DNA from: Toxorhynchites rutilus septentrionalis | Taxonomy: Eukaryota; Arthropoda; Insecta; Diptera; Culicidae | Assembly (NCBI RefSeq): GCF_029784135.1 | Contig: NC_073746.1 | Coordinates: 254,227,994-254,291,993 of the forward strand | Length of the DNA: 64,000 bases | Direction of reading: 5' to 3' | Shown: piece by piece, positions 1 to 64,000 of the stretch | How positions within the stretch are numbered: the first letter of the stretch is position 1 | Layout: each line of letters begins with the position of its first letter | Translations under genes and position numbers: made by a program | The notes under the pieces: generated by a model | Databases searched by the model: none | What the model saw: the letters and a program-made list of their open reading frames with translations, nothing else | What the model was told of the DNA's origin: nothing

Positions 1-2
1 AA

Positions 3-194
3 CGTCTTCAGAGAGTACACCGGGAAGGTGAACAAATTCTGGCTGAAGTATGTGAAGCTATGAACTACTTCAAAGTTTATCCTTGCCAGAAACTGTTTGA
101 ACACTGTGGATACTTCCCTGGAGGATTTTTCAGCCCTGAGAAAGGCTTAACGCAAGATCCAAATGAGGTCGATTTGAATATTGTTCCCAATTAA
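3..194 (+). CDS. C-terminal end of an unidentified gene (partial)
   Basis: The frame is open from the window edge to TAA at 192-194, about 63 codons, and no start lies in the window. The tail is rich in aromatic residues, has three Cys (in the segments CEAMNYF, YPCQKLF and EHCGYF) and ends DLNIVPN. AATAAA signals at 250-255 and 254-259 fit a transcript end soon after the stop. A minus-strand gene converges on it from 1554 with its own signal near 298-308, so this looks like an ordinary convergent gene pair. I do not recognise the family. It could also be the last exon of a longer gene or a chance open frame. Confidence 0.45.
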   Translation, partial: RLQRVHREGEQILAEVCEAMNYFKVYPCQKLFEHCGYFPGGFFSPEKGLTQDPNEVDLNIVPN

Positions 195-244
195 TATAAG
201 AGCAAGTTTTGAAACGTTTACTGTTAACAATAATGAACTATCTG

Positions 245-310
245 AAACAAATAAATAAAACTCATGAAGACCGTGAAACTATTGCAAATAAAACTTATTT
301 TATTTATTCA
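245..310. terminator. Convergent polyadenylation signals
   Basis: Overlapping AATAAA hexamers on the plus strand (250-259) follow the stop at 194. The mirror TTTATT run near 298-308 gives AATAAA on the minus strand, 35-40 bp beyond the stop of the minus-strand gene. The arrangement fits two tail-to-tail transcripts. Confidence 0.5.
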
Positions 311-340
311 AAACCGTAAAATCAAAACAAGAAAAACACT

Positions 341-1554
341 TTAAGAGTGATCAACATCGGGACAATCAGTTACTTTCTCCGCCAACACTTGGCTCACTTC
401 GGACTCTTCTGGTCGGATTGCTGATTGCACTGCGGTGATAAAATCTCCAGCGGCTAATCCTTTTGTTATCATTGCTTCGAGCTTGCGGGAAACGTTGTTA
501 AGTATTCCAAGTGCTGCTGAAATTTCTTCCCTTATTTCAGCCGCTTCTTTCACCCAACCAGCATTCACAGTATGAGCCACTGTGACACCCCGATGTACTG
601 ACTGCAGGCGGGCTGCTTCTGACACATTTGTCCATCGGAAGTATTTGGCGAGCTCCAAAGGCGGTGCGGGATCAATTTTCAATTGCTCTTGCTTGTGAGC
701 AGGCGAAGAGTGGATGAAGTTGGCCCACAACATCCACGAGCTTTGATGTCCCTCTAAATCCAAGTGAGTTTCCTTAAGCTCTTTAGCCAAAGCAGCACAA
801 TCACGGGTCGAGTGGGCTCCGGCTCGGTCTGAGTTTGTTGGCGTAATGAGCGTCTTCAGTACCATTTGGTGCTGGGCATGCGTCTCCACGTTGGTCGCAT
901 ATGGATGCACAAAAACTTTGATGTTTTTATCCTTCCATGTAGCAAGGATTCGTGGAGTGATGGCAGAAACATTGTAGGTCTTCCTTTTGGTCGTGTCATG
1001 CAGAATGATGAATCGTTCAATGTCTTCTTCATCTGGCATTTGCTTCTCAGACCATGTCGGAACGTCATTGTCAAAATCAACTTGCCGAGATACGTGTTTC
1101 TTTGCAAGTTTCCACATGAATCCGATCACTTCCGGCACTGTATCTCCACCGACATTCATGGTTCCGATTTCTCGAGGGCGCATTTGACTGCGAAAAAGTC
1201 GTCGAAGAAAGGTCCCTTTAAAGAAGAATTCCAAACTCTTCGCAGCATCATCTGGCAACAAAGTCACATCATTTTCCTCGGATGCACCACTTTCTTCGTT
1301 TTCAGCTTCCTCCGTCGTATTATCGGGCAACAATGAGAATTCGACATTCCTCGAGTTCCCATCGTCAGAGACCTGGGTCGTATCCAACAAGGATTTCGAG
1401 AATCTGAAAGTTCCCGACGATCCAGCCACCGGAGATCCCGCTGTTTCCTGCTCCAGGAACTCTATTCCGTCGTAGCTGCAAATAGTTCAATTCTGTTGAA
1501 GATCATCCTATTTTTTTAATAGTTTGTTACTTACTTGTCCTTGTTATTATCCAT
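341..1554 (-). CDS. Uncharacterised two-exon protein (384 aa)
   Basis: Exon 2 (1475 down to 341) is a long open frame with no ATG near its beginning and an in-frame stop just upstream. A 20-nt first exon (1554-1535, starting MDNNKD) joins it in frame through a 59-bp intron (1534-1476) with GTAAGT donor and TTTGCAG acceptor; the joined length, 1155 nt, divides by 3. The protein has an acidic Ser/Glu-rich N-terminus (about residues 25-75), a charged middle and a C-terminal third rich in Ala, Glu and Val that may be helical. I see no signal peptide, membrane segment or zinc motif, and I do not recognise the family. Its polyadenylation signal converges on that of the neighbour ending at 194. The open frame is strong evidence for a gene; the splice model is an inference from consensus sites and frame. 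Confidence 0.65.
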
Positions 1555-1670
1555 GTTAAACTGGAACTGGAGGATTAATGTTCTTCAAGCATTTTTTTTT
1601 TATTTACCACAACGAGGTGAAACAACGAAAATGTAAACAACAACAATAACGTTGAGGTAAACAACTAACC

Positions 1671-1775
1671 ATGGTGCACCAATCCATGCAGGTTGTTTTG
1701 TTTGTGGTAGTCGTCTTTTTATTGTACAAGATCAATAAATGTCAACAGATGAGCATTTCGCATAAACATTCATAG
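1671..1775 (+). CDS. Possible 34-aa membrane micro-ORF
   Basis: An ATG in strong context (AACCATGG) opens 34 codons to TAG at 1773-1775. The product has a hydrophobic stretch (VVLFVVVVFLLY) flanked by Lys/Cys/Gln residues, so it could be a single-pass micropeptide. It starts about 115 bp upstream of the divergent minus-strand gene. Its juxtamembrane LYKINKC resembles LYKIYKTC in the small membrane ORF at 3555-3797, which may be chance or a shared transposon origin. A 34-codon frame can arise by chance. Confidence 0.3.
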   Translation: MVHQSMQVVLFVVVVFLLYKINKCQQMSISHKHS

Positions 1776-1974
1776 TGTAAAAAGAAGATTTTGCTACGTT
1801 TTTTTAGCTGCATGAGTTTTGATTAAAAAAATCTTAATTCCGTTGCTTAAAAGCAAAATTTGAGAGTAATCAAAAATAATTGCCGTTTTTCATGCTTGAA
1901 AGAAGGACTACCATGCATCTAGAAACTATGGAACTTCGTTAGTCAAACGAACGATGTTCGCTTCCAATTTTTCT

Positions 1975-2447
1975 CCGGATGGCCGATATCATCTTGCACG
2001 CTCTTTTTCCTTCTTCGCCCTCATGCGATAAGGAACAAACTTGGCTAATTGCCGTCAATTGAAATGTTCTAGTCTGACGCATTAGAACCGAAACAAACAA
2101 GTGCAAGATGTTATTTTTGTTTTTCCTCTTTCTTATCAACATCTGGTTGAAAAGAACCTAAACTTGTCAAACGTATTTATCGTTCGCCTAAGCTGAGTCA
2201 AAACATAAGCCGCTTGGGTTTGTTTATTGAAATTGCTATGTGCCTCTTCGCATTGCATTCAAGTAGTGCAATAAATCACGCGTTATCTTCTAAGCTAAGG
2301 AAGAGAAACAAGTCCCTTTTCGCTGGTATTGATTGTTTACATCTGTTTTGAAAATGCGCCTATCGCGCTGCATATTTATTATGCGCTTATTTGTGTTTGA
2401 AATAATTTTTATTACCGGCTATCTGGGTCCGTAACACTATTATTTTT
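1975..2447 (-). repeat. BEL/Pao-type LTR fragment
   Basis: This stretch closely matches 11025-11337, with shared blocks around CTTCGCCCTCATGCGATAAG, a TTGATTGTTTACATC segment and the terminal CTGGGTCCGTAACA. On the minus strand it begins TGTTACGGACCC, like the larger LTR copy. It is diverged and lacks the other LTR end, so it is a truncated relic. No gene lies in it. Confidence 0.6.
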
Positions 2448-2985
2448 AAAAAATAATGAAAGCTTATGTTTCTCATACGTGATATTATCACTACGGAATA
2501 TTATTTTTGCAAATAATAAATATTGAATATCTTTGGAGTCGTCATCATATGACCAAAGGTCGCATGAGTGCGAAAAAATGACTATGATAATCACTGTAAA
2601 TTCTTTTTAAGTTGAGTGCGAAAAAATGACTATAATAATCACTGTAAATTCTTTTTAAGTTCTATTTCTATTATTTTTGAAAAAAAAATAATGAAAGCTT
2701 ATGTTTCTCATGCGTGATATTATCACTACGGAATATTATTTTTGCAAATAATAAATATTGAATATTTTTGGTGTCGTCATCGCATGACCAAAGGTCGCAT
2801 GAGTGCGAAAAACGACTATAATAATCACTGTAAATTCATTTTAAGTTCTACTTCTATTATTTTTGAAAAATAATGAAAGCTTATGTTTCTCATGCGTGAT
2901 ATTATCACTACGGAATATTATTTTTGCAAATAATAAATATTGAATATTTTTGGAGTCGTCATAATATGACCAAAGTTCGCATTGA
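2448..2985. repeat. Satellite variant, short (~180 bp) monomers
   Basis: About three degraded monomers share the core of the 285-bp satellite (GTGATATTATCAC, ATGACCAAAGGTCGCAT, the 3' TTCTTTTTAAGTTC). They lack the roughly 105-bp block from GTGATTTCTTTC to CAATTCGTTGAAAC and carry GAAAGCTTATGTTTCTCATG instead. A fragment of the same variant is at about 62170-62258. Confidence 0.8.
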
Positions 2986-3136
2986 GATATGCCCTTTACG
3001 AATGGCATATTCGGATTTCGGATTACTGATATACGCATCGACGTCTGTCACACGAATGTATTTCTCTTACCAAATAACTTACGAGCTAAGTTCGCATGAG
3101 CGCATATTACATGTTTATTATTGTTATTATTGTTGT

Positions 3137-3367
3137 TTACGACAAGCGTCGAGCGGGGCGGTATGTTATTGTTGTTAGTTGTTGGAGGTTGTGTACAGGG
3201 AAGTTTTCTAGTTTATTTTTCTGTAGTCGTAATATTTTTTTATATTCTGCAAATAAATCGTTGAGTACTTCTATTTTTCCTTGTATTCCTTCCAGTAGCC
3301 TTGGTCTTTTCCTGTTTTTTTCAGGTTTGAATGTTCCTGTACCAGAACTGCTTCTATTTCCTGAAGC
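3137..3367 (-). pseudogene. Open fragment next to the small membrane ORF, no start
   Basis: A 76-codon open stretch between TAG (3368-3370) and TAA (3137-3139) has no Met. It is Lys/Arg/Glu-rich, with a KPEKNRKRPRL stretch followed by a possible helix. It lies downstream of the small membrane ORF at 3555-3797 on the same strand, the position where the intact gypsy element carries further leader ORFs or gag. It may be the remains of such an ORF; nothing identifies it firmly. Confidence 0.22.
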
Positions 3368-3554
3368 CTATCCATCTGCAGAGAGCATTTTCTTTCGTAA
3401 TTATTAACGCAAATACCGCTACGTAGAGTTTTTATTTTTCATTTTGTTTTTCTCTTGGCGCATTTAGTTATAATATATGTAGCTCGTATGATAGTGTATA
3501 TAGTAATGAGAGAAAAAATAATTTGGTTATTTCCCCTTTTTATTTTTGAGTTAT

Positions 3555-3797
3555 TTATTTTCCATATCCTTTAGGGGGTGGCTGCATTTGCCTTGCTGCT
3601 TTTAAAGCTTCCGCCCGTGCACATGTTTTATAAATCTTGTAGAGTTTCGCTATAGTAGCTACTATCAAGATCACTAAAATTATCCAGAGTATTATTTCCT
3701 GGTTCGCGTGCATCTCTGTGTGGTGTTCCACATGGTTCAGGATCGTGACCTGTGGATCACCCTTATTTTCTATCTTCTGTGAGCTGAATATTCCCAT
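3555..3797 (-). CDS. Small single-pass membrane protein of an LTR element (80 aa)
   Basis: The ORF starts MGIFSSQK in good context (AAAATGG), has a polar, His-rich segment to about residue 33, then a strong membrane segment (about 34-52, rich in Ile/Leu/Val) followed by LYKIYK and a basic/Ala-rich tail with RAEALKAA, ending in a Pro/Gly-rich stretch. The MG-x-FS start, single membrane segment and basic C-terminal side match two 64-aa ORFs at 18219-18413 and 55216-55410. The latter is the first ORF of an intact gypsy element. By analogy this is an accessory leader ORF of a retroelement whose gag and pol are gone here. The positive charge after the membrane segment predicts the C-terminus on the cytosolic side. 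No database family is claimed. Confidence 0.55.
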   Translation of the reverse strand: MGIFSSQKIENKGDPQVTILNHVEHHTEMHANQEIILWIILVILIVATIAKLYKIYKTCARAEALKAARQMQPPPKGYGK

Positions 3798-4524
3798 TTT
3801 AAATTATTATTTTGATAAACTACACTTTGTGGATATTTCACGTATTTGTCTGTTTTTTTTCAAAAGAAAATATTTTTTTTTTAGTTGTAGCGTCCAATTA
3901 ATCGAGGGGTGAAGGGGGGGTTGAAAAAAGAAATCTTGCGAGACCAAAGAGAGAAAGAGATCAAGACGGACACGTCGAGGTGGACTTGAGGACTACTGCG
4001 TCGTACGGGTCACGCTTGAACTCTTGGTGCAAAATTTCTTAGGGTTTCGGAGAAATGAGTAACGCTGTGGTTAACTCTCGTGGTGTGGTGTTTAGTACAA
4101 TAAAAGTTTGGCTTGTGGTTATACATATTTATATTTGAGGTCATAGATCTTTACAAGTGAGCCATATGGGCATCACTGGGAAATGCTTCCTACCGGCCCT
4201 GATTTGGCTCTTTCGTCCGTGACATTTCCGTCCCTGATAAATCGACTAGATTTATGACAACTTGACACGGACCTGTATCTTCTGACCTCAATGTTTACGT
4301 TCATGACTCATTATGTGGTTTCATTAACCAAATTCCTGTTCTGTTTTGTGTCAACGTACAAGTGATCTTGAACTAAGTGATCCCGAACTACAATAAACTA
4401 TATATTTTAACTCACGCAGGAGTTTCTGCAATTGGAAATCATTTCTTCTTTCCCGTAGGAGTTTACAAATTCGAGTAGCTTAAATTTCGAGCGTCTATAA
4501 CTTACTAAAGTTCATACATTTGGT
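3798..4524. other. Unassigned retroelement-derived sequence
   Basis: No gene was found in these 0.7 kb. There is a purine run GAGGGGTGAAGGGGGG near 3903-3919, a CGCTACA on the minus strand at about 3893-3899 that resembles LTR ends elsewhere, an AATAAA near 4099, and a CTACCGGCCCTGATT block (about 4190) shared with the BEL LTR region near 61430. It probably contains the junction of two or three element fragments, but boundaries could not be placed. Confidence 0.35.
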
Positions 4525-5397
4525 TTACAACATTGTATCTGCTATGGCCTCTTGTTGCCTAGTTATACGATGTATTCGGACGGCCCGGTTGTTCCTTGAT
4601 CCCGTTCTCCTTCTCTGTCCAGGCGCTGGCACTGGGGTCAAACGATACGATTTGAAAGGTGCATTACGAGCGTTTAAATTCAAACACTCTACGCAGTAGT
4701 GGAACGCCGATGCAAGAGATTGGGGTTTGTAATTATTGCAGAATAAAGATAATGGTTCTCCTAGACCTCGGATAAACGTATCTGGGGCCATCATATCGTA
4801 TCATTTAATTAGAGCGGCTTCATGCCCTTTCCATGTTTCATCGGTAGAGATGGCTGAACTTATAAGTGTAACTTTTTCGCGCACTCTACTGTAGTAGAGA
4901 TCAATTGATTCGTGTTGTTTTCTAACCATCGCTTTTAATTGATTATCGAGTGTCATGAGGTCACGTTTGTCAGCATAATACAAACGTAAGACCTCTTTGA
5001 TTTCATTCCAGTCAGTCGGTGTGTTGTTCGATACCAAAATGTCATTTGCCTCGTTTCTAATTTTCCGTCTTACGGTTTTTAAAATCAGGTGGTATACGTA
5101 GCTATTTCTAAAGTCGTTAAAAAGTTCGAGACAATCTTCCACATCGAGAATCCAGGTGAATAATTCTCGTGCATTTCCGTTAAAATCTGACAAATTATTT
5201 ACTATATTTTCTTTGTCCAAGAAACTAACAGAGGTGTAAATAGAATATAGTTGCGTTGCCTGATGTTGTTCGGGAGCGGAAGGTGCTTCCCTGAGGATTA
5301 GGCGTGCGGGTTTCAAAATTGGATTTTGATTTTCCATTTTAAATGAAGGGTATTGGGGAATTGGGATGCTCACTTCACTTTCACTTTTCGCTTTCAC
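4525..5397 (-). pseudogene. gag: Errantivirus-like Ty3/gypsy gag, broken by one stop
   Basis: A gag-type structural ORF encoding the capsid precursor of a gypsy-class LTR element. The first 198 codons show the gag hallmark of gypsy elements: a FNGNARELFTWI core motif followed by a helical capsid-like region to about residue 190. One in-frame TGA (4801-4803) interrupts it, and the same frame then continues for another 92 codons to 4525 with a basic, Arg-rich tail. Start choice is open: Met1 at 5397 or Met21 at about 5337. A tRNA-Lys-type primer site lies 400 bp upstream at 5798-5815. No protease or RT follows, so the element is gag-only here. The break could be decay or a base error; readthrough is unlikely in a copy lacking pol. 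Confidence 0.72.
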
Positions 5398-5797
5398 TTG
5401 CTTTCAATTGCTTTCAATTATTTACCTTTTGTTTGTTTACGTTAGTAGCACTTTAATTGTGATATTTCAGCGGGTCGCTTACGAGTGGTCCGGGTTCGCC
5501 TCTGTGTAAAGGGTTATAAGTTTCAACACTATCCGCAAGCGGCGTTGTTTTATTCTTAATATAATTCCTTTCGTGGTTTTTTATACTCACGGGACAACGC
5601 CTCGGTCCTGGAAAGTCCTATTAAGTGCCGGTTGGTTCGGGTTCTCTTTTCCTGGTGTACTCCTTCACTTTGCTCCTACGCGCAAGTCCGTCAGTTGACG
5701 ACAGATGGAATTCGGGTCCGGGGTAGAAGTAACTTAGAGCAAGTTAGCTCGGAGCGGCTTTACTACTTCAGCAGCACTATCCTATTACCAAGTTGAG

Positions 5798-5815
5798 GTC
5801 CCTATTTGGGCGCCA
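5798..5815 (-). promoter_or_regulatory. Primer-binding site, tRNA-Lys type
   Basis: On the minus strand TGGCGCCCAAATAGGGAC complements the 3' end of an animal tRNA-Lys (TGGCGCCC exact, two differences further in, from memory of the tRNA). It is preceded by the LTR-like end CTGAACT and followed by a 400-bp leader to gag, the order expected for a gypsy/errantivirus 5' end. Confidence 0.6.
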
Positions 5816-6107
5816 GTTCAGACCTGAAGGGTCGGTTCGGATTTTTTAAAATTAGGAAGCGTTTCCTTTGACGGTCGAAACAGAACTGAAGTGTTTTATT
5901 CTATCTTGGTTTTAGGCTTACATAAATTGCTTATGCTAGCATCCGCGCCTTGATTATAAACAAAAACAATTATAAACAAAAATAAAAGAATTCTAAACAA
6001 AAACAATCACGCTCTGTTAACGGGCTGGTTTCCTGGAAATCGAACGCTGTGTTAGGATATCGTTATCTCGCATGATTCGTTTGGTGTGGCAAATGATGAT
6101 TCGGATG
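5815..6107 (-). repeat. 5' LTR of the gag-bearing gypsy element (probable)
   Basis: It lies between the primer site and satellite sequence that resumes at TCAATAACTACTG. Ends on the plus strand are AGTTCAGACC and GTTTACT, giving AGT...ACT on either strand, as in errantiviruses rather than TG...CA. No second LTR was found for comparison, so the outer boundary is provisional. Confidence 0.4.
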
Positions 6108-6357
6108 TTTACTTCAATAACTACTGAATATTCTCTATATATTTCTATTTACAATTCGTTGAAACTATAATTTTTAACGCGTGATATTATCACTACGGAA
6201 TATTATTTTTGAAAATACTGAAACTTGAATGTCTTTGAAGTCGTCATCATATGACCAAAGGTCGCATGAGTGCTAAAAATTGACAACATAAATCACTGTA
6301 AGTTCTTTTTAAGTTCTATTTCTATTATTTTTGAGAAATAAAATATAACCACTGTGA
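6108..6357. repeat. 285-bp satellite, one monomer
   Basis: A nearly complete monomer, from TCAATAACTACTG through the GTGATATTATCAC dyad to AACCACTGTGA, is interrupted by a solo LTR at GTGA and resumes at 6863. Confidence 0.85.
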
Positions 6358-6862
6358 TGAACCGACCGGTCTTCGGCACTGGCTTGATACCAAATCATGG
6401 ACCTTTCGGAGGAAAAATTGAACGCGCCCGGCGCGGTAGAAATTCTGAGTATTAATCCCCGAGCTTGACTGCCTCGAATGCTTTTATTATTCGTCATGTT
6501 TACAATTCTTGTTTTCTTATTTACTAATACAAAATTTGGCGCGCGCTAAATTCACGCTCTTCGAATGGCTTTATTATTTGTTATGTTTACAATTCTTGTT
6601 TTCTTATTTACTAATACAAAATTTGTCGCACGCTTCCTCGTGCTGACTCTGCACGCGATTGTGTAAAGAGCAACACAATTAAACTAGGGCAAATTTAGCA
6701 TACGCGGAAACAAAAATCAACAACAGGGCCGTTCATCTCCAAGGTGGATGTACTTTTGTAAATTGACAACAACGCGCGTGTTAAAATGAAATATGGAAAA
6801 ATGGAGCGAAGCATTCTCCAAGCGTCTCTATAATAATGTCTGAAGCGATTAGGGCCGCTTCA
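6358..6862. mobile_element. Solo LTR with GTGA target duplication
   Basis: The 505-bp segment starts TGAACCGACC and ends CCGCTTCA, flanked by GTGA at 6354-6357 and 6863-6866, which restore the satellite CTGTGATTTC when joined. Inside is a roughly 75-bp repeated block (CTCGAATG..TTTTATT...TTACTAATACAAAAT) present twice, and once more in a related fragment at 13098-13374. No coding capacity. Confidence 0.8.
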
Positions 6863-6907
6863 GTGATTTCTTTCAAATTCTATTTCAATTTTTTTTGAGG
6901 AATTTAT

Positions 6908-7704
6908 TGAAGCACTGGTTCTTTCTTTCTTTTCCTTTCCAGTCAGAAACGACGAAACGCGAACTACCATCCGCGCGGCAAACGTTTCGTGGAAAAACTC
7001 TTCTCGAACCTCACCGGCTCGAATACTTTTATTCAACCTTCTATTTTTACAATATCTACCTTATTTACTAACATAAAACCTAGGGCGCGCGGTCGTCGCG
7101 CTGAGCTTCCGCACACAAACAAACTAACGATACCGCCGGCTCACTGTTGCGTCGTCACGCTGAACTTCCGCGCGCGCAAGCGACCACACAATAAGGCAAG
7201 GCGCAAATTGAGTAGCGTATAGCGCTCGTGAACGAACACGAGACCACCAACACGATTCATACGTGCCACAAACGTAGCGTGGTGGAGCGCGTATTCAGTC
7301 GCAGTTTGGTGTAAATAACGTGCCACTCGCATACAATGTCTGATTCACACAGTTTTGCGCGATATATTTATTTACTAACACAATCACCCGACCGGTACGA
7401 CCAGCACGAGAAACTGTGGTTCAGCCACAGCGTCACGCGAGTCGTGTCTGACGAGCGCTCCACAATCTCGCGTCATCTTGCCAATTTGCGCCGTTCTATC
7501 TGTTTTCATTAGCAACAAAAACAGGCGCTATATCGCGGCAAGTTACTCGCGCTATACGCGTCTCAACTTGCGCCTGGCCTAAACAAACAAAAACTAACTG
7601 TAGCGCGACAAATAACTTCACAACCCCCAAAAGTGTGCCAAGTTAACAACGGGGTTTTCAAATTAACTAAATACATCCGCTTCGGACACATCCGGGTCGC
7701 TACA
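6908..7704. mobile_element. Solo LTR with TTAT target duplication
   Basis: The 797-bp segment starts TGAAGCACTGG and ends GGGTCGCTACA, flanked by TTAT at 6904-6907 and 7705-7708. The satellite reads on across the join (GAGGAATTTAT to ATCAATAACTACTGG). It shares the CTCGAATACTTTTATT block with the LTR at 6358 and is GC-richer than its surroundings, with many GCGCGC-type runs. No gene was found. Confidence 0.75.
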
Positions 7705-7901
7705 TTATGATCAATAACTACTGGAATTTTTCTATTTATTTCTGTAATCTAGGGAAATCGAAATTCCCTAGATGCTTGCTATGAAGGCAAGACTTTTCGC
7801 TCGTCCTCTCTCGAGCGCTTCGTGATTAATCTAGGGAACTTATTTCCCTAGATGTCGGCAATTTTGGCCTAAGAATCACGGGTTCAGTTAACACGTTAAC
7901 T

Positions 7902-7967
7902 GCCAACTACGAGATAACTCGTAGATTGCGATATTTTTAAGGACGCCAACTACGAGTTATCTCGTCC
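7902..7967. repeat. Left subterminal repeats of piggyBac
   Basis: Two copies of GCCAACTACGAGWTAWCTCGT (7902-7922 and 7945-7965) lie in direct orientation, each containing a near-palindrome ACGAG..CTCGT. The same unit occurs as an inverted pair at the right end. Subterminal repeats of this kind in piggyBac elements are plausible transposase contact sites. Confidence 0.7.
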
Positions 7968-8164
7968 TATGTTTACTTACCATTTTTGTGCATTTACGAT
8001 TAAACTCGTAATATATCAGTGCTAATATAGATAGATGGCTTCTAGGAAAAGAACAAAAAATCAATGCTAGCTTGCACGAACAGGAAATTTATTTAGAAAC
8101 TAACAAAAAATATAATTATAAAAATTAATTGAAATTCAAGAGGTATTATGCAACCTCTTGAATT

Positions 8165-9852
8165 TCAATTAATTTTATTGATTTTTGTGGAAATTCTTAA
8201 AACTATTTTCCACACAAAGGGCTGGCTTCTCTTTGCAAACTGGACAGAAATAACGCGTTTCTCGGCGTTTTTTTGCTTGGGTACATATACGACAAGGCTT
8301 TGTTGGGCGCTCTTTTTTTCGGTAGGTGGCAAACTCTCTAAATAATGTAGCTCTTGCAATTTAATTTTTTCTGAAACTGGTTGAATTTCTTCAGCAATCA
8401 ACGCGATGAGGAAATCTTCTCTGAACTTTATTAGTTTTACGTTAGAAGAAGTAACTTTTTGAAACATTTTGTGAGAATTGTGTATATATATCTCTATAAT
8501 ATGTAATGAAACCTTTTTGGGCCATCTAATACTCTTTCTTAGAGATGAGTAGTATGAAAGCATTTGGTCTGATCGGTCTATGCCAGACATTCCATTATTG
8601 TAATCTCGTATTATATTCGGTTTCATAGAAATTTTTCCATTGCGATTACAGACCTCTACCATTTCAACAGCATGCATGTTTGAAATACTAAGGACATCTC
8701 GTTTGTCCTTCCATTTGCATACAGTAACGGGTCCATTTTGCTGCCAAATACACTCCCCTTTTTTCAGCTTGCGATTTACCACATATCTGGGATTTCCTTT
8801 TCTATTACTTCGTAGGGTTCCACAAACATAAGTTTTTCGTGTAGTTAGCAGTTTTGTTAGAGTAACAGAATTATAAAAATTATCCATGTACACTGCGTAT
8901 CCCTTATCCAGATAGTCCTCCAGTAAATGTAAAACAACGTCAGCAGTGTGCCCTACTTTATTATCAGTTTCCTCACATTTTCCGCTATAAATCTTTATTT
9001 TCATGACAAGACCGTCGGACTCACATAGTTCATACAGTTTGATACCATATTTGTGTTTTTTATTTTTTATATATTGGCGGAAAAGCAATCTTCCTCGCCA
9101 TAGCATCATGGATTCGTCAATACAAATATTTCTATCTGGTACATAGCTTTCACGCATAACATGATTGAAATGATTTAGTATCGGTCTCACCTTGTATAAT
9201 CTGTCGGCAGATGGTATTGAGTTATAAACCAAATGAAAATAACGCAGTATCAACTGGAATCGATTTCGACTCATATGTGAGCGCCAAAAGTTTACATTAT
9301 ATAGCTTGTTTGTGCTCCAGTAATGTTCGATTGATGGAAAAGTGCAAGGTCCCATTTGCAACAAAAGTCCAATAAAAACTTTCATCTCTGCAGCACTGAC
9401 GTCTTTCCACTGTGATAACCTGTTAGTTTTTTTCTTACTTTGCGTTTTTCCATTTCTTGCGCAACATATAAATTAGTTTGTTCCACCAGTAATGCAAGAA
9501 ATTCATCCGAAAAAAATAAGTCCACCAGCGTATGTACCGTAAAATTTGCCGTATCCAATTTCACACCAATATTTTCTTGGAAAATAAATAATTCAGGATT
9601 TTGTTGAATTTCTGTCCACAAATCATCATTCGCATTTGATGTTGTTGTTTGAGAATCATCGTGATTATCTTCAGGTTCAGGATCAACTTCACATTCGGAG
9701 ACAACCATATCTTCACTATCACTTGAATTATCAGAAGGTTCATAATCACTACTATCGTTATCATCCTCATCAAACATCTCGTCAAATTCTGAATCACTGA
9801 GATTTGCGTAATACTCCATTTCATTTTGAGTCAGTGATCTTTTCTTTTCCAT
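8165..9852 (-). pseudogene. piggyBac transposase with two frameshifts
   Basis: The N-terminal frame (9852-9382, 156 aa) has an acidic, Asp/Ser-rich head typical of the family. A one-base shift in a run of seven A near 9428 moves the reading into the second frame (from 9385), which holds the RNase H-like core: IDESMMLWRG with the first catalytic Asp (about residue 90 of that frame), YMDNFYNS with the second (168) and GMSGIDRSDQM with the third (270 or 273). A second one-base shift, again in seven A, near 8320 displaces the C-terminal cysteine-rich zinc domain; its CxxC pairs are readable in the other frame and stop at 8175-8177. The enzyme catalyses cut-and-paste transposition at TTAA. Both shifts would be cured by one extra A each, so base-call error in homopolymers is as likely as decay. 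Confidence 0.88.
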
Positions 9853-10027
9853 ATTGGGTTCTTGATGATTTAATTACAACAATAATTATAAAACAAAACA
9901 CTCAAGAGGAACGTAAATGTGATGTACTCGACAAGTTCTGCAGCACTACTGATGAAATATGATGAAATATGCACGCGTATCTATGATTCAGAGATTAGAG
10001 AAGCGACAGGTAGAAACGTGTCTGTGC

Positions 10028-10096
10028 ACGAATTATCTCGTAGTTGGCTTCTGCGAAGAGATTTCTGTTCCAGAAGCCAACTACGAGATAATTCGT
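10028..10096. repeat. Right subterminal hairpin of piggyBac, 26-bp arms
   Basis: A perfect 26-bp inverted repeat (10028-10053 against 10071-10096, loop 17 bp) carries the same GCCAACTACGAGATAATTCGT unit seen twice at the left end. It lies about 145 bp inside the right terminus. Confidence 0.8.
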
Positions 10097-11337
10097 ATGA
10101 CCTTTTTTATGAAAAAAGCAACAACAAAATTTTTTTTATGATAACTATGTACTAGAATTTGAGTTTTTAATAATATAATGTGATAAAATCAAATTGCCAT
10201 TTTTGGCCAGATTTCTGAAAATTGCCTTGGCAGTCAACGTGTTAAAGGTATCTAAGCCAGGGAACCTATTTCCCTGGACTGGTTACGATCTTTTACGGGC
10301 TAAGCCCCTTCCAAAATTCCCGTAATCACGAGTACGTTTCAGAATCAGACGGCTCCAGATTGGTCCGTCCGAGTGAAACTCGTAACTACTTTAGGATGGG
10401 AAATTTTTGGGCATGTTTGTTATACCTTTTACTCGAGCTCCTTCCTTGTTAGGAGCTCTGGCCTGGTGCGTGGCGCCTGGTTGCCAACGCTGGTGGGTGG
10501 TTTCGGATTTTTTATTTAAACAGTAAGGTCCGATGTTAATTAATTTACTTGAACTTAGTTAATTGTACATGAAATTAAAGATTTAACTTTAGAAATGAGC
10601 CTTGTTGTGAAACTTGATATTTGAACTTGTGAGGGAGAAAAAGATCTCCCTCCCCTGCTCAGACAACCGAGCCGTGGTTTGTCTACCTCCTATTTCTATC
10701 CGCTTTGCGATCCTTCGCCCTCACTTAGGGGGTTCAATAAAATTCGGCTGCCTGATAAATCTTATCCGCCTGTTCTGAGCGGTTCTAATCTTATCTACCA
10801 GCGTGGGAATTTCTGTTTCTCTTCCTCCACTACGCCACCTCGTAGGGTCTCAAACAAAAACATTGGCATGCGTCATAAATGCTGCTTATCGCTTAAACGC
10901 ATGCGTTTAGCGTCCTATTCTTTCTTCGGCCCTTCGCTCTCATGCGATAAGGGGCGAGAGCATGCGGCTAGCAATTAGACTTTGCCTTCCGCACGGAAAA
11001 CTAAACAAACATATAATCTTGCATGCTCTTTTTCCTTCTTCGCCCTCATGCGATAAGGAACGAACTAATTGCCGTCAATAAAATTGTTCTAGTTTGACGC
11101 ATCAGAACCTAAACAAACAAGTGAAGATGTTATTTTTGTTTTTCGTCTTTCTTATCAACATCTGGTTGAAAAGAACCTAAACATCTCTAAAATAAGGAAG
11201 AGAAACAGTCCCTTTTCGCTGGTATTGATTGTTTACATCTGTTTTGAAAATGCGCCTATCGCGCTGCATATTTATTATGCGCTTATTGGAGTTTGAAATT
11301 ACTTTTATTACCGGCCCTGCTAACTGGGTCCGTAACA

Positions 11338-11510
11338 GACACAATGTAAACAAACTGACGAGGGGTCGTCAAATACAATTTTCTGTGCAACGTAATAATT
11401 ACTGTTGAAGTAATGTATCAGTTCAATTGCCGGACCCTGTAGTTATTTGCGTTCCCGTCGAGCTGCCTGCTGCCATGAGCTATGCCTGCTGCACTGCTTC
11501 CACTGTCGCC
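11338..11510. other. Unassigned spacer
   Basis: These 173 bp between the BEL LTR and a solo LTR hold no ORF, repeat match or RNA motif that I can see. Confidence 0.4.
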
Positions 11511-11514
11511 ATAT

Positions 11515-11988
11515 TGTAGACAATTCACCTTTAAATCTACTTGGTTTCTGATTATTTAACACAACGTTTGGTGTAGCTTTCTCGACTGTGTGGCTCAAGT
11601 GCCGCTCGTTTGGTTTTATTCAATTCTCTTATTTTCTATATACCTAGCTATTTTACATATCATAATTTCATCTTTTCCGTATGCCAGAATTAATAACAAG
11701 GAAGACCGACACCCAGCGAGGTTCTTGCACATGTGTTTACTATTCGTGGCCTTGCCGAGGCTAGCGGCAAAGCGGAAAGAAAGCAAATGTATAATAACGC
11801 TTGGTTCGCATCGAGTTACACAACCATAAATAATAAACAGACCCTTGGCCCAGTAAAGAGGCTTGTAGTCGAATAATACTTATGCTTGCGTTGCTCGGCG
11901 CCTTCGTGGGGGATTTATTGCCTTAGGGGCATTGAACAATTTTGAATTTTGTTTACTATCGCGCGGGTGGTCTAGTAGTCATATTACA
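11515..11988 (-). mobile_element. Solo LTR of the truncated-gypsy family, ATAT duplication
   Basis: The 474-bp segment runs from TGTAGACAATTC to CATATTACA, flanked by ATAT (11511-11514 and 11989-11992). It matches the 3' LTR at 39470-39976 over most of its length (TTTGGTGTAGCTTTCTCGAC, GGCCTTGCCGAGGCTAGCGG, GGTCTAGTAGTCATATTACA). Minus orientation follows from the pol attached to that copy. Confidence 0.85.
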
Positions 11989-12042
11989 ATATCTTCTCTC
12001 AGCGTTCTCGATGCAGGTCTTTTATTGCACTTTCAAGGAAAA

Positions 12043-13054
12043 TTAACAAAAAAAATATTCCGATGTGGTTTTGATGAAATCTCGAGCTTTTCGGCGAGTA
12101 CCACTCATCATAGTTTGGACACCCTGTTCGCTGACCTCAGCGGCCATTTTGTTTTACCATCTCTTCATCTCTGTTGCATCCCGAGTCGTCCTACCATACT
12201 TCTTCATCTTCTGCTTGACAATTGCCCAATATTTTTCAATAGGGCGGAATTGAGGGCAGTTGGGTGGGTTGATGTCCTTATCGACAAAATCCACCCCGTT
12301 GTCTCGATACAACTGTAGTACCTCTTTGCTTGCCAAATCTGGCCAAAACTTTACTGGTCCTTTGTGAGATCTAATGTACGGAAGAATACGTTTTCTCAGG
12401 CACTCCTTCTTGTACATTTTGGAGCCCATGGCCTTGTTTGTCACAAAAACCGGGGTTTTTCGTCCGCAGCTGCAAATACCTTGCCAGATCAAACACTTTC
12501 TTGCAAACTTATCGGCAAAAACGAATTTGAACTTGCCGGGGACATCACCCCGACCAGTGGCTTTATAATATTTTTGGCCTGGAAGCTGCCCAAAATCCAT
12601 CTTCACGTACGTTTTGTCATCCATGAGGATGCATCCGTCGTACTTCGTTAGAACCTAGTTGTATAACTTCCGGGCACGTCCTTTGGTTAGTACATTCTGC
12701 TTCAATGTCCGGTTTGGTTGCTTACTGGCCCGATAAGATCGTATTCCTTCGCGCAGACGAATCCTTCTGACGGTGCACCGGTCGGCATTGAATTTCTTGG
12801 CGATGTCATATTCCGACTGCCCTGGGTTTGCCTTGATCGTTCTCAACACCTGCACAATGCAGTTTCCGATCCTTAGTTCCACTATGACGCTTGGTATGAA
12901 CCTGCCGATCGATAGTATGCATCTCACGGAAACGTTTGATAACGCTGCACACGGTCGATTTGGCCATTTTCAACGATTTGGCAATTTTTGAACCTGACCA
13001 CGTCGGGTTTTTGACGTGGGTGTCCAAAATTAATTTTCGTTTAGCGGCTTCCAT
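12043..13054 (-). pseudogene. ITmD37E-type Tc1/mariner transposase, decayed
   Basis: The transposase starts MEAAKRK at 13054 with a helix-turn-helix DNA-binding region, shifts frame near 12860, and continues with a second helix-turn-helix and RASKQPNRT. It is then cut by TAG (12655-12657) and TAA (12154-12156) before ending at 12043. Catalytic motifs are visible: LMDDKTYVKMDF (first Asp), FWPDLAS (second Asp) and NPPNCPQFRPIEKYWA (Glu). Only 33 residues separate the second Asp from the Glu, where the mosquito ITmD37E family has 37; the four residues normally after DLAS (CHY plus one) are missing. The enzyme would catalyse cut-and-paste insertion at TA. No terminal inverted repeats were found, so both ends are probably lost. 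Confidence 0.88.
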
Positions 13055-13097
13055 CACGTGTAACTTTTTTGAAACAAAACGAATCGTTGTGGTGCCA

Positions 13098-13374
13098 GCG
13101 GTCTCCGGCACTGGTTTTTCCCGGGAATGAAACGACGCGCCCGGCGCGGTACGAGTTCTGAGTATCAATTCCTCGAGCCTGACCGACTCGAATGCTTTTA
13201 TTAAACTTTAAGTTTACAATTTTTATTTTCTTATTTACTAATACAAAATGTGGCTCGCGCTCGAATCGTGCACACATGTTCCCGTGGTGCTTACTTTGCG
13301 CGAGCCCCGTTGTATTACTAAAATGGGCCAAGTTCACCATACGCGGAACTAATTAAATCAAATATTGGGCGCTG
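13098..13374. repeat. Fragment of the 6358-6862 LTR family
   Basis: It shares CGGCACTGG, GCGCCCGGCGCGGTA, CTCGAATGCTTTTATT and ATACGCGGAA with the solo LTR at 6358-6862. The left side abuts the mariner relic and the right side joins the satellite at TGAAAATACTG without a target duplication. Confidence 0.6.
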
Positions 13375-13564
13375 AAAATACTGAAAATGAATGTCTTTGG
13401 AGTCGTCATCATATGACCAAAGGTCGCATGAGTGCGAAAAAATTGACAACACAAATCACTGTAAATTCTTTTTAAGTTCTATTTCTATTATTTTTGAGAA
13501 ATAAAATATATCCACTGTGATTTCTTTCAAATTCTATTTCAATTTTTTTTGAGGAATTTATCAT
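13375..13564. repeat. 285-bp satellite, partial monomer
   Basis: The monomer half from GAAAATACTGAAAATG to GAGGAATTTATC is followed by the LINE inserted at ATCAT. The other half of the same monomer resumes at 17740. Confidence 0.85.
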
Positions 13565-13630
13565 TATTATTATTATTATTATTATTCACTTTTATTCATC
13601 GGACTGTTGTCTACATGAAATGACCTAATA

Positions 13631-16600
13631 CTATAAATTTCTAATGTTTCTAATTCGTGCGAGGAATTTAGCAGAAGATTCTTCAAATTGAAACAAATCT
13701 TCGACAGTCGTAAACATACGGATCATAGCTGTGAGTGGTTCATTATACCCGAAGGTCGTTCGATGATATCTTGGTTGAAGCAGCGTTCTAGCTCGTAATG
13801 CCCTCGGTGGCACTCGGATATCCAACAACGAGAGTAGCCTTGGGCAATCAACCTCAGCATTCAGAAGCTTTGCAACAAAAACCGCTTGCTGATTTTTTCG
13901 TCGACTTTCTAAGGTTTCCAACCTCAGCAAATTGCAGCGATCAGAATATGGTGGGAGATTTTGCGGATCGCGCCATGGTAGATTTCGCAACGCAATCCTG
14001 ATGAACTTGCGCTGAACACGTTCGATCCTCAAACTCCATGTTAGCTGATGAGGAAACCAAACCGTCGAAGCATTTTCCAGGATTGGGCGTACCAGAGAGC
14101 AATAGAGGGCTTTCAGGCAATGAGGATCAGAGAAATCTTTTGAGATTTTTGACACAAATCCAAGCTGACGATTTGCCTTAGTGATCAGAGCAGAGCGATG
14201 GAGGTTGAATGTTAGCTTCTGGTCCATATGAACACCTAGATCACTGAATTCATCGATTCTATGAAGTATTTCTCCGTTTATGGTATAGTCGTAAGTGATT
14301 GGTTGCTCGACGCGATAATATGACATTGCCAAGCATTTGGGAATACTGACCGTAAGCTTATTTCGACGGCACCAGTCAGTAAATATATTCAATAACGACT
14401 GAAAACGCATACAATCCTCAACAGTCCGCACGATGAAATACAACTTCAGATCATCCGCATATGCTAGCTTACATCCATCTCCAAGTGCAAGCAATACATC
14501 GTTGAAGTACAAATTGAACAGCAAGGGGCCAAGATTGCTACCCTGCGGCACACCTGACATATTTGTAAAACTCGAAGAAGTAGTAGAATCCAATTTTACA
14601 CGCAAACACCTATCAGTCAAATATGAGCGAAGCCACGACGTTAACCTTTCAGACACGCCAAGTTTTGAAAGTTTTCCCAACAGGATATCATGGTTGATGG
14701 TATCGAAGGCTGCTTTGAGGTCGGTGTAGATGACATCTACTTGGGCTCCATTTTCCAATTGCTCGAAACAGATCGTTGTAAAACTAAGCAAATTAGTGGT
14801 AACCGAACGTCCAGGCATGAAGCCATGTTGATCACTGGAGATGTAGCATTTGGTGCTCTCGAGAATGATGCTGCTCACAACTATTTCAAACAGTTTCGAG
14901 GCAGATGAAAGATTAGTTATCCCTCTATAGTTTTTAACATCTCGTTTGTCACCTTTCTTGTGAACCGGTACCATAAAAGACTGCTTCCAGATTGTTGGAA
15001 ATTTCGACTCAACGAGAGATTTGTTAAATATTTTACACAGCGGCTCAACGAGAACTCCATTCGTACGGCAATACACAGCAGATGGAATGCCATCTGGTCC
15101 AGGTGCGAAGGTACATTTGATTCTCTTGACTGCATTATTTACCATATTGGGCGTGATTTCAAAGGCATCAATGTTGACTAGATCCACCGGAACATCCGCA
15201 ACAGCTGAGATAAGGTCCTCCGAATTAACTGATTCCGAGGTAAACACTGAAGAAAAATGAGTGGCAAAAAGTTCACATTTATGCTCGCCGAACGATGATT
15301 CAACATCATTTAAAAATATGCTGGGAGGTATAGTCGAGTTCTTCCGTTTAGAGTTTACATAGCTCCAAAAGCTCTTTGGGTTTCGCCTGAGATTAGTTTG
15401 GACTCGCAATACGTACGATTTGTAGAGCGATGAGTTTAGATTACGGTACTCGTTGCACGCCAAGTGGAAAATACGTTTATTTGCCAAGCAACGGTTACGT
15501 CGAAGTCTGCGTTGCGAGGCATTACGTTTCCGTTTCAATTTTCGTAACAGCAAGGTGCTCCAGGCAGGAGAAACAGCAGGTCGACGAGTTGGGACATTCG
15601 AATTCATCCAATTATTTAGCACGGAACACAACGTTTCAGCCATTTCATCAACATTCAGTCCATCAAGAAGATCACTAACGCCAGTCAGGAAGTCATCTAG
15701 AGCAAGGAAATCAATCTTCCTGTAATCTAACGCAAGCTCAACATTCTCATTCATATTATGCGACTGTGCACAATCATCGACCAAAGGTGGAGAGGAGATG
15801 ACAAGAGGCGGATGGTGAAGGTCAGCTGGTAGAAGTGGTGAAACCGATCTCGAGATTTCCACAAGCAAATCAGAGGAACAGAAAAACAAGTCGAGAATTC
15901 GCCCTAAGTGGTTGTACTCAAGATTCCTTTGGAGCAGATTAAGGAAATCCATGCTATCAATCAATAGGGAGCTAGCCATTGATAAAGGAACATAATTCAC
16001 GGGTTGGATGAGACCATCAAAACAACTCCAGGAAATTCCAGGTTGATTATAGTCACCGCATACTAGCAAGCGATCGTCATCGGAGCCAATGTTCCCTAGT
16101 TCGTGGATGGACGCAATATGCCCATTTAGTACGTTGAGGTCTTTGCTCTTGTCTGGCGGAATGTAAATTGCACACAGCAGTAGTCGCTTGGAGCCAATCG
16201 TAATAGATGCACACACCTGCTCTAAAGTTTCGCCGCTGGATACAATTATCTTGTTACTGACGAATCGATGGTGTACGGCAATTAGAACTCCTCCAAAACT
16301 CGATTTGTTGCTATTTTTACAGCTTCGGTCGCATCGGTGCACAGTATAGTTGCTACCAAAAAGCTGCGTCGAATTGATGGCGTCGTTGAGCCCCGTCTCG
16401 GTTAAAATGATGACATCAAAATTACAATCCAGGGTGTTGCAGTAGAAATCGTCGATCTTGGTCCGCAGTCCTCGAACGTTTTGGTAGTAAATCCATAAAC
16501 GACTAGCTTCGCTGGTTGAGTTCTGCAACAAGCAATCTTCAGGCGCGGGAACAGTTGGTGAATGGTACAGATACCCACCTCTGGTGGAAACCCTAGGCTT

Positions 16601-16774
16601 CTCACCATTCACAGAATGTCGTCGCGATAGATGATTATTGGTAATGGTGTCAACCCTAGGATTTCCACCGTCCAGAAGACAGAACCTTAAGTAGTTGCTT
16701 GAGCATTGCCGTTGGATGCACGCTGGTTTTTTGGATAGCCGATGAATTCGCGGAATAGTAATCCATCGGGCCAA
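13631..16774 (-). CDS. LINE ORF2: endonuclease and reverse transcriptase (1047 aa)
   Basis: The N-terminal part (about residues 92-328) is an APE-type endonuclease that nicks target DNA: YYQNVRGLRTK, the catalytic ILTETGLND, CGDYNQPGISW and the terminal LHHPPLVI. The reverse transcriptase (about 555-840) shows FAPGPDGIPSA, FMVPVHKKGDK, YTDLKAAFDTINHD, GVPQGSNLGPLLF and the active site AYADDLKLYF (YADD at 772-775). There is no RNase H domain after it; the tail is basic. It performs target-primed reverse transcription together with the ORF1 protein. The first 90 residues overlap ORF1 in another frame and have no domain, so the true start may be further in. The frame has no stop or shift. Confidence 0.92.
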   Translation of the reverse strand: MARWITIPRIHRLSKKPACIQRQCSSNYLRFCLLDGGNPRVDTITNNHLSRRHSVNGEKPRVSTRGGYLYHSPTVPAPEDCLLQNSTSEASRLWIYYQNVRGLRTKIDDFYCNTLDCNFDVIILTETGLNDAINSTQLFGSNYTVHRCDRSCKNSNKSSFGGVLIAVHHRFVSNKIIVSSGETLEQVCASITIGSKRLLLCAIYIPPDKSKDLNVLNGHIASIHELGNIGSDDDRLLVCGDYNQPGISWSCFDGLIQPVNYVPLSMASSLLIDSMDFLNLLQRNLEYNHLGRILDLFFCSSDLLVEISRSVSPLLPADLHHPPLVISSPPLVDDCAQSHNMNENVELALDYRKIDFLALDDFLTGVSDLLDGLNVDEMAETLCSVLNNWMNSNVPTRRPAVSPAWSTLLLRKLKRKRNASQRRLRRNRCLANKRIFHLACNEYRNLNSSLYKSYVLRVQTNLRRNPKSFWSYVNSKRKNSTIPPSIFLNDVESSFGEHKCELFATHFSSVFTSESVNSEDLISAVADVPVDLVNIDAFEITPNMVNNAVKRIKCTFAPGPDGIPSAVYCRTNGVLVEPLCKIFNKSLVESKFPTIWKQSFMVPVHKKGDKRDVKNYRGITNLSSASKLFEIVVSSIILESTKCYISSDQHGFMPGRSVTTNLLSFTTICFEQLENGAQVDVIYTDLKAAFDTINHDILLGKLSKLGVSERLTSWLRSYLTDRCLRVKLDSTTSSSFTNMSGVPQGSNLGPLLFNLYFNDVLLALGDGCKLAYADDLKLYFIVRTVEDCMRFQSLLNIFTDWCRRNKLTVSIPKCLAMSYYRVEQPITYDYTINGEILHRIDEFSDLGVHMDQKLTFNLHRSALITKANRQLGFVSKISKDFSDPHCLKALYCSLVRPILENASTVWFPHQLTWSLRIERVQRKFIRIALRNLPWRDPQNLPPYSDRCNLLRLETLESRRKNQQAVFVAKLLNAEVDCPRLLSLLDIRVPPRALRARTLLQPRYHRTTFGYNEPLTAMIRMFTTVEDLFQFEESSAKFLARIRNIRNL

Positions 16775-17496
16775 GTGGATGCGTCGAGAGCGAGGCCTTT
16801 CAATGATAGATCCAATCCGATTTTGAATGAAACGAAAGTCAGCTTCGTAGTATCTGCCTCCTTAGGAACAAGACGTACCACGTCAGCAGGACTGGTCAAA
16901 TTCAGACAACGAGAAGTAATTTTTTGAACATCGTCAACAGTTACTAACGGGTGCAATCCGGATAGGTATAGCCAGAACTTAGGAGCGGGGATAGATGGTG
17001 TCAGGCATGGCAGAGACAAGTCACTGAGATCAATTTTGTTGGTTCCGCGGACAGAAGAAGTACCAATCGGTTCGCCTTCATTACCGCGACGACGTTTAAC
17101 ACCAAGTCGGGGCCAGGTATTTTCCATCCTTGGTCGAGTCGGTGGACGCCCGGCAGAGTTGTCGATAGAGATGCATTTGTCCACTTTATCACTCATCGAT
17201 TTCACCAATTTGGTTAACTGTTGGACCTGAGCGGGTAACCCATCAGTTGACGAAGCAGTGCCATTCGTGATCTCGTCGTGTAGATAGGTTTTCACACTTC
17301 TACCTCCCAATTTATCTCGGCAAGTCGCACATACGAATACTGCCTTTCCTTGGGAGAACAGATCTTTGCTTGCACGACTGAGGTTGAAACCACAACATTG
17401 CGTGCTGATGTGGAAGTAAACCTCACAAAAGCCACAACGCAGTGGCTCGATTTCATTTATCTCCAGCTGGCATTCTCCGCATTGTTTTCTCTCCAT
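16687..17496 (-). CDS. LINE ORF1: PHD-like zinc-finger protein (269 aa)
   Basis: This is the RNA-binding partner of ORF2 in retrotransposition. Residues 1-60 hold a PHD/RING-like Cys-His cluster (CGEC, CGFC, a YFHIS His, CC, CATC), as seen in ORF1 proteins of CR1-type LINEs. A short segment around QQLTKLVKSMSDKVDK (about 90-110) could form a coiled coil, followed by a basic patch VKRRRG and a C-terminal domain (about 165-255) that may be an RRM-like fold. ORF2 begins inside its last 88 bp in another frame. The frame is intact. Confidence 0.85.
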   Translation of the reverse strand: MERKQCGECQLEINEIEPLRCGFCEVYFHISTQCCGFNLSRASKDLFSQGKAVFVCATCRDKLGGRSVKTYLHDEITNGTASSTDGLPAQVQQLTKLVKSMSDKVDKCISIDNSAGRPPTRPRMENTWPRLGVKRRRGNEGEPIGTSSVRGTNKIDLSDLSLPCLTPSIPAPKFWLYLSGLHPLVTVDDVQKITSRCLNLTSPADVVRLVPKEADTTKLTFVSFKIGLDLSLKGLALDASTWPDGLLFREFIGYPKNQRASNGNAQATT

Positions 17497-17739
17497 CTCC
17501 CAACAAACAAAACAGACGGTGAAATGACGGAGATACGGTTTCGAGTTATATCCTTCGGGTCGTTAAAACAGTAAAACACAAATGAACTTCACAATTCTGC
17601 GATGTAGACAGGTCCAATTAAACAGTCAACGATGAAAACAGATTAAAATATTACAGTCAAACTAGTAAAAAAACAAACTTCCAGCAGACGAAATACTAAG
17701 ATGCTATTTGTTTTTGTTTACATGTTGTTCATCTTCAAA

Positions 17740-17985
17740 ATCATCAATAACTACTGAAATTTCTCTATATATTTCTATTCACAATTCGTTGAAACTATTA
17801 TTTTCAACGCGTGATATTATCACTACGGAATATTATTTTTGAAAATACTGAAAATGAATTTCTTTGGAGTCGTCATCATATGACCAAAGGTCGCATGAGT
17901 GCGAAAAATCAACAACATAAATCACTGTAAGTTCTTTTTAAGTTCTATTTCTATTATTTTTGAGAAATAAATAACAGTCTTTCAT
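17740..17985. repeat. 285-bp satellite, rest of the split monomer
   Basis: It continues the monomer interrupted by the LINE, from ATCATCAATAACTACTG to ATTATTTTTGAGAAATAA, and ends where a retroelement remnant begins. Confidence 0.85.
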
Positions 17986-19344
17986 CGTCGGACTTTCGGA
18001 ATATCGACGTGTACATCACGCGTGCGGAGTTTTAACTGTTCTCGTTTATTCTCATCCAAATGCTTTTAACAACTTTACATAGTTTATACTTAGCCTATGC
18101 TAGTAGTAAGTAAAACAAATCCATATTTCACTATCAGGTCAATTTTGCAATCTTATTCTCTTAGTCAATCTTGTTTAACCGTATTTCACTATCAGGTCAA
18201 TCTTGCAATCTTTTCTCGTTAAACAATATTGTTTAACCGTGTTTCACGTTGCGCTGTTTCGCGCATTCTCGATTTTGCGAATTTACGATGCGCTCGTAGG
18301 CACATGTAGCCGACGGCGATCACGGCACAAAATACAATAGTTCCCGCGATCACTCTAATTTCGGTCATGCTAACGTGCACGTTACTTATATTCACATCAC
18401 TAAACCAGCCCATCTTAATGAGTTTCAACTTTATTCAGGCGGTTATCACTTGTATCGTGTCCGACATTTTTCACTTAAACGTTTTCGTGCTCTGCCGTGC
18501 TTAAACTTAAACTGTTTCGCACTCTCTGCCATGCCCGACTGGCAGAGTATCGCGGTCGCCAAATAATAGCCTGTCGGCTATGGGGGTTTCGCATAAACAG
18601 AACAAGAGCTGTGTCGCGTAGCGTGTTCTGATTCTTACTGAGTGTTTGTTCAACAAATGTCAAAAGCTTATATTCTACCTAAAATTGTTTGTGACCTAGA
18701 CACAGGCAAAATATCGTTGGTGGTAAACATCTGTGTAGGCAAAACATCTGGTGTTTTATTATGCTTGTTATGTTATGTAATGCTGAAAGCGGGTAGTTTA
18801 TGCAAAGCATACGAAAGGAAGTAAACTAGGGAAATTTGTCGGAAAGACCTTGAATGTATGTTGTTTAATGTTTAATTGTTTTATGGCTCGTAGTGTTTGT
18901 GTTTTATGCCTTGAACATTTGGTTGGCATATGGAAGTTAATTTTTGATGATACAGTAAATGCTATGAATGCTACAAACCGTAGAAATTTGGTTTTGTTTT
19001 GGTCAGACGCGCGCTGCTAATGTTATGTTTATTCTGGCTGTCGCGTACGGTCGTAAAGTGGGTCAGCTTATTACGATCGCGTACGGACGTAAAAATGGAT
19101 CGTTTATTGTTTATTATTCTACGCGCCATACTTGTGTTACGAGTTTAAAGAAATGCTTTGAAAATAAAAGACATGACTCACAGGCATTGTTCCGCTTTAA
19201 CCAATGTTTCGATCAAAGCAGAAAAATGTCAGTAAGCACATGTCAAGGAAATGAACTAATTTTGATATATGGTGCTCGAAAATTGTACTGAGTTATTATG
19301 GCATTTATTGGTACTGAAGAAGGATGACTAACGCGTATACTAAA
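17986..19344 (-). mobile_element. LTR-retroelement remnant with leader ORF
   Basis: This non-satellite insert between two satellite blocks holds a CGGTCGCCA at 18553-18561 (TGGCGACCG on the minus strand, the start of a tRNA-Arg-type primer site). About 140 bp downstream in element sense lies a small membrane ORF. The sequence at higher coordinates is then probably LTR, and gag and pol are absent. LTR ends and target duplication could not be fixed. Confidence 0.45.
18219..18413 (-). CDS. Small single-pass membrane protein of an LTR element (64 aa)
   Basis: The frame opens five codons earlier (18428), but the Met at 18413 has the better context (AAGATGG). It gives exactly the 64-aa length and MG-x-FS start of the leader ORF in the intact gypsy element (55216-55410). 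Order: MGWFSDVN, a short polar segment, a membrane segment at about 22-42 (VIAGTIVFCAVIAVGYMCL), a basic cytosolic-type stretch RAHRKFAKSRMRE and the end LNNIV, which parallels LNQV. As in the intact element it follows a tRNA-Arg-type primer site. Role unknown; it may be a membrane accessory protein of the element. Conservation of start, length and tail in otherwise diverged sequence argues that it was under selection. Confidence 0.6.
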   Translation of the reverse strand: MGWFSDVNISNVHVSMTEIRVIAGTIVFCAVIAVGYMCLRAHRKFAKSRMRETAQRETRLNNIV

Positions 19345-20204
19345 AATAAAATATAACCATTGTGCTTTCTTCCAAATTCTATTTCAATTTTTTTCGCGAA
19401 ATTTATCATCAATAACTACTGGAATTTCTCTATATATTTCTATTTACAATTCGTTGAAACTATTATTTTTAACGCGTGATATTATCACTACGGAATATTA
19501 TTTTTGAAAATACTGAACATGAATGTCTTTGGGAGTCATCATATGACCAAAGGACGCATGAGTGCGAAAAATTGACAACATAAATCACTGTAAGTTCTTT
19601 TTAAGTTCTATTTCTATTATTTTTGAGAAATAAAATATAACTACTGAAATTTCTCTATATATTTCTATTTACAATTCGTTGAAACTATAATTTTTAACGC
19701 GTGATATTATCACTACGGAATATTATTTTTGAAAATACTGAAAATGAATGTCTTTGGAGTCGTCAACATATGACCAAAGGTCGCATGAGTGCGAAAAATT
19801 GACAACATAAATAACTGTAAATTCTTTTTAAGTTCTATTTCTATTATTTTTGAGAAATGAAATATAACTACTGCGATTTCTTTCAAATTCTATTTCAATT
19901 TTTCTGCGAAATTTATTATCAATAACTACTGAAATTTCTCTATATATTTCTATTTACAATTCGTTGAAACTATAATTTTCAACGCGTGCGAGTGCGAAAA
20001 ATTGACAACATAAATCATTGTAAGTTCTTTTCAAGTTCTATTTCTATTATTTTTGAGAGATAAAATATAACCACTGCGATTTCTTTCAAATTCTATTTCA
20101 ATTTTAGTTGCGGAGTTTATCACCAATAACTACTGGAATTTCTCTATATATTTCTATTTACAATTCGTTGAAACTATTATTTTTAACGCGTGATATTATT
20201 GCGC
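19345..20204. repeat. 285-bp satellite, about three monomers
   Basis: Tandem monomers in plus phase; the third is shortened by a deletion between AACGCGTG and CGAGTGCG near 19983. The block ends in a GTGATATTAT dyad truncated by an LTR. Confidence 0.9.
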
Positions 20205-21347
20205 GACGTGCCTGAACGGTCTAGGGCTTTCTTTTTTATCTATCGTTCAACTTCCGACTAACTTTATTTTTCAATCCTAGAATATATTTACATGTTTCTT
20301 TCTTCAAAATCTATTACCTCCTTAGAAAGCAATCAACAAACCAAACTTGCCAGGAGGTCACTCCTATCGTAAAACCAGACCTAATGTGAGAGAATCAGCG
20401 AGGATTCCGTGTAGTTTATTTTAATTAATCACTCTGGACACTTGTGATATTCAGGTGATAGACACTCAGGCACATTTCACTTATTCATAAACACTATATT
20501 CTTAGTTCCATTTAGCATCAATCTATAACTAACACCAATTGTGTGAACTATCTATTGAACCGCCTGGGCGGCTTGATCTTATCGTTACTCGTGTGCTTCG
20601 TTCAATCATTAACTTAACTGGTTAACTGCAAGGCTGCTTGGCTTGCATTCGACATGTACTTTTTATAATGCTTAAACTAAAACTCTACACAAGATAGCTT
20701 CTATTCTAGAGGAGGAGGAGCCAGCAAGGAAATATGTGAGCGCATTTGATTGGTTCGAACAGGGTCAAAGCGGAGAACAAAGGGTAGTGGTTGTTTCTGT
20801 GTGTTGTCATTTCACACTTGGTTGAAGTGGGTTAGTTCTGCATAATGTTACGCTGCAAGTGTGAGTGGTTGTTATTTAATATTATCGTATGCAGCTGTGA
20901 GCTAGTGACATAAAAATGCACTTGGCCTACAAACATGTATGACGATAATTTATGGCGTGGGCATTGTGGGAATAGGATCGTTGGGATTTTATGACAAGTG
21001 GGAAAGGATAATGGTAATAGGTTATCCCGCTACACTAATCATAAAACTATATCTCTATCTCTCTATTTCAAAACGAACTATGAATCACACGATCCGCAAA
21101 CAAGGATCGTGTAAGAGAGATTTATTTATTTAGGTTCGGGATCGACCCGAGCTTATCGTAAACTGGACCTCACACGGGTAGTGCAATAAAATGTGTATGT
21201 TTATTTGGGTTCGCCTCGACCTTATTTTTTAACCTGCACCTAAATAAAATATTAATCACACGATCTGCAATACGGATTGTGTGATAAAGAAAGTTCATTT
21301 AGGCTCGGGTCTATTGATAATTTTAGGATTTTGATTTGGTCGTTGCA
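20205..21347. mobile_element. Hairpin-bearing LTR copy, split by another LTR
   Basis: It starts TGCGCGACGTGCC and ends GGTCGTTGCA, like the copy at 21869-23011 (TGCGCCGGACC...GCTGCA). It carries two subrepeats of the form CACGATCC-spacer-GGATCGTG followed by TTTATTTAGG. A second solo LTR sits inside at 20385-21034. The flanking satellite halves do not restore one monomer, so recombination followed insertion. Confidence 0.6.
20385..21034 (-). mobile_element. Solo LTR of the intact-gypsy family, CTAA duplication
   Basis: The 650-bp segment runs from TGTGAGAGAATC to ATCCCGCTACA with CTAA at 20381-20384 and 21035-21038. It matches the LTRs of the intact element at 48868-56079 (GACATGTACTTTTTATAATG, GAGGAGGAGCCAGCAAGG, ATGTATGACGATAATTTATG) but is diverged, so it is an older insertion, nested in another LTR. 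Confidence 0.88.
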
Positions 21348-21868
21348 CTTTTTAAGTTCTATTTCTATTATTTTTGAGAAATAAAATATAAACACTGTGA
21401 TTTCTTTCAAATTCTATTTCAATTTTTTTGAGGAATTTATCATCAATAACTACTGGAATTTCTCTATATATTTCTATTTACAATTCGTTGAAACTATTAT
21501 TTTTAACGTGTGATATTATCACTACGGAATATTATTTTTGAAAATACTGAAAATGAATGTCTTTGGAGTTGTCATCATATGACCAAAGGTCGCATGAGTG
21601 CGAAAAATTGACAACATAAATCACTGTAAGTTCTTTTTAAGTTCTATTTCTATTATTTTTGAGAAATAAAATATAACCACTGTGATTTCTTTCAAATTCT
21701 ATTTCAATTTTTTTGCGAAATTTATCATCAATAACTACTGGAATTTCTCTATATATTTCTATTTACAATTCGTTAAAACTATTATTTTTAACGCGTGATA
21801 TTATCACTACGGAATATTATTTTTGAAAATACTGAAAATGAATGTCTTTGGAGTCGTCATCATATGAC
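21348..21868. repeat. 285-bp satellite, about two monomers
   Basis: Monomers resume at TTTTTAAGTTCTATTTC and end at CATATGAC, where a TGAC-duplicating LTR inserted. Confidence 0.9.
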
Positions 21869-23011
21869 TGCGCCGGACCGAGCGGACTTAGGCTTTCTTT
21901 CTTCTCTATCGAGAGACACCACTGCTCTTCTCGACGTTCAACTTCCGACTCTCTTTTATTTTTCTGATTCATCTTAACGAAACCTACTTTGTTTATAATG
22001 AACAAAACGAACTTACGATAAGCTCCCCGCTATCGTAACACCAAAACATAAACAAAAATTCCTATCTTAAAACTAGACCTATGTGAAAATTTCTTTCTGA
22101 CAAATAAAGAAATTTTACGCTTTTTCGCGTGAGTTCGTGTTTAAGACTAACTTTATTTTTCAAATATGTACAATATATATACAGACATTCTTAACCTACA
22201 GATGAGGAATATCTCCTCTCTCTTTCATGAAACCGATACACATCGGTTCCATTATCTCCACGCGACGACCACGTGGTCGTCACCGTGGGCCTATCTTATT
22301 TTCGAGTTGGCCCTTTCCATCCTTCGCCCTAAAATAAACCTGAATAAACATCATCTTATATTTTATTACACTTTGCTGGTGTATCTAGCCGAGCGCGCAG
22401 CTAGGGATGGAAAGGGTAATAAATGCATCCTAAGCGATGCGTGCATTAAATTGTTTACCAGACGCAATCTAAATATTCGTCTGTTTTGAATTTATGACCA
22501 GCAATAATTTCGAGCTACAAGCGTTTTCTAACCTGATCAAACACTTGAGCTCTTACATTGGTCCTATCTAAATATTGCGTTTCGTCCTAACTAAACGACT
22601 ATTTCCCATTTGGGATTTAGGATAAGCAAATACTTGAGTTTGTCTTGCTCTTACATATTTTCCTTCGCTCAGCTGGGGTCTTGTTTTAAATGTATATTTT
22701 GTCTTACTTATTTCGTAGCCTATCTGTCCGCGACACTATGAATCACCCGATCCACAAACAAGGATCGTGCGGGAGGGATGTATTTATTTAGGCCCGGCAT
22801 CGACCAGCCTTATCATAAAACTGACTCACACGATCCTCAATAAGGATCGTGCGATAGAGATGTTTTTTGTTTATTCAAGATTAACCAGACCTACTTATTT
22901 ATGATTAACACAATCCTCAATATGGATCGTGCAAGAGAGATCTATTTATTTAGGCTCGAGCCTATTGATAATTTTGGGTATACAAAACCCGTCTGGTTTT
23001 TGGTTGCTGCA
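21869..23011. mobile_element. Hairpin-bearing solo LTR, TGAC duplication
   Basis: The 1143-bp segment starts TGCGCCGGACC and ends GGTTGCTGCA, flanked by TGAC (21865-21868 and 23012-23015), which restore CATATGACCAAAGG. It contains a 12-bp inverted pair CCCTTTCCATCC / GGATGGAAAGGG about 80 bp apart and three subrepeats with CGATCC...GGATCGTG hairpins followed by TATTTATTTAGGC. Its second half (from 22302) is the start of the 2495-bp tandem repeat. A short relative is the solo LTR at 42434-42735. Confidence 0.8.
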
Positions 23012-24261
23012 TGACCAAAGGTCGCATGAGTGCGAAAAATTGACAACATAAATCACTGTATGTTCTTTTTAAGTTCTATTTCTATTATTTTTGAGAAATA
23101 AAATATTACCACTGTGATTTCTTTCAAATTCTATTTCAATTTTTTTGAGGATTTTATCATCAATAACTACTGGAATTTCTCTATATATTTCTATTTACAA
23201 TTCGTTGAAACTATTATTTTTAACGCGTGATATTATCACTACGGAATATTATTTTTGAAAATACTGAAAATGAATGTCTTTGGAGTCGTCATCATATGAC
23301 CAAAGGTCGCATGAGTGCGAAAAATAGACTGTAAAATCACTGTAAGTTCTTTTTAAGTTCTATTTCTATTATTTTTGAGAAATAAAATATCACCACTGTG
23401 ATTTCTTTCAAATTCTATTTCAATTTTTTTGAGGATTTTATCATCAATAACTACTGGAATTTCTCTATATATTTCTATTTACAATTCGTTGAAACTATTA
23501 TTTTTAACGCGTGATATTATCACTACGGAATATTATTTTTGAAAATACTGAAAATGAATGCCTTTGGAGTCGTCATCATATGACCAAAGGTCGCATGAGG
23601 GTGAAAAATTGACAACATAAATCACTGTAAGTTCTTTTTAAGTTCTATTTCTATTATTTTTGAGAAATAAAATATTACCACTGTGATTTCTTTCAAATTC
23701 TATTTCAATTTTTTTGAGGATTTTATCATCAATAACTACTGGAATTTCTCTATATATTTCTATTTACAATTCGTTGAAACTATTATTTTTAACGCGTGAT
23801 ATTATCACTACGGAATATTATTTTTGAAAATACTGAAAATGAATGTCTTTGGAGTCGTCATCATATGACCAAAGGTCGCATGAGTGCGAAAAATAGACAA
23901 CATAAATCACTGTAAGTTCTTTTTAAGTTCTATTTCTATTATTTTTGAGAAATAAAATATTACCACTGTGATTTCTTTCAAATTCTATTTCAATTTTTTT
24001 GAGGATTTTATCATCAATAACTACTGGAATTTCTCTATGTATTTCTATTTACAATTCGTTGAAACTATTGTTTTTAACGCGTGATATTATCACTACGGAA
24101 TATTATTTTTGAAAATACTGAAAATGAATGTCTTTGGAGTCGTCATCATATGACCAAAGGTCGCATGAGTGCGAAAAATAGACAACATAAATCACTGTAA
24201 GTTCTTTTTAAGTTCTATTTCTATTATTTTTGAGAAATAAAATATTACCACTGTGATTTCT
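23012..24261. repeat. 285-bp satellite block inside tandem unit 1
   Basis: About 4.4 monomers (284-285 bp) start at TGACCAAAGGTCGC and end at CTGTGATTTCT where the TGTCGC LTR end joins. Identical blocks recur at 25507-26756 and 28002-29251. Confidence 0.95.
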
Positions 24262-24467
24262 TGTCGCAGGTCGCAGTATCGCTATGTGGACACCCAGTAG
24301 TTTCTTTCGGTTATATGAAAAGACTTTCACGTACGCGTTCGGACTTCGGATCCGAAGATTGCAGGTTCGAGTCCTGTCACGGTCGCCATGTCGCAGGTCG
24401 CAGGATCGCTATGTGGACACCCAGTAGTTTCTTTCGGTTATATGAAAAGACTTTCACGTACGCGTTC
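24262..24467 (-). mobile_element. LTR-end / tRNA / LTR-end composite (unit 1)
   Basis: Two 79-bp direct repeats (24262-24340 and 24389-24467; TGTCGCAGGTCG...GTACGCGTTC) differ at one base and flank the tRNA 3' half. Read on the minus strand, the second repeat ends CTGCGACA and is followed at once by TGGCGACCG, exactly an LTR-primer-site junction. The 24389 copy continues into LTR sequence related to 62773-63533 (ACTGGGTCAGACT). The same composite recurs at 26757-26962 and 29252-29457. Confidence 0.75.
24339..24388 (+). other. 3' half of tRNA-Arg(TCG) with CCA (unit 1)
   Basis: Fifty bases match the tRNA-Arg(UCG) 3' part from anticodon stem to end: stem TCGGA, loop CTTCGGA with anticodon TCG, stem TCCGA, the T arm GGTTCGAGTCC, the acceptor strand CGGTCG, then CCA. 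The 5' half with the A box is absent, so it is not a functional tRNA gene. Nuclear eukaryotic tRNA genes do not encode CCA, so the copy derives from a mature tRNA by reverse transcription. It lies where a retroelement primer site should be, but a primer site normally copies only about 18 nt. Confidence 0.85.
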
Positions 24468-25506
24468 ATACTGAGCCCGCCCAACTGGGTCAGACTCCCT
24501 TTTATTCAATTCGTTTATTTCTTACAACTAGCTACAACCTAAATTCTATTATTATGCGTGGTCAGGCGAATTGTAGTAAAACACATAACACATGTGTCCG
24601 AAAAGATGTCAACCGGAATCGAAAGCATAAATAGGAAACGTTTGCGCATTTGCGCAAGCATGTGTTTGTCATTAAATTCACGCTAGCGAAGCTAGCGAAG
24701 AAGTGCAAAAGTAAACAAAGGAAGTTAATGGTCAGCGCGTCATATTATGCAATAAATAACCATCGTAATAAATAACCATTATGCAATAAATAACCATCGA
24801 GTTGGCCCTTTCCATCCTTCGCCCTAAAATAAACCTGAATAAACATCATCTTATATTTTATTACACTTTGCTGGTGTATCTAGCCGAGCGCGCAGCTAGG
24901 GATGGAAAGGGTAATAAATGCATCCTAAGCGATGCGTGCATTAAATTGTTTACCAGACGCAATCTAAATATTCGTCTGTTTTGAATTTATGACCAGCAAT
25001 AATTTCGAGCTACAAGCGTTTTCTAACCTGATCAAACACTTGAGCTCTTACATTGGTCCTATCTAAATATTGCGTTTCGTCCTAACTAAACGACTATTTC
25101 CCATTTGGGATTTAGGATAAGCAAATACTTGAGTTTGTCTTGCTCTTACATATTTTCCTTCGCTCAGCTGGGGTCTTGTTTTAAATGTATATTTTGTCTT
25201 ACTTATTTCGTAGCCTATCTGTCCGCGACACTATGAATCACCCGATCCACAAACAAGGATCGTGCGGGAGGGATGTATTTATTTAGGCCCGGCATCGACC
25301 AGCCTTATCATAAAACTGACTCACACGATCCTCAATAAGGATCGTGCGATAGAGATGTTTTTTGTTTATTCAAGATTAACCAGACCTACTTATTTATGAT
25401 TAACACAATCCTCAATATGGATCGTGCAAGAGAGATCTATTTATTTAGGCTCGAGCCTATTGATAATTTTGGGTATACAAAACCCGTCTGGTTTTTGGTT
25501 GCTGCA

Positions 25507-26756
25507 TGACCAAAGGTCGCATGAGTGCGAAAAATTGACAACATAAATCACTGTATGTTCTTTTTAAGTTCTATTTCTATTATTTTTGAGAAATAAAATA
25601 TTACCACTGTGATTTCTTTCAAATTCTATTTCAATTTTTTTGAGGATTTTATCATCAATAACTACTGGAATTTCTCTATATATTTCTATTTACAATTCGT
25701 TGAAACTATTATTTTTAACGCGTGATATTATCACTACGGAATATTATTTTTGAAAATACTGAAAATGAATGTCTTTGGAGTCGTCATCATATGACCAAAG
25801 GTCGCATGAGTGCGAAAAATAGACTGTAAAATCACTGTAAGTTCTTTTTAAGTTCTATTTCTATTATTTTTGAGAAATAAAATATCACCACTGTGATTTC
25901 TTTCAAATTCTATTTCAATTTTTTTGAGGATTTTATCATCAATAACTACTGGAATTTCTCTATATATTTCTATTTACAATTCGTTGAAACTATTATTTTT
26001 AACGCGTGATATTATCACTACGGAATATTATTTTTGAAAATACTGAAAATGAATGCCTTTGGAGTCGTCATCATATGACCAAAGGTCGCATGAGGGTGAA
26101 AAATTGACAACATAAATCACTGTAAGTTCTTTTTAAGTTCTATTTCTATTATTTTTGAGAAATAAAATATTACCACTGTGATTTCTTTCAAATTCTATTT
26201 CAATTTTTTTGAGGATTTTATCATCAATAACTACTGGAATTTCTCTATATATTTCTATTTACAATTCGTTGAAACTATTATTTTTAACGCGTGATATTAT
26301 CACTACGGAATATTATTTTTGAAAATACTGAAAATGAATGTCTTTGGAGTCGTCATCATATGACCAAAGGTCGCATGAGTGCGAAAAATAGACAACATAA
26401 ATCACTGTAAGTTCTTTTTAAGTTCTATTTCTATTATTTTTGAGAAATAAAATATTACCACTGTGATTTCTTTCAAATTCTATTTCAATTTTTTTGAGGA
26501 TTTTATCATCAATAACTACTGGAATTTCTCTATGTATTTCTATTTACAATTCGTTGAAACTATTGTTTTTAACGCGTGATATTATCACTACGGAATATTA
26601 TTTTTGAAAATACTGAAAATGAATGTCTTTGGAGTCGTCATCATATGACCAAAGGTCGCATGAGTGCGAAAAATAGACAACATAAATCACTGTAAGTTCT
26701 TTTTAAGTTCTATTTCTATTATTTTTGAGAAATAAAATATTACCACTGTGATTTCT
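25507..26756. repeat. 285-bp satellite block inside tandem unit 2
   Basis: Copy of 23012-24261 displaced by 2495 bp, including the same private variants such as GAATGCCTTTGG and GCATGAGGGTG. Confidence 0.95.
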
Positions 26757-26833
26757 TGTCGCAGGTCGCAGGATCGCTATGTGGACACCCAGTAGTTTCT
26801 TTCGGTTATATGAAAAGACTTTCACGTACGCGT

Positions 26834-26883
26834 TCGGACTTCGGATCCGAAGATTGCAGGTTCGAGTCCTGTCACGGTCGCCA
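26834..26883 (+). other. 3' half of tRNA-Arg(TCG) with CCA (unit 2)
   Basis: Identical to 24339-24388 and flanked by the same 79-bp repeats (26757-26835 and 26884-26962). Confidence 0.85.
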
Positions 26884-28001
26884 TGTCGCAGGTCGCAGGA
26901 TCGCTATGTGGACACCCAGTAGTTTCTTTCGGTTATATGAAAAGACTTTCACGTACGCGTTCATACTGAGCCCTCCCAACTGGGTCAGACTCCCTTTTAT
27001 TCAATTCGTTTATTTCTTACAACTAGCTACAACCTAAATTCTATTATTATGCGTGGTCAGGCGAATTGTAGTAAAACACATAACACATGTGTCCGAAAAG
27101 ATGTCAACCGGAATCGAAAGCATAAATAGGAAACGTTTGCGCATTTGCGCAAGCATGTGTTTGTCATTAAATTCACGCTAGCGAAGCTAGCGAAGAAGTG
27201 CAAAAGTAAACAAAGGAAGTTAATGGTCAGCGCGTCATATTATGCAATAAATAACCATCGTAATAAATAACCATTATGCAATAAATAACCATCGAGTTGG
27301 CCCTTTCCATCCTTCGCCCTAAAATAAACCTGAATAAACATCATCTTATATTTTATTACACTTTGCTGGTGTATCTAGCCGAGCGCGCAGCTAGGGATGG
27401 AAAGGGTAATAAATGCATCCTAAGCGATGCGTGCATTAAATTGTTTACCAGACGCAATCTAAATATTCGTCTGTTTTGAATTTATGACCAGCAATAATTT
27501 CGAGCTACAAGCGTTTTCTAACCTGATCAAACACTTGAGCTCTTACATTGGTCCTATCTAAATATTGCGTTTCGTCCTAACTAAACGACTATTTCCCATT
27601 TGGGATTTAGGATAAGCAAATACTTGAGTTTGTCTTGCTCTTACATATTTTCCTTCGCTCAGCTGGGGTCTTGTTTTAAATGTATATTTTGTCTTACTTA
27701 TTTCGTAGCCTATCTGTCCGCGACACTATGAATCACCCGATCCACAAACAAGGATCGTGCGGGAGGGATGTATTTATTTAGGCCCGGCATCGACCAGCCT
27801 TATCATAAAACTGACTCACACGATCCTCAATAAGGATCGTGCGATAGAGATGTTTTTTGTTTATTCAAGATTAACCAGACCTACTTATTTATGATTAACA
27901 CAATCCTCAATATGGATCGTGCAAGAGAGATCTATTTATTTAGGCTCGAGCCTATTGATAATTTTGGGTATACAAAACCCGTCTGGTTTTTGGTTGCTGC
28001 A

Positions 28002-29251
28002 TGACCAAAGGTCGCATGAGTGCGAAAAATTGACAACATAAATCACTGTATGTTCTTTTTAAGTTCTATTTCTATTATTTTTGAGAAATAAAATATTACC
28101 ACTGTGATTTCTTTCAAATTCTATTTCAATTTTTTTGAGGATTTTATCATCAATAACTACTGGAATTTCTCTATATATTTCTATTTACAATTCGTTGAAA
28201 CTATTATTTTTAACGCGTGATATTATCACTACGGAATATTATTTTTGAAAATACTGAAAATGAATGTCTTTGGAGTCGTCATCATATGACCAAAGGTCGC
28301 ATGAGTGCGAAAAATAGACTGTAAAATCACTGTAAGTTCTTTTTAAGTTCTATTTCTATTATTTTTGAGAAATAAAATATCACCACTGTGATTTCTTTCA
28401 AATTCTATTTCAATTTTTTTGAGGATTTTATCATCAATAACTACTGGAATTTCTCTATATATTTCTATTTACAATTCGTTGAAACTATTATTTTTAACGC
28501 GTGATATTATCACTACGGAATATTATTTTTGAAAATACTGAAAATGAATGCCTTTGGAGTCGTCATCATATGACCAAAGGTCGCATGAGGGTGAAAAATT
28601 GACAACATAAATCACTGTAAGTTCTTTTTAAGTTCTATTTCTATTATTTTTGAGAAATAAAATATTACCACTGTGATTTCTTTCAAATTCTATTTCAATT
28701 TTTTTGAGGATTTTATCATCAATAACTACTGGAATTTCTCTATATATTTCTATTTACAATTCGTTGAAACTATTATTTTTAACGCGTGATATTATCACTA
28801 CGGAATATTATTTTTGAAAATACTGAAAATGAATGTCTTTGGAGTCGTCATCATATGACCAAAGGTCGCATGAGTGCGAAAAATAGACAACATAAATCAC
28901 TGTAAGTTCTTTTTAAGTTCTATTTCTATTATTTTTGAGAAATAAAATATTACCACTGTGATTTCTTTCAAATTCTATTTCAATTTTTTTGAGGATTTTA
29001 TCATCAATAACTACTGGAATTTCTCTATGTATTTCTATTTACAATTCGTTGAAACTATTGTTTTTAACGCGTGATATTATCACTACGGAATATTATTTTT
29101 GAAAATACTGAAAATGAATGTCTTTGGAGTCGTCATCATATGACCAAAGGTCGCATGAGTGCGAAAAATAGACAACATAAATCACTGTAAGTTCTTTTTA
29201 AGTTCTATTTCTATTATTTTTGAGAAATAAAATATTACCACTGTGATTTCT
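28002..29251. repeat. 285-bp satellite block inside tandem unit 3
   Basis: Second 2495-bp displaced copy of 23012-24261; no difference seen. Confidence 0.95.
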
Positions 29252-29328
29252 TGTCGCAGGTCGCAGGATCGCTATGTGGACACCCAGTAGTTTCTTTCGG
29301 TTATATGAAAAGACTTTCACGTACGCGT

Positions 29329-29378
29329 TCGGACTTCGGATCCGAAGATTGCAGGTTCGAGTCCTGTCACGGTCGCCA
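29329..29378 (+). other. 3' half of tRNA-Arg(TCG) with CCA (unit 3)
   Basis: Identical to the two other copies, with the same flanking 79-bp repeats (29252-29330 and 29379-29457). Confidence 0.85.
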
Positions 29379-30496
29379 TGTCGCAGGTCGCAGGATCGCT
29401 ATGTGGACACCCAGTAGTTTCTTTCGGTTATATGAAAAGACTTTCACGTACGCGTTCATACTGAGCCCGCCCAACTGGGTCAGACTCCCTTTTATTCAAT
29501 TCGTTTATTTCTTACAACTAGCTACAACCTAAATTCTATTATTATGCGTGGTCAGGCGAATTGTAGTAAAACACATAACACATGTGTCCGAAAAGATGTC
29601 AACCGGAATCGAAAGCATAAATAGGAAACGTTTGCGCATTTGCGCAAGCATGTGTTTGTCATTAAATTCACGCTAGCGAAGCTAGCGAAGAAGTGCAAAA
29701 GTAAACAAAGGAAGTTAATGGTCAGCGCGTCATATTATGCAATAAATAACCATCGTAATAAATAACCATTATGCAATAAATAACCATCGAGTTGGCCCTT
29801 TCCATCCTTCGCCCTAAAATAAACCTGAATAAACATCATCTTATATTTTATTACACTTTGCTGGTGTATCTAGCCGAGCGCGCAGCTAGGGATGGAAAGG
29901 GTAATAAATGCATCCTAAGCGATGCGTGCATTAAATTGTTTACCAGACGCAATCTAAATATTCGTCTGTTTTGAATTTATGACCAGCAATAATTTCGAGC
30001 TACAAGCGTTTTCTAACCTGATCAAACACTTGAGCTCTTACATTGGTCCTATCTAAATATTGCGTTTCGTCCTAACTAAACGACTATTTCCCATTTGGGA
30101 TTTAGGATAAGCAAATACTTGAGTTTGTCTTGCTCTTACATATTTTCCTTCGCTCAGCTGGGGTCTTGTTTTAAATGTATATTTTGTCTTACTTATTTCG
30201 TAGCCTATCTGTCCGCGACACTATGAATCACCCGATCCACAAACAAGGATCGTGCGGGAGGGATGTATTTATTTAGGCCCGGCATCGACCAGCCTTATCA
30301 TAAAACTGACTCACACGATCCTCAATAAGGATCGTGCGATAGAGATGTTTTTTGTTTATTCAAGATTAACCAGACCTACTTATTTATGATTAACACAATC
30401 CTCAATATGGATCGTGCAAGAGAGATCTATTTATTTAGGCTCGAGCCTATTGATAATTTTGGGTATACAAAACCCGTCTGGTTTTTGGTTGCTGCA

Positions 30497-31588
30497 TGAC
30501 CAAAGGTCGCATGAGTGCGAAAAATTGACAACATAAATCACTGTATGTTCTTTTTAAGTTCTATTTCTATTATTTTTGAGAAATAAAATATTACCACTGT
30601 GATTTCTTTCAAATTCTATTTCAATTTTTTTGAGGATTTTATCATCAATAACTACTGGAATTTCTCTATATATTTCTATTTACAATTCGTTGAAACTATT
30701 ATTTTTAACGCGTGATATTATCACTACGGAATATTATTTTTGAAAATACTGAAAATGAATGTCTTTGGAGTCGTCATCATATGACCAAAGGTCGCATGAG
30801 TGCGAAAAATAGACTGTAAAATCACTGTAAGTTCTTTTTAAGTTCTATTTCTATTATTTTTGAGAAATAAAATATCACCACTGTGATTTCTTTCAAATTC
30901 TATTTCAATTTTTTTGAGGATTTTATCATCAATAACTACTGGAATTTCTCTATATATTTCTATTTACAATTCGTTGAAACTATTATTTTTAACGCGTGAT
31001 ATTATCACTACGGAATATTATTTTTGAAAATACTGCAAATGAATGTCTTTGGAGTCGTCATCATATGATCAAAGGTCGCATGAGTGTGAAAAATTGACAA
31101 CATAAATCACTGTAAGTTCTTTTTAAGTTCTATTTCTATTATTTTTGAGAAACAAAATATTACCACTGTGATTTCTTTCAAATTCTATTTCAATTTTTTT
31201 GAGGAATTTATCATCAATAACTACTGGAATTTCTCTATATATTTCTATTTACAATTCGTTGAAACTATTATTTTTAACGCGTGATATTATCACTACGGAA
31301 TATTATTTTTGAAAATACTGAAAATGAATGTCTTTGGAGTCGTCATCATATGACCAAAGGTCGCATGAGTGCGAAAAATTGACAACATAAATCACTGTAA
31401 GTTCTTTTTAAGTTCTATTTCTATTAATTTTGAGAAATAAAATATAACCACTGTGATTTCTTTCAAATTCTATTTCAATTTTTTTGCGAAATTTATTATC
31501 AATAACTACTAGAATTTCTCTATATATTTCTATTTACAATTCGTTGAAACTATTTCTTTTAAAGCGTGATATTATCACTACGGAATAT
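30497..31588. repeat. 285-bp satellite, about four monomers
   Basis: The first part is still tandem unit 4. From about 31030 private variants (TACTGCAAATG, ATGATCAAAGG) show that the segmental copy has ended within the satellite. It ends at GGAATAT where an LTR inserted. Confidence 0.92.
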
Positions 31589-32180
31589 TGTGGGGGAATT
31601 AAATAGGATTCCGTGGAGTATATTTATTTCGATCACTTTGGACACTTGTGATATTGTTCGGATGGAAACTTAGGCACTTTCCACTAATTTATAAACACTA
31701 TATTCTTAGTTCCATTTCCATTTATCGTTCCTCGCGTGCTTCGTTCACTCGTTAGCTCAACTGGTTAATTGCAAGACTGCTCGCTTGCATTCGACATGTA
31801 CTTTTTATAATGCTTAAACTAAAACTCTACACAAGATAGCTTCTATTCTAGATGAGGAGGAGCCAGCAAGGAAATATGTGAGCGGGTTCGATTGGTTCGA
31901 ACGGGTCAAAACGGAGAACAAAAGGGTAGTGGTTGTTTCTGTGTGTTGTCATTTCACACTTGGTTGAAGTGGGTTAGTTCTGCATAATGTTACGCTGCAG
32001 GGTGAGTGGTTGTTATTTAATATTATCGTATGCAGCTGTGAGCTAGTGACATAAAAATGCACTTGGCCTACAAACATGTATGACGATAATTTATGGCGTG
32101 GGAATGAATTTGTGGGAATAGGATCGTTGAGATTTTATGACAAGTGAGAAAGGATAATGGTAATAGGTTATCCCGCTACA
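31589..32180 (-). mobile_element. Solo LTR of the intact-gypsy family, ATAT duplication
   Basis: The 592-bp segment runs from TGTGGGGGAATT to ATCCCGCTACA with ATAT at 31585-31588 and 32181-32184. It is close to, but not the same as, the LTRs at 48868 and 55498. Confidence 0.9.
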
Positions 32181-35100
32181 ATATTATTTTTGAAAATACT
32201 GAAAATGAATGTCTTTGGAGTCGTCATCATATGACCAAAGGTCGCATGAGTGCGAAAAATTGACAACATAAATCACTGTAAGTTCTTTTTAAGTTCTATT
32301 TCTATTATTTTTGAGAAATAAAATATAACCACTGTGATTTCTTTCAAATTCTATTTCAATTTTTTTGAGGATTTTATCATCAATAACTACTGGAATTTCT
32401 CTATATATTTCTATTTACAATTCGTTGAAACTATTTCTTTTAAAGCGTGATATTATCACTACGGAATATTATTTTTGAAAATACTAAAAATGAATGTCTT
32501 TGGAGTCGTCATCATATGACCAAAGGTCGCATGAGTGCGAAAAATTGACAACATAAATCACTGTAAGTTCTTTTTAAGTTCTATTTCTATTATTTTTGAG
32601 AAATAAAATATAACCACTGTGATTTCTTTCAAATTCTATTTCAATTTTTTTGCGAAATTTATTATCAATTACTACTGGAATTTCTCTATATATTTCTATT
32701 TACAATTCGTTGAAACTATTATTTTTAACGCGTGATATTATCACTACGGAATATTATTTTTGAAAATACTAAAAATGAATGTCTTTGGAGTCGTCATCAT
32801 ATGACCAAAGGTCGCATGAGTGTGAAAAATTGACAACATAAATTACTGTAAGTTCTTTTTAAGTTCTATTTCTATTATTTTTGAGAAATAAAATATAATC
32901 ACTGTGATTTCTTTCAAATTCTATTTCAATTTTTTTGCGAAATTTATTATCAATAACTACTGGAATTTCTCTATATATTTCTATTTACAATTCGTTGAAA
33001 CTATTTCTTTTAAAGCGTGATATTATCACTACGGAATATTATTTTTGAAAATACTGAAAATGAATGTCTTTGGAGTCGTCATCATATGACCAAAGGTCGC
33101 ATGAGTGCGAAAAATTGACAACATAAATCACTGTAAGTTCTTTTTAAGTTCTATTTCTATTATTTTTGAGAAATAAAATATAACCACTGTGATTTCTTTC
33201 AAATTCTATTTCAATTTTTTTGCGAAATTTATTATCAATTACTACTGGAATTTCTCTATATATTTCTATTTACAATTCGTTGAAACTATTATTTTTAACG
33301 CGTGATATTATCACTACGGAATATTATTTTTGAAAATACTAAAAATGAATGTCTTTGGAGTCGTCATCATATGACCAAAGGTCGCATGAGTGCGAAAAAT
33401 TGACAACATAAATCACTGTAAGTTCTTTTTAAGTTCTATTTCTATTATTTTTGAGAAATAAAACATAACCACTGTGATTTCTTTCAAATTCTATTTCAAT
33501 TTTTTTGCGAAATTTATTATCAATAACTACTGGAATTTCTCTATATATTCCTATTTACTATTGAAACTATTATTTTTAACGCGTGATATTATCACTACGG
33601 AATATTAATTTTGAAAATACTAAAAATTAATGTCTTTGGAGTCGTCATCATATGACCAAAGGTCGCATGAGTGCGAAAAATTGACAACATAAATCACTGT
33701 AAGTTCTTTTTAAGTTCTATTTCTATTATTTTTGAGAAATAAAATATAACCACTGTGATTTCTTTCAAATTCTATTTCAATTTTTTTGAGGATTTTATCA
33801 TCAATAACTACTGGAATTTCTCTATATATTTCTATTTACAATTCGTTGAAACTATTATTTTTAACGCGTGATATTATCACTACGGAATATTATTTTTGAA
33901 AATACTAAAAATGAATGTCTTTGGAGTCGTCATCATATGACCAAAGGTCGCATGAGTGTGAAAAATTGACAACATAAATTACTGTAAGTTCTTTTTAAGT
34001 TCTATTTCTATTATTTTTGAGAAATAAAATATAACCACTGTGATTTCTTTCAAATTCTATTTCAATTTTTTTGAGGAATTTATCATCAATAACTACTGGA
34101 ATTTCTCTATATATTTCTATTTACAATTCGTTGAAACTATTTCTTTTAAAGCGTGATATTATCACTACGGAATATTATTTTTGAAAATACTGAAAATGAA
34201 TGTCTTTGGAGTCGTCATCATATGACCAAAGGTCGCATGAGTGCGAAAAATTGACAACATAAATCACTGTAAGTTCTTTTTAAGTTCTATTTCTATTATT
34301 TTTGAGAAATAAAATATAACCACTGTGATTTCTTTCAAATTCTATTTCAATTTTTTTGCGAAATTTATTATCAATTACTACTGGAATTTCTCTATATATT
34401 TCTATTTACAATTCGTTGAAACTATTATTTTTAACGCGTGATATTATCACTACGGAATATTATTTTTGAAAATACTAAAAATGAAAGTCTTTGGAGTCGT
34501 CATCATATGACCAAAGGTCGCATGAGTGTGAAAAATTGACAACATAAATTACTGTAAGTTCTTTTTAAGTTCTATTTCTATTATTTTTGAGAAATAAAAT
34601 ATAACCACTGTGATTTCTTTCAAATTCTATTTCAATTTTTTTGCGAAATTTATTATCAATAACTACTGGAATTTCTCTATATATTTCTATTTACAATTCG
34701 TTGAAACTATTTCTTTTAAAGCGTGATATTATCACTACGGAATATTATTTTTGAAAATACTGAAAATGAATGTCTTTGGAGTCGTCATCATATGACCAAA
34801 GGTCGCATGAGTGCGAAAAATTGACAACATAAATCACTGTAAGTTCTTTTTAAGTTCTATTTCTATTATTTTTGAGAAATAAAATATAACCACTGTGATT
34901 TCTTTCAAATTCTATTTCAATTTTTTTGCGAAATTTATTATCAATTACTACTGGAATTTCTCTATATATTTCTATTTACAATTCGTTGAAACTATTATTT
35001 TTAACGCGTGATATTATCACTACGGAATATTATTTTTGAAAATACTAAAAATGAATGTCTTTGGAGTCGTCATCATATGACCAAAGGTCGCATGAGTGCG

Positions 35101-37454
35101 AAAAATTGACAACATAAATCACTGTAAGTTCTTTTTAAGTTCTATTTCTATTATTTTTGAGAAATAAAACATAACCACTGTGATTTCTTTCAAATTCTAT
35201 TTCAATTTTTTTGCGAAATTTATTATCAATAACTACTGGAATTTCTCTATATATTTCTATTTACTATTGAAACTATTATTTTTAACGCGTGATATTATCA
35301 CTACCGAATATTATTTTTGAAAATACTAAAAATTAATGTCTTTGGAGTCGTCATCATATGACCAAAGGTCGCATGAGTGCGAAAAATTGACAACATAAAT
35401 CACTGTAAGTTCTTTTTAAGTTCTATTTCTATTATTTTTGAGAAATAAAATATAACCACTGTGATTTCTTTCAAATTCTATTTCAATTTTTTTGAGGATT
35501 TTATCATCAATAACTACTGGAATTTCTCTATATATTTCTATTTACAATTCGTTGAAACTATTATTTTTAACGCGTGATATTATCACTACGGAATATTATT
35601 TTTTAAAATACTAAAAATGAATGTCTTTGGAGTCGTCATCATATGACCAAAGGTCGCATGAGTGTGAAAAATTGACAACATAAATTACTGTAAGTTCTTT
35701 TTAAGTTCTATTTCTATTATTTTTGAGAAATAAAATATAACCACTGTGATTTCTTTCAAATTCTATTTCAATTTTTTTGCGAAATTTATTATCAATAACT
35801 ACTGGAATTTCTCTATATATTTCTATTTACAATTCGTTGAAACTATTTCTTTTAAAGCGTGATATTATCACTACGGAATGTTATTTTTGAAAATACTGAA
35901 AATGAATGTCTTTGGAGTCGTCATCATATGACCAAAGGTCGCATGAGTGCGAAAAATTGACAACATAAATCACTGTAAGTTCTTTTTAAGTTCTATTTCT
36001 ATTATTTTTGAGAAATAAAATATAACCACTGTGATTTCTTTCAAATTCTATTTCAATTTTTTTGCGAAATTTATTATCAATTACTACTGGAATTTCTCTA
36101 TATATTTCTATTTACAATTCGTTGAAACTATTATTTTTAACGCGTGATATTATCACTACGGAATATTATTTTTGAAAATACTAAAAATGAATGTCTTTGG
36201 AGTCGTCATCATATGACCAAAGGTCGCATGAGTGCGAAAAATTGACAACATAAATCACTGTAAGTTCTTTTTAAGTTCTATTTCTATTATTTTTGAGAAA
36301 TAAAACATAACCACTGTGATTTCTTTCAAATTCTATTTCAATTTTTTTGCGAAATTTATTATCAATAACTACTGGAATTTCTCTATATATTTCTATTTAC
36401 TATTGAAACTATTATTTTTAACGCGTGATATTATCACTACGGAATATTATTTTTGAAAATACTAAAAATGAATGTCTTTGGAGTCGTCATCATATGACCA
36501 AAGGTCGCATGAGTGCGAAAAATTGACAACATAAATCACTGTAAGTTCTTTTTAAGTTCTATTTCTATTATTTTTGAGAAATAAAATATTACCACTGTGA
36601 TTTCTTTCAAATTCTATTTCAATTTTTTTGAGGATTTTATTATCAACAACTACTGGAATTTCTCTATATATTTCTATTTACAATTCGTTGAAACTATTAT
36701 TTTTAACGCGTGATATTATCACTACGGAATATTATTTTTGAAAATACTAAAAATGAATGTCTTTGGAGTCGTCATCATATGACCAAAGGTCGCATGAGTG
36801 CGAAAAATTGACAACATAAATCACTGTAAGTTCTTTTTAAGTTCTATTTCTATTATTTTTGAGAAATAAAACAAACCACTGTGATTTCTTTCAAATTCTA
36901 TTTCAATTTTTTGGCGAAATTTATTATCAATAACTACTGGAATTTCTCTATATATTTCTATTTACAATTCGTTGAAACTATTTCTTTTAAAGCGTGATAT
37001 TATCACTACGGAATATTATTTTTGAAAATACTGAAAATGAATGTCTTTGGAGTCGTCATCATATGACCAAAGGTCGCATGAGTGCGAAAAATTGAGAACA
37101 TAAATCACTGTAAGTTCTTTTTAAGTTCTATTTCTATTATTTTTGAGAAATAAAATATAACCACTGTGATTTCTTTCAAATTCTATTTCAATTTTTTTGC
37201 GAAATTTATTATCAATTACTACTGGAATTTCTCTATATATTTCTATTTACAATTCGTTGAAACTATTATTTTTAACGCGTGATATTATCACTACGGAATA
37301 TTATTTTTGAAAATACTGAAAATGAATGTCTTTGGAGTCGTCATCATATGACCAAAGGTCGCATGAGTGCGAAAAATTGACAACATAAATCACTGTAAGT
37401 TCTTTTTAAGTTCTATTTCTATTATTTTTGAGAAATAAAATATAACCACTGTGA
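32181..37454. repeat. 285-bp satellite array with higher-order order
   Basis: About 18.5 head-to-tail monomers of 285 bp; the dyad starts at 32451, 32736, 33021 and 33306. Monomer classes alternate (TATTATTTTTAACGCGTG versus TATTTCTTTTAAAGCGTG), and rarer markers (TATTTACTATTGAAAC, AAATTACTG, ATTAATGTC) recur 1710 bp apart, that is, every six monomers. No gene. Confidence 0.95.
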
Positions 37455-37672
37455 GTTAGGTTCGGATTTAGAGAATGTCACTTTTTTAAAAGATAAATTT
37501 ATTAGGACACAAACTTAGCTCTACGCGATACAAATGAAAAAGAGACCGAGCCACGTTGTCGTGGCTCTTTTATAACGTTATTTGTGCTTGTTTAGCACAT
37601 TCCTATTGCTGCACATGGCTTGCACGCCATGTGCTCCGATTGGTCGCTGGTGAAGGTAATGATTTCCTAACG
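37455..37672. mobile_element. Short non-autonomous element in the satellite
   Basis: A 218-bp insert between GTGA (37451-37454) and GTGA (37673-37676) has ends GTTAGG...CCTAAC forming a short inverted repeat. It contains two strong hairpins, GAGCCACG-TTGT-CGTGGCTC and CACATGGC...GCCATGTG. It looks like a MITE; the superfamily is not clear. Confidence 0.6.
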
Positions 37673-39469
37673 GTGATTTCTTTCAAATTCTATTTCAATT
37701 TTTTTGCGAAATTTATTATCAATAACTACTGGAATTTCTCTATATATTTCTATTTACTATTGAAACTATTATTTTTAACGCGTGATATTATCACTACGGA
37801 ATATTATTTTTGAAAATACTAAAAATGAATGTCTTTGGAGTCGTCATCATATGACCAAAGGTCGCATGAGTGCGAAAAATTGACAACATAAATCACTGTA
37901 AGTTCTTTTTAAGTTCTATTTCTATTATTTTTGAGAAATAAAATATTACCACTGTGATTTCTTTCAAATTCTATTTCAATTTTTTTGAGGATTTTATTAT
38001 CAACAACTACTGGAATTTCTCTATATATTTCTATTTACAATTCGTTGAAACTATTATTTTTAACGCGTGATATTATCACTACGGAATATTATTTTTGAAA
38101 ATACTAAAAATGAATGTCTTTGGAGTCGTCATCATATGACCAAAGGTCGCATGAGTGCGAAAAATTGACAACATAAATCACTGTAAGTTCTTTTTAAGTT
38201 CTATTTCTATTATTTTTGAGAAATAAAATATAACCACTGTGATTTCTTTCAAATTCTATTTCAATTTTTTGGCGAAATTTATTATCAATAACTACTGGAA
38301 TTTCTCTATATATTTCTATTTACAATTCGTTGAAACTATTTCTTTTAAAGCGTGATAGTATCACTACGGAATATTATTTTTGAAAATACTGAAAATGAAT
38401 GTCTTTGGAGTCGTCATCATATGACCAAAGGTCGCATGAGTGCGAAAAATTGAGAACATAAATCACTGTAAGTTCTTTTTAAGTTCTATTTCTATTATTT
38501 TTGAGAAATAAAATATAACCACTGTGATTTCTTTCAAATTCTATTTAAATTTTTTTGAGGATTTTAACATCAATAACTACTGGAATTTCTCTATATATTT
38601 CTATTTACAATTCGTTGAAACTATTATTTTTAACGCGTGATATTATCACTACGGAATATTATTTTTGAAAATACTAAAAATGAATGTCTTTGGAGTCGTC
38701 ATCATATGACCAAAGGTCGCATGAGTGCGAAAAATTGACAACATAAATCACTGTAAGTTCTTTTTAAGTTCTATTTCTATTATTTTTGAGAAATAAAATA
38801 TAACCACTGTGATTTCTTTCAAATTCTATTTCAATTTTTTGGCGAAATTTATTATCAATAACTACTGGAATTTCTCTATATATTTCTATTTACAATTCGT
38901 TGAAACTATTTCTTTTAAAGCGTGATAGTATCACTACGGAATATTATTTTTGAAAATACTGAAAATGAATGTCTTTGGAGTCGTCATCATATGACCAAAG
39001 GTCGCATGAGTGCGAAAAATTGAGAACATAAATCACTGTAAGTTCTTTTTAAGTTCTATTTCTATTATTTTTGAGAAATAAAATATAACCACTGTGATTT
39101 CTTTCAAATTCTATTTCAATTTTTTGGCGAAATTTATTATCAATAACTACTGGAATTTCTCTATATATTTCTATTTACAATTCGTTGAAACTATTTCTTT
39201 TAAAGCGTGATAGTATCACTACGGAATATTATTTTTGAAAATACTGAAAATGAATGTCTTTGGAGTCGTCATCATATGACCAAAGGTCGCATGAGTGCGA
39301 AAAATTGAGAACATAAATCACTGTAAGTTCTTTTTAAGTTCTATTTCTATTATTTTTGAGAAATAAAATATTACCACTGTGATTTCTTTCAAATTCTATT
39401 TCAATTTTTTTGAGGATTTTATCATCAATAACTACTGGAATTTCTCTATATATTTCTATTGTAAGCAAG
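37673..39469. repeat. 285-bp satellite array, about six monomers
   Basis: Continues after the short element. Later monomers share TTTTTTGGCGAAATTT, GTGATAGTATCAC and ATTGAGAACATAAATC and look like recent local duplicates. It ends at CTAT, where the truncated gypsy element begins. Confidence 0.95.
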
Positions 39470-39976
39470 TCACTTTTTGGTCTTTCGGATCGAGATAATT
39501 AACTGCTACGTTTGGTGTAGCTTTCTCGACTGTGCGGCCCAAGTGCCGCACGTTTGGTTTTATTCAATTGTCTTATTTTCTATGTACCTAGCTATTTTAC
39601 ATATAATAATTTCTAGGCGTGGTCAGACGCACTCTAAAGAAAACCATGTGCGGAACATCTCTTCCGTATGCCAGAATTAATAACAAGGAAGACCGGCACC
39701 CAGCGGGGTTCTTGCACATGTGTTTACTATTCGTGGCCTTGCCGAGGCTAGCGGCAAAGCGGAAAGAAAGCAAATGTACAATCACGCTTGGTTCGCATCG
39801 AGTTACGCAACCATAAATAATAAACAGACCCTTGGCCCAGTAAAGAGGCTTGTAGTCGAACAATACTTATGCTTGCGTTGCTCGGCGTCTTCGTGGGGGA
39901 TTTATTGCCTTAGGGGCATTGAACAATTTAGAATTTTGTTTATTATCGCGCGGGTGGTCTAGTAGTCATATTACAC
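39470..39976 (-). repeat. 3' LTR of the truncated gypsy element
   Basis: 507 bp from TGTAAGCAAGTC to CATATTACA, next to CTAT at 39466-39469 on the satellite side and to the purine tract (CCTTCCCCC on the plus strand) at 39977 on the internal side. Same family as the solo LTR at 11515-11988. Confidence 0.88.
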
Positions 39977-40333
39977 CTTCCCCCTTTTGGAGATTGATGT
40001 AATGACATGGAATTAATCGTACGTATTTAACTAGGGGGTTCGTCTGACCTTACAATTATAAGTTTTTAGCTTTGTGACATTAAAATTTCCTATTTATTGA
40101 GTACTGCATTTTAATGTATAATAGGTGAAATATAATAACAGAAACTTTTTTTCTTTTTAATAATTTTGTGTATTTATTTTATTTATTATTTTGGCTGAAC
40201 CATAAAAGTAGATTAAAAAATTATAATTTCAAGTGTGATTTTATTTACAATGTTCTTGTTCATGTATTACGTGTAATAAAGTATATTTTTACATTGCTTA
40301 TGTTTTCACATTAAATGTATGACCCCTTCCTCC

Positions 40334-43146
40334 TTAGGTGAGGTGGTGCTTGTACATTATTAGTCTATTTTTATGTACAGTGTGTGTTTTCAATAATTTC
40401 TCATCCTGAATTGTTACATTAGGATGGTCTATGTTTTTGACTATAAACGGTCCATCGTATATTTTTTCCAACTTTTTTCTGTTTTCGTTCGTAAGCATAA
40501 CTAAATCATTAATATTGACCTCTATGGGGTTTGATATCTTGTTCTGTGCTTCGTTTCTTTTACTTCTAACTCTGTTTATTATTTCCTTAGCTGTGTTGGA
40601 TGCAAGATTTAATTTATATTGTAATTCTTTGTGGTATTGGTCTATATTATATATTGGTTCGATGTATGTAGCTGATTTCAAATTTTGGGGCAAGTTAGCA
40701 TTTGTACCAAAAATTAATTCGTATGGAGTATAAGCAAAGTCCGTGTGAGGTGTTGTATTGTAACAAAAAGCATAGTAAGGTAACCATTCATCCCAATCAC
40801 TATGTGCTTGGTTGACAAATTGCCTTACATACTCGTTGAGACACGATGATTGCGTTCCAAACTTCCTATGGTTTGAGGGTGATAGGGTGTGGAGAAATTA
40901 TGATGCAACTTCAGTAACGTAGACAGTTTTTCGAATAATTCATTCTTATATTCGGTTCCTTGATCAGTTTGCACTATTTTTGGAATTCCGTAAATGAGAA
41001 TAAAGTTCTCGACAAATGCTCGCGCTATAGTTGTTGCTTGTTTATCAACTATGGGTTTGATGATTACGTATTTCGATAAATTGCATTGTATTGTGAGTGC
41101 ATATCTATTTCCTGAATTTGATCTATTAAAGGGACCAATTGTGTCAATAGATACGCAGTCAAATGCCTTTTGAGGTGTTTTGATTTCCGTAAAATTTTCG
41201 TTAGTGTGTATCGTATGTTTATTCTGTTTGCATTGTATGCAGTTTTTGACGTAATGTCTAATGTCGTTTATCATATGTTTCAAGGTGTAGAGTCTACTTA
41301 GTTTCTTATATAGTCTGTTGGTTCCAATGTGTCCTCCGGTTGGAGTGTCATGATTATTTATCAGGATTTCTTTAATTTCATCTGGATTCTGTATCACACG
41401 CTTGGGTGTGTACAATATTATTTGCAAGTCTTTTAGCACATCATTACAGCTTTTCTTGAAAAGCTGTACATTGCATATTTGGAATATAATGCTTGATAAC
41501 GCTAGAGCTATCGCACTAATTCTCAATTTCTTGGCCATATTTTCTACTTGTTTCAGTACATTCCCTAGGTTTTCTTCATTATTGCTTGCAATTTTAATTC
41601 TTGTCGACATTAATTCTTTTGTACCTGATTTCTTTGTTAGTGCGCACTTAAATTCATGACTCACTTGGTTATCTATGTTCTCGCTAGCGTTTGTTCCGTT
41701 TTTCTCCAATACGCGTCCGAATTGGAGTTTTGGTAAGTTATACCATTCGTTTAATTCGACTGCTTCGTATGCTTTGAGTTGATCAGGCTCATTGCTTCCG
41801 ACAACAGTGGTTCGTTTTTCAGTTTCATTTTTATTCTCGTTCAACTTTCTGGTCATTCCTCTTGTCTGTACCGCTAAAATGTTAATTGATTTCAGCGTTT
41901 CTGAATTTATATTAACTCTTGATAGTGCATCTGCTGCAACATTCAGTTTTCCCTGTACGTATTGTACCTCAAAATTGAACTCTTCTAGGTCAAGTCTCAT
42001 TCTTGTGAGTTTTGATGACGGATTTTTCATTGAAAACAGATAAACCAATGGTCTGTGATCTGTTTTCACAGTGAATTTTCTGCCGTATAAGTATGGCCTG
42101 AAAAAAGTAATGGCCCAGTGAATTGCTGTCAATTCCTGTTCTATTGTCGATTTGTTAGCTTCTCCTTTAGTGAAAGCTTTACTGGCATACGCGATTGGTA
42201 ATTCTACTCCGTCATGGGTTTGCGCTAGGACTGCACCACATGCAGTTTTTGATGCGTCTGTTATTAGAGTAAATTCCCGAGTAAAATCAGGGAATTGTAA
42301 AATTTTTGGACTTATAAGGGCATTTTTTAATTGTTCGAACGCATTTTGGCACTCGGTGGTCCATTCGAATGTTGTGTTTTTCCGTAATTGTTTGTTTAGC
42401 GGATGGGCAATATCTGCGAAATTTTGGATAAATTGTAACGGACCGAGCGGTCTGGGGCACTTTTCTTTTTTGTTCTATCGAGAGAAACAACTGTTCTTCT
42501 CGATGTTCAACTATCAACTGATTTATTTTTCTTTTCTAATCCTCGATCCCTCTAACGCCCTATCTCAAGACCACATGCATGGTGCGTGGGAAACATTTTT
42601 ATTTATGCTCGAACATCCTATCGTGAACTTATCTCTATCGTAAAACTAGACCACACGCAAGGATGGTGCGTGGGAAATGTATGTTTATTCTTTTCTCGGT
42701 AATAAACTTGAATCTGTTATTCTGGGGTCGCTGCAAAATCTTCTGTAATAATTACAGAATGCAACAAAACGTCTTACTTCGTCTGCACTGGTGGGTGTGG
42801 GGAAATTCACTACTGCTGAATATTTTGATTTATCTGGTTGTATTCCAGATGCTGATATATTGTGCCCGAGATACGTAACATCGGGTCTGAAAAATGAGCA
42901 TTTTTGTGGATTTAATTTCAGATTGTAATTTCGCAACTGTTTGAATACTTTTTCTAGGTTACTTAAATGATGATTCACTGAGCAACCAACGACGATGATG
43001 TCATCGATGTACAAAAAGGCGCACTCTGGTGGTAAACCACTTAGTGCTATAGTCATCATCCTTTGAAAACTATTAGGTGAGATATTTAGTCCAAATGGCA
43101 GTCTGTTGAACTCATAATGGCCATTTGATGTTGAAAATGCTGTTAG
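40334..43146 (-). pseudogene. pol: gypsy pol fragment: RT, RNase H, integrase
   Basis: Read from 43146 down: partial RT with the YIDD active site (FLYIDDIIVVG, near 43010-42980), interrupted by a solo LTR (42434-42735). Then come RNase H (ITDASKTACGAVLAQ near 42255), TDHRPLVYLF and the integrase zinc region (GHIGTNRLYKKL, CIQCKQNK). The integrase Asp residues lie in CVSIDTIGPF and VQTDQGTEYK, and the Glu in HPQTIGSLERNH. A one-base deletion near 40838 shifts the frame; the rest continues to 40334. It is about 80% like the intact copy at 49787-53422 by eye and cannot make a functional polyprotein. Confidence 0.9.
42434..42735. mobile_element. Solo LTR inside gypsy pol, AAAT duplication
   Basis: 302 bp from TGTAACGGACCG to GGGTCGCTGCA, flanked by AAAT (42430-42433 and 42736-42739). 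Removing it and one AAAT gives GGATAAATCTTCTG, matching AATAAATCTTCTAT in the intact pol. It is a short relative of the hairpin LTRs at 20205 and 21869. Confidence 0.92.
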
Positions 43147-43149
43147 CTA

Positions 43150-43778
43150 TTGAAAATGCTATTGAAAATACTATTACTATTGAAACTATTATTTTTAACG
43201 CGTGATATTATCACTACGGAATATTATTTTTGAAAATACTAAAAATGAATGTCTTTGGAGTCGTCATCATATGACCAAAGGTCGCATGAGTGCGAAAAAT
43301 TGACAACATAAATCACTGTAAGTTCTTTTTAAGTTCTATTTCTATTATTTTTGAGAAATAAAATATAACCACTGTGATTTCTTTCAAATTCTATTTCAAT
43401 TTTTTTGCGAAATTTATTATCAATAACTACTGGAATTTCTCTATATATTTCTATTTACAATTCGTTGAAACTATTTCTTTTAAAGCGTGATATTATCACT
43501 ACGGAATATTATTTTTGAAAATACTAAAAATGAATGTCTTTGGAGTCGTCATCATATGACCAAAGGTCGCATGAGTGCGAAAAATTGACAACATAAATCA
43601 CTGTAAGTTCTTTTTAAGTTCTATTTCTATTATTTTTGAGAAATAAAATATTACCACTGTGATTTCTTTCAAATTCTATTTCAATTTTTTTGAGGATTTT
43701 ATCATCAATAACTAGTGGAATTTCTCTATATATTTCTATTTACAATTCGTTGAAACTTTTATTTTTAACGCGTGATAT
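43150..43778. repeat. 285-bp satellite, about two monomers
   Basis: It begins with a disturbed junction of repeated TATTGAAAATGC-like pieces next to the truncated pol, then regular monomers, and stops at GTGATAT where an LTR inserted. Confidence 0.88.
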
Positions 43779-44414
43779 TTTTCTATTACTATTAATTAAG
43801 TTATACTTTTATTCAAAAAAACTTTATTTATTTCTCGTCGCTCCACGCGGCCGTCCGCGTCGAGTGTCATACAAGAACTCTCTTAATGCTAGTTACAAAA
43901 GTCTTAAGCTAACTTAGCCAACAGTTTGTGGAGAGTTTCATTGGGAGGAGCCAAGTCGATTTCAAAGGGGAATAGCCAATCAATCGAATGCAGTGTTCGA
44001 TGTGAATGGTGTCAAGAAATAGAATTGCTTACTGCGCTCATAAGCGCGCATATCGATTTCATGAGAAATCGTAAAGTGTCACGACGACTTTGTGTACGGT
44101 CGCGTATTTAATCAGAATAGAACTGGGTTTGTTTTGGTTTCTGGTTTATTGCCTTTAGCTGCGCGCGACATGATGTAAGGGTGCATTCATATCGCCCGCG
44201 CATGTTGGCTTGTTTACATGGACGAATGTGGGAGAAAAACAATTAACGAAATAATGCAGTTGCGCTTGAGGAATGTTTCGTGGGAATCGTAAATTGAAGT
44301 GACCACGCATGAGTCATTTATTTTGAAACAATCAACTGCTTATGAGGAGAAGGATAATTTGTATATTGGGAGTTTTAAGATGGACTTTGGAACGGGGTTT
44401 GAAATCATACTACA
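43779..44414. mobile_element. Solo LTR with non-canonical end, ATAT duplication
   Basis: 636 bp between ATAT copies (43775-43778 and 44415-44418). The plus strand starts TTTTCTATTAC and ends CATACTACA, so read on the minus strand it begins TGTAGTATG but does not end CA. It is related to 56084-56777 and 63534-64000 (CCAATCAATCGAATGCAGTG, GCGCATATCGATTTCATG). The 61-75 aa frames in it are not genes. Confidence 0.75.
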
Positions 44415-45526
44415 ATATTATCACTACGGAATATTATTTTTGAAAATACTGAAAATGAATGTCTTTGGAGTCGTCATCATATGACCAAAGGTCGCATGAG
44501 TGTGAAAAATTGACAACATAAATTACTGTAAGTTCTTTTTAAGTTCTATTTCTATTATTTTTGAGAAATAAAATATAACCACTGTGATTTATTTCAAATT
44601 CTATTTCAATTTTTTTGCGAAATTTATTATTAATAACTACTGGAATTTCTCTATATATTTCTATTTACAATTCGTTGAAACTATTTCTTTTAAAGCGTGA
44701 TATTATCACTACGGAATATTATTTTTGAAAATACTAAAAATGAATGTCTTTGGAGTCGTCATCATATGACCAAAGGTCGCATGAGTGCGAAAAATTGACA
44801 ACATAAATCACTGTAAGTTCTTTTTAAGTTCTATTTCTATTATTTTTGAGAAATAAAATATAACCACTGTGATTTCTTTCAAATTCTATTTCAATTTTTT
44901 TGCGAAATTTATTATCAATAACTACTGGAATTTCTCTATATATTTCTATTTACAATTCGTTGAAACTATTTCTTTTAAAGCGTGATATTATCACTACGGA
45001 ATATTATTTTTGAAAATACTGAAAATGAATGTCTTTGGAGTCGTCATCATATGACCAAAGGTCGCATGAGTGCGAAAAATTGACAACATAAATCACTGTA
45101 AGTTCTTTTTAAGTTCTATTTCTATTATTTTTGAGAAATAAAATATAACCACTGTGATTTCTTTCAAATTCTATTTCAATTTTTTTGCGAAATTTATTAT
45201 CAATAACTACTGGAATTTCTCTATATATTTCTATTTACAATTCGTTGAAACTATTTCTTTTAAAGCGTGATATTATCACTACGGAATATTATTTTTGAAA
45301 ATACTAAAAATGAATGTCTTTGGAGTCGTCATCATATGACCAAAGGTCGCATGAGTGCGAAAAATTGACAACATAAATCACTGTAAGTTCTTTTTAAGTT
45401 CTATTTCTATTATTTTTGAGAAATAAAATATTACCACTGTGATTTCTTTCAAATTCTATTTCAATTTTTTTGAGGATTTTATCATCAATAACTACTGGAA
45501 TTTCTCTATATATTTCTATTTACAAT
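44415..45526. repeat. 285-bp satellite, about four monomers
   Basis: Regular tandem monomers in plus phase between two solo LTRs. Confidence 0.93.
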
Positions 45527-46247
45527 TTTGGTAGTTTAAGGCTTCAGCACTTGCTTCGATTGGTCCCTTTGTCATTTAATAGCTTTCCGTTACTACGAAC
45601 ATCCGGTGGAAATACTGTACTCAAATTACAGTATGAATGGATTCGACGCGAATACCACGCGGAAAAAGGTTCCCGCGCTTGCGCAGGGGGACTTTCGGAT
45701 GAATTAGTACACAGTAGCGTGTAGATCCCGTTCTCGACAGTTAACCATGTCTGTCCGTCTGTCGGACTGTGTTTAATTAAAGGTCTGTTGTCGCTTAAAT
45801 ACTAGTTTACAAAAATAGGCTTAAATCTCTACACAATCTTCGTGTTCACTGGGCGGAGTCATCGCACCAGTGAAATGGAAAGAGACGGCTAAAATCAGTC
45901 GCATTCTTCCGTGTGCAAGAGTAAATAATTCTTCTATAAAGGAAAGTGAATAGGAAGGAAAAATGCTTATGCATGCGTAGCACATGTTTTGTCAAATTGC
46001 TGCTGCTAGCTTAGCTCGCAGCAGGGCGGAAGGAAAACAATCGCACCGCTGCCCCGGGGTGCCCGTTGAGTTATGTAGTCATAAATGGCAAGCGAGACCT
46101 TGTGCCAGATTGGCGCTTTGGGTGTCGTAACACATTTTATGACCGTATTGCTCGGTGGTCTTGCAGCGGGTTTATTGTCTTAGGGACCTTGAATAATTGG
46201 AAAGTTAATTGTGTGATTTAGCGTGTGTTTCTTGGGATCATACTACA
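45527..46247. mobile_element. Solo LTR with non-canonical end, CAAT duplication
   Basis: 721 bp between CAAT copies (45523-45526 and 46248-46251), with ends TTTGGTAGTTT and ATCATACTACA. It shares CTTAAATACTAGTTTAC and a CTGGGCGGAG.CATC block with 46300-46805 and 57411-57858. Confidence 0.75.
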
Positions 46248-46299
46248 CAATTCGTTGAAACTATTTCTTTTAACGCGTGATATTATCACTACGGAATAT

Positions 46300-46805
46300 T
46301 ATAACACGACGAGATGTTTCTTCTTGACTGTGTCTGACTGTCTCGTTTATTTACATGTCTCTGCTTAAATACTAGTTTACACTTATTTTCTTAACTCTAC
46401 ACAAAACGTAAACGTAATTTACTGGGTGGAGCATCGCACAGGGAAATGGTACAAGTAGAAAGTGAAAGGGATAGAACGAGGACGGAGAAATGTTCTTGTG
46501 CTTGCAATTGGGTTTCCGCCTTGCACGCACAAGCATGTCTCATGTAGGTAATTGAAATAAAACACTGACACTTGCGTCGTGTGACGAATTGTACATACGT
46601 TTCAAGTATCATGTTTACTTCTTTGGTGGGAATGTTGTTTCTGCGGTCATAAATTGTTTGGTGGGTGATAAACAATTAATTAAAACAGGGTTTGGGATCT
46701 CGGATAATTGAATTTCACCAAATGTGAAATGAGATGAAACATTTGTAATTTAAGTGTTGGAGGAGGTCTGTGGGAAAGTTCAATTTTGGAAGGCGTAGTG
46801 CCACA
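46300..46805. mobile_element. Solo LTR, ATAT duplication
   Basis: 506 bp from TATAACACGACG to GTGCCACA with ATAT at 46296-46299 and 46806-46809, in the same satellite position (GGAATATT) as the LTR at 31589. It is related to 57411-57858. A 92-aa minus frame inside it has no support. Confidence 0.75.
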
Positions 46806-48854
46806 ATATTATTTTTGAAAATACTGAAAATGAATGTCTTTGGAGTCGTCATCATATGACCAAAGGTCGCATGAGTGCGAAAAATTAACAACATAAATCA
46901 CTGTAAGTTCTTTTTAAGTTCTATTTCTATTATTTTTGAGAAATAAAATATAACCACTGTGATTTCTTTCAAATTCTATTTCAATTTTTTTGCGAAATTT
47001 ATCATCAATAACTACTGGAATTTCTCTATATATTTCTATTTACAATTCGTTAAAACTATTATTTTTAACGCGTGATATTATCACTACGGAATATTATTTT
47101 TGAAAATACTGAAAATGAATGTCTTTGGAGTCGTCATCATATGACCAAAGGTCGTATGAGTGCGAAAAATTGACAACATAAATCACTGTAAGTTCTTTTT
47201 AAGTTCTATTTCTATTATTTTTGAGAAATAAAATATAACCACTGCGATTTCTTTCAAATTCTATTTCAATTTTTTTGCCGAATTTATTATCAATAACTAC
47301 TGGAATTTCTCTATATATTTCTATTTACAAATCGTTGAAACTATTATTTAATAGTTGAATATTAATTTTGAAAATACTGAAAATGAATGTCTTTGGAGTC
47401 GTCATCATATGACCAAAGGTCGCATGAGTGCGAAAAATTGACAACATAAATCACTGTAAGTTCTTTTTAAGTTCTATTTCTATTATTTTTGAGAAATAAA
47501 ATATTACCACTGTGATTTCTTTCAAATTCTATTTCAATTTTTTTTGCGAAATTTATCATCAATAACTACTGGAATTTTTCTATATATTTCTATTTACAAT
47601 TCGTTGAAACTATTATTTTTAAAGCGTGATATTATCACTACGGAATATTATTTTTGAAAATACTGAAACTTGAATGTCTTTGGAGTCGTCATCATATGAC
47701 CAAAGGTTGCATGAGTGCGAAAAATTGACAACATAAATCACTGTAAGTTCTTTTTAAGTTCTATTTCTATTATTTTTGAGAAATAAAATATAACCACTGC
47801 GATTTCTTTCAAATTCTATTTCAATTTTTTTGCCGAATTTATTATCAATAACTACTGGAATTTCTCTATATATTTCTATTTACAAATCGTTGAAACTATT
47901 ATTTTTAACGCGTGATATTATCACTACGGAATATTAATTTTGAAAATACTGAAAATGAATGTCTTTGGAGTCGTCATCATATGACCAAAGGTCGCATGAG
48001 TGCGAAAAATTGACAACATAAATCACTGTAAGTTCTTTTTAAGTTCTATTTCTATTATTTTTGAGAAATAAAATATAACCACTGTGATTTCTTTCAAATT
48101 CTATTTCAATTTTTTTGCGAAATTTATCATCAATAACTACTGGAATTTCTCTATATATTTCTATTTACAATTCGTTGAAACTATTATTTTTAACGCGTGA
48201 TATTATCACTACGGAATAATAATTTTGAAAATACTGAAAATGAATGTCTTTGGAGTCGTCATCATATGACCAAAGGTCGCATGAGTGCGAAAAATTGACA
48301 ACATAAATCACTGTAAATTCTTTTTAAGTTCTATTTCTATTATTTTTGAGAAATAAAATATAACCACTGTGATTTCTTTCAAATTCTATTTCAATTTTTT
48401 TGCGAAATTTATCATCAATAACTACTGGAATTTCTCTATATATTTCTATTTACAATTCGTTGAAACTATTATTTTTAACGCGTGATATTATCACTACGGA
48501 ATATTATTTTTGAAAATACTGAAAATGAATGTCTTTGGAGTCGTCATCATATGACCAAAGGTCGCATGAGTGCGAAAAATAGACAACATATATCACTGTA
48601 AGTTCTTTTTAAGTTCTATTTCTATTATTTTTGAGAAATAAAATATTACCACTGTGATTTCTTTCAAATTCTATTTAAATTTTTTTGAGGATTTTATCAT
48701 TAATAACTACTGGAATTTCTCTATATATTTCTATTTACAATTCGTTGAAACTATTATCTTTAAAGCGTGATATTATCACTACAGAATATTATTTTTGAAA
48801 ATACTGAAACTTGAATGTCTTTGGAGTCGTCATCATATGACCAAAGGTTGCATG
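46806..48854. repeat. 285-bp satellite array, about seven monomers
   Basis: Regular monomers, one with a deletion (near 47350) removing most of the GCGTGATATTATCAC region. It ends at CATG (48851-48854), the target of the next LTR. Confidence 0.95.
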
Positions 48855-48867
48855 TTTACTAGTATGG

Positions 48868-49449
48868 TGTGGAAGGTTCAACCCGATGTAGTATACAATT
48901 TCTATCACTTTGGGGCACTTGTGATATATTTCGGAATGAAAGAACTCAGGCACATTCCACTAATATAAATATCACTATATTCTTAGTTCCGTCCTCGCGT
49001 GCATTCGACACTTGTTAACTTGATTGGTTGGAAATGTAAAAAGACCTCTTGCTTGCATTCGACATGTACTTTTTATAATGCTTAAACTAAAACTCTACAC
49101 AAGGTAGCTTCTATTCTAGAGGAGGAGGAGCCAGCAAGGAAATATGTGAGCGCGTTCGATTGGTTCGAACGGGTCAATACGGAGAACAAAAGGGTAGTGG
49201 TTGTTTCTGTGTGTTGTCATTTCACACTTGGTTGAAGTGGGTTAGTTCTGCATAATGTTACGCTGCAAGGGTGAGTGGTTGTTATTTAATATTATCGTAT
49301 GCAGCTGTGAGCTTGTGACATAAAAATGCATTTGGCCTACAAACATGTATGACGATAATTTATGGCGTGGGAATGAATTTGTGGGAATAGGATCGTTGGG
49401 ATTTTATGACAAGTGGGAAAGGATAATGGTAATAGGTTATCCCGCTACA
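48868..49449 (-). repeat. 3' LTR of the intact gypsy element
   Basis: 582 bp, on the plus strand TGTGGAAGGTTC to ATCCCGCTACA; on the minus strand TGTAGCGGG to TTCCACA. A purine-rich stretch (CTCCCAAAGAGGGATGG on the minus strand, 49450-49466) adjoins it. Confidence 0.95.
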
Positions 49450-49775
49450 CCATCCCTCTTTGGGAGAATGATGTAACCGGGTGGAATCATTTATTATTAT
49501 TATATTCATTATTATTGGGTGTTATAGCTTCTCCTCTTACATATGGTTATCTAACTATATTTACAGGTTGTGATAAATTCGTAAATTTAATTATATAGTG
49601 TATTTAATTTATAATAGTTTTAATTTGTTCTGTGATGCTTATTGTATAATATTTGTATTTAATGATTGTCGATAATTATGATGATAATAACAGTGATGAT
49701 TTTAATAATAATTATAATTGGGAAATAATTGAGTAAAAATGAACTTAATCTCTGATACGTACCAAATTTCTAATA

Positions 49776-49787
49776 CCCCCTTCCCCC
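49776..49787 (-). other. Second polypurine tract after the pol stop
   Basis: GGGGGAAGGGGG on the minus strand begins within the pol stop codon TAG (49787-49789) and lies about 330 bp before the LTR-proximal tract. The truncated relative has GGAGGAAGGGG at the same place (about 40323-40333), so the position is conserved between two diverged copies. Confidence 0.55.
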
Positions 49788-52700
49788 TAACGGAGGAGGG
49801 AATTATAAGTAATTAATCTATTTTTATGTACAGTATGAGTGTTTTGGGTTTTCTCATCTAATAATGTCGCGTTTGGGTGATTTATTGATATGACCTTGTA
49901 TGGTCCTTGATATACCTTGTCTAGTTTTCTTCTGTTTTCGTTAGTCATCATAACTAAATCATTCTCATGTATTTGTATTGGGTTTGTATCTTTCTGCTGA
50001 TCTTCACGACGCTTTTGTTTGATTCTGTCAATTATTTCTTTTGCTGATTTTGTTGCCGTTTTGAGTTTGAATTGTAATTCTTTATGATATTGCTCGATAT
50101 TGTATACGGGTTCAATGTGTGATTTTAGGTTGTATGGCAGTGTTGCGTTTCTGCCGAAAACTAATTCAAAAGGTGTGTATGAAAAATCTGTATGCGGAGT
50201 GGTGTTGTAACAGAATGCGTAGTAAGGCAACCAATCATCCCAGTCGCTCTGCGATGGGTTGATGAATTGTCTCACGTATTCATTAAGACAACGATGGTTT
50301 CTTTCTAAACTTCCGATTGATTGCGGGTGATAGGGGGTAGAAAATTTTTGTTGAATTTGGAGTAATTTTGAAATATTGTCAAATAATTCATTCTTGTATT
50401 CGGTTCCTTGATCAGTTTGAACAATTGACGGAGTACCGTATACGAGAATGCAATTTTCTATAAATGCTCTCGCTATTGTGGATGCTTGTTTGTCTGGGGT
50501 TGGTTTTATTATTACGTATTTGGAGAGGTTACATTGGATAGTTAATGCATATCTATTTCCTGAATTAGATTTGTTAAAAGGTCCGATAGTGTCAATAGAT
50601 ACACAATCAAAAGGTTTTTCTGGGGTGGGTATTTTTATAAAGTTTTCCTTGGTCGGGGTTTTGTGTTTATTTTGTTTGCATTGTATGCAATTTCTAACAT
50701 ATTCGTAAATTTCTGATTTCATTTTGCTCCAGGAATAGAGTCTACTGAGCTTTTTATATAATCGATTGGCACCTATATGTCCTCCAATTGGTGCATCATG
50801 ATAATTTTTCAGGATTTTTAATTTTTCTTCTTGGCTTTCTATCACACGCTTGGGTGTGTAGAGCACTATTTGCAAGTCTTTTAGCGAGTCGTTACAAGTC
50901 TTCTTGAAGAATTGAACGCTGCATAATTGGAATATCACGCTTGATAACGCTAGAGCTATCGCGCTTATTCTTAATTTTTTGGCCATATTTTCAACTTTCT
51001 GTAATAGATTCCCTAAGGTCTCTTTCGAGTTGCTTGCAATTTTTGTATTTGTCGACATTAATTCTTTGAATCCTGTTTTATTTTTAATTGCGCATTTCAT
51101 ATTATTAAATTCATTCTCGCTAGCGTTTTCATTATCTTCGAGTGCGCGTCCGCATTGAAGTTTGGGTAGTTTTTCCCATTCGGTTGGTTCAACTGCCTCG
51201 TATACTTTGAGTTGATCAGGCTCATTGACATCGAGTACAGTGTTATTATTCAAATGTTCGTATTCCGTCTGATTCATATTTTGTTCTTTTCTTGTCATTG
51301 CTCTCGTTTGAACGGCTAGGACGTTTATTGTTTTCAAAGTTTCAGAATCAATTGCTATTCGTGATAATGCGTCGGCAGTTACGTTTAGTTTTCCTTGTAC
51401 ATATTGTACGTCAAAATTAAATTCCTCTAAATCTAGTCTCATTCGTGTTAATTTGGAAGATGGATTCTTCATTGAAAAAAGGTAAACAAGCGGTCTGTGG
51501 TCTGTTTTTACCGTGAATTTTCTTCCGTATAAGTATGGTCTAAAGAATGTTATTGCCCAATGAATGGCAGTAAGTTCCTGTTCAATTGTTGATTTATTTG
51601 CTTCACCTTTGGTGAAGGCTTTACTTGCGTAAGCGATCGGTAATTCGATTCCATCGCAATCTTGGGCCAATACTGCGCCACAGGCAGTCTTTGATGCATC
51701 GGTTATTAGTGTGAATTCTTTTTTAAAATCGGGAAATTGTAAAATTGTGGGAGAAATCAGTGCTGATTTTAAAGAATTGAATGCTTGCTGACATTCAGAG
51801 CTCCAATCGAAGACTGCATTTTTTCGAAGGAGTTTGTTTAAGGGATGCGCAATTTGGGCAAAATTTTTAATAAATCTTCTATAATAGTTGCAAAAAGCAA
51901 CGAATCGACGGACTTCATCCGATGTGTTTGGTGTAGGGTAATTTAATATGACTGAAAATTTTGATTTATCTGGTTGGATGCCAGATGCGGATATATTATG
52001 ACCTAGGTATGTGACATCTGGTCTAAAGAATGAGCATTTTGCGGGGTTAAGTTTCAAATTATATTTTTGGAGTTGTTTAAAAACTTTTTCCAAATTACTT
52101 AAATGATGATTTATGGAACATCCGACTACTATAATGTCGTCAATGTAAAGGAAAGCACACTCTGGTGGTAAGCCGCTGAGTGCAATTGTCATCATTCTTT
52201 GGAAGCTGTTTGGGGAAATATTTAATCCGAAAGGTAGTCTATTGAATTCGAAATGACCGTTTGAAGTAGAGAATGCTGTTAGTTTTTTGGAATTTTCGTC
52301 AAGTTCTATTTGGTGGAAACCTGACATTAGGTCTAGAGTAGTAAAGTATTTGGCTCTTCCTAAATGATCGAGTATTTCATCTATTCTTGGAAGGGGAAAT
52401 TTATCTGGTGTAATTTTTTTGTTGAGCTGGCGAAAGTCTACCACTAATCGCCACTTTTTATCTTGTGTATTAGATTTTTTTGGCACTAAAAGTATAGGGG
52501 AATTATATGGAGAGGTTGATGGTTGGATGATTCTATTTTCTAACATATTTGATATTTGTTTATTTATTTCTGTTATTTGGGCCTCTGGAGTTCGATAATT
52601 TTTTATGTAGACGGGGTTTTTGTCGTTGAGTTGAATGTTTTGTTTATAAAAGTTGTTGGTAGTTAAGAAGTCATCTTTTAAAGCGAATATTTCGTTATAG

Positions 52701-53422
52701 TTTCTGCAGAGATTTATCAGTTTGTGTTGGGCTTCACGGGGAGTGTTAGTTAGATTTAATTCTTCAGTTAATTTTGGTATACGATTAGGGTTGTTAGTTG
52801 TGTTGTGGTTGATTGTAAAATGTGTTAACGGTTGGGTTAGTGGCTTGAAATTTTTGGGTAGAAGTATTTCAGACGTATTGGTATTAATGATTTTAACGAA
52901 TTGTGTTTTAGAGTTAACTATGGAATTTGCGCAAAATACTCCAGGTTTGATTTCTTGAGAAATTATGACAGTGTCTTCTTTTATATGTGGAATTTTTATT
53001 TCTTTGATAATCTGGCATCTGGGGGGGATGACTAGATGATCGTCCCATGTGTCATGGATCGGTACTTCTAGATTAGTCTCATTGAAGAAAAAGGATAGTA
53101 ACCATGTCTTCAAACACAGATTACATTCATATTTTGTTAAAAAGTCTTTTCCTAGAATGCCGTCAGCTGTAATTGGGAATTGTTTATTCACCAAATGGAA
53201 TTGGTGTGGAATTTTATTATTTTCTATAAGTAGACTAGTGTTGGTACTACCTATTGTTTCAAGTTTGCCTTCGGTCACGCCGTTTATTATGCATGTATTA
53301 TTTTTGTTAATTTTCTGGGTACGTTTGATCAAATTTTCCTTTAGGATTGATATATCTGCCCCTGTATCAAGAATAAGAACGCATGGTTGTTCGCACATGC
53401 TTAATTTAACTATAATAAACAT
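49787..53422 (-). CDS. pol: gypsy pol polyprotein (1211 aa)
   Basis: Domains in order: aspartic protease with LILDTGADIS (DTGA at 19-22); RT with WRLVVDFRQLN (about 324-334), TTLDLMSGFHQI and YIDD (426-429); RNase H with ITDASKTACGAVLAQ (Asp 575) and TDHRPLVYL; a linker; the integrase zinc region (GHIGANRLYKKL, CIQCKQNK, about 880-918); the integrase core with Asp944, Asp1004 and Glu1040; and a C-terminal region ending HTVHKNRL. These process, copy and integrate the element. The frame is -1 relative to gag and is open upstream of the first ATG through the end of gag, so synthesis by -1 frameshifting is likely. A hydrophobic stretch near 818-835 (ISAIALALSSVIFQLCSV) is also present in the truncated copy. 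No damage seen. Confidence 0.95.
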   Translation of the reverse strand: MFIIVKLSMCEQPCVLILDTGADISILKENLIKRTQKINKNNTCIINGVTEGKLETIGSTNTSLLIENNKIPHQFHLVNKQFPITADGILGKDFLTKYECNLCLKTWLLSFFFNETNLEVPIHDTWDDHLVIPPRCQIIKEIKIPHIKEDTVIISQEIKPGVFCANSIVNSKTQFVKIINTNTSEILLPKNFKPLTQPLTHFTINHNTTNNPNRIPKLTEELNLTNTPREAQHKLINLCRNYNEIFALKDDFLTTNNFYKQNIQLNDKNPVYIKNYRTPEAQITEINKQISNMLENRIIQPSTSPYNSPILLVPKKSNTQDKKWRLVVDFRQLNKKITPDKFPLPRIDEILDHLGRAKYFTTLDLMSGFHQIELDENSKKLTAFSTSNGHFEFNRLPFGLNISPNSFQRMMTIALSGLPPECAFLYIDDIIVVGCSINHHLSNLEKVFKQLQKYNLKLNPAKCSFFRPDVTYLGHNISASGIQPDKSKFSVILNYPTPNTSDEVRRFVAFCNYYRRFIKNFAQIAHPLNKLLRKNAVFDWSSECQQAFNSLKSALISPTILQFPDFKKEFTLITDASKTACGAVLAQDCDGIELPIAYASKAFTKGEANKSTIEQELTAIHWAITFFRPYLYGRKFTVKTDHRPLVYLFSMKNPSSKLTRMRLDLEEFNFDVQYVQGKLNVTADALSRIAIDSETLKTINVLAVQTRAMTRKEQNMNQTEYEHLNNNTVLDVNEPDQLKVYEAVEPTEWEKLPKLQCGRALEDNENASENEFNNMKCAIKNKTGFKELMSTNTKIASNSKETLGNLLQKVENMAKKLRISAIALALSSVIFQLCSVQFFKKTCNDSLKDLQIVLYTPKRVIESQEEKLKILKNYHDAPIGGHIGANRLYKKLSRLYSWSKMKSEIYEYVRNCIQCKQNKHKTPTKENFIKIPTPEKPFDCVSIDTIGPFNKSNSGNRYALTIQCNLSKYVIIKPTPDKQASTIARAFIENCILVYGTPSIVQTDQGTEYKNELFDNISKLLQIQQKFSTPYHPQSIGSLERNHRCLNEYVRQFINPSQSDWDDWLPYYAFCYNTTPHTDFSYTPFELVFGRNATLPYNLKSHIEPVYNIEQYHKELQFKLKTATKSAKEIIDRIKQKRREDQQKDTNPIQIHENDLVMMTNENRRKLDKVYQGPYKVISINHPNATLLDEKTQNTHTVHKNRLITYNSLLR

Positions 53423-53436
53423 TGAACAAGTAATAT

Positions 53437-54639
53437 TTAGGTTGAAAATATTTGATGTTGATTTCGGTTTTCCTCCTGTTCTTCGTCCGACAACGCGCGG
53501 AGGTTCGCAGCCGGGTTTTCGGAGTTTTCCGCAATTCTAATGAAATGTTGCGGTCTGTTGTAATAGTTTTGGCTGCCATTGCCCCTAAAGTTTCTGTTTT
53601 GGTTAGGGAAATTCTGTTGATGATATTGGCGATTTTGGTTAAAATTTTGGTTTTGTTGAGGTTGATTATTGAATCTACCACCTCTTCCTCTATAGTTATT
53701 AAAATTTCTACCACGATTGTTCTGGTTGAAACGGTTAGGATGCGGGTAGGGCGGTTGTCGCTGCCCGCGATTGTAAATAAGCACATTTGCTGATTTGGTT
53801 GTCAGCGATTTATATTTATTGACCTTCTCCACTGCGTCAGCTATGCTGGTGAAGGCTCCCGCACGTAATATAGTTTTTAATTCAGAGTTATCAATGCCTT
53901 CGATGAGGGCATCGATTCCTGCTTGGCAAGCGAGTTTTGCTGCTCGTTGCGGTGGTGTCTCTTCCTTGATGTGTAAGTCGATGAGTTGTTCGGTCAGCTC
54001 TTCAACTTCCTTACATAATTCGTCTGCTGACTGTTTTTTTATAGACTTCAACTTCGCTAATATGCTGTCGGCGCTAGTCTTTGATATACATGTAGTTTTT
54101 AAATTTGTTAGCAGTGAAGGTATATCCACGCTATTATTAATTGCTCTTCGGGCCTTTTTGTCGAGTCTGGTCAGTAGGAATTGATATACCAACGCTTTGT
54201 TTGCGCTGGGGGAGATCTCATTTAGTAGTGTGGCTGCACTGATGAACATATCGAGTCCATCAGGTGAGCCGTCGTAGATTGGCACCATTGCGGCTGCCTC
54301 TTTGTAATCGAATTTGGACATTTTCGGTTTTTGTATTCCAACAACGAACAATATCGCAAGAGCTACTTCTTTGAAAGATTTTTGTTTAATGATAATGTTT
54401 ATTTTATTTCTAATATCTTGATATATTAGATTAGCATTTTCGGCAAGCAATAACAATTCTTCAGCCTCTTTATTGTGTACGAGAGGGTCTACTATTGTTT
54501 TAATATCTTCAGCTAATTTTTCAGCTTCTGCGAGCTTGGTTCTCAATGTAGCTTTTCTTAACTTTTTAGTTTGCTCGGATCGCAGTGATTTTGCAATTAC
54601 TTGTAATTTCTGTATTTTGTTTTCTATTAAACTTGCCAT
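53437..54639 (-). CDS. gag: gypsy gag protein (400 aa)
   Basis: This structural protein forms the particle and packages element RNA. The N-terminal 110 residues are helical and Lys/Glu-rich; a capsid-type region follows (about 110-275, with VPIYDGSPDGLDMFI and repeated helices). The C-terminal 110 residues are Asn/Gln/Arg/Gly-rich (GRNFNNYRGRGGRFNN) in place of a CCHC zinc knuckle, so RNA binding probably uses the RG-rich tail. The ORF ends 14 bp before the first ATG of pol, which lies in the -1 frame. The start at 54639 is the first ATG of the open frame. A long T-rich tract on the plus strand (54730-54790) separates it from the leader ORFs. Confidence 0.9.
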   Translation of the reverse strand: MASLIENKIQKLQVIAKSLRSEQTKKLRKATLRTKLAEAEKLAEDIKTIVDPLVHNKEAEELLLLAENANLIYQDIRNKINIIIKQKSFKEVALAILFVVGIQKPKMSKFDYKEAAAMVPIYDGSPDGLDMFISAATLLNEISPSANKALVYQFLLTRLDKKARRAINNSVDIPSLLTNLKTTCISKTSADSILAKLKSIKKQSADELCKEVEELTEQLIDLHIKEETPPQRAAKLACQAGIDALIEGIDNSELKTILRAGAFTSIADAVEKVNKYKSLTTKSANVLIYNRGQRQPPYPHPNRFNQNNRGRNFNNYRGRGGRFNNQPQQNQNFNQNRQYHQQNFPNQNRNFRGNGSQNYYNRPQHFIRIAENSENPAANLRALSDEEQEENRNQHQIFST

Positions 54640-54814
54640 TAAATTAAAGGCGAAAATTTTTTTTTATTTCTGTTTTTGTTGATGTCTACAACAAGTAGTC
54701 TTACAGCTTAGCACATATTTTACATGAACATTTTGTGTTTTTTTTTTTTTTTTTTTCATTAACAATTTTTACTTCAAAAATTTTTTTTTTCATATTTTAC
54801 ATCTTATAATTGAC

Positions 54815-55063
54815 TTACCATCTCTGTCGGCGGTATCCTACTACAGTATCAGTAAGGCTGAGCTTTGTGAAAGGTGTCACATAGATGGTTGCTCCATGGA
54901 TGTCTTCAATTTTGATATTGAAACCTCTTTTCGGCTGCTTCGGGTGTTGCTTCCTATATTGCCGCCATCCGATTTTTTCCACTAATGCGATGTGTTCCGC
55001 TTGGGCCTCCGCCTGGGCCAAGATGTCCTTGATGTTCTCGTTCCACATGTTTAGTTTTTCCAA
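54815..55063 (-). CDS. gypsy leader ORF 2 (82 aa), unknown role
   Basis: The ORF starts MEKLNMWN, has an acidic/Ala-rich helix (residues about 8-30), then a basic segment RQYRKQHPKQPKRG and a compact C-terminal part ending GYRRQRW. It lies between the membrane leader ORF and gag in an intact, recent element. No membrane segment or known domain is seen. The coding status is inferred from length and context. Confidence 0.5.
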   Translation of the reverse strand: MEKLNMWNENIKDILAQAEAQAEHIALVEKIGWRQYRKQHPKQPKRGFNIKIEDIHGATIYVTPFTKLSLTDTVVGYRRQRW

Positions 55064-55215
55064 TGGTCACTAGTTCGTGTAATGAGTTTCTATTGGTTCG
55101 TTCACATGGGTGGTTAGCACAGTTCCGTTTATTAGTTCACTTTGGTCTAGTTGGCACGTCTTCGTTGATTAGTTCACTTTGTTCAAATTTTGAAAAATTA
55201 GTTCACTTCTGCCCT

Positions 55216-55410
55216 TTATACCTGGTTGAGCTGTGCCGCTCTCACTGCTCGGGAGGCTACTCTCTCCGAGTGATTCTTATAAAACGTGTGCATTAACCGC
55301 ACAACACCGTAACCTAACGCAGCACCAGCAAGGATGCATAAAGCAATCGTTTGCGGTGAACTCGACACTGGGGCGCTCGACACTATCTCGTCTGCCGAGA
55401 AAAAGCCCAT
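55216..55410 (-). CDS. gypsy leader ORF 1: small single-pass membrane protein (64 aa)
   Basis: This is the first ORF of the intact element, 87 bp after the primer site. It starts MGFFSADE in strong context (AAAATGG), followed by a Ser-rich segment, a membrane segment (about 20-39, TIALCILAGAALGYGVVRLM), then HTFYKNHSER and RAVRAAQLNQV. It has the same length, start motif, layout and LN..V end as 18219-18413, and is similar in design to 3555-3797. Charge distribution predicts the C-terminus in the cytosol. Function is unknown. Possible roles are targeting of particles to membranes or a reduced envelope-like or ion-channel-like role, none shown by sequence. Confidence 0.65.
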   Translation of the reverse strand: MGFFSADEIVSSAPVSSSPQTIALCILAGAALGYGVVRLMHTFYKNHSERVASRAVRAAQLNQV

Positions 55411-55466
55411 TTTTGAACGTTCACTGTTTCGTCAAAACAAAAAAAATTGTTTGGTTTCACTCATAG

Positions 55467-55497
55467 CCGAAGATTCAGGCTAAAGTCTCGGTCGCCA
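55467..55497 (-). promoter_or_regulatory. Primer-binding site, tRNA-Arg type, with extended tRNA similarity
   Basis: On the minus strand the LTR ends TTCCACA and TGGCGACCG follows, complementary to the 3' end of tRNA-Arg(UCG). Read on the plus strand, the next bases resemble the tRNA further inward, with gaps: CCGAAGATT, CAGG, AGTC, CGGTCGCCA in that order. This suggests that an ancestor copied the tRNA as far as the anticodon stem. Confidence 0.6.
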
Positions 55498-56079
55498 TGT
55501 GGAAGGTTCAACCCGATGTAGTATACAATTTCTATCACTTTGGGGCACTTGTGATATATTTCGGAATGAAAGAACTCAGGCACATTCCACTAATATAAAT
55601 ATCACTATATTCTTAGTTCCGTCCTCGCGTGCATTCGACACTTGTTAACTTGATTGGTTGGAAATGTAAAAAGACCTCTTGCTTGCATTCGACATGTACT
55701 TTTTATAATGCTTAAACTAAAACTCTACACAAGGTAGCTTCTATTCTAGAGGAGGAGGAGCCAGCAAGGAAATATGTGAGCGCGTTCGATTGGTTCGAAC
55801 GGGTCAATACGGAGAACAAAAGGGTAGTGGTTGTTTCTGTGTGTTGTCATTTCACACTTGGTTGAAGTGGGTTAGTTCTGCATAATGTTACGCTGCAAGG
55901 GTGAGTGGTTGTTATTTAATATTATCGTATGCAGCTGTGAGCTTGTGACATAAAAATGCATTTGGCCTACAAACATGTATGACGATAATTTATGGCGTGG
56001 GAATGAATTTGTGGGAATAGGATCGTTGGGATTTTATGACAAGTGGGAAAGGATAATGGTAATAGGTTATCCCGCTACA
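55498..56079 (-). repeat. 5' LTR of the intact gypsy element
   Basis: 582 bp, apparently identical to 48868-49449; promoter and polyadenylation functions are expected within it. ATGG (56080-56083) follows. Confidence 0.95.
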
Positions 56080-56777
56080 ATGGCATTTTCTAGCATTAAT
56101 AACACTTCACTTTTACTTTTTCAAATACAAAAATATTCTCTTTATTTAAATAAAAAAGAAAGGCTTCGCCTTATAATAATTAAAAAAAACTCCACGCGAC
56201 TGTTCGCGCCGAGTTTGTCTCTAGAACTAACTTAATATTAAACACGAAAGTCTTAAGCTAACCTTTTACAATGATTGTGTAGAGTTCTTTCTTTAATTCG
56301 TTGGGAGGAGCCAAGTCATAGAGAAATATCCAATCAATCGAATGCAGTGTTCGATGTGATTGGGGTCAAGAATAAAAAATGCTTACTGCGCGTAAGCGCG
56401 CATATCGCATAGTGCATATCGATTTCATGGGAAATCGTAAAGTGTTACGACTTAGTAAACTGTTGCGTATTTCATCGGAACAGAACTAAGTATGTTTTGG
56501 TTTAGATTTATTGCCATCAACTGCGCGCGGTATGATGTAAGAATGCATTCATACCGCTAGCGCATGTGGCTAGTTTTTATGGGTGATGGATATTTGTGGG
56601 AGAAAAGTAATTAACGAAGTTATGCAGTTATGCTTGTGGGAATCGTAAACATTGAAGTGCTTGCGCATGAGTCATTCGTTAGAAAACAATTACCTGCTTA
56701 TGGAAAAAATGGAATTTGGAATGAGTTTTGAAATGGATTAGGGATCGGGTTTGAAATGTGTTTGAAATCATGCTACA

Positions 56778-57410
56778 CATGAGTGCGAAAAATTGACAAC
56801 ATAAATCACTGTAAGTTCTTTTTAAGTTCTATTTCTATTATTTTTGAGAAATAAAATATTACCACTGTGATTTCTTTCAAATTCTATTTCAATTTTTTTG
56901 CCGAATTTATTATCAATAACTACTGAAATTTCTCTATATATTTCTATTTACAATTCGTTGTAACTTTAATTTTTAACGCGTGATATTATCACTACGGAAT
57001 ATTATATTTGAAAATACTGAAAATGAATGTCTTTGGAGTCGTCATCATATGACCAAAGGTCGCATGAGTGCGAAAAATTGACAACATAAATCACTGTAAG
57101 TTCTTTTTAAGTTCTATTTCTATTATTTTTGAGAAATAAAATATAACCACTGTGATTTCTTTCAAATTCTATTTCAATTTTTTTGGAGGAATTTATCATC
57201 AATAACTACTGGAATTTCTCTATATATTTCTATTTACAATTCGTTGACACTTTAATTTTTAAAGCGTGATATTATCACTACGGAATATTATTTTTGAAAA
57301 TACTGAAACTTGAATGTCTTTGGAGTCGTCATCATATGACCAAAGGTCGCATGAGTGCGAAAAATTGACAACATAAATCACTGTGAGTTCTTTTTAAGTT
57401 CTATTTCTAT
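56778..57410. repeat. 285-bp satellite, about two monomers
   Basis: It resumes at CATGAGTGCGAAAAATTG and ends at TTTCTAT, where a CTAT-duplicating LTR inserted. Confidence 0.93.
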
Positions 57411-57858
57411 TGTGGAATAGTGGAGGCTTTGTGATATAGAAAGAACGACGTATCTAGATGTCTCATCATGACTGTGACTCGCCGTAAGTGTTCGCTTAAA
57501 TACTAGTTTACATTTACTTTCCTTAACTTTACACAAAACATTCCTTATTGCTATTACTGGGCGGAGCATCTCACCAGTAGGGTAAATTAGAAAGAGATAG
57601 CGCAAGCGTGGCTTAAGTGGGTCATAAACATAACATCGGACACTTGCGCTGTGTGGCTAAACATGTAGCTACAAGTGTCGTGTTTATTTATGGTGCTTGA
57701 ATGTTATTCCATCGGTCGTAAAGCGTATAGCGGGTGACTAATACTTTATGACATGTGGTTTAACGGGGGTTTGGGAAATTGGATAATTGAATTTCACTAA
57801 GTGTGAAATGAGATGAAACATGCGTGGGAAAGGAGAATAGATTAAGGATAATGCTACA
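57411..57858. mobile_element. Solo LTR, CTAT duplication
   Basis: 448 bp from TGTGGAATAGTGG to GATAATGCTACA, flanked by CTAT (57407-57410 and 57859-57862); the satellite TTCTATTATTTTTG is restored on excision. Related to 46300-46805. Confidence 0.88.
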
Positions 57859-58176
57859 CTATTATTTTTGAGAAATAAAATATAACCACTGCGATTTCTT
57901 TCAAATTCTATTTCAATTTTTTTGCCGAATTTATTATTAATAACTACTGAAATTTCTCTATATATTTCTATTTACAATTCGTTGAAACTTTATTTTTTAA
58001 CGCGTGATATTATCACTACGGAATATTATTTTTGAAAATACTGAAAATGAATGTCTTTGGAGTTGTCATCATATGACCAAAGGTCGCATGAGTGTGAAAA
58101 ATTGACAACATAAATCACTGTAAGTTCTTTTTAAGTTCTATTTCTATTATTTTTGAGAAATAAAATATAACCACTG
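57859..58176. repeat. 285-bp satellite, one monomer
   Basis: A single monomer between two solo LTRs, ending at CCACTG. Confidence 0.9.
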
Positions 58177-59196
58177 TATAATATTTATCACATCCACGGT
58201 TGCCATATAATAGTTATCACATATTGAATAAGTTTTCTTTGATAGGTTTGTTGGCCATGTAAGATATTCGATTCATTTTGCCACAACGAACAAAAAAAAA
58301 CAAATAACAACACCTTTTGAATTCATTGGATGTAAATTTTATTTAGACTTGAAACACTTTACATTCTTTCACTTTCTCGAACGAGCATTCGGGCTCGACG
58401 CTAATTTTCCTTAATCGTTACACTTTTTCCCGGACTGGCATTCTTACTGAGAACTGATGCCTGATAACTGACTGCTTATACTGAAGTCAACTTGAGAAAA
58501 CTCTAACTTATCAGCTGAACAACTGACTGATAAAAACGCACTAGAAAAAAACTGACTTACGAGCTAACTTAACTTTACTGAGTAACTGAATGAACACTGC
58601 TGACTCTAGCACCCGGCAGCGGGTCTTTTATTAATTCTAATTTCCTCATCGAGAAAGAAAACCAGAACAAAAACATAAACACTTTCAGTCAGCGATCGAG
58701 TACAATCGATCGCTGTGAATGGGGTCATTCTATTATGCTTCTATTATGCTTACCAGCGCTCTCGCTTGGCAGCGTAATAAATTGGGGCTAGCGCTATGTG
58801 TCATCGTTTAACTTCACACAGCGCTTGATTCATAGGAAGGAAAATGGGTTTTGTTTTGGTCGAGCAGCGCTTGCGTGGTTGGCATAAAACAAATGCACTT
58901 GAACCACGGGCTCGCGCGTGCTAGATTTATTATATAATAATAATGAGTGAGCTAGTTTTTATTGCCGTGAAAAGCGTGCTAGCTCTGGACTTATTGTTGA
59001 GTAATAAAAATGTAGAAGACGTTATTTGGAATAATGAAAAAGATGGTATTGATGAGTTAGTCATATGGGAATGTTTACTCTGAAGATTTTGAGTTTATTT
59101 ATGACTATGTTACTCATTGGTTTGGGATTTGAAATGTTGAAGGGATTTTGATTCATCGTGAGTTTTGATGAAAAGAAGAATTGTGAGTATGCTACA
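58177..59196. mobile_element. Solo LTR with non-canonical end, ACTG duplication
   Basis: 1020 bp between ACTG copies (58173-58176 and 59197-59200), with ends TATAATATTTATC and GTATGCTACA. It contains a palindrome-rich GCGATCGAGTACAATCGATCGC near 58693 and no coding frame of note. Orientation is not known. Confidence 0.72.
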
Positions 59197-59313
59197 ACTG
59201 TGATTTCTTTCAAATTCTATTTCAATTTTTTTGAGGAATTTATCATCAGTAACTACTGGAATTTCTCTATATATTTCTATTTACAATTGAAATTATTATT
59301 TTTAAAGCGTGAT
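59197..59313. repeat. 285-bp satellite, partial monomer
   Basis: About 117 bp of monomer up to AAAGCGTGAT, cut by the BEL LTR. Confidence 0.88.
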
Positions 59314-61477
59314 TGTAAAATATCTAAGGGATCTATTTCCCCTAGATGCTTGCTTAGCAAGACTTTTCTCTTATGGGCTAAGCCCCTTCCAAAATTCCCG
59401 TAATCGCGAATATGTTTCAGTATCAAACGGCTCCAGATTGGTCCGTCCGAGTGAAACTCGCAACTACTTTCGAGTGGAAAATTTTGGGTAGTTCTTACCC
59501 TGGTTTGAACTCCTTCCCTGTTAGGAGTTCTTGGATTCCTGGTGGCTGGATCGTGCTGGTCGTCCTTCTGTGGTGGATTGTGATAGTCCTCCTTCTTGGT
59601 GGATTTTCGGATTGGAAATGACAAGTCGTTTTGTCAATTCCTAGTGGACATGATGTAAGAATGCATTCATACCGCTAGCACATGCTGCTAGTTTTCATGG
59701 GTGAATGTGGGGGAAAAGCAATTAACGAAATTATGCAGTTGTGCTTGAGGAGTATTTCATGGGAAACGTAAATATTGAAGTGCTTGCGCATGAGTCATTT
59801 GTTATGAAACAATTAACTGCTTATGGGGAAGAAGGAAAATTAATTTATTGTTAGTTTAAAAATGGGATTTGGAAACGAATAATCAAGTTTGAAATTTAAC
59901 TGTATTTCTAATTTAAAATAATCTGGTTGTTGAAATTGAAATTGAACAAACTGAACGAATTTGAACTTAAAATTGCACTGAACTGCTACGCAACAATCCC
60001 GAGTTAATTTACCCGAAATTCTTACTCAGCCTAAATCTGTGAGGGAGAAAAAAGATCTCCCTTCCCTTGGTGATAACTGCATGCTGTCTCGCTAGAAGGG
60101 TTCATTTAGGAACAGGTTTAACTACCTAACTATTGGCTAATTGCAGCAAGAATTCCTATCTAGGGGAAGTGGGGGCAAAGTGGTCACCCTAAGAAACATG
60201 CCAATTTCCAGCGTCCACATACCGCTTCAATTCCCGTTTCTCGAAGAATATTACAGTTCAACTCATTGTTGTTCAAGATAGCAAACGACTTTTACTATAA
60301 AAATTCAAAATAGTACATTTTTCATCATTTTTCTAAAGGTGAAAAATCGAACTTTTTTTTTGCTTGGTGGTAAAGTGGTCAGCTAGTGGGGGCAAAGTGG
60401 TCACCCGCACATATCAAGCTAAATGGGATAGATTTATGCGTTTTTTTCATCCAAATTTGCTCAAAACATATTTGATATAATAGGTACATTTATGAAATAA
60501 GCTTGGCCTATTCACCTAGAGTCTCAATTAAAATTTTCTTATGCATACAAAAACGTAGTAAGAAAATATAACGTTCCGCATAATGAGGCTTGGTTTGATG
60601 GAGTGTCATATTTATCCAGGCTCAAAGCCAAAAAAGGATCCTCTTCAAGAGTAGTATGTGATGCTGATATATCGCTTTAGTAAACAGAACATTGTAAGTT
60701 GTTACTCGCTTATGACCACTTTGCCCCCAAATGTCAAAGTAATTTCTATGCTAATTGATCGCTGAGATTAAACAAAATATCTGTTCACCTCCTCTAAAAT
60801 ATGTGAACAGTCGTCCAAACTGATGATTTGTCCCACATATTAGTAGATTGAATAAACTAAATTTTACGAGAAATTCCTTAGGTACCATGCGCACAGAACT
60901 ACGGCCTAATGGTTACCGAGAGAGAGCAATTTCTGTTTTTATTTATATTTTGACATGCGACAGCTCTACTGAAGTACAGGGTGATTCAAAAGTCATTAAA
61001 TTCTTCAAACATATGGTGACTATCAAAACGGTTTCAATAGTCAATAGTTATACTACCAAACAAGCAGGTGACCACTTTGCCCCCACTACCCCTATACTTT
61101 TCTTGTCTAATCCCCACTGCGCTACCCGCGTGTGATTCCAAATAAACATTTTTGTTTCCTTCTCTGCCCTTCGCACTTATTCCATGCGCGATAAGGGGCG
61201 AGCTTAAATTTGGCTAATTGGCATCAATAAAATATTTATTATTTTCGTCTGGCGCCGCATTTTAGTTCCCTGATCCTACGTTCGCATGCTTCATAGCCAT
61301 GCGCTGTTTATCTGAAGCTTTACAAACAAATCGCAAGAAAGGAAACAACTGGGTTTCTTCCCGCCGGCTTTATTAGTCATTTGCGCTCGTTGCATTTTAT
61401 GTTCAATCCTGCTAAACTGGATTCGTAACTTTCCGGCCCTGATTAATCTACTTGTTCGATTTATAAAATCCTGAACA
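59314..61477 (-). mobile_element. BEL/Pao 3' LTR, interrupted
   Basis: It runs from TGTAAAATATCTAAGGG to AATCCTGAACA (minus strand TGTTCAGG...TTTACA) next to a BEL pol terminus at 61672-62076, the expected order for a minus-strand element. It shares long blocks with 7743-11337. A piece of the 43779-type LTR (about 59645-59890) and a TIR element (60160-61095) are embedded in it. Confidence 0.6.
60160..61095. mobile_element. TIR element (MITE-like) with repeated 16-bp motif
   Basis: The 936-bp element has about 28-bp inverted ends, TAGGGGAAGTGGGGGCAAAG at the left and its near-exact inverse at the right. GGGGGCAAAGTGGTCA occurs four times: forward at 60171 and 60388, inverted at 60713-60728 and 61069-61084. 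There is no transposase; a 95-aa plus frame (60848-61135) crosses the right end and is not a gene. A TA or similar target duplication could not be fixed. Confidence 0.75.
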
Positions 61478-61671
61478 GACCCTATACTACCTTTGTTTCT
61501 TATATGTAGGTTTGTTTACAATATTTCGGAGTTTTCCATTTATTTTACATTCAGTCATTCTTATGAGCTAACAAAGTTTAAAATCACTTTTATTTTCTTC
61601 GGCATGATACCTGGTTCCAACGGATGTCCCTTCAATGCTTGGTCCTTAGTTCGATTGACTCTGGCGCGAGC

Positions 61672-62076
61672 TTACTTCTTTTGGCTGCTTCTTTCGGATA
61701 TGACGCTTGGTTCGCAGCTTGTCCTCCTCAATGCTTGGTCCTTGATTCCATTACATCTATTGGCCGGATCATTTCCTTTGACTATGTCCAGCACTGCTAC
61801 TTTGACTGCTGGTCGTTTGAGGATTCCCTTTGTGGTTTGTATCTTCATTTGGCGAATTTGTCCATCTTTCGCCGTGTGGACTCGTCCTTTAAGCCATTTT
61901 CCTGGAGGTGCATCGTCATCCGTGATAAGTACGATGTCGTTGGCCTTGATTGGTTCTACCTTCCGCGTATTCTTGTTACGCTTCAAATGAGTTGGCAAGT
62001 ACTCCTTCCTCTATCGGTTTCAAAACAACTTGGAATAATGTTGAACGCGTCTCCATTGCGCTGTGTTAGTTACGGA
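61672..62076 (-). pseudogene. pol: BEL/Pao pol C-terminus (DUF5641-type)
   Basis: From about 62064: QWRRVQHYSKLF, then two in-frame stops where aromatic residues are expected, then EYLPTHLKRN. The DUF5641 core follows: ANDIVLITDDDAPPGKWLKG, then KDGQIRQMKIQTTKG, LKRPAVKVAVLD. This is the tail of the BEL integrase region. The last 108 codons are open to 61672. Plus-strand frames of 155-165 aa over the same stretch are its shadows. The rest of pol is missing. Confidence 0.85.
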
Positions 62077-62259
62077 AATAAGTGGTTATGAAAAGGAATG
62101 CGGATTTTAAATTGGGATCAAGATGTTTTTAGTTGGGAAAGGAATTTGGGTTAGCTTGTATTGCTACAAATGCTTATGTTTCTCATGCGTGATATTATCA
62201 CTACGGAAAATTATCTTTGTGAATATTAAAACTTGAATGTCTTTGGAGTCGTCATCATA

Positions 62260-62738
62260 ACCCTATATTAGCAAAGTCTATTGATACGCGTCCGAGTCGG
62301 GGAGGTTTCTTTTAGACTAAAATTAACGACCGATCTTAATGGTTGCTCAATCCAGACTCCTTTATTTTTTCCGTTTTTCGTTTCCTCCACATATCTTCTT
62401 GTTCCTTACATCTATTACCTCCTCTTTGATGTATAATCAAGCCAAAAGGGATTCGAGATAAGCTTTCCTTAACCTAGGCCCTATCTTTACATAAAAATAA
62501 ACTGTGAGTCATACGATCGTAAAAGCAACAGATTACTTTATTTGTTGGGATCGTGCTGACCTTATCGCAAATGTGTCCCTATCTGAAAACTTAAGACTCA
62601 TACGATCGTAAAATCAACAGATTAATTTATTTAATCGGTATCGCTCCGACCTAATCTTTTTGCCCCTGCATAAAAATAAACTATGAATCATTCAGGCGCG
62701 GCGTATTGATAATTTTGGTTTTTAGGTCGTCGCACTAT
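62260..62738. repeat. Hairpin-LTR family copy, diverged
   Basis: It interrupts a satellite fragment at GTCATCATA and carries the family's subrepeats (CATACGATCGTAAAA twice, then TTTATTT and ATCG) and the end TATTGATAATTTTGG...GGTCGTCGCA as in 21300-21347. No target duplication seen. Confidence 0.5.
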
Positions 62739-62772
62739 GTTGTTTAACGAGAGAAATCCTAAAATAGCCTTG

Positions 62773-63533
62773 TGTGGAGGTTCCCGGGGAGATTCTTACT
62801 TTCGGATCAATAGATGAAACGTCCGAACATTCGCGTTCATACTGAGCCTGCCTAACTGGGTCAGACTACCTTCTATTCAATTCATTTACTATTTGGAGTT
62901 CTCACTTGAGATCACCTTTCATAGACACGGGGTTTCGGACATTATGGAGTGAACGACGTTACTCCGTTTAAAAACCGACTTCGACTGTTCAAAATATTCT
63001 CTGTATTCTTATATGCTAGCCTAAATTAACATTAACTCTTTTTCCATTCTAGTACTACAATTCAAAATATATGGCAGAAGAAAATGGGAGTTGTCTTAGA
63101 AGCTATTTATTTATTGCCCATCCAATCAGAAGAAATGAATGGTAAACAAATTATAGTTATACAAACGCGCGTATGGTACGCCAGTTGCGAAACCATAAAT
63201 AACTAAAAACGTGCATGCAAAATGCGCTGAGCGTTCTAAGAAGTTTGCTGCGCACGCGAAAATGAGTTGACCTAATAATTAACTTCGACGCTTGTAAACA
63301 CAAGTGTTCTAGTTAAAGTTTCAATATTTGGGCGACACAGTAAACATGTATGTCACTATCGCTTCGTCACTGATTATTTTTATTATGCCATTTGCGGAAG
63401 TATGAAATTATACCAATGGGTAAGCTAAAATGGTTTGAAATATGTGACGTTGAAATGGATAACTTATGCTGATTGAAAGATTTGAAGATTTGATCTTTGA
63501 GAGAAATTGGAAATTGAAAATAGTTATAGTACA
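62773..63533 (-). repeat. LTR of the tRNA-composite family (probable)
   Basis: TGTGGAGGTTCC...TTATAGTACA. GCGTTCATACTGAGCC, AACTGGGTCAGACT and TATTCAATTC match 24461-24520 in the tandem repeat, giving a second, diverged example of that LTR. Minus orientation is inferred from the LTR-primer junction at 24388. Flanks do not show a duplication. Confidence 0.45.
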
Positions 63534-64000
63534 ACTGGTAAAACAATCTTCATTTTTATCTTTATTCAAAAAAGCTTCATCTCCATGCGACCGATCGCAT
63601 GGAGTGTATATCAAGAACTGACTTATTACTCAATACAAAAGTATTAAGCTAATTTTTCTAACAATTGTGTAGAGTTCTTTTCAGTTTTCACTGGGAGGAG
63701 TCAAGTCGATTAAAAAGGGGAAAGGCCAATCAATCGAATGCAGTGTTCGATGTGAATAGGGTCAAGAAATAAAAATTCTTACTGCGCTTTTAAGCGCGCA
63801 TATCGATTTCATGGGAAATCGTAAAGTGACACGACGACTTTTTCCATGGTCGCGTATTTCATCGGAATAGAATTGGGTTTGTTTTGGTTTCGGGTTTATT
63901 GCCTTCAGCTATGCGCGACATTATGTAAGAATGCATTCATACCGCTAGCGCATGTTAGCTTGTTTTTATGGGTGAATGTGGGGGAAAAGCAATTAACGAA
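63534..64000. repeat. Partial LTR of the 43779 family, running off the window
   Basis: It matches 43800-44240 and 56130-56630 (CAATCAATCGAATGCAGTG, GCGCGCATATCGATTTCATG, GTAAGAATGCATTCATACCG). The 3' part lies outside the window. Confidence 0.75.

What the first reader, a model, noticed from the sequence alone, without database searches (positions are those of the whole stretch)
1975..62076. All orientable transposons lie on one strand: candidate unidirectional piRNA cluster
Nine independent elements can be oriented by coding sequence or leader ORF: the gag relic at 4.5 kb, the element of the 3555 ORF, piggyBac, ITmD37E, the LINE, the remnant at 18 kb, the truncated gypsy, the intact gypsy and the BEL relic. 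All are minus. For random orientation the chance of nine agreeing is 1 in 256. The satellite also keeps one orientation throughout. Established knowledge: unidirectional piRNA clusters such as flamenco hold nested, mostly same-oriented elements antisense to cluster transcription. A plus-strand transcript across this window would be antisense to all of them, including a young, apparently active gypsy.
Basis: partly seen in the sequence, partly recalled or inferred. Interest (0 to 1): 0.78.

Follow-up and report, generated by a model that had tools for sequence, protein, structure and literature searches.

The report
One-way transposon locus with viral relic
In an elephant-mosquito genome, a stretch of roughly 235 kb holds mobile elements that nearly all point the same way, plus a captured piece of a mosquito virus gene; that is what a small-RNA defence locus would look like, although no small-RNA data were available to prove it is one.

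Summary
The window is from the mosquito Toxorhynchites rutilus septentrionalis. From about -119 kb to at least +117 kb the count is 27 minus to 3 plus, 19:3 outside the window; further upstream it is mixed (5:9). Over all 260 kb of flank with no boundary drawn it is only 24:12 (p 0.065). The domain also holds an env-bearing errantivirus, two gypsies with identical LTRs, a chuvirus-type glycoprotein fused to gypsy pol, and a phasivirus nucleocapsid piece joined to a LINE that is identical, over 143 bp, to 39 other genomic copies. All are minus. The core's plus strand is T-rich. This resembles flamenco-like unistrand piRNA clusters and the reported 143-kb Aedes aegypti cluster. Transcription and piRNAs are untested; antisense bias in a giant intron, or chance, remain live rivals. 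Candidate new member of a known kind.

The parts
1..191 (+).
341..1553 (-). ORF of 381 aa (341-1486, likely first exon about 1531-1553) of a mosquito protein family of unknown function; convergent with the transposase at 1-191, so perhaps one two-gene DNA transposon; not counted for orientation
3558..3797 (-). leader ORF of a gypsy element
   Evidence: 52% identity, 7e-19, to the leader ORF of the complete gypsy at -69982..-69770
4525..5403 (-). gag relic of an LTR retrotransposon
   Evidence: PF03732, 6.8e-4; 39-42% to gag of the gypsy at 65-71 kb
8165..9873 (-). piggyBac element; 97% DNA identity to a second copy at about -14.8..-13.1 kb, same strand
12154..13207 (-). Tc1/mariner-type transposase in pieces (reader: ITmD37E)
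13631..17562 (-). LINE with two ORFs (endonuclease and reverse transcriptase in the second)
18222..18413 (-).
40323..43146 (-). truncated gypsy, 72.6% DNA identity to the intact one over 2.1 kb
48868..56079 (-). complete gypsy (gag 53437-54639, pol 49787-53422), LTRs 48868-49449 and 55498-56079 identical, ATGG duplication
61672..62010 (-). BEL/Pao pol end (DUF5641)
19344..57411 (+). 285-bp satellite array, broken up by insertions; related pieces from about -50 to +60 kb
22302..31035 (.). near-exact tandem repeat of a 2495-bp unit inside the satellite

Best explanation
The window is the middle of a one-sided insertion domain of about 235 kb on C3, seeded in a satellite block, and most likely a flamenco-like unidirectional piRNA cluster read on the plus strand. 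Shown: nearly all orientable elements, an errantivirus with env and two virus-derived pieces are minus; the bias has an upstream edge between about -132 and -119 kb; the plus strand of the core is T-rich. Inferred: a plus precursor would carry them as antisense, U-rich RNA that is cut into piRNAs; insertions in minus orientation are kept because they silence their active relatives, while plus insertions give no such benefit and are lost.
For: 27:3 in the domain and 19:3 outside the discovery window; scan statistic over the 324 kb 3e-5 under a fair coin, 3.4e-4 under shuffling; flanks alone 0.0038 and 0.0021. LTR-coding bases per 100-kb window are 20.2 kb minus to 0 plus (-125..-25 kb) and 12.8 kb to 0 (0..100 kb), the kind of signal by which Drosophila unistrand clusters were predicted and, where small RNAs were available, confirmed (PMC10643416, sections 7, 8 and 24 read). 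Env-bearing gypsy relative (PF07253) minus. Phasivirus N piece minus, one of 4 N places found in the genome, joined to a LINE part identical to 39 other copies over 143 bp. Three gypsies with LTR pairs 100, 100 and 99.6% identical are minus. AT skew of sequence that is neither annotated coding nor satellite is 0.000 overall upstream of -119 kb, between -0.03 and -0.12 in 12-kb bins from -80 to +88 kb, and 0.004 to -0.019 beyond. Background: 293 retroelement places genome-wide are 146:147, and pairs 7-250 kb apart agree 17:14. In Ae. aegypti 44% of virus integrations lie in annotated piRNA clusters and their piRNAs are mainly antisense (PMC5497376, passages).
Against: No small RNA, RNA or chromatin data. 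Over all 260 kb of flank 24:12 (p 0.065), all-flank retroelements 13:5 (p 0.096). A BEL/Pao element with long ORFs sits plus at -10.1..-4.3 kb in the middle of the domain; the four 100-kb windows that include it have 11.1-17.3 kb minus to 5.3 kb plus. The genome may hold about 125,000 such elements, so one block this one-sided is expected 0.01 to 0.3 times by coin toss (on slightly different counts, 29:3). Close pairs (7-50 kb) in the background agree 6:1, so short-range correlation is not excluded. The two LINEs measured are not T-rich on plus (27-28% T, 28-29% A), and two of seven bins of the upstream control are also slightly negative (-0.035, -0.023). In known mosquito flamenco-like loci transposon density was described as lower than in flamenco (PMC7919454, section 8).
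Confidence: 0.45

Rival explanations
1. The domain lies inside a very long intron (or other transcribed part) of an ordinary plus-strand gene. Sense insertions with their poly(A) and splice signals are purged, antisense ones stay, giving the same one-way pattern without a piRNA cluster.
For: Antisense bias of transposable elements and endogenous retroviruses in introns of human genes is established (PMC3517506 and PMC1794541, abstract starts seen). It predicts the same strand, a T-rich plus strand and a stronger effect for retroelements (19:1 in the domain) than for DNA transposons (8:2) (recounted by hand from the list behind).
Against: No clear host-gene domain in 127 ORFs inside the domain (124 of the 155 listed plus 3 others; one search shows transposon domains, one SWIM zinc finger at 7e-5 and one DUF6470 at 7.5e-4) nor in 64 of 70 listed upstream (Transposase_1 and DUF4817). 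Exons under 85 aa were not looked at, so this is weak. That over 30 kb of satellite is unusual for a gene body is my inference.
Confidence: 0.25
2. Chance plus selection of the window: many windows were read and the one with agreeing strands was reported; neighbouring insertions and duplications inflate the count.
For: All-flank count 24:12, p 0.065; genome-wide expectation up to 0.3 blocks; pairs 7-50 kb apart agree 6:1 in the background; segments repeated at -80/-66 kb and -63/-55 kb, which may be BEL LTRs.
Against: The flank, fetched afterwards, replicates it: 19:3 in the domain, scan p 0.002-0.004 for flanks alone, LTR flank 8:1. The elements are of many kinds (gypsy, errantivirus, BEL, several LINEs, piggyBac, pogo, Tc1).
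Confidence: 0.22
3. Dual-strand or inactive heterochromatin: a satellite block that collects insertions, with no directional use.
For: Satellite pieces from -50 to +60 kb; some culicine piRNA loci hold satellite repeats and D. ficusphila has a dual-strand LTR-rich locus without orientation bias (PMC7919454 passages; PMC10643416 section 7).
Against: It predicts mixed strands, which is seen upstream of -119 kb (5:9) but not in the domain (27:3).
Confidence: 0.08

Closest known systems
flamenco of Drosophila melanogaster and flamlike1-5 of other Drosophila (PMC10643416, sections 7, 8, 24)
   Same: 100-kb scale, LTR elements of the gypsy kind, one with env, on one strand, opposite to the presumed transcript
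   Different: No piRNA, promoter or soma-expression data here; enrichment over the genome not measured; large satellite content; LINEs and DNA transposons also mostly share the strand; virus pieces present
Aedes aegypti 143-kb flamenco-like unidirectional cluster with non-retroviral EVEs (Aguiar et al. 2020; paper not held; described in PMC7601171 passages, and PMC7919454 section 8)
   Same: Mosquito, similar length, transposons plus non-retroviral virus pieces
   Different: Synteny not tested; one clear non-retroviral virus piece (phasivirus N) plus a chuvirus-type glycoprotein fused to gypsy pol
Mosquito satellite piRNA locus (MCpiRCL) of culicines (PMC7919454, passages)
   Same: Satellite-rich locus in a culicine
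   Different: Its conserved 29-nt piRNA is absent from the window with up to 3 mismatches; the flanks were not searched for it

Membership tests
flamenco-like unistrand piRNA cluster | Strong LTR strand bias over 100-kb windows | tested here: met
   LTR elements 13:1; windows 20.2:0 and 12.8:0 kb, but 11.1-17.3 to 5.3 kb in the four windows with the plus BEL element
flamenco-like unistrand piRNA cluster | Enriched in LTR elements compared with the genome | not tested
   no genome-wide density was measured
flamenco-like unistrand piRNA cluster | Gypsy-family endogenous retroviruses antisense to the presumed transcript | tested here: met
   one errantivirus-like element with env PF07253, pol and LTR pair, minus
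flamenco-like unistrand piRNA cluster | Lies outside centromere and telomere | tested here: inconclusive
   about 76% along C3; satellite block present, centromere position unknown
flamenco-like unistrand piRNA cluster | Abundant uniquely mapping piRNAs from one strand, 1U and phased | not testable with these tools
   no small RNA data
flamenco-like unistrand piRNA cluster | Single long precursor with a promoter at one end | not testable with these tools
   no RNA data; only the upstream edge of the bias between about -132 and -119 kb is seen
Aedes-type EVE-bearing unidirectional cluster | Non-retroviral virus pieces antisense to the presumed transcript | tested here: met
   phasivirus N piece minus; chuvirus-type glycoprotein minus but fused to gypsy pol
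Aedes-type EVE-bearing unidirectional cluster | Synteny with the Ae. aegypti locus | not tested
   coordinates and paper not held
Intronic antisense bias in a host gene | Exons of a plus-strand gene on both sides | tested here: inconclusive
   no clear host Pfam domain in the ORFs scanned; short exons not covered

The most novel reading that the evidence does not exclude
A flamenco-type locus in a predatory mosquito acts as a heritable archive: an active LINE has recently copied a phasivirus nucleocapsid mRNA by template switching and delivered it in antisense into the same one-way locus that holds antisense errantivirus and young gypsy copies, so transposon and antiviral piRNAs come from one plus-strand transcript in a lineage that does not take blood (feeding habit recalled, not from a call).
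Probability: 0.25. Interest if true: 0.75.

Novelty: new member of a known kind. Interest (0 to 1): 0.5.

Why it matters
A 2020 review called it unknown whether the Ae. aegypti flamenco-like locus is conserved in other culicines (PMC7601171, passage); a counterpart half its size was then reported in Ae. albopictus (PMC7919454, section 8). A candidate in Toxorhynchites, predicted from orientation alone and carrying a virus-LINE junction that looks young, can be tested with one ovary small-RNA library. It would show whether such archives exist outside vector mosquitoes.

Tried and rejected
Satellite orientation as extra evidence: set aside, tandem arrays are one-way anyway. ORF 341-1486 as a virus relic: not supported; 38 relatives, the named ones all from mosquitoes, no Pfam domain, model of pLDDT 77.6 but pTM 0.46 and no fold match at E 0.001 in PDB or BFVD. 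It is left out of the counts. Earlier count tables (rows 29:3 and 34:12; 28:3 and 21:3) held that ORF or double counts and are superseded: the 70-kb gag ORF belongs to the gypsy at 65-71 kb, and the 'LINE_D' ORF at -105 kb is a gypsy pol start (it matches five gypsy pols) apparently split from the rest by a LINE. The row 'DNA TEs domain 9:2' was typed wrongly by me: the list gives 8:2. Terminal inverted repeats joining the DDE_3 transposase and ORF 381: none convincing. Satellite piRNA of culicines in the window: absent. tRNA and Rfam scans of the window: nothing. Host genes by Pfam: nothing clear. The four N places as copies of one chimera: three of four end at the same profile position, but a 301-bp probe over our junction matches in full only here among the 40 candidates scored of 716, so no close copy of this junction was found. 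Genome-wide number of chuvirus-type glycoproteins and distribution of the satellite: not answered by the tool. The search for homologous proteins on residues 400-651 of the gypsy-glycoprotein ORF gave only pol proteins covering 15-27% of that region.
Full report
Where it is. The window is G000:C3:254227994-254291993 of a 902.6-Mb genome of 514 contigs, three of them large (206, 345 and 333 Mb). A protein of the window is 100% identical over 99% of its length to a record named for Toxorhynchites rutilus septentrionalis whose longest contig, 345355930 bases, has exactly the length of C2, so the species is that mosquito (taxonomy). Positions below are relative to the window; minus values lie upstream.

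The observation. The ORF at 3558-3797 proved to be the leader ORF of a gypsy, because a complete gypsy at -77..-69 kb has a 52% identical ORF (7e-19) between its 5' LTR and gag. The ORF at 18.2-18.4 kb has no such support. The intact gypsy has identical 582-bp LTRs and an ATGG target-site duplication. One plus-strand element was missed: the end of a DDE_3 transposase at 1-191.

The flank test. Elements were then called and merged by hand; after merging pieces of one element there are 44 orientable elements in 324 kb, 32 minus and 12 plus. Between about -119 and +117.5 kb the count is 27:3 (two-sided binomial 8.4e-6), outside the window 19:3 (8.6e-4), outside-window retroelements 13:1 (1.8e-3). 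The three exceptions are a BEL/Pao element at -10.1..-4.3 kb, the DDE_3 transposase at -0.9..0.2 kb and a Mos1-type mariner at 103.7 kb. Upstream of -119 kb the count is 5:9. The boundary was drawn after seeing the data: over all flanks the count is 24:12 (p 0.065) and for all flank retroelements 13:5 (p 0.096); a scan statistic that allows for the choice of segment gives 0.0038 (coin) and 0.0021 (shuffle) for the flanks alone and 3e-5 and 3.4e-4 for everything. LTR elements alone are 13:1 over the whole region and 8:1 in the flanks. DNA transposons in the domain are 8:2. The downstream edge was not reached.

Background. Of 300 retroelement places listed genome-wide for two Pfam families (only the best 150 candidates of each are scored), 293 on the large sequences are 146 plus and 147 minus. 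Leaving out our locus, pairs 7-250 kb apart agree 17:14, pairs 7-120 kb apart 7:9, pairs 7-50 kb apart 6:1. So there is no strong long-range agreement in general, while very short-range agreement cannot be excluded with so few pairs. Scaling the local density gives about 125,000 elements in the genome and 0.01 (separate blocks) to 0.3 (overlapping) expected blocks as one-sided by coin toss (run with 29:3 of 32). One such block by luck somewhere is thus possible, though not likely in a given window.

Virus-derived content. At -16.5..-15.55 kb an ORF on minus begins with a phasivirus nucleocapsid (Pfam Tenui_N 5.1e-20; residues 1-150: 65% identity to Hameenlinna phasivirus, 63% to Guadeloupe mosquito phasivirus). 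It runs from an apparent start codon for about 148 codons and then passes directly into the 3' part of a LINE (LINE protein from about residue 833 on). A 301-bp probe across the junction matches in full only here among the 40 candidates scored of 716; its LINE part, 143 bp from position 159 on, is 100% identical at the 39 other places. Over 1.7 kb the LINE part is 95.5% identical to the copy at -110 kb, so the dating rests on those 143 bp. A 5'-truncated LINE with the 5' part of a viral mRNA joined upstream, in the same sense, is what template switching by a LINE reverse transcriptase should give (inference), and the identity suggests a recent event. The genome search found four N places. At -35.1..-33.2 kb a gypsy pol match stops at -34484 and a chuvirus-type fusion glycoprotein (PF24664, 1.8e-16) begins at about -34497 in the same ORF. 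Chuvirus glycoproteins in mosquitoes are mostly associated with BEL-Pao elements, perhaps as envelopes (PMC7642597, passages), so this one may be a rearranged retroelement envelope rather than a free-standing virus relic. A gypsy relative with an env gene (PF07253) and a 414-bp LTR pair 96.9% identical lies at -28.9..-20.9 kb. All three are minus.

Other features. Satellite pieces (266 hits, 31.4 kb, all one orientation) spread from about -50 to +60 kb, so the core looks like a satellite block opened by insertions. Some elements appear nested in the same orientation, for example a LINE inside a gypsy at -113.8..-104 kb. On the plus strand the AT skew of DNA that is neither annotated coding nor satellite is 0.000 overall upstream of -119 kb (12-kb bins -0.035 to +0.028), -0.004 to -0.019 on to -80 kb, -0.055 to -0.116 in ten of twelve bins from -80 to +64 kb (the other two, from -56 kb, are -0.046 and -0.028), -0.037 and -0.029 on to +88 kb, and 0.004 to -0.019 beyond; part of this is LTR and leader DNA of the same elements. 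The four minus LTR elements measured are 36-39% T on plus; two minus LINEs are not T-rich (27-28% T, 28-29% A); the plus BEL element has 23% T. Recent Drosophila work says that antisense retroelement RNA is chosen for piRNA making by its high uridine content (PMC13226689, passages, citing a further paper), so a plus transcript over the LTR elements would have the right composition.

How it most likely works. A plus-strand transcript, starting near the upstream edge, would carry gypsy, errantivirus, BEL, LINE and phasivirus sequence in antisense and be cut into piRNAs against their active relatives. Keeping only insertions that help would produce the bias. None of transcription, processing or silencing is shown here. 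The same pattern is expected in a long intron of a plus-strand gene; no clear host domain was found in 127 ORFs within the domain or 64 upstream, which is weak evidence. That distinction may matter less than it seems, since antisense retroelement insertions in host-gene 3' UTRs also make piRNAs in Drosophila (PMC13226689, abstract and passages).

Known or new. Unistrand clusters were predicted in Drosophila from LTR strand bias in 100-kb windows and, where small RNAs were available, confirmed (PMC10643416, sections 7, 8, 24). A 143-kb unidirectional, EVE-bearing cluster is reported in Ae. aegypti (PMC7601171 passages and PMC7919454 section 8; the original paper was not held). In Ae. aegypti 44% of virus integrations lay in piRNA clusters, with mainly antisense piRNAs (PMC5497376, passages). 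A search for Toxorhynchites with genome and piRNA listed 8 papers, none on clusters by title (listing only). This is a candidate new member of a known kind.

Noticed in passing
L027:3503-4447 (-16497..-15553): Phasivirus nucleocapsid piece joined to a LINE whose part is identical over 143 bp to 39 other copies; the junction matches in full only here among 40 scored candidates of 716. Looks like a young case of LINE template switching onto a viral RNA.
   Followed up: yes
L025:4895-6847 (-35105..-33153): Gypsy pol broken off within RNase H and running in frame into a chuvirus-type fusion glycoprotein.
   Followed up: partly
window 341-1553 and -909..191: Convergent pair of a DDE_3 transposase and a mosquito protein family of unknown function with a small intron; possibly a two-gene DNA transposon.
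   Followed up: partly
window 22302-31035: A 2495-bp unit of satellite and other DNA repeated in tandem with only a few mismatches, so very recent or an assembly duplicate.
   Followed up: partly
window 3558-3797 and L022:18-230 (-69982..-69770): Small leader ORF (the window copy starts MG and has a hydrophobic stretch), between 5' LTR and gag of gypsy elements.
   Followed up: partly
L024-L025, about -49.9..-38.5 kb: Version of the satellite with copies spaced about 183 bp instead of 285 bp.
   Followed up: no
L020 (-87..-84 kb), L022 (-65 kb), L023 (-53 kb): Minisatellite open on the plus strand coding repeats like QYFLFPIR.
   Followed up: no
L010, L013-L016, L027: Six Tc1-type transposase copies, five of them 91-95% identical in protein to the first, in both orientations.
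   Followed up: no
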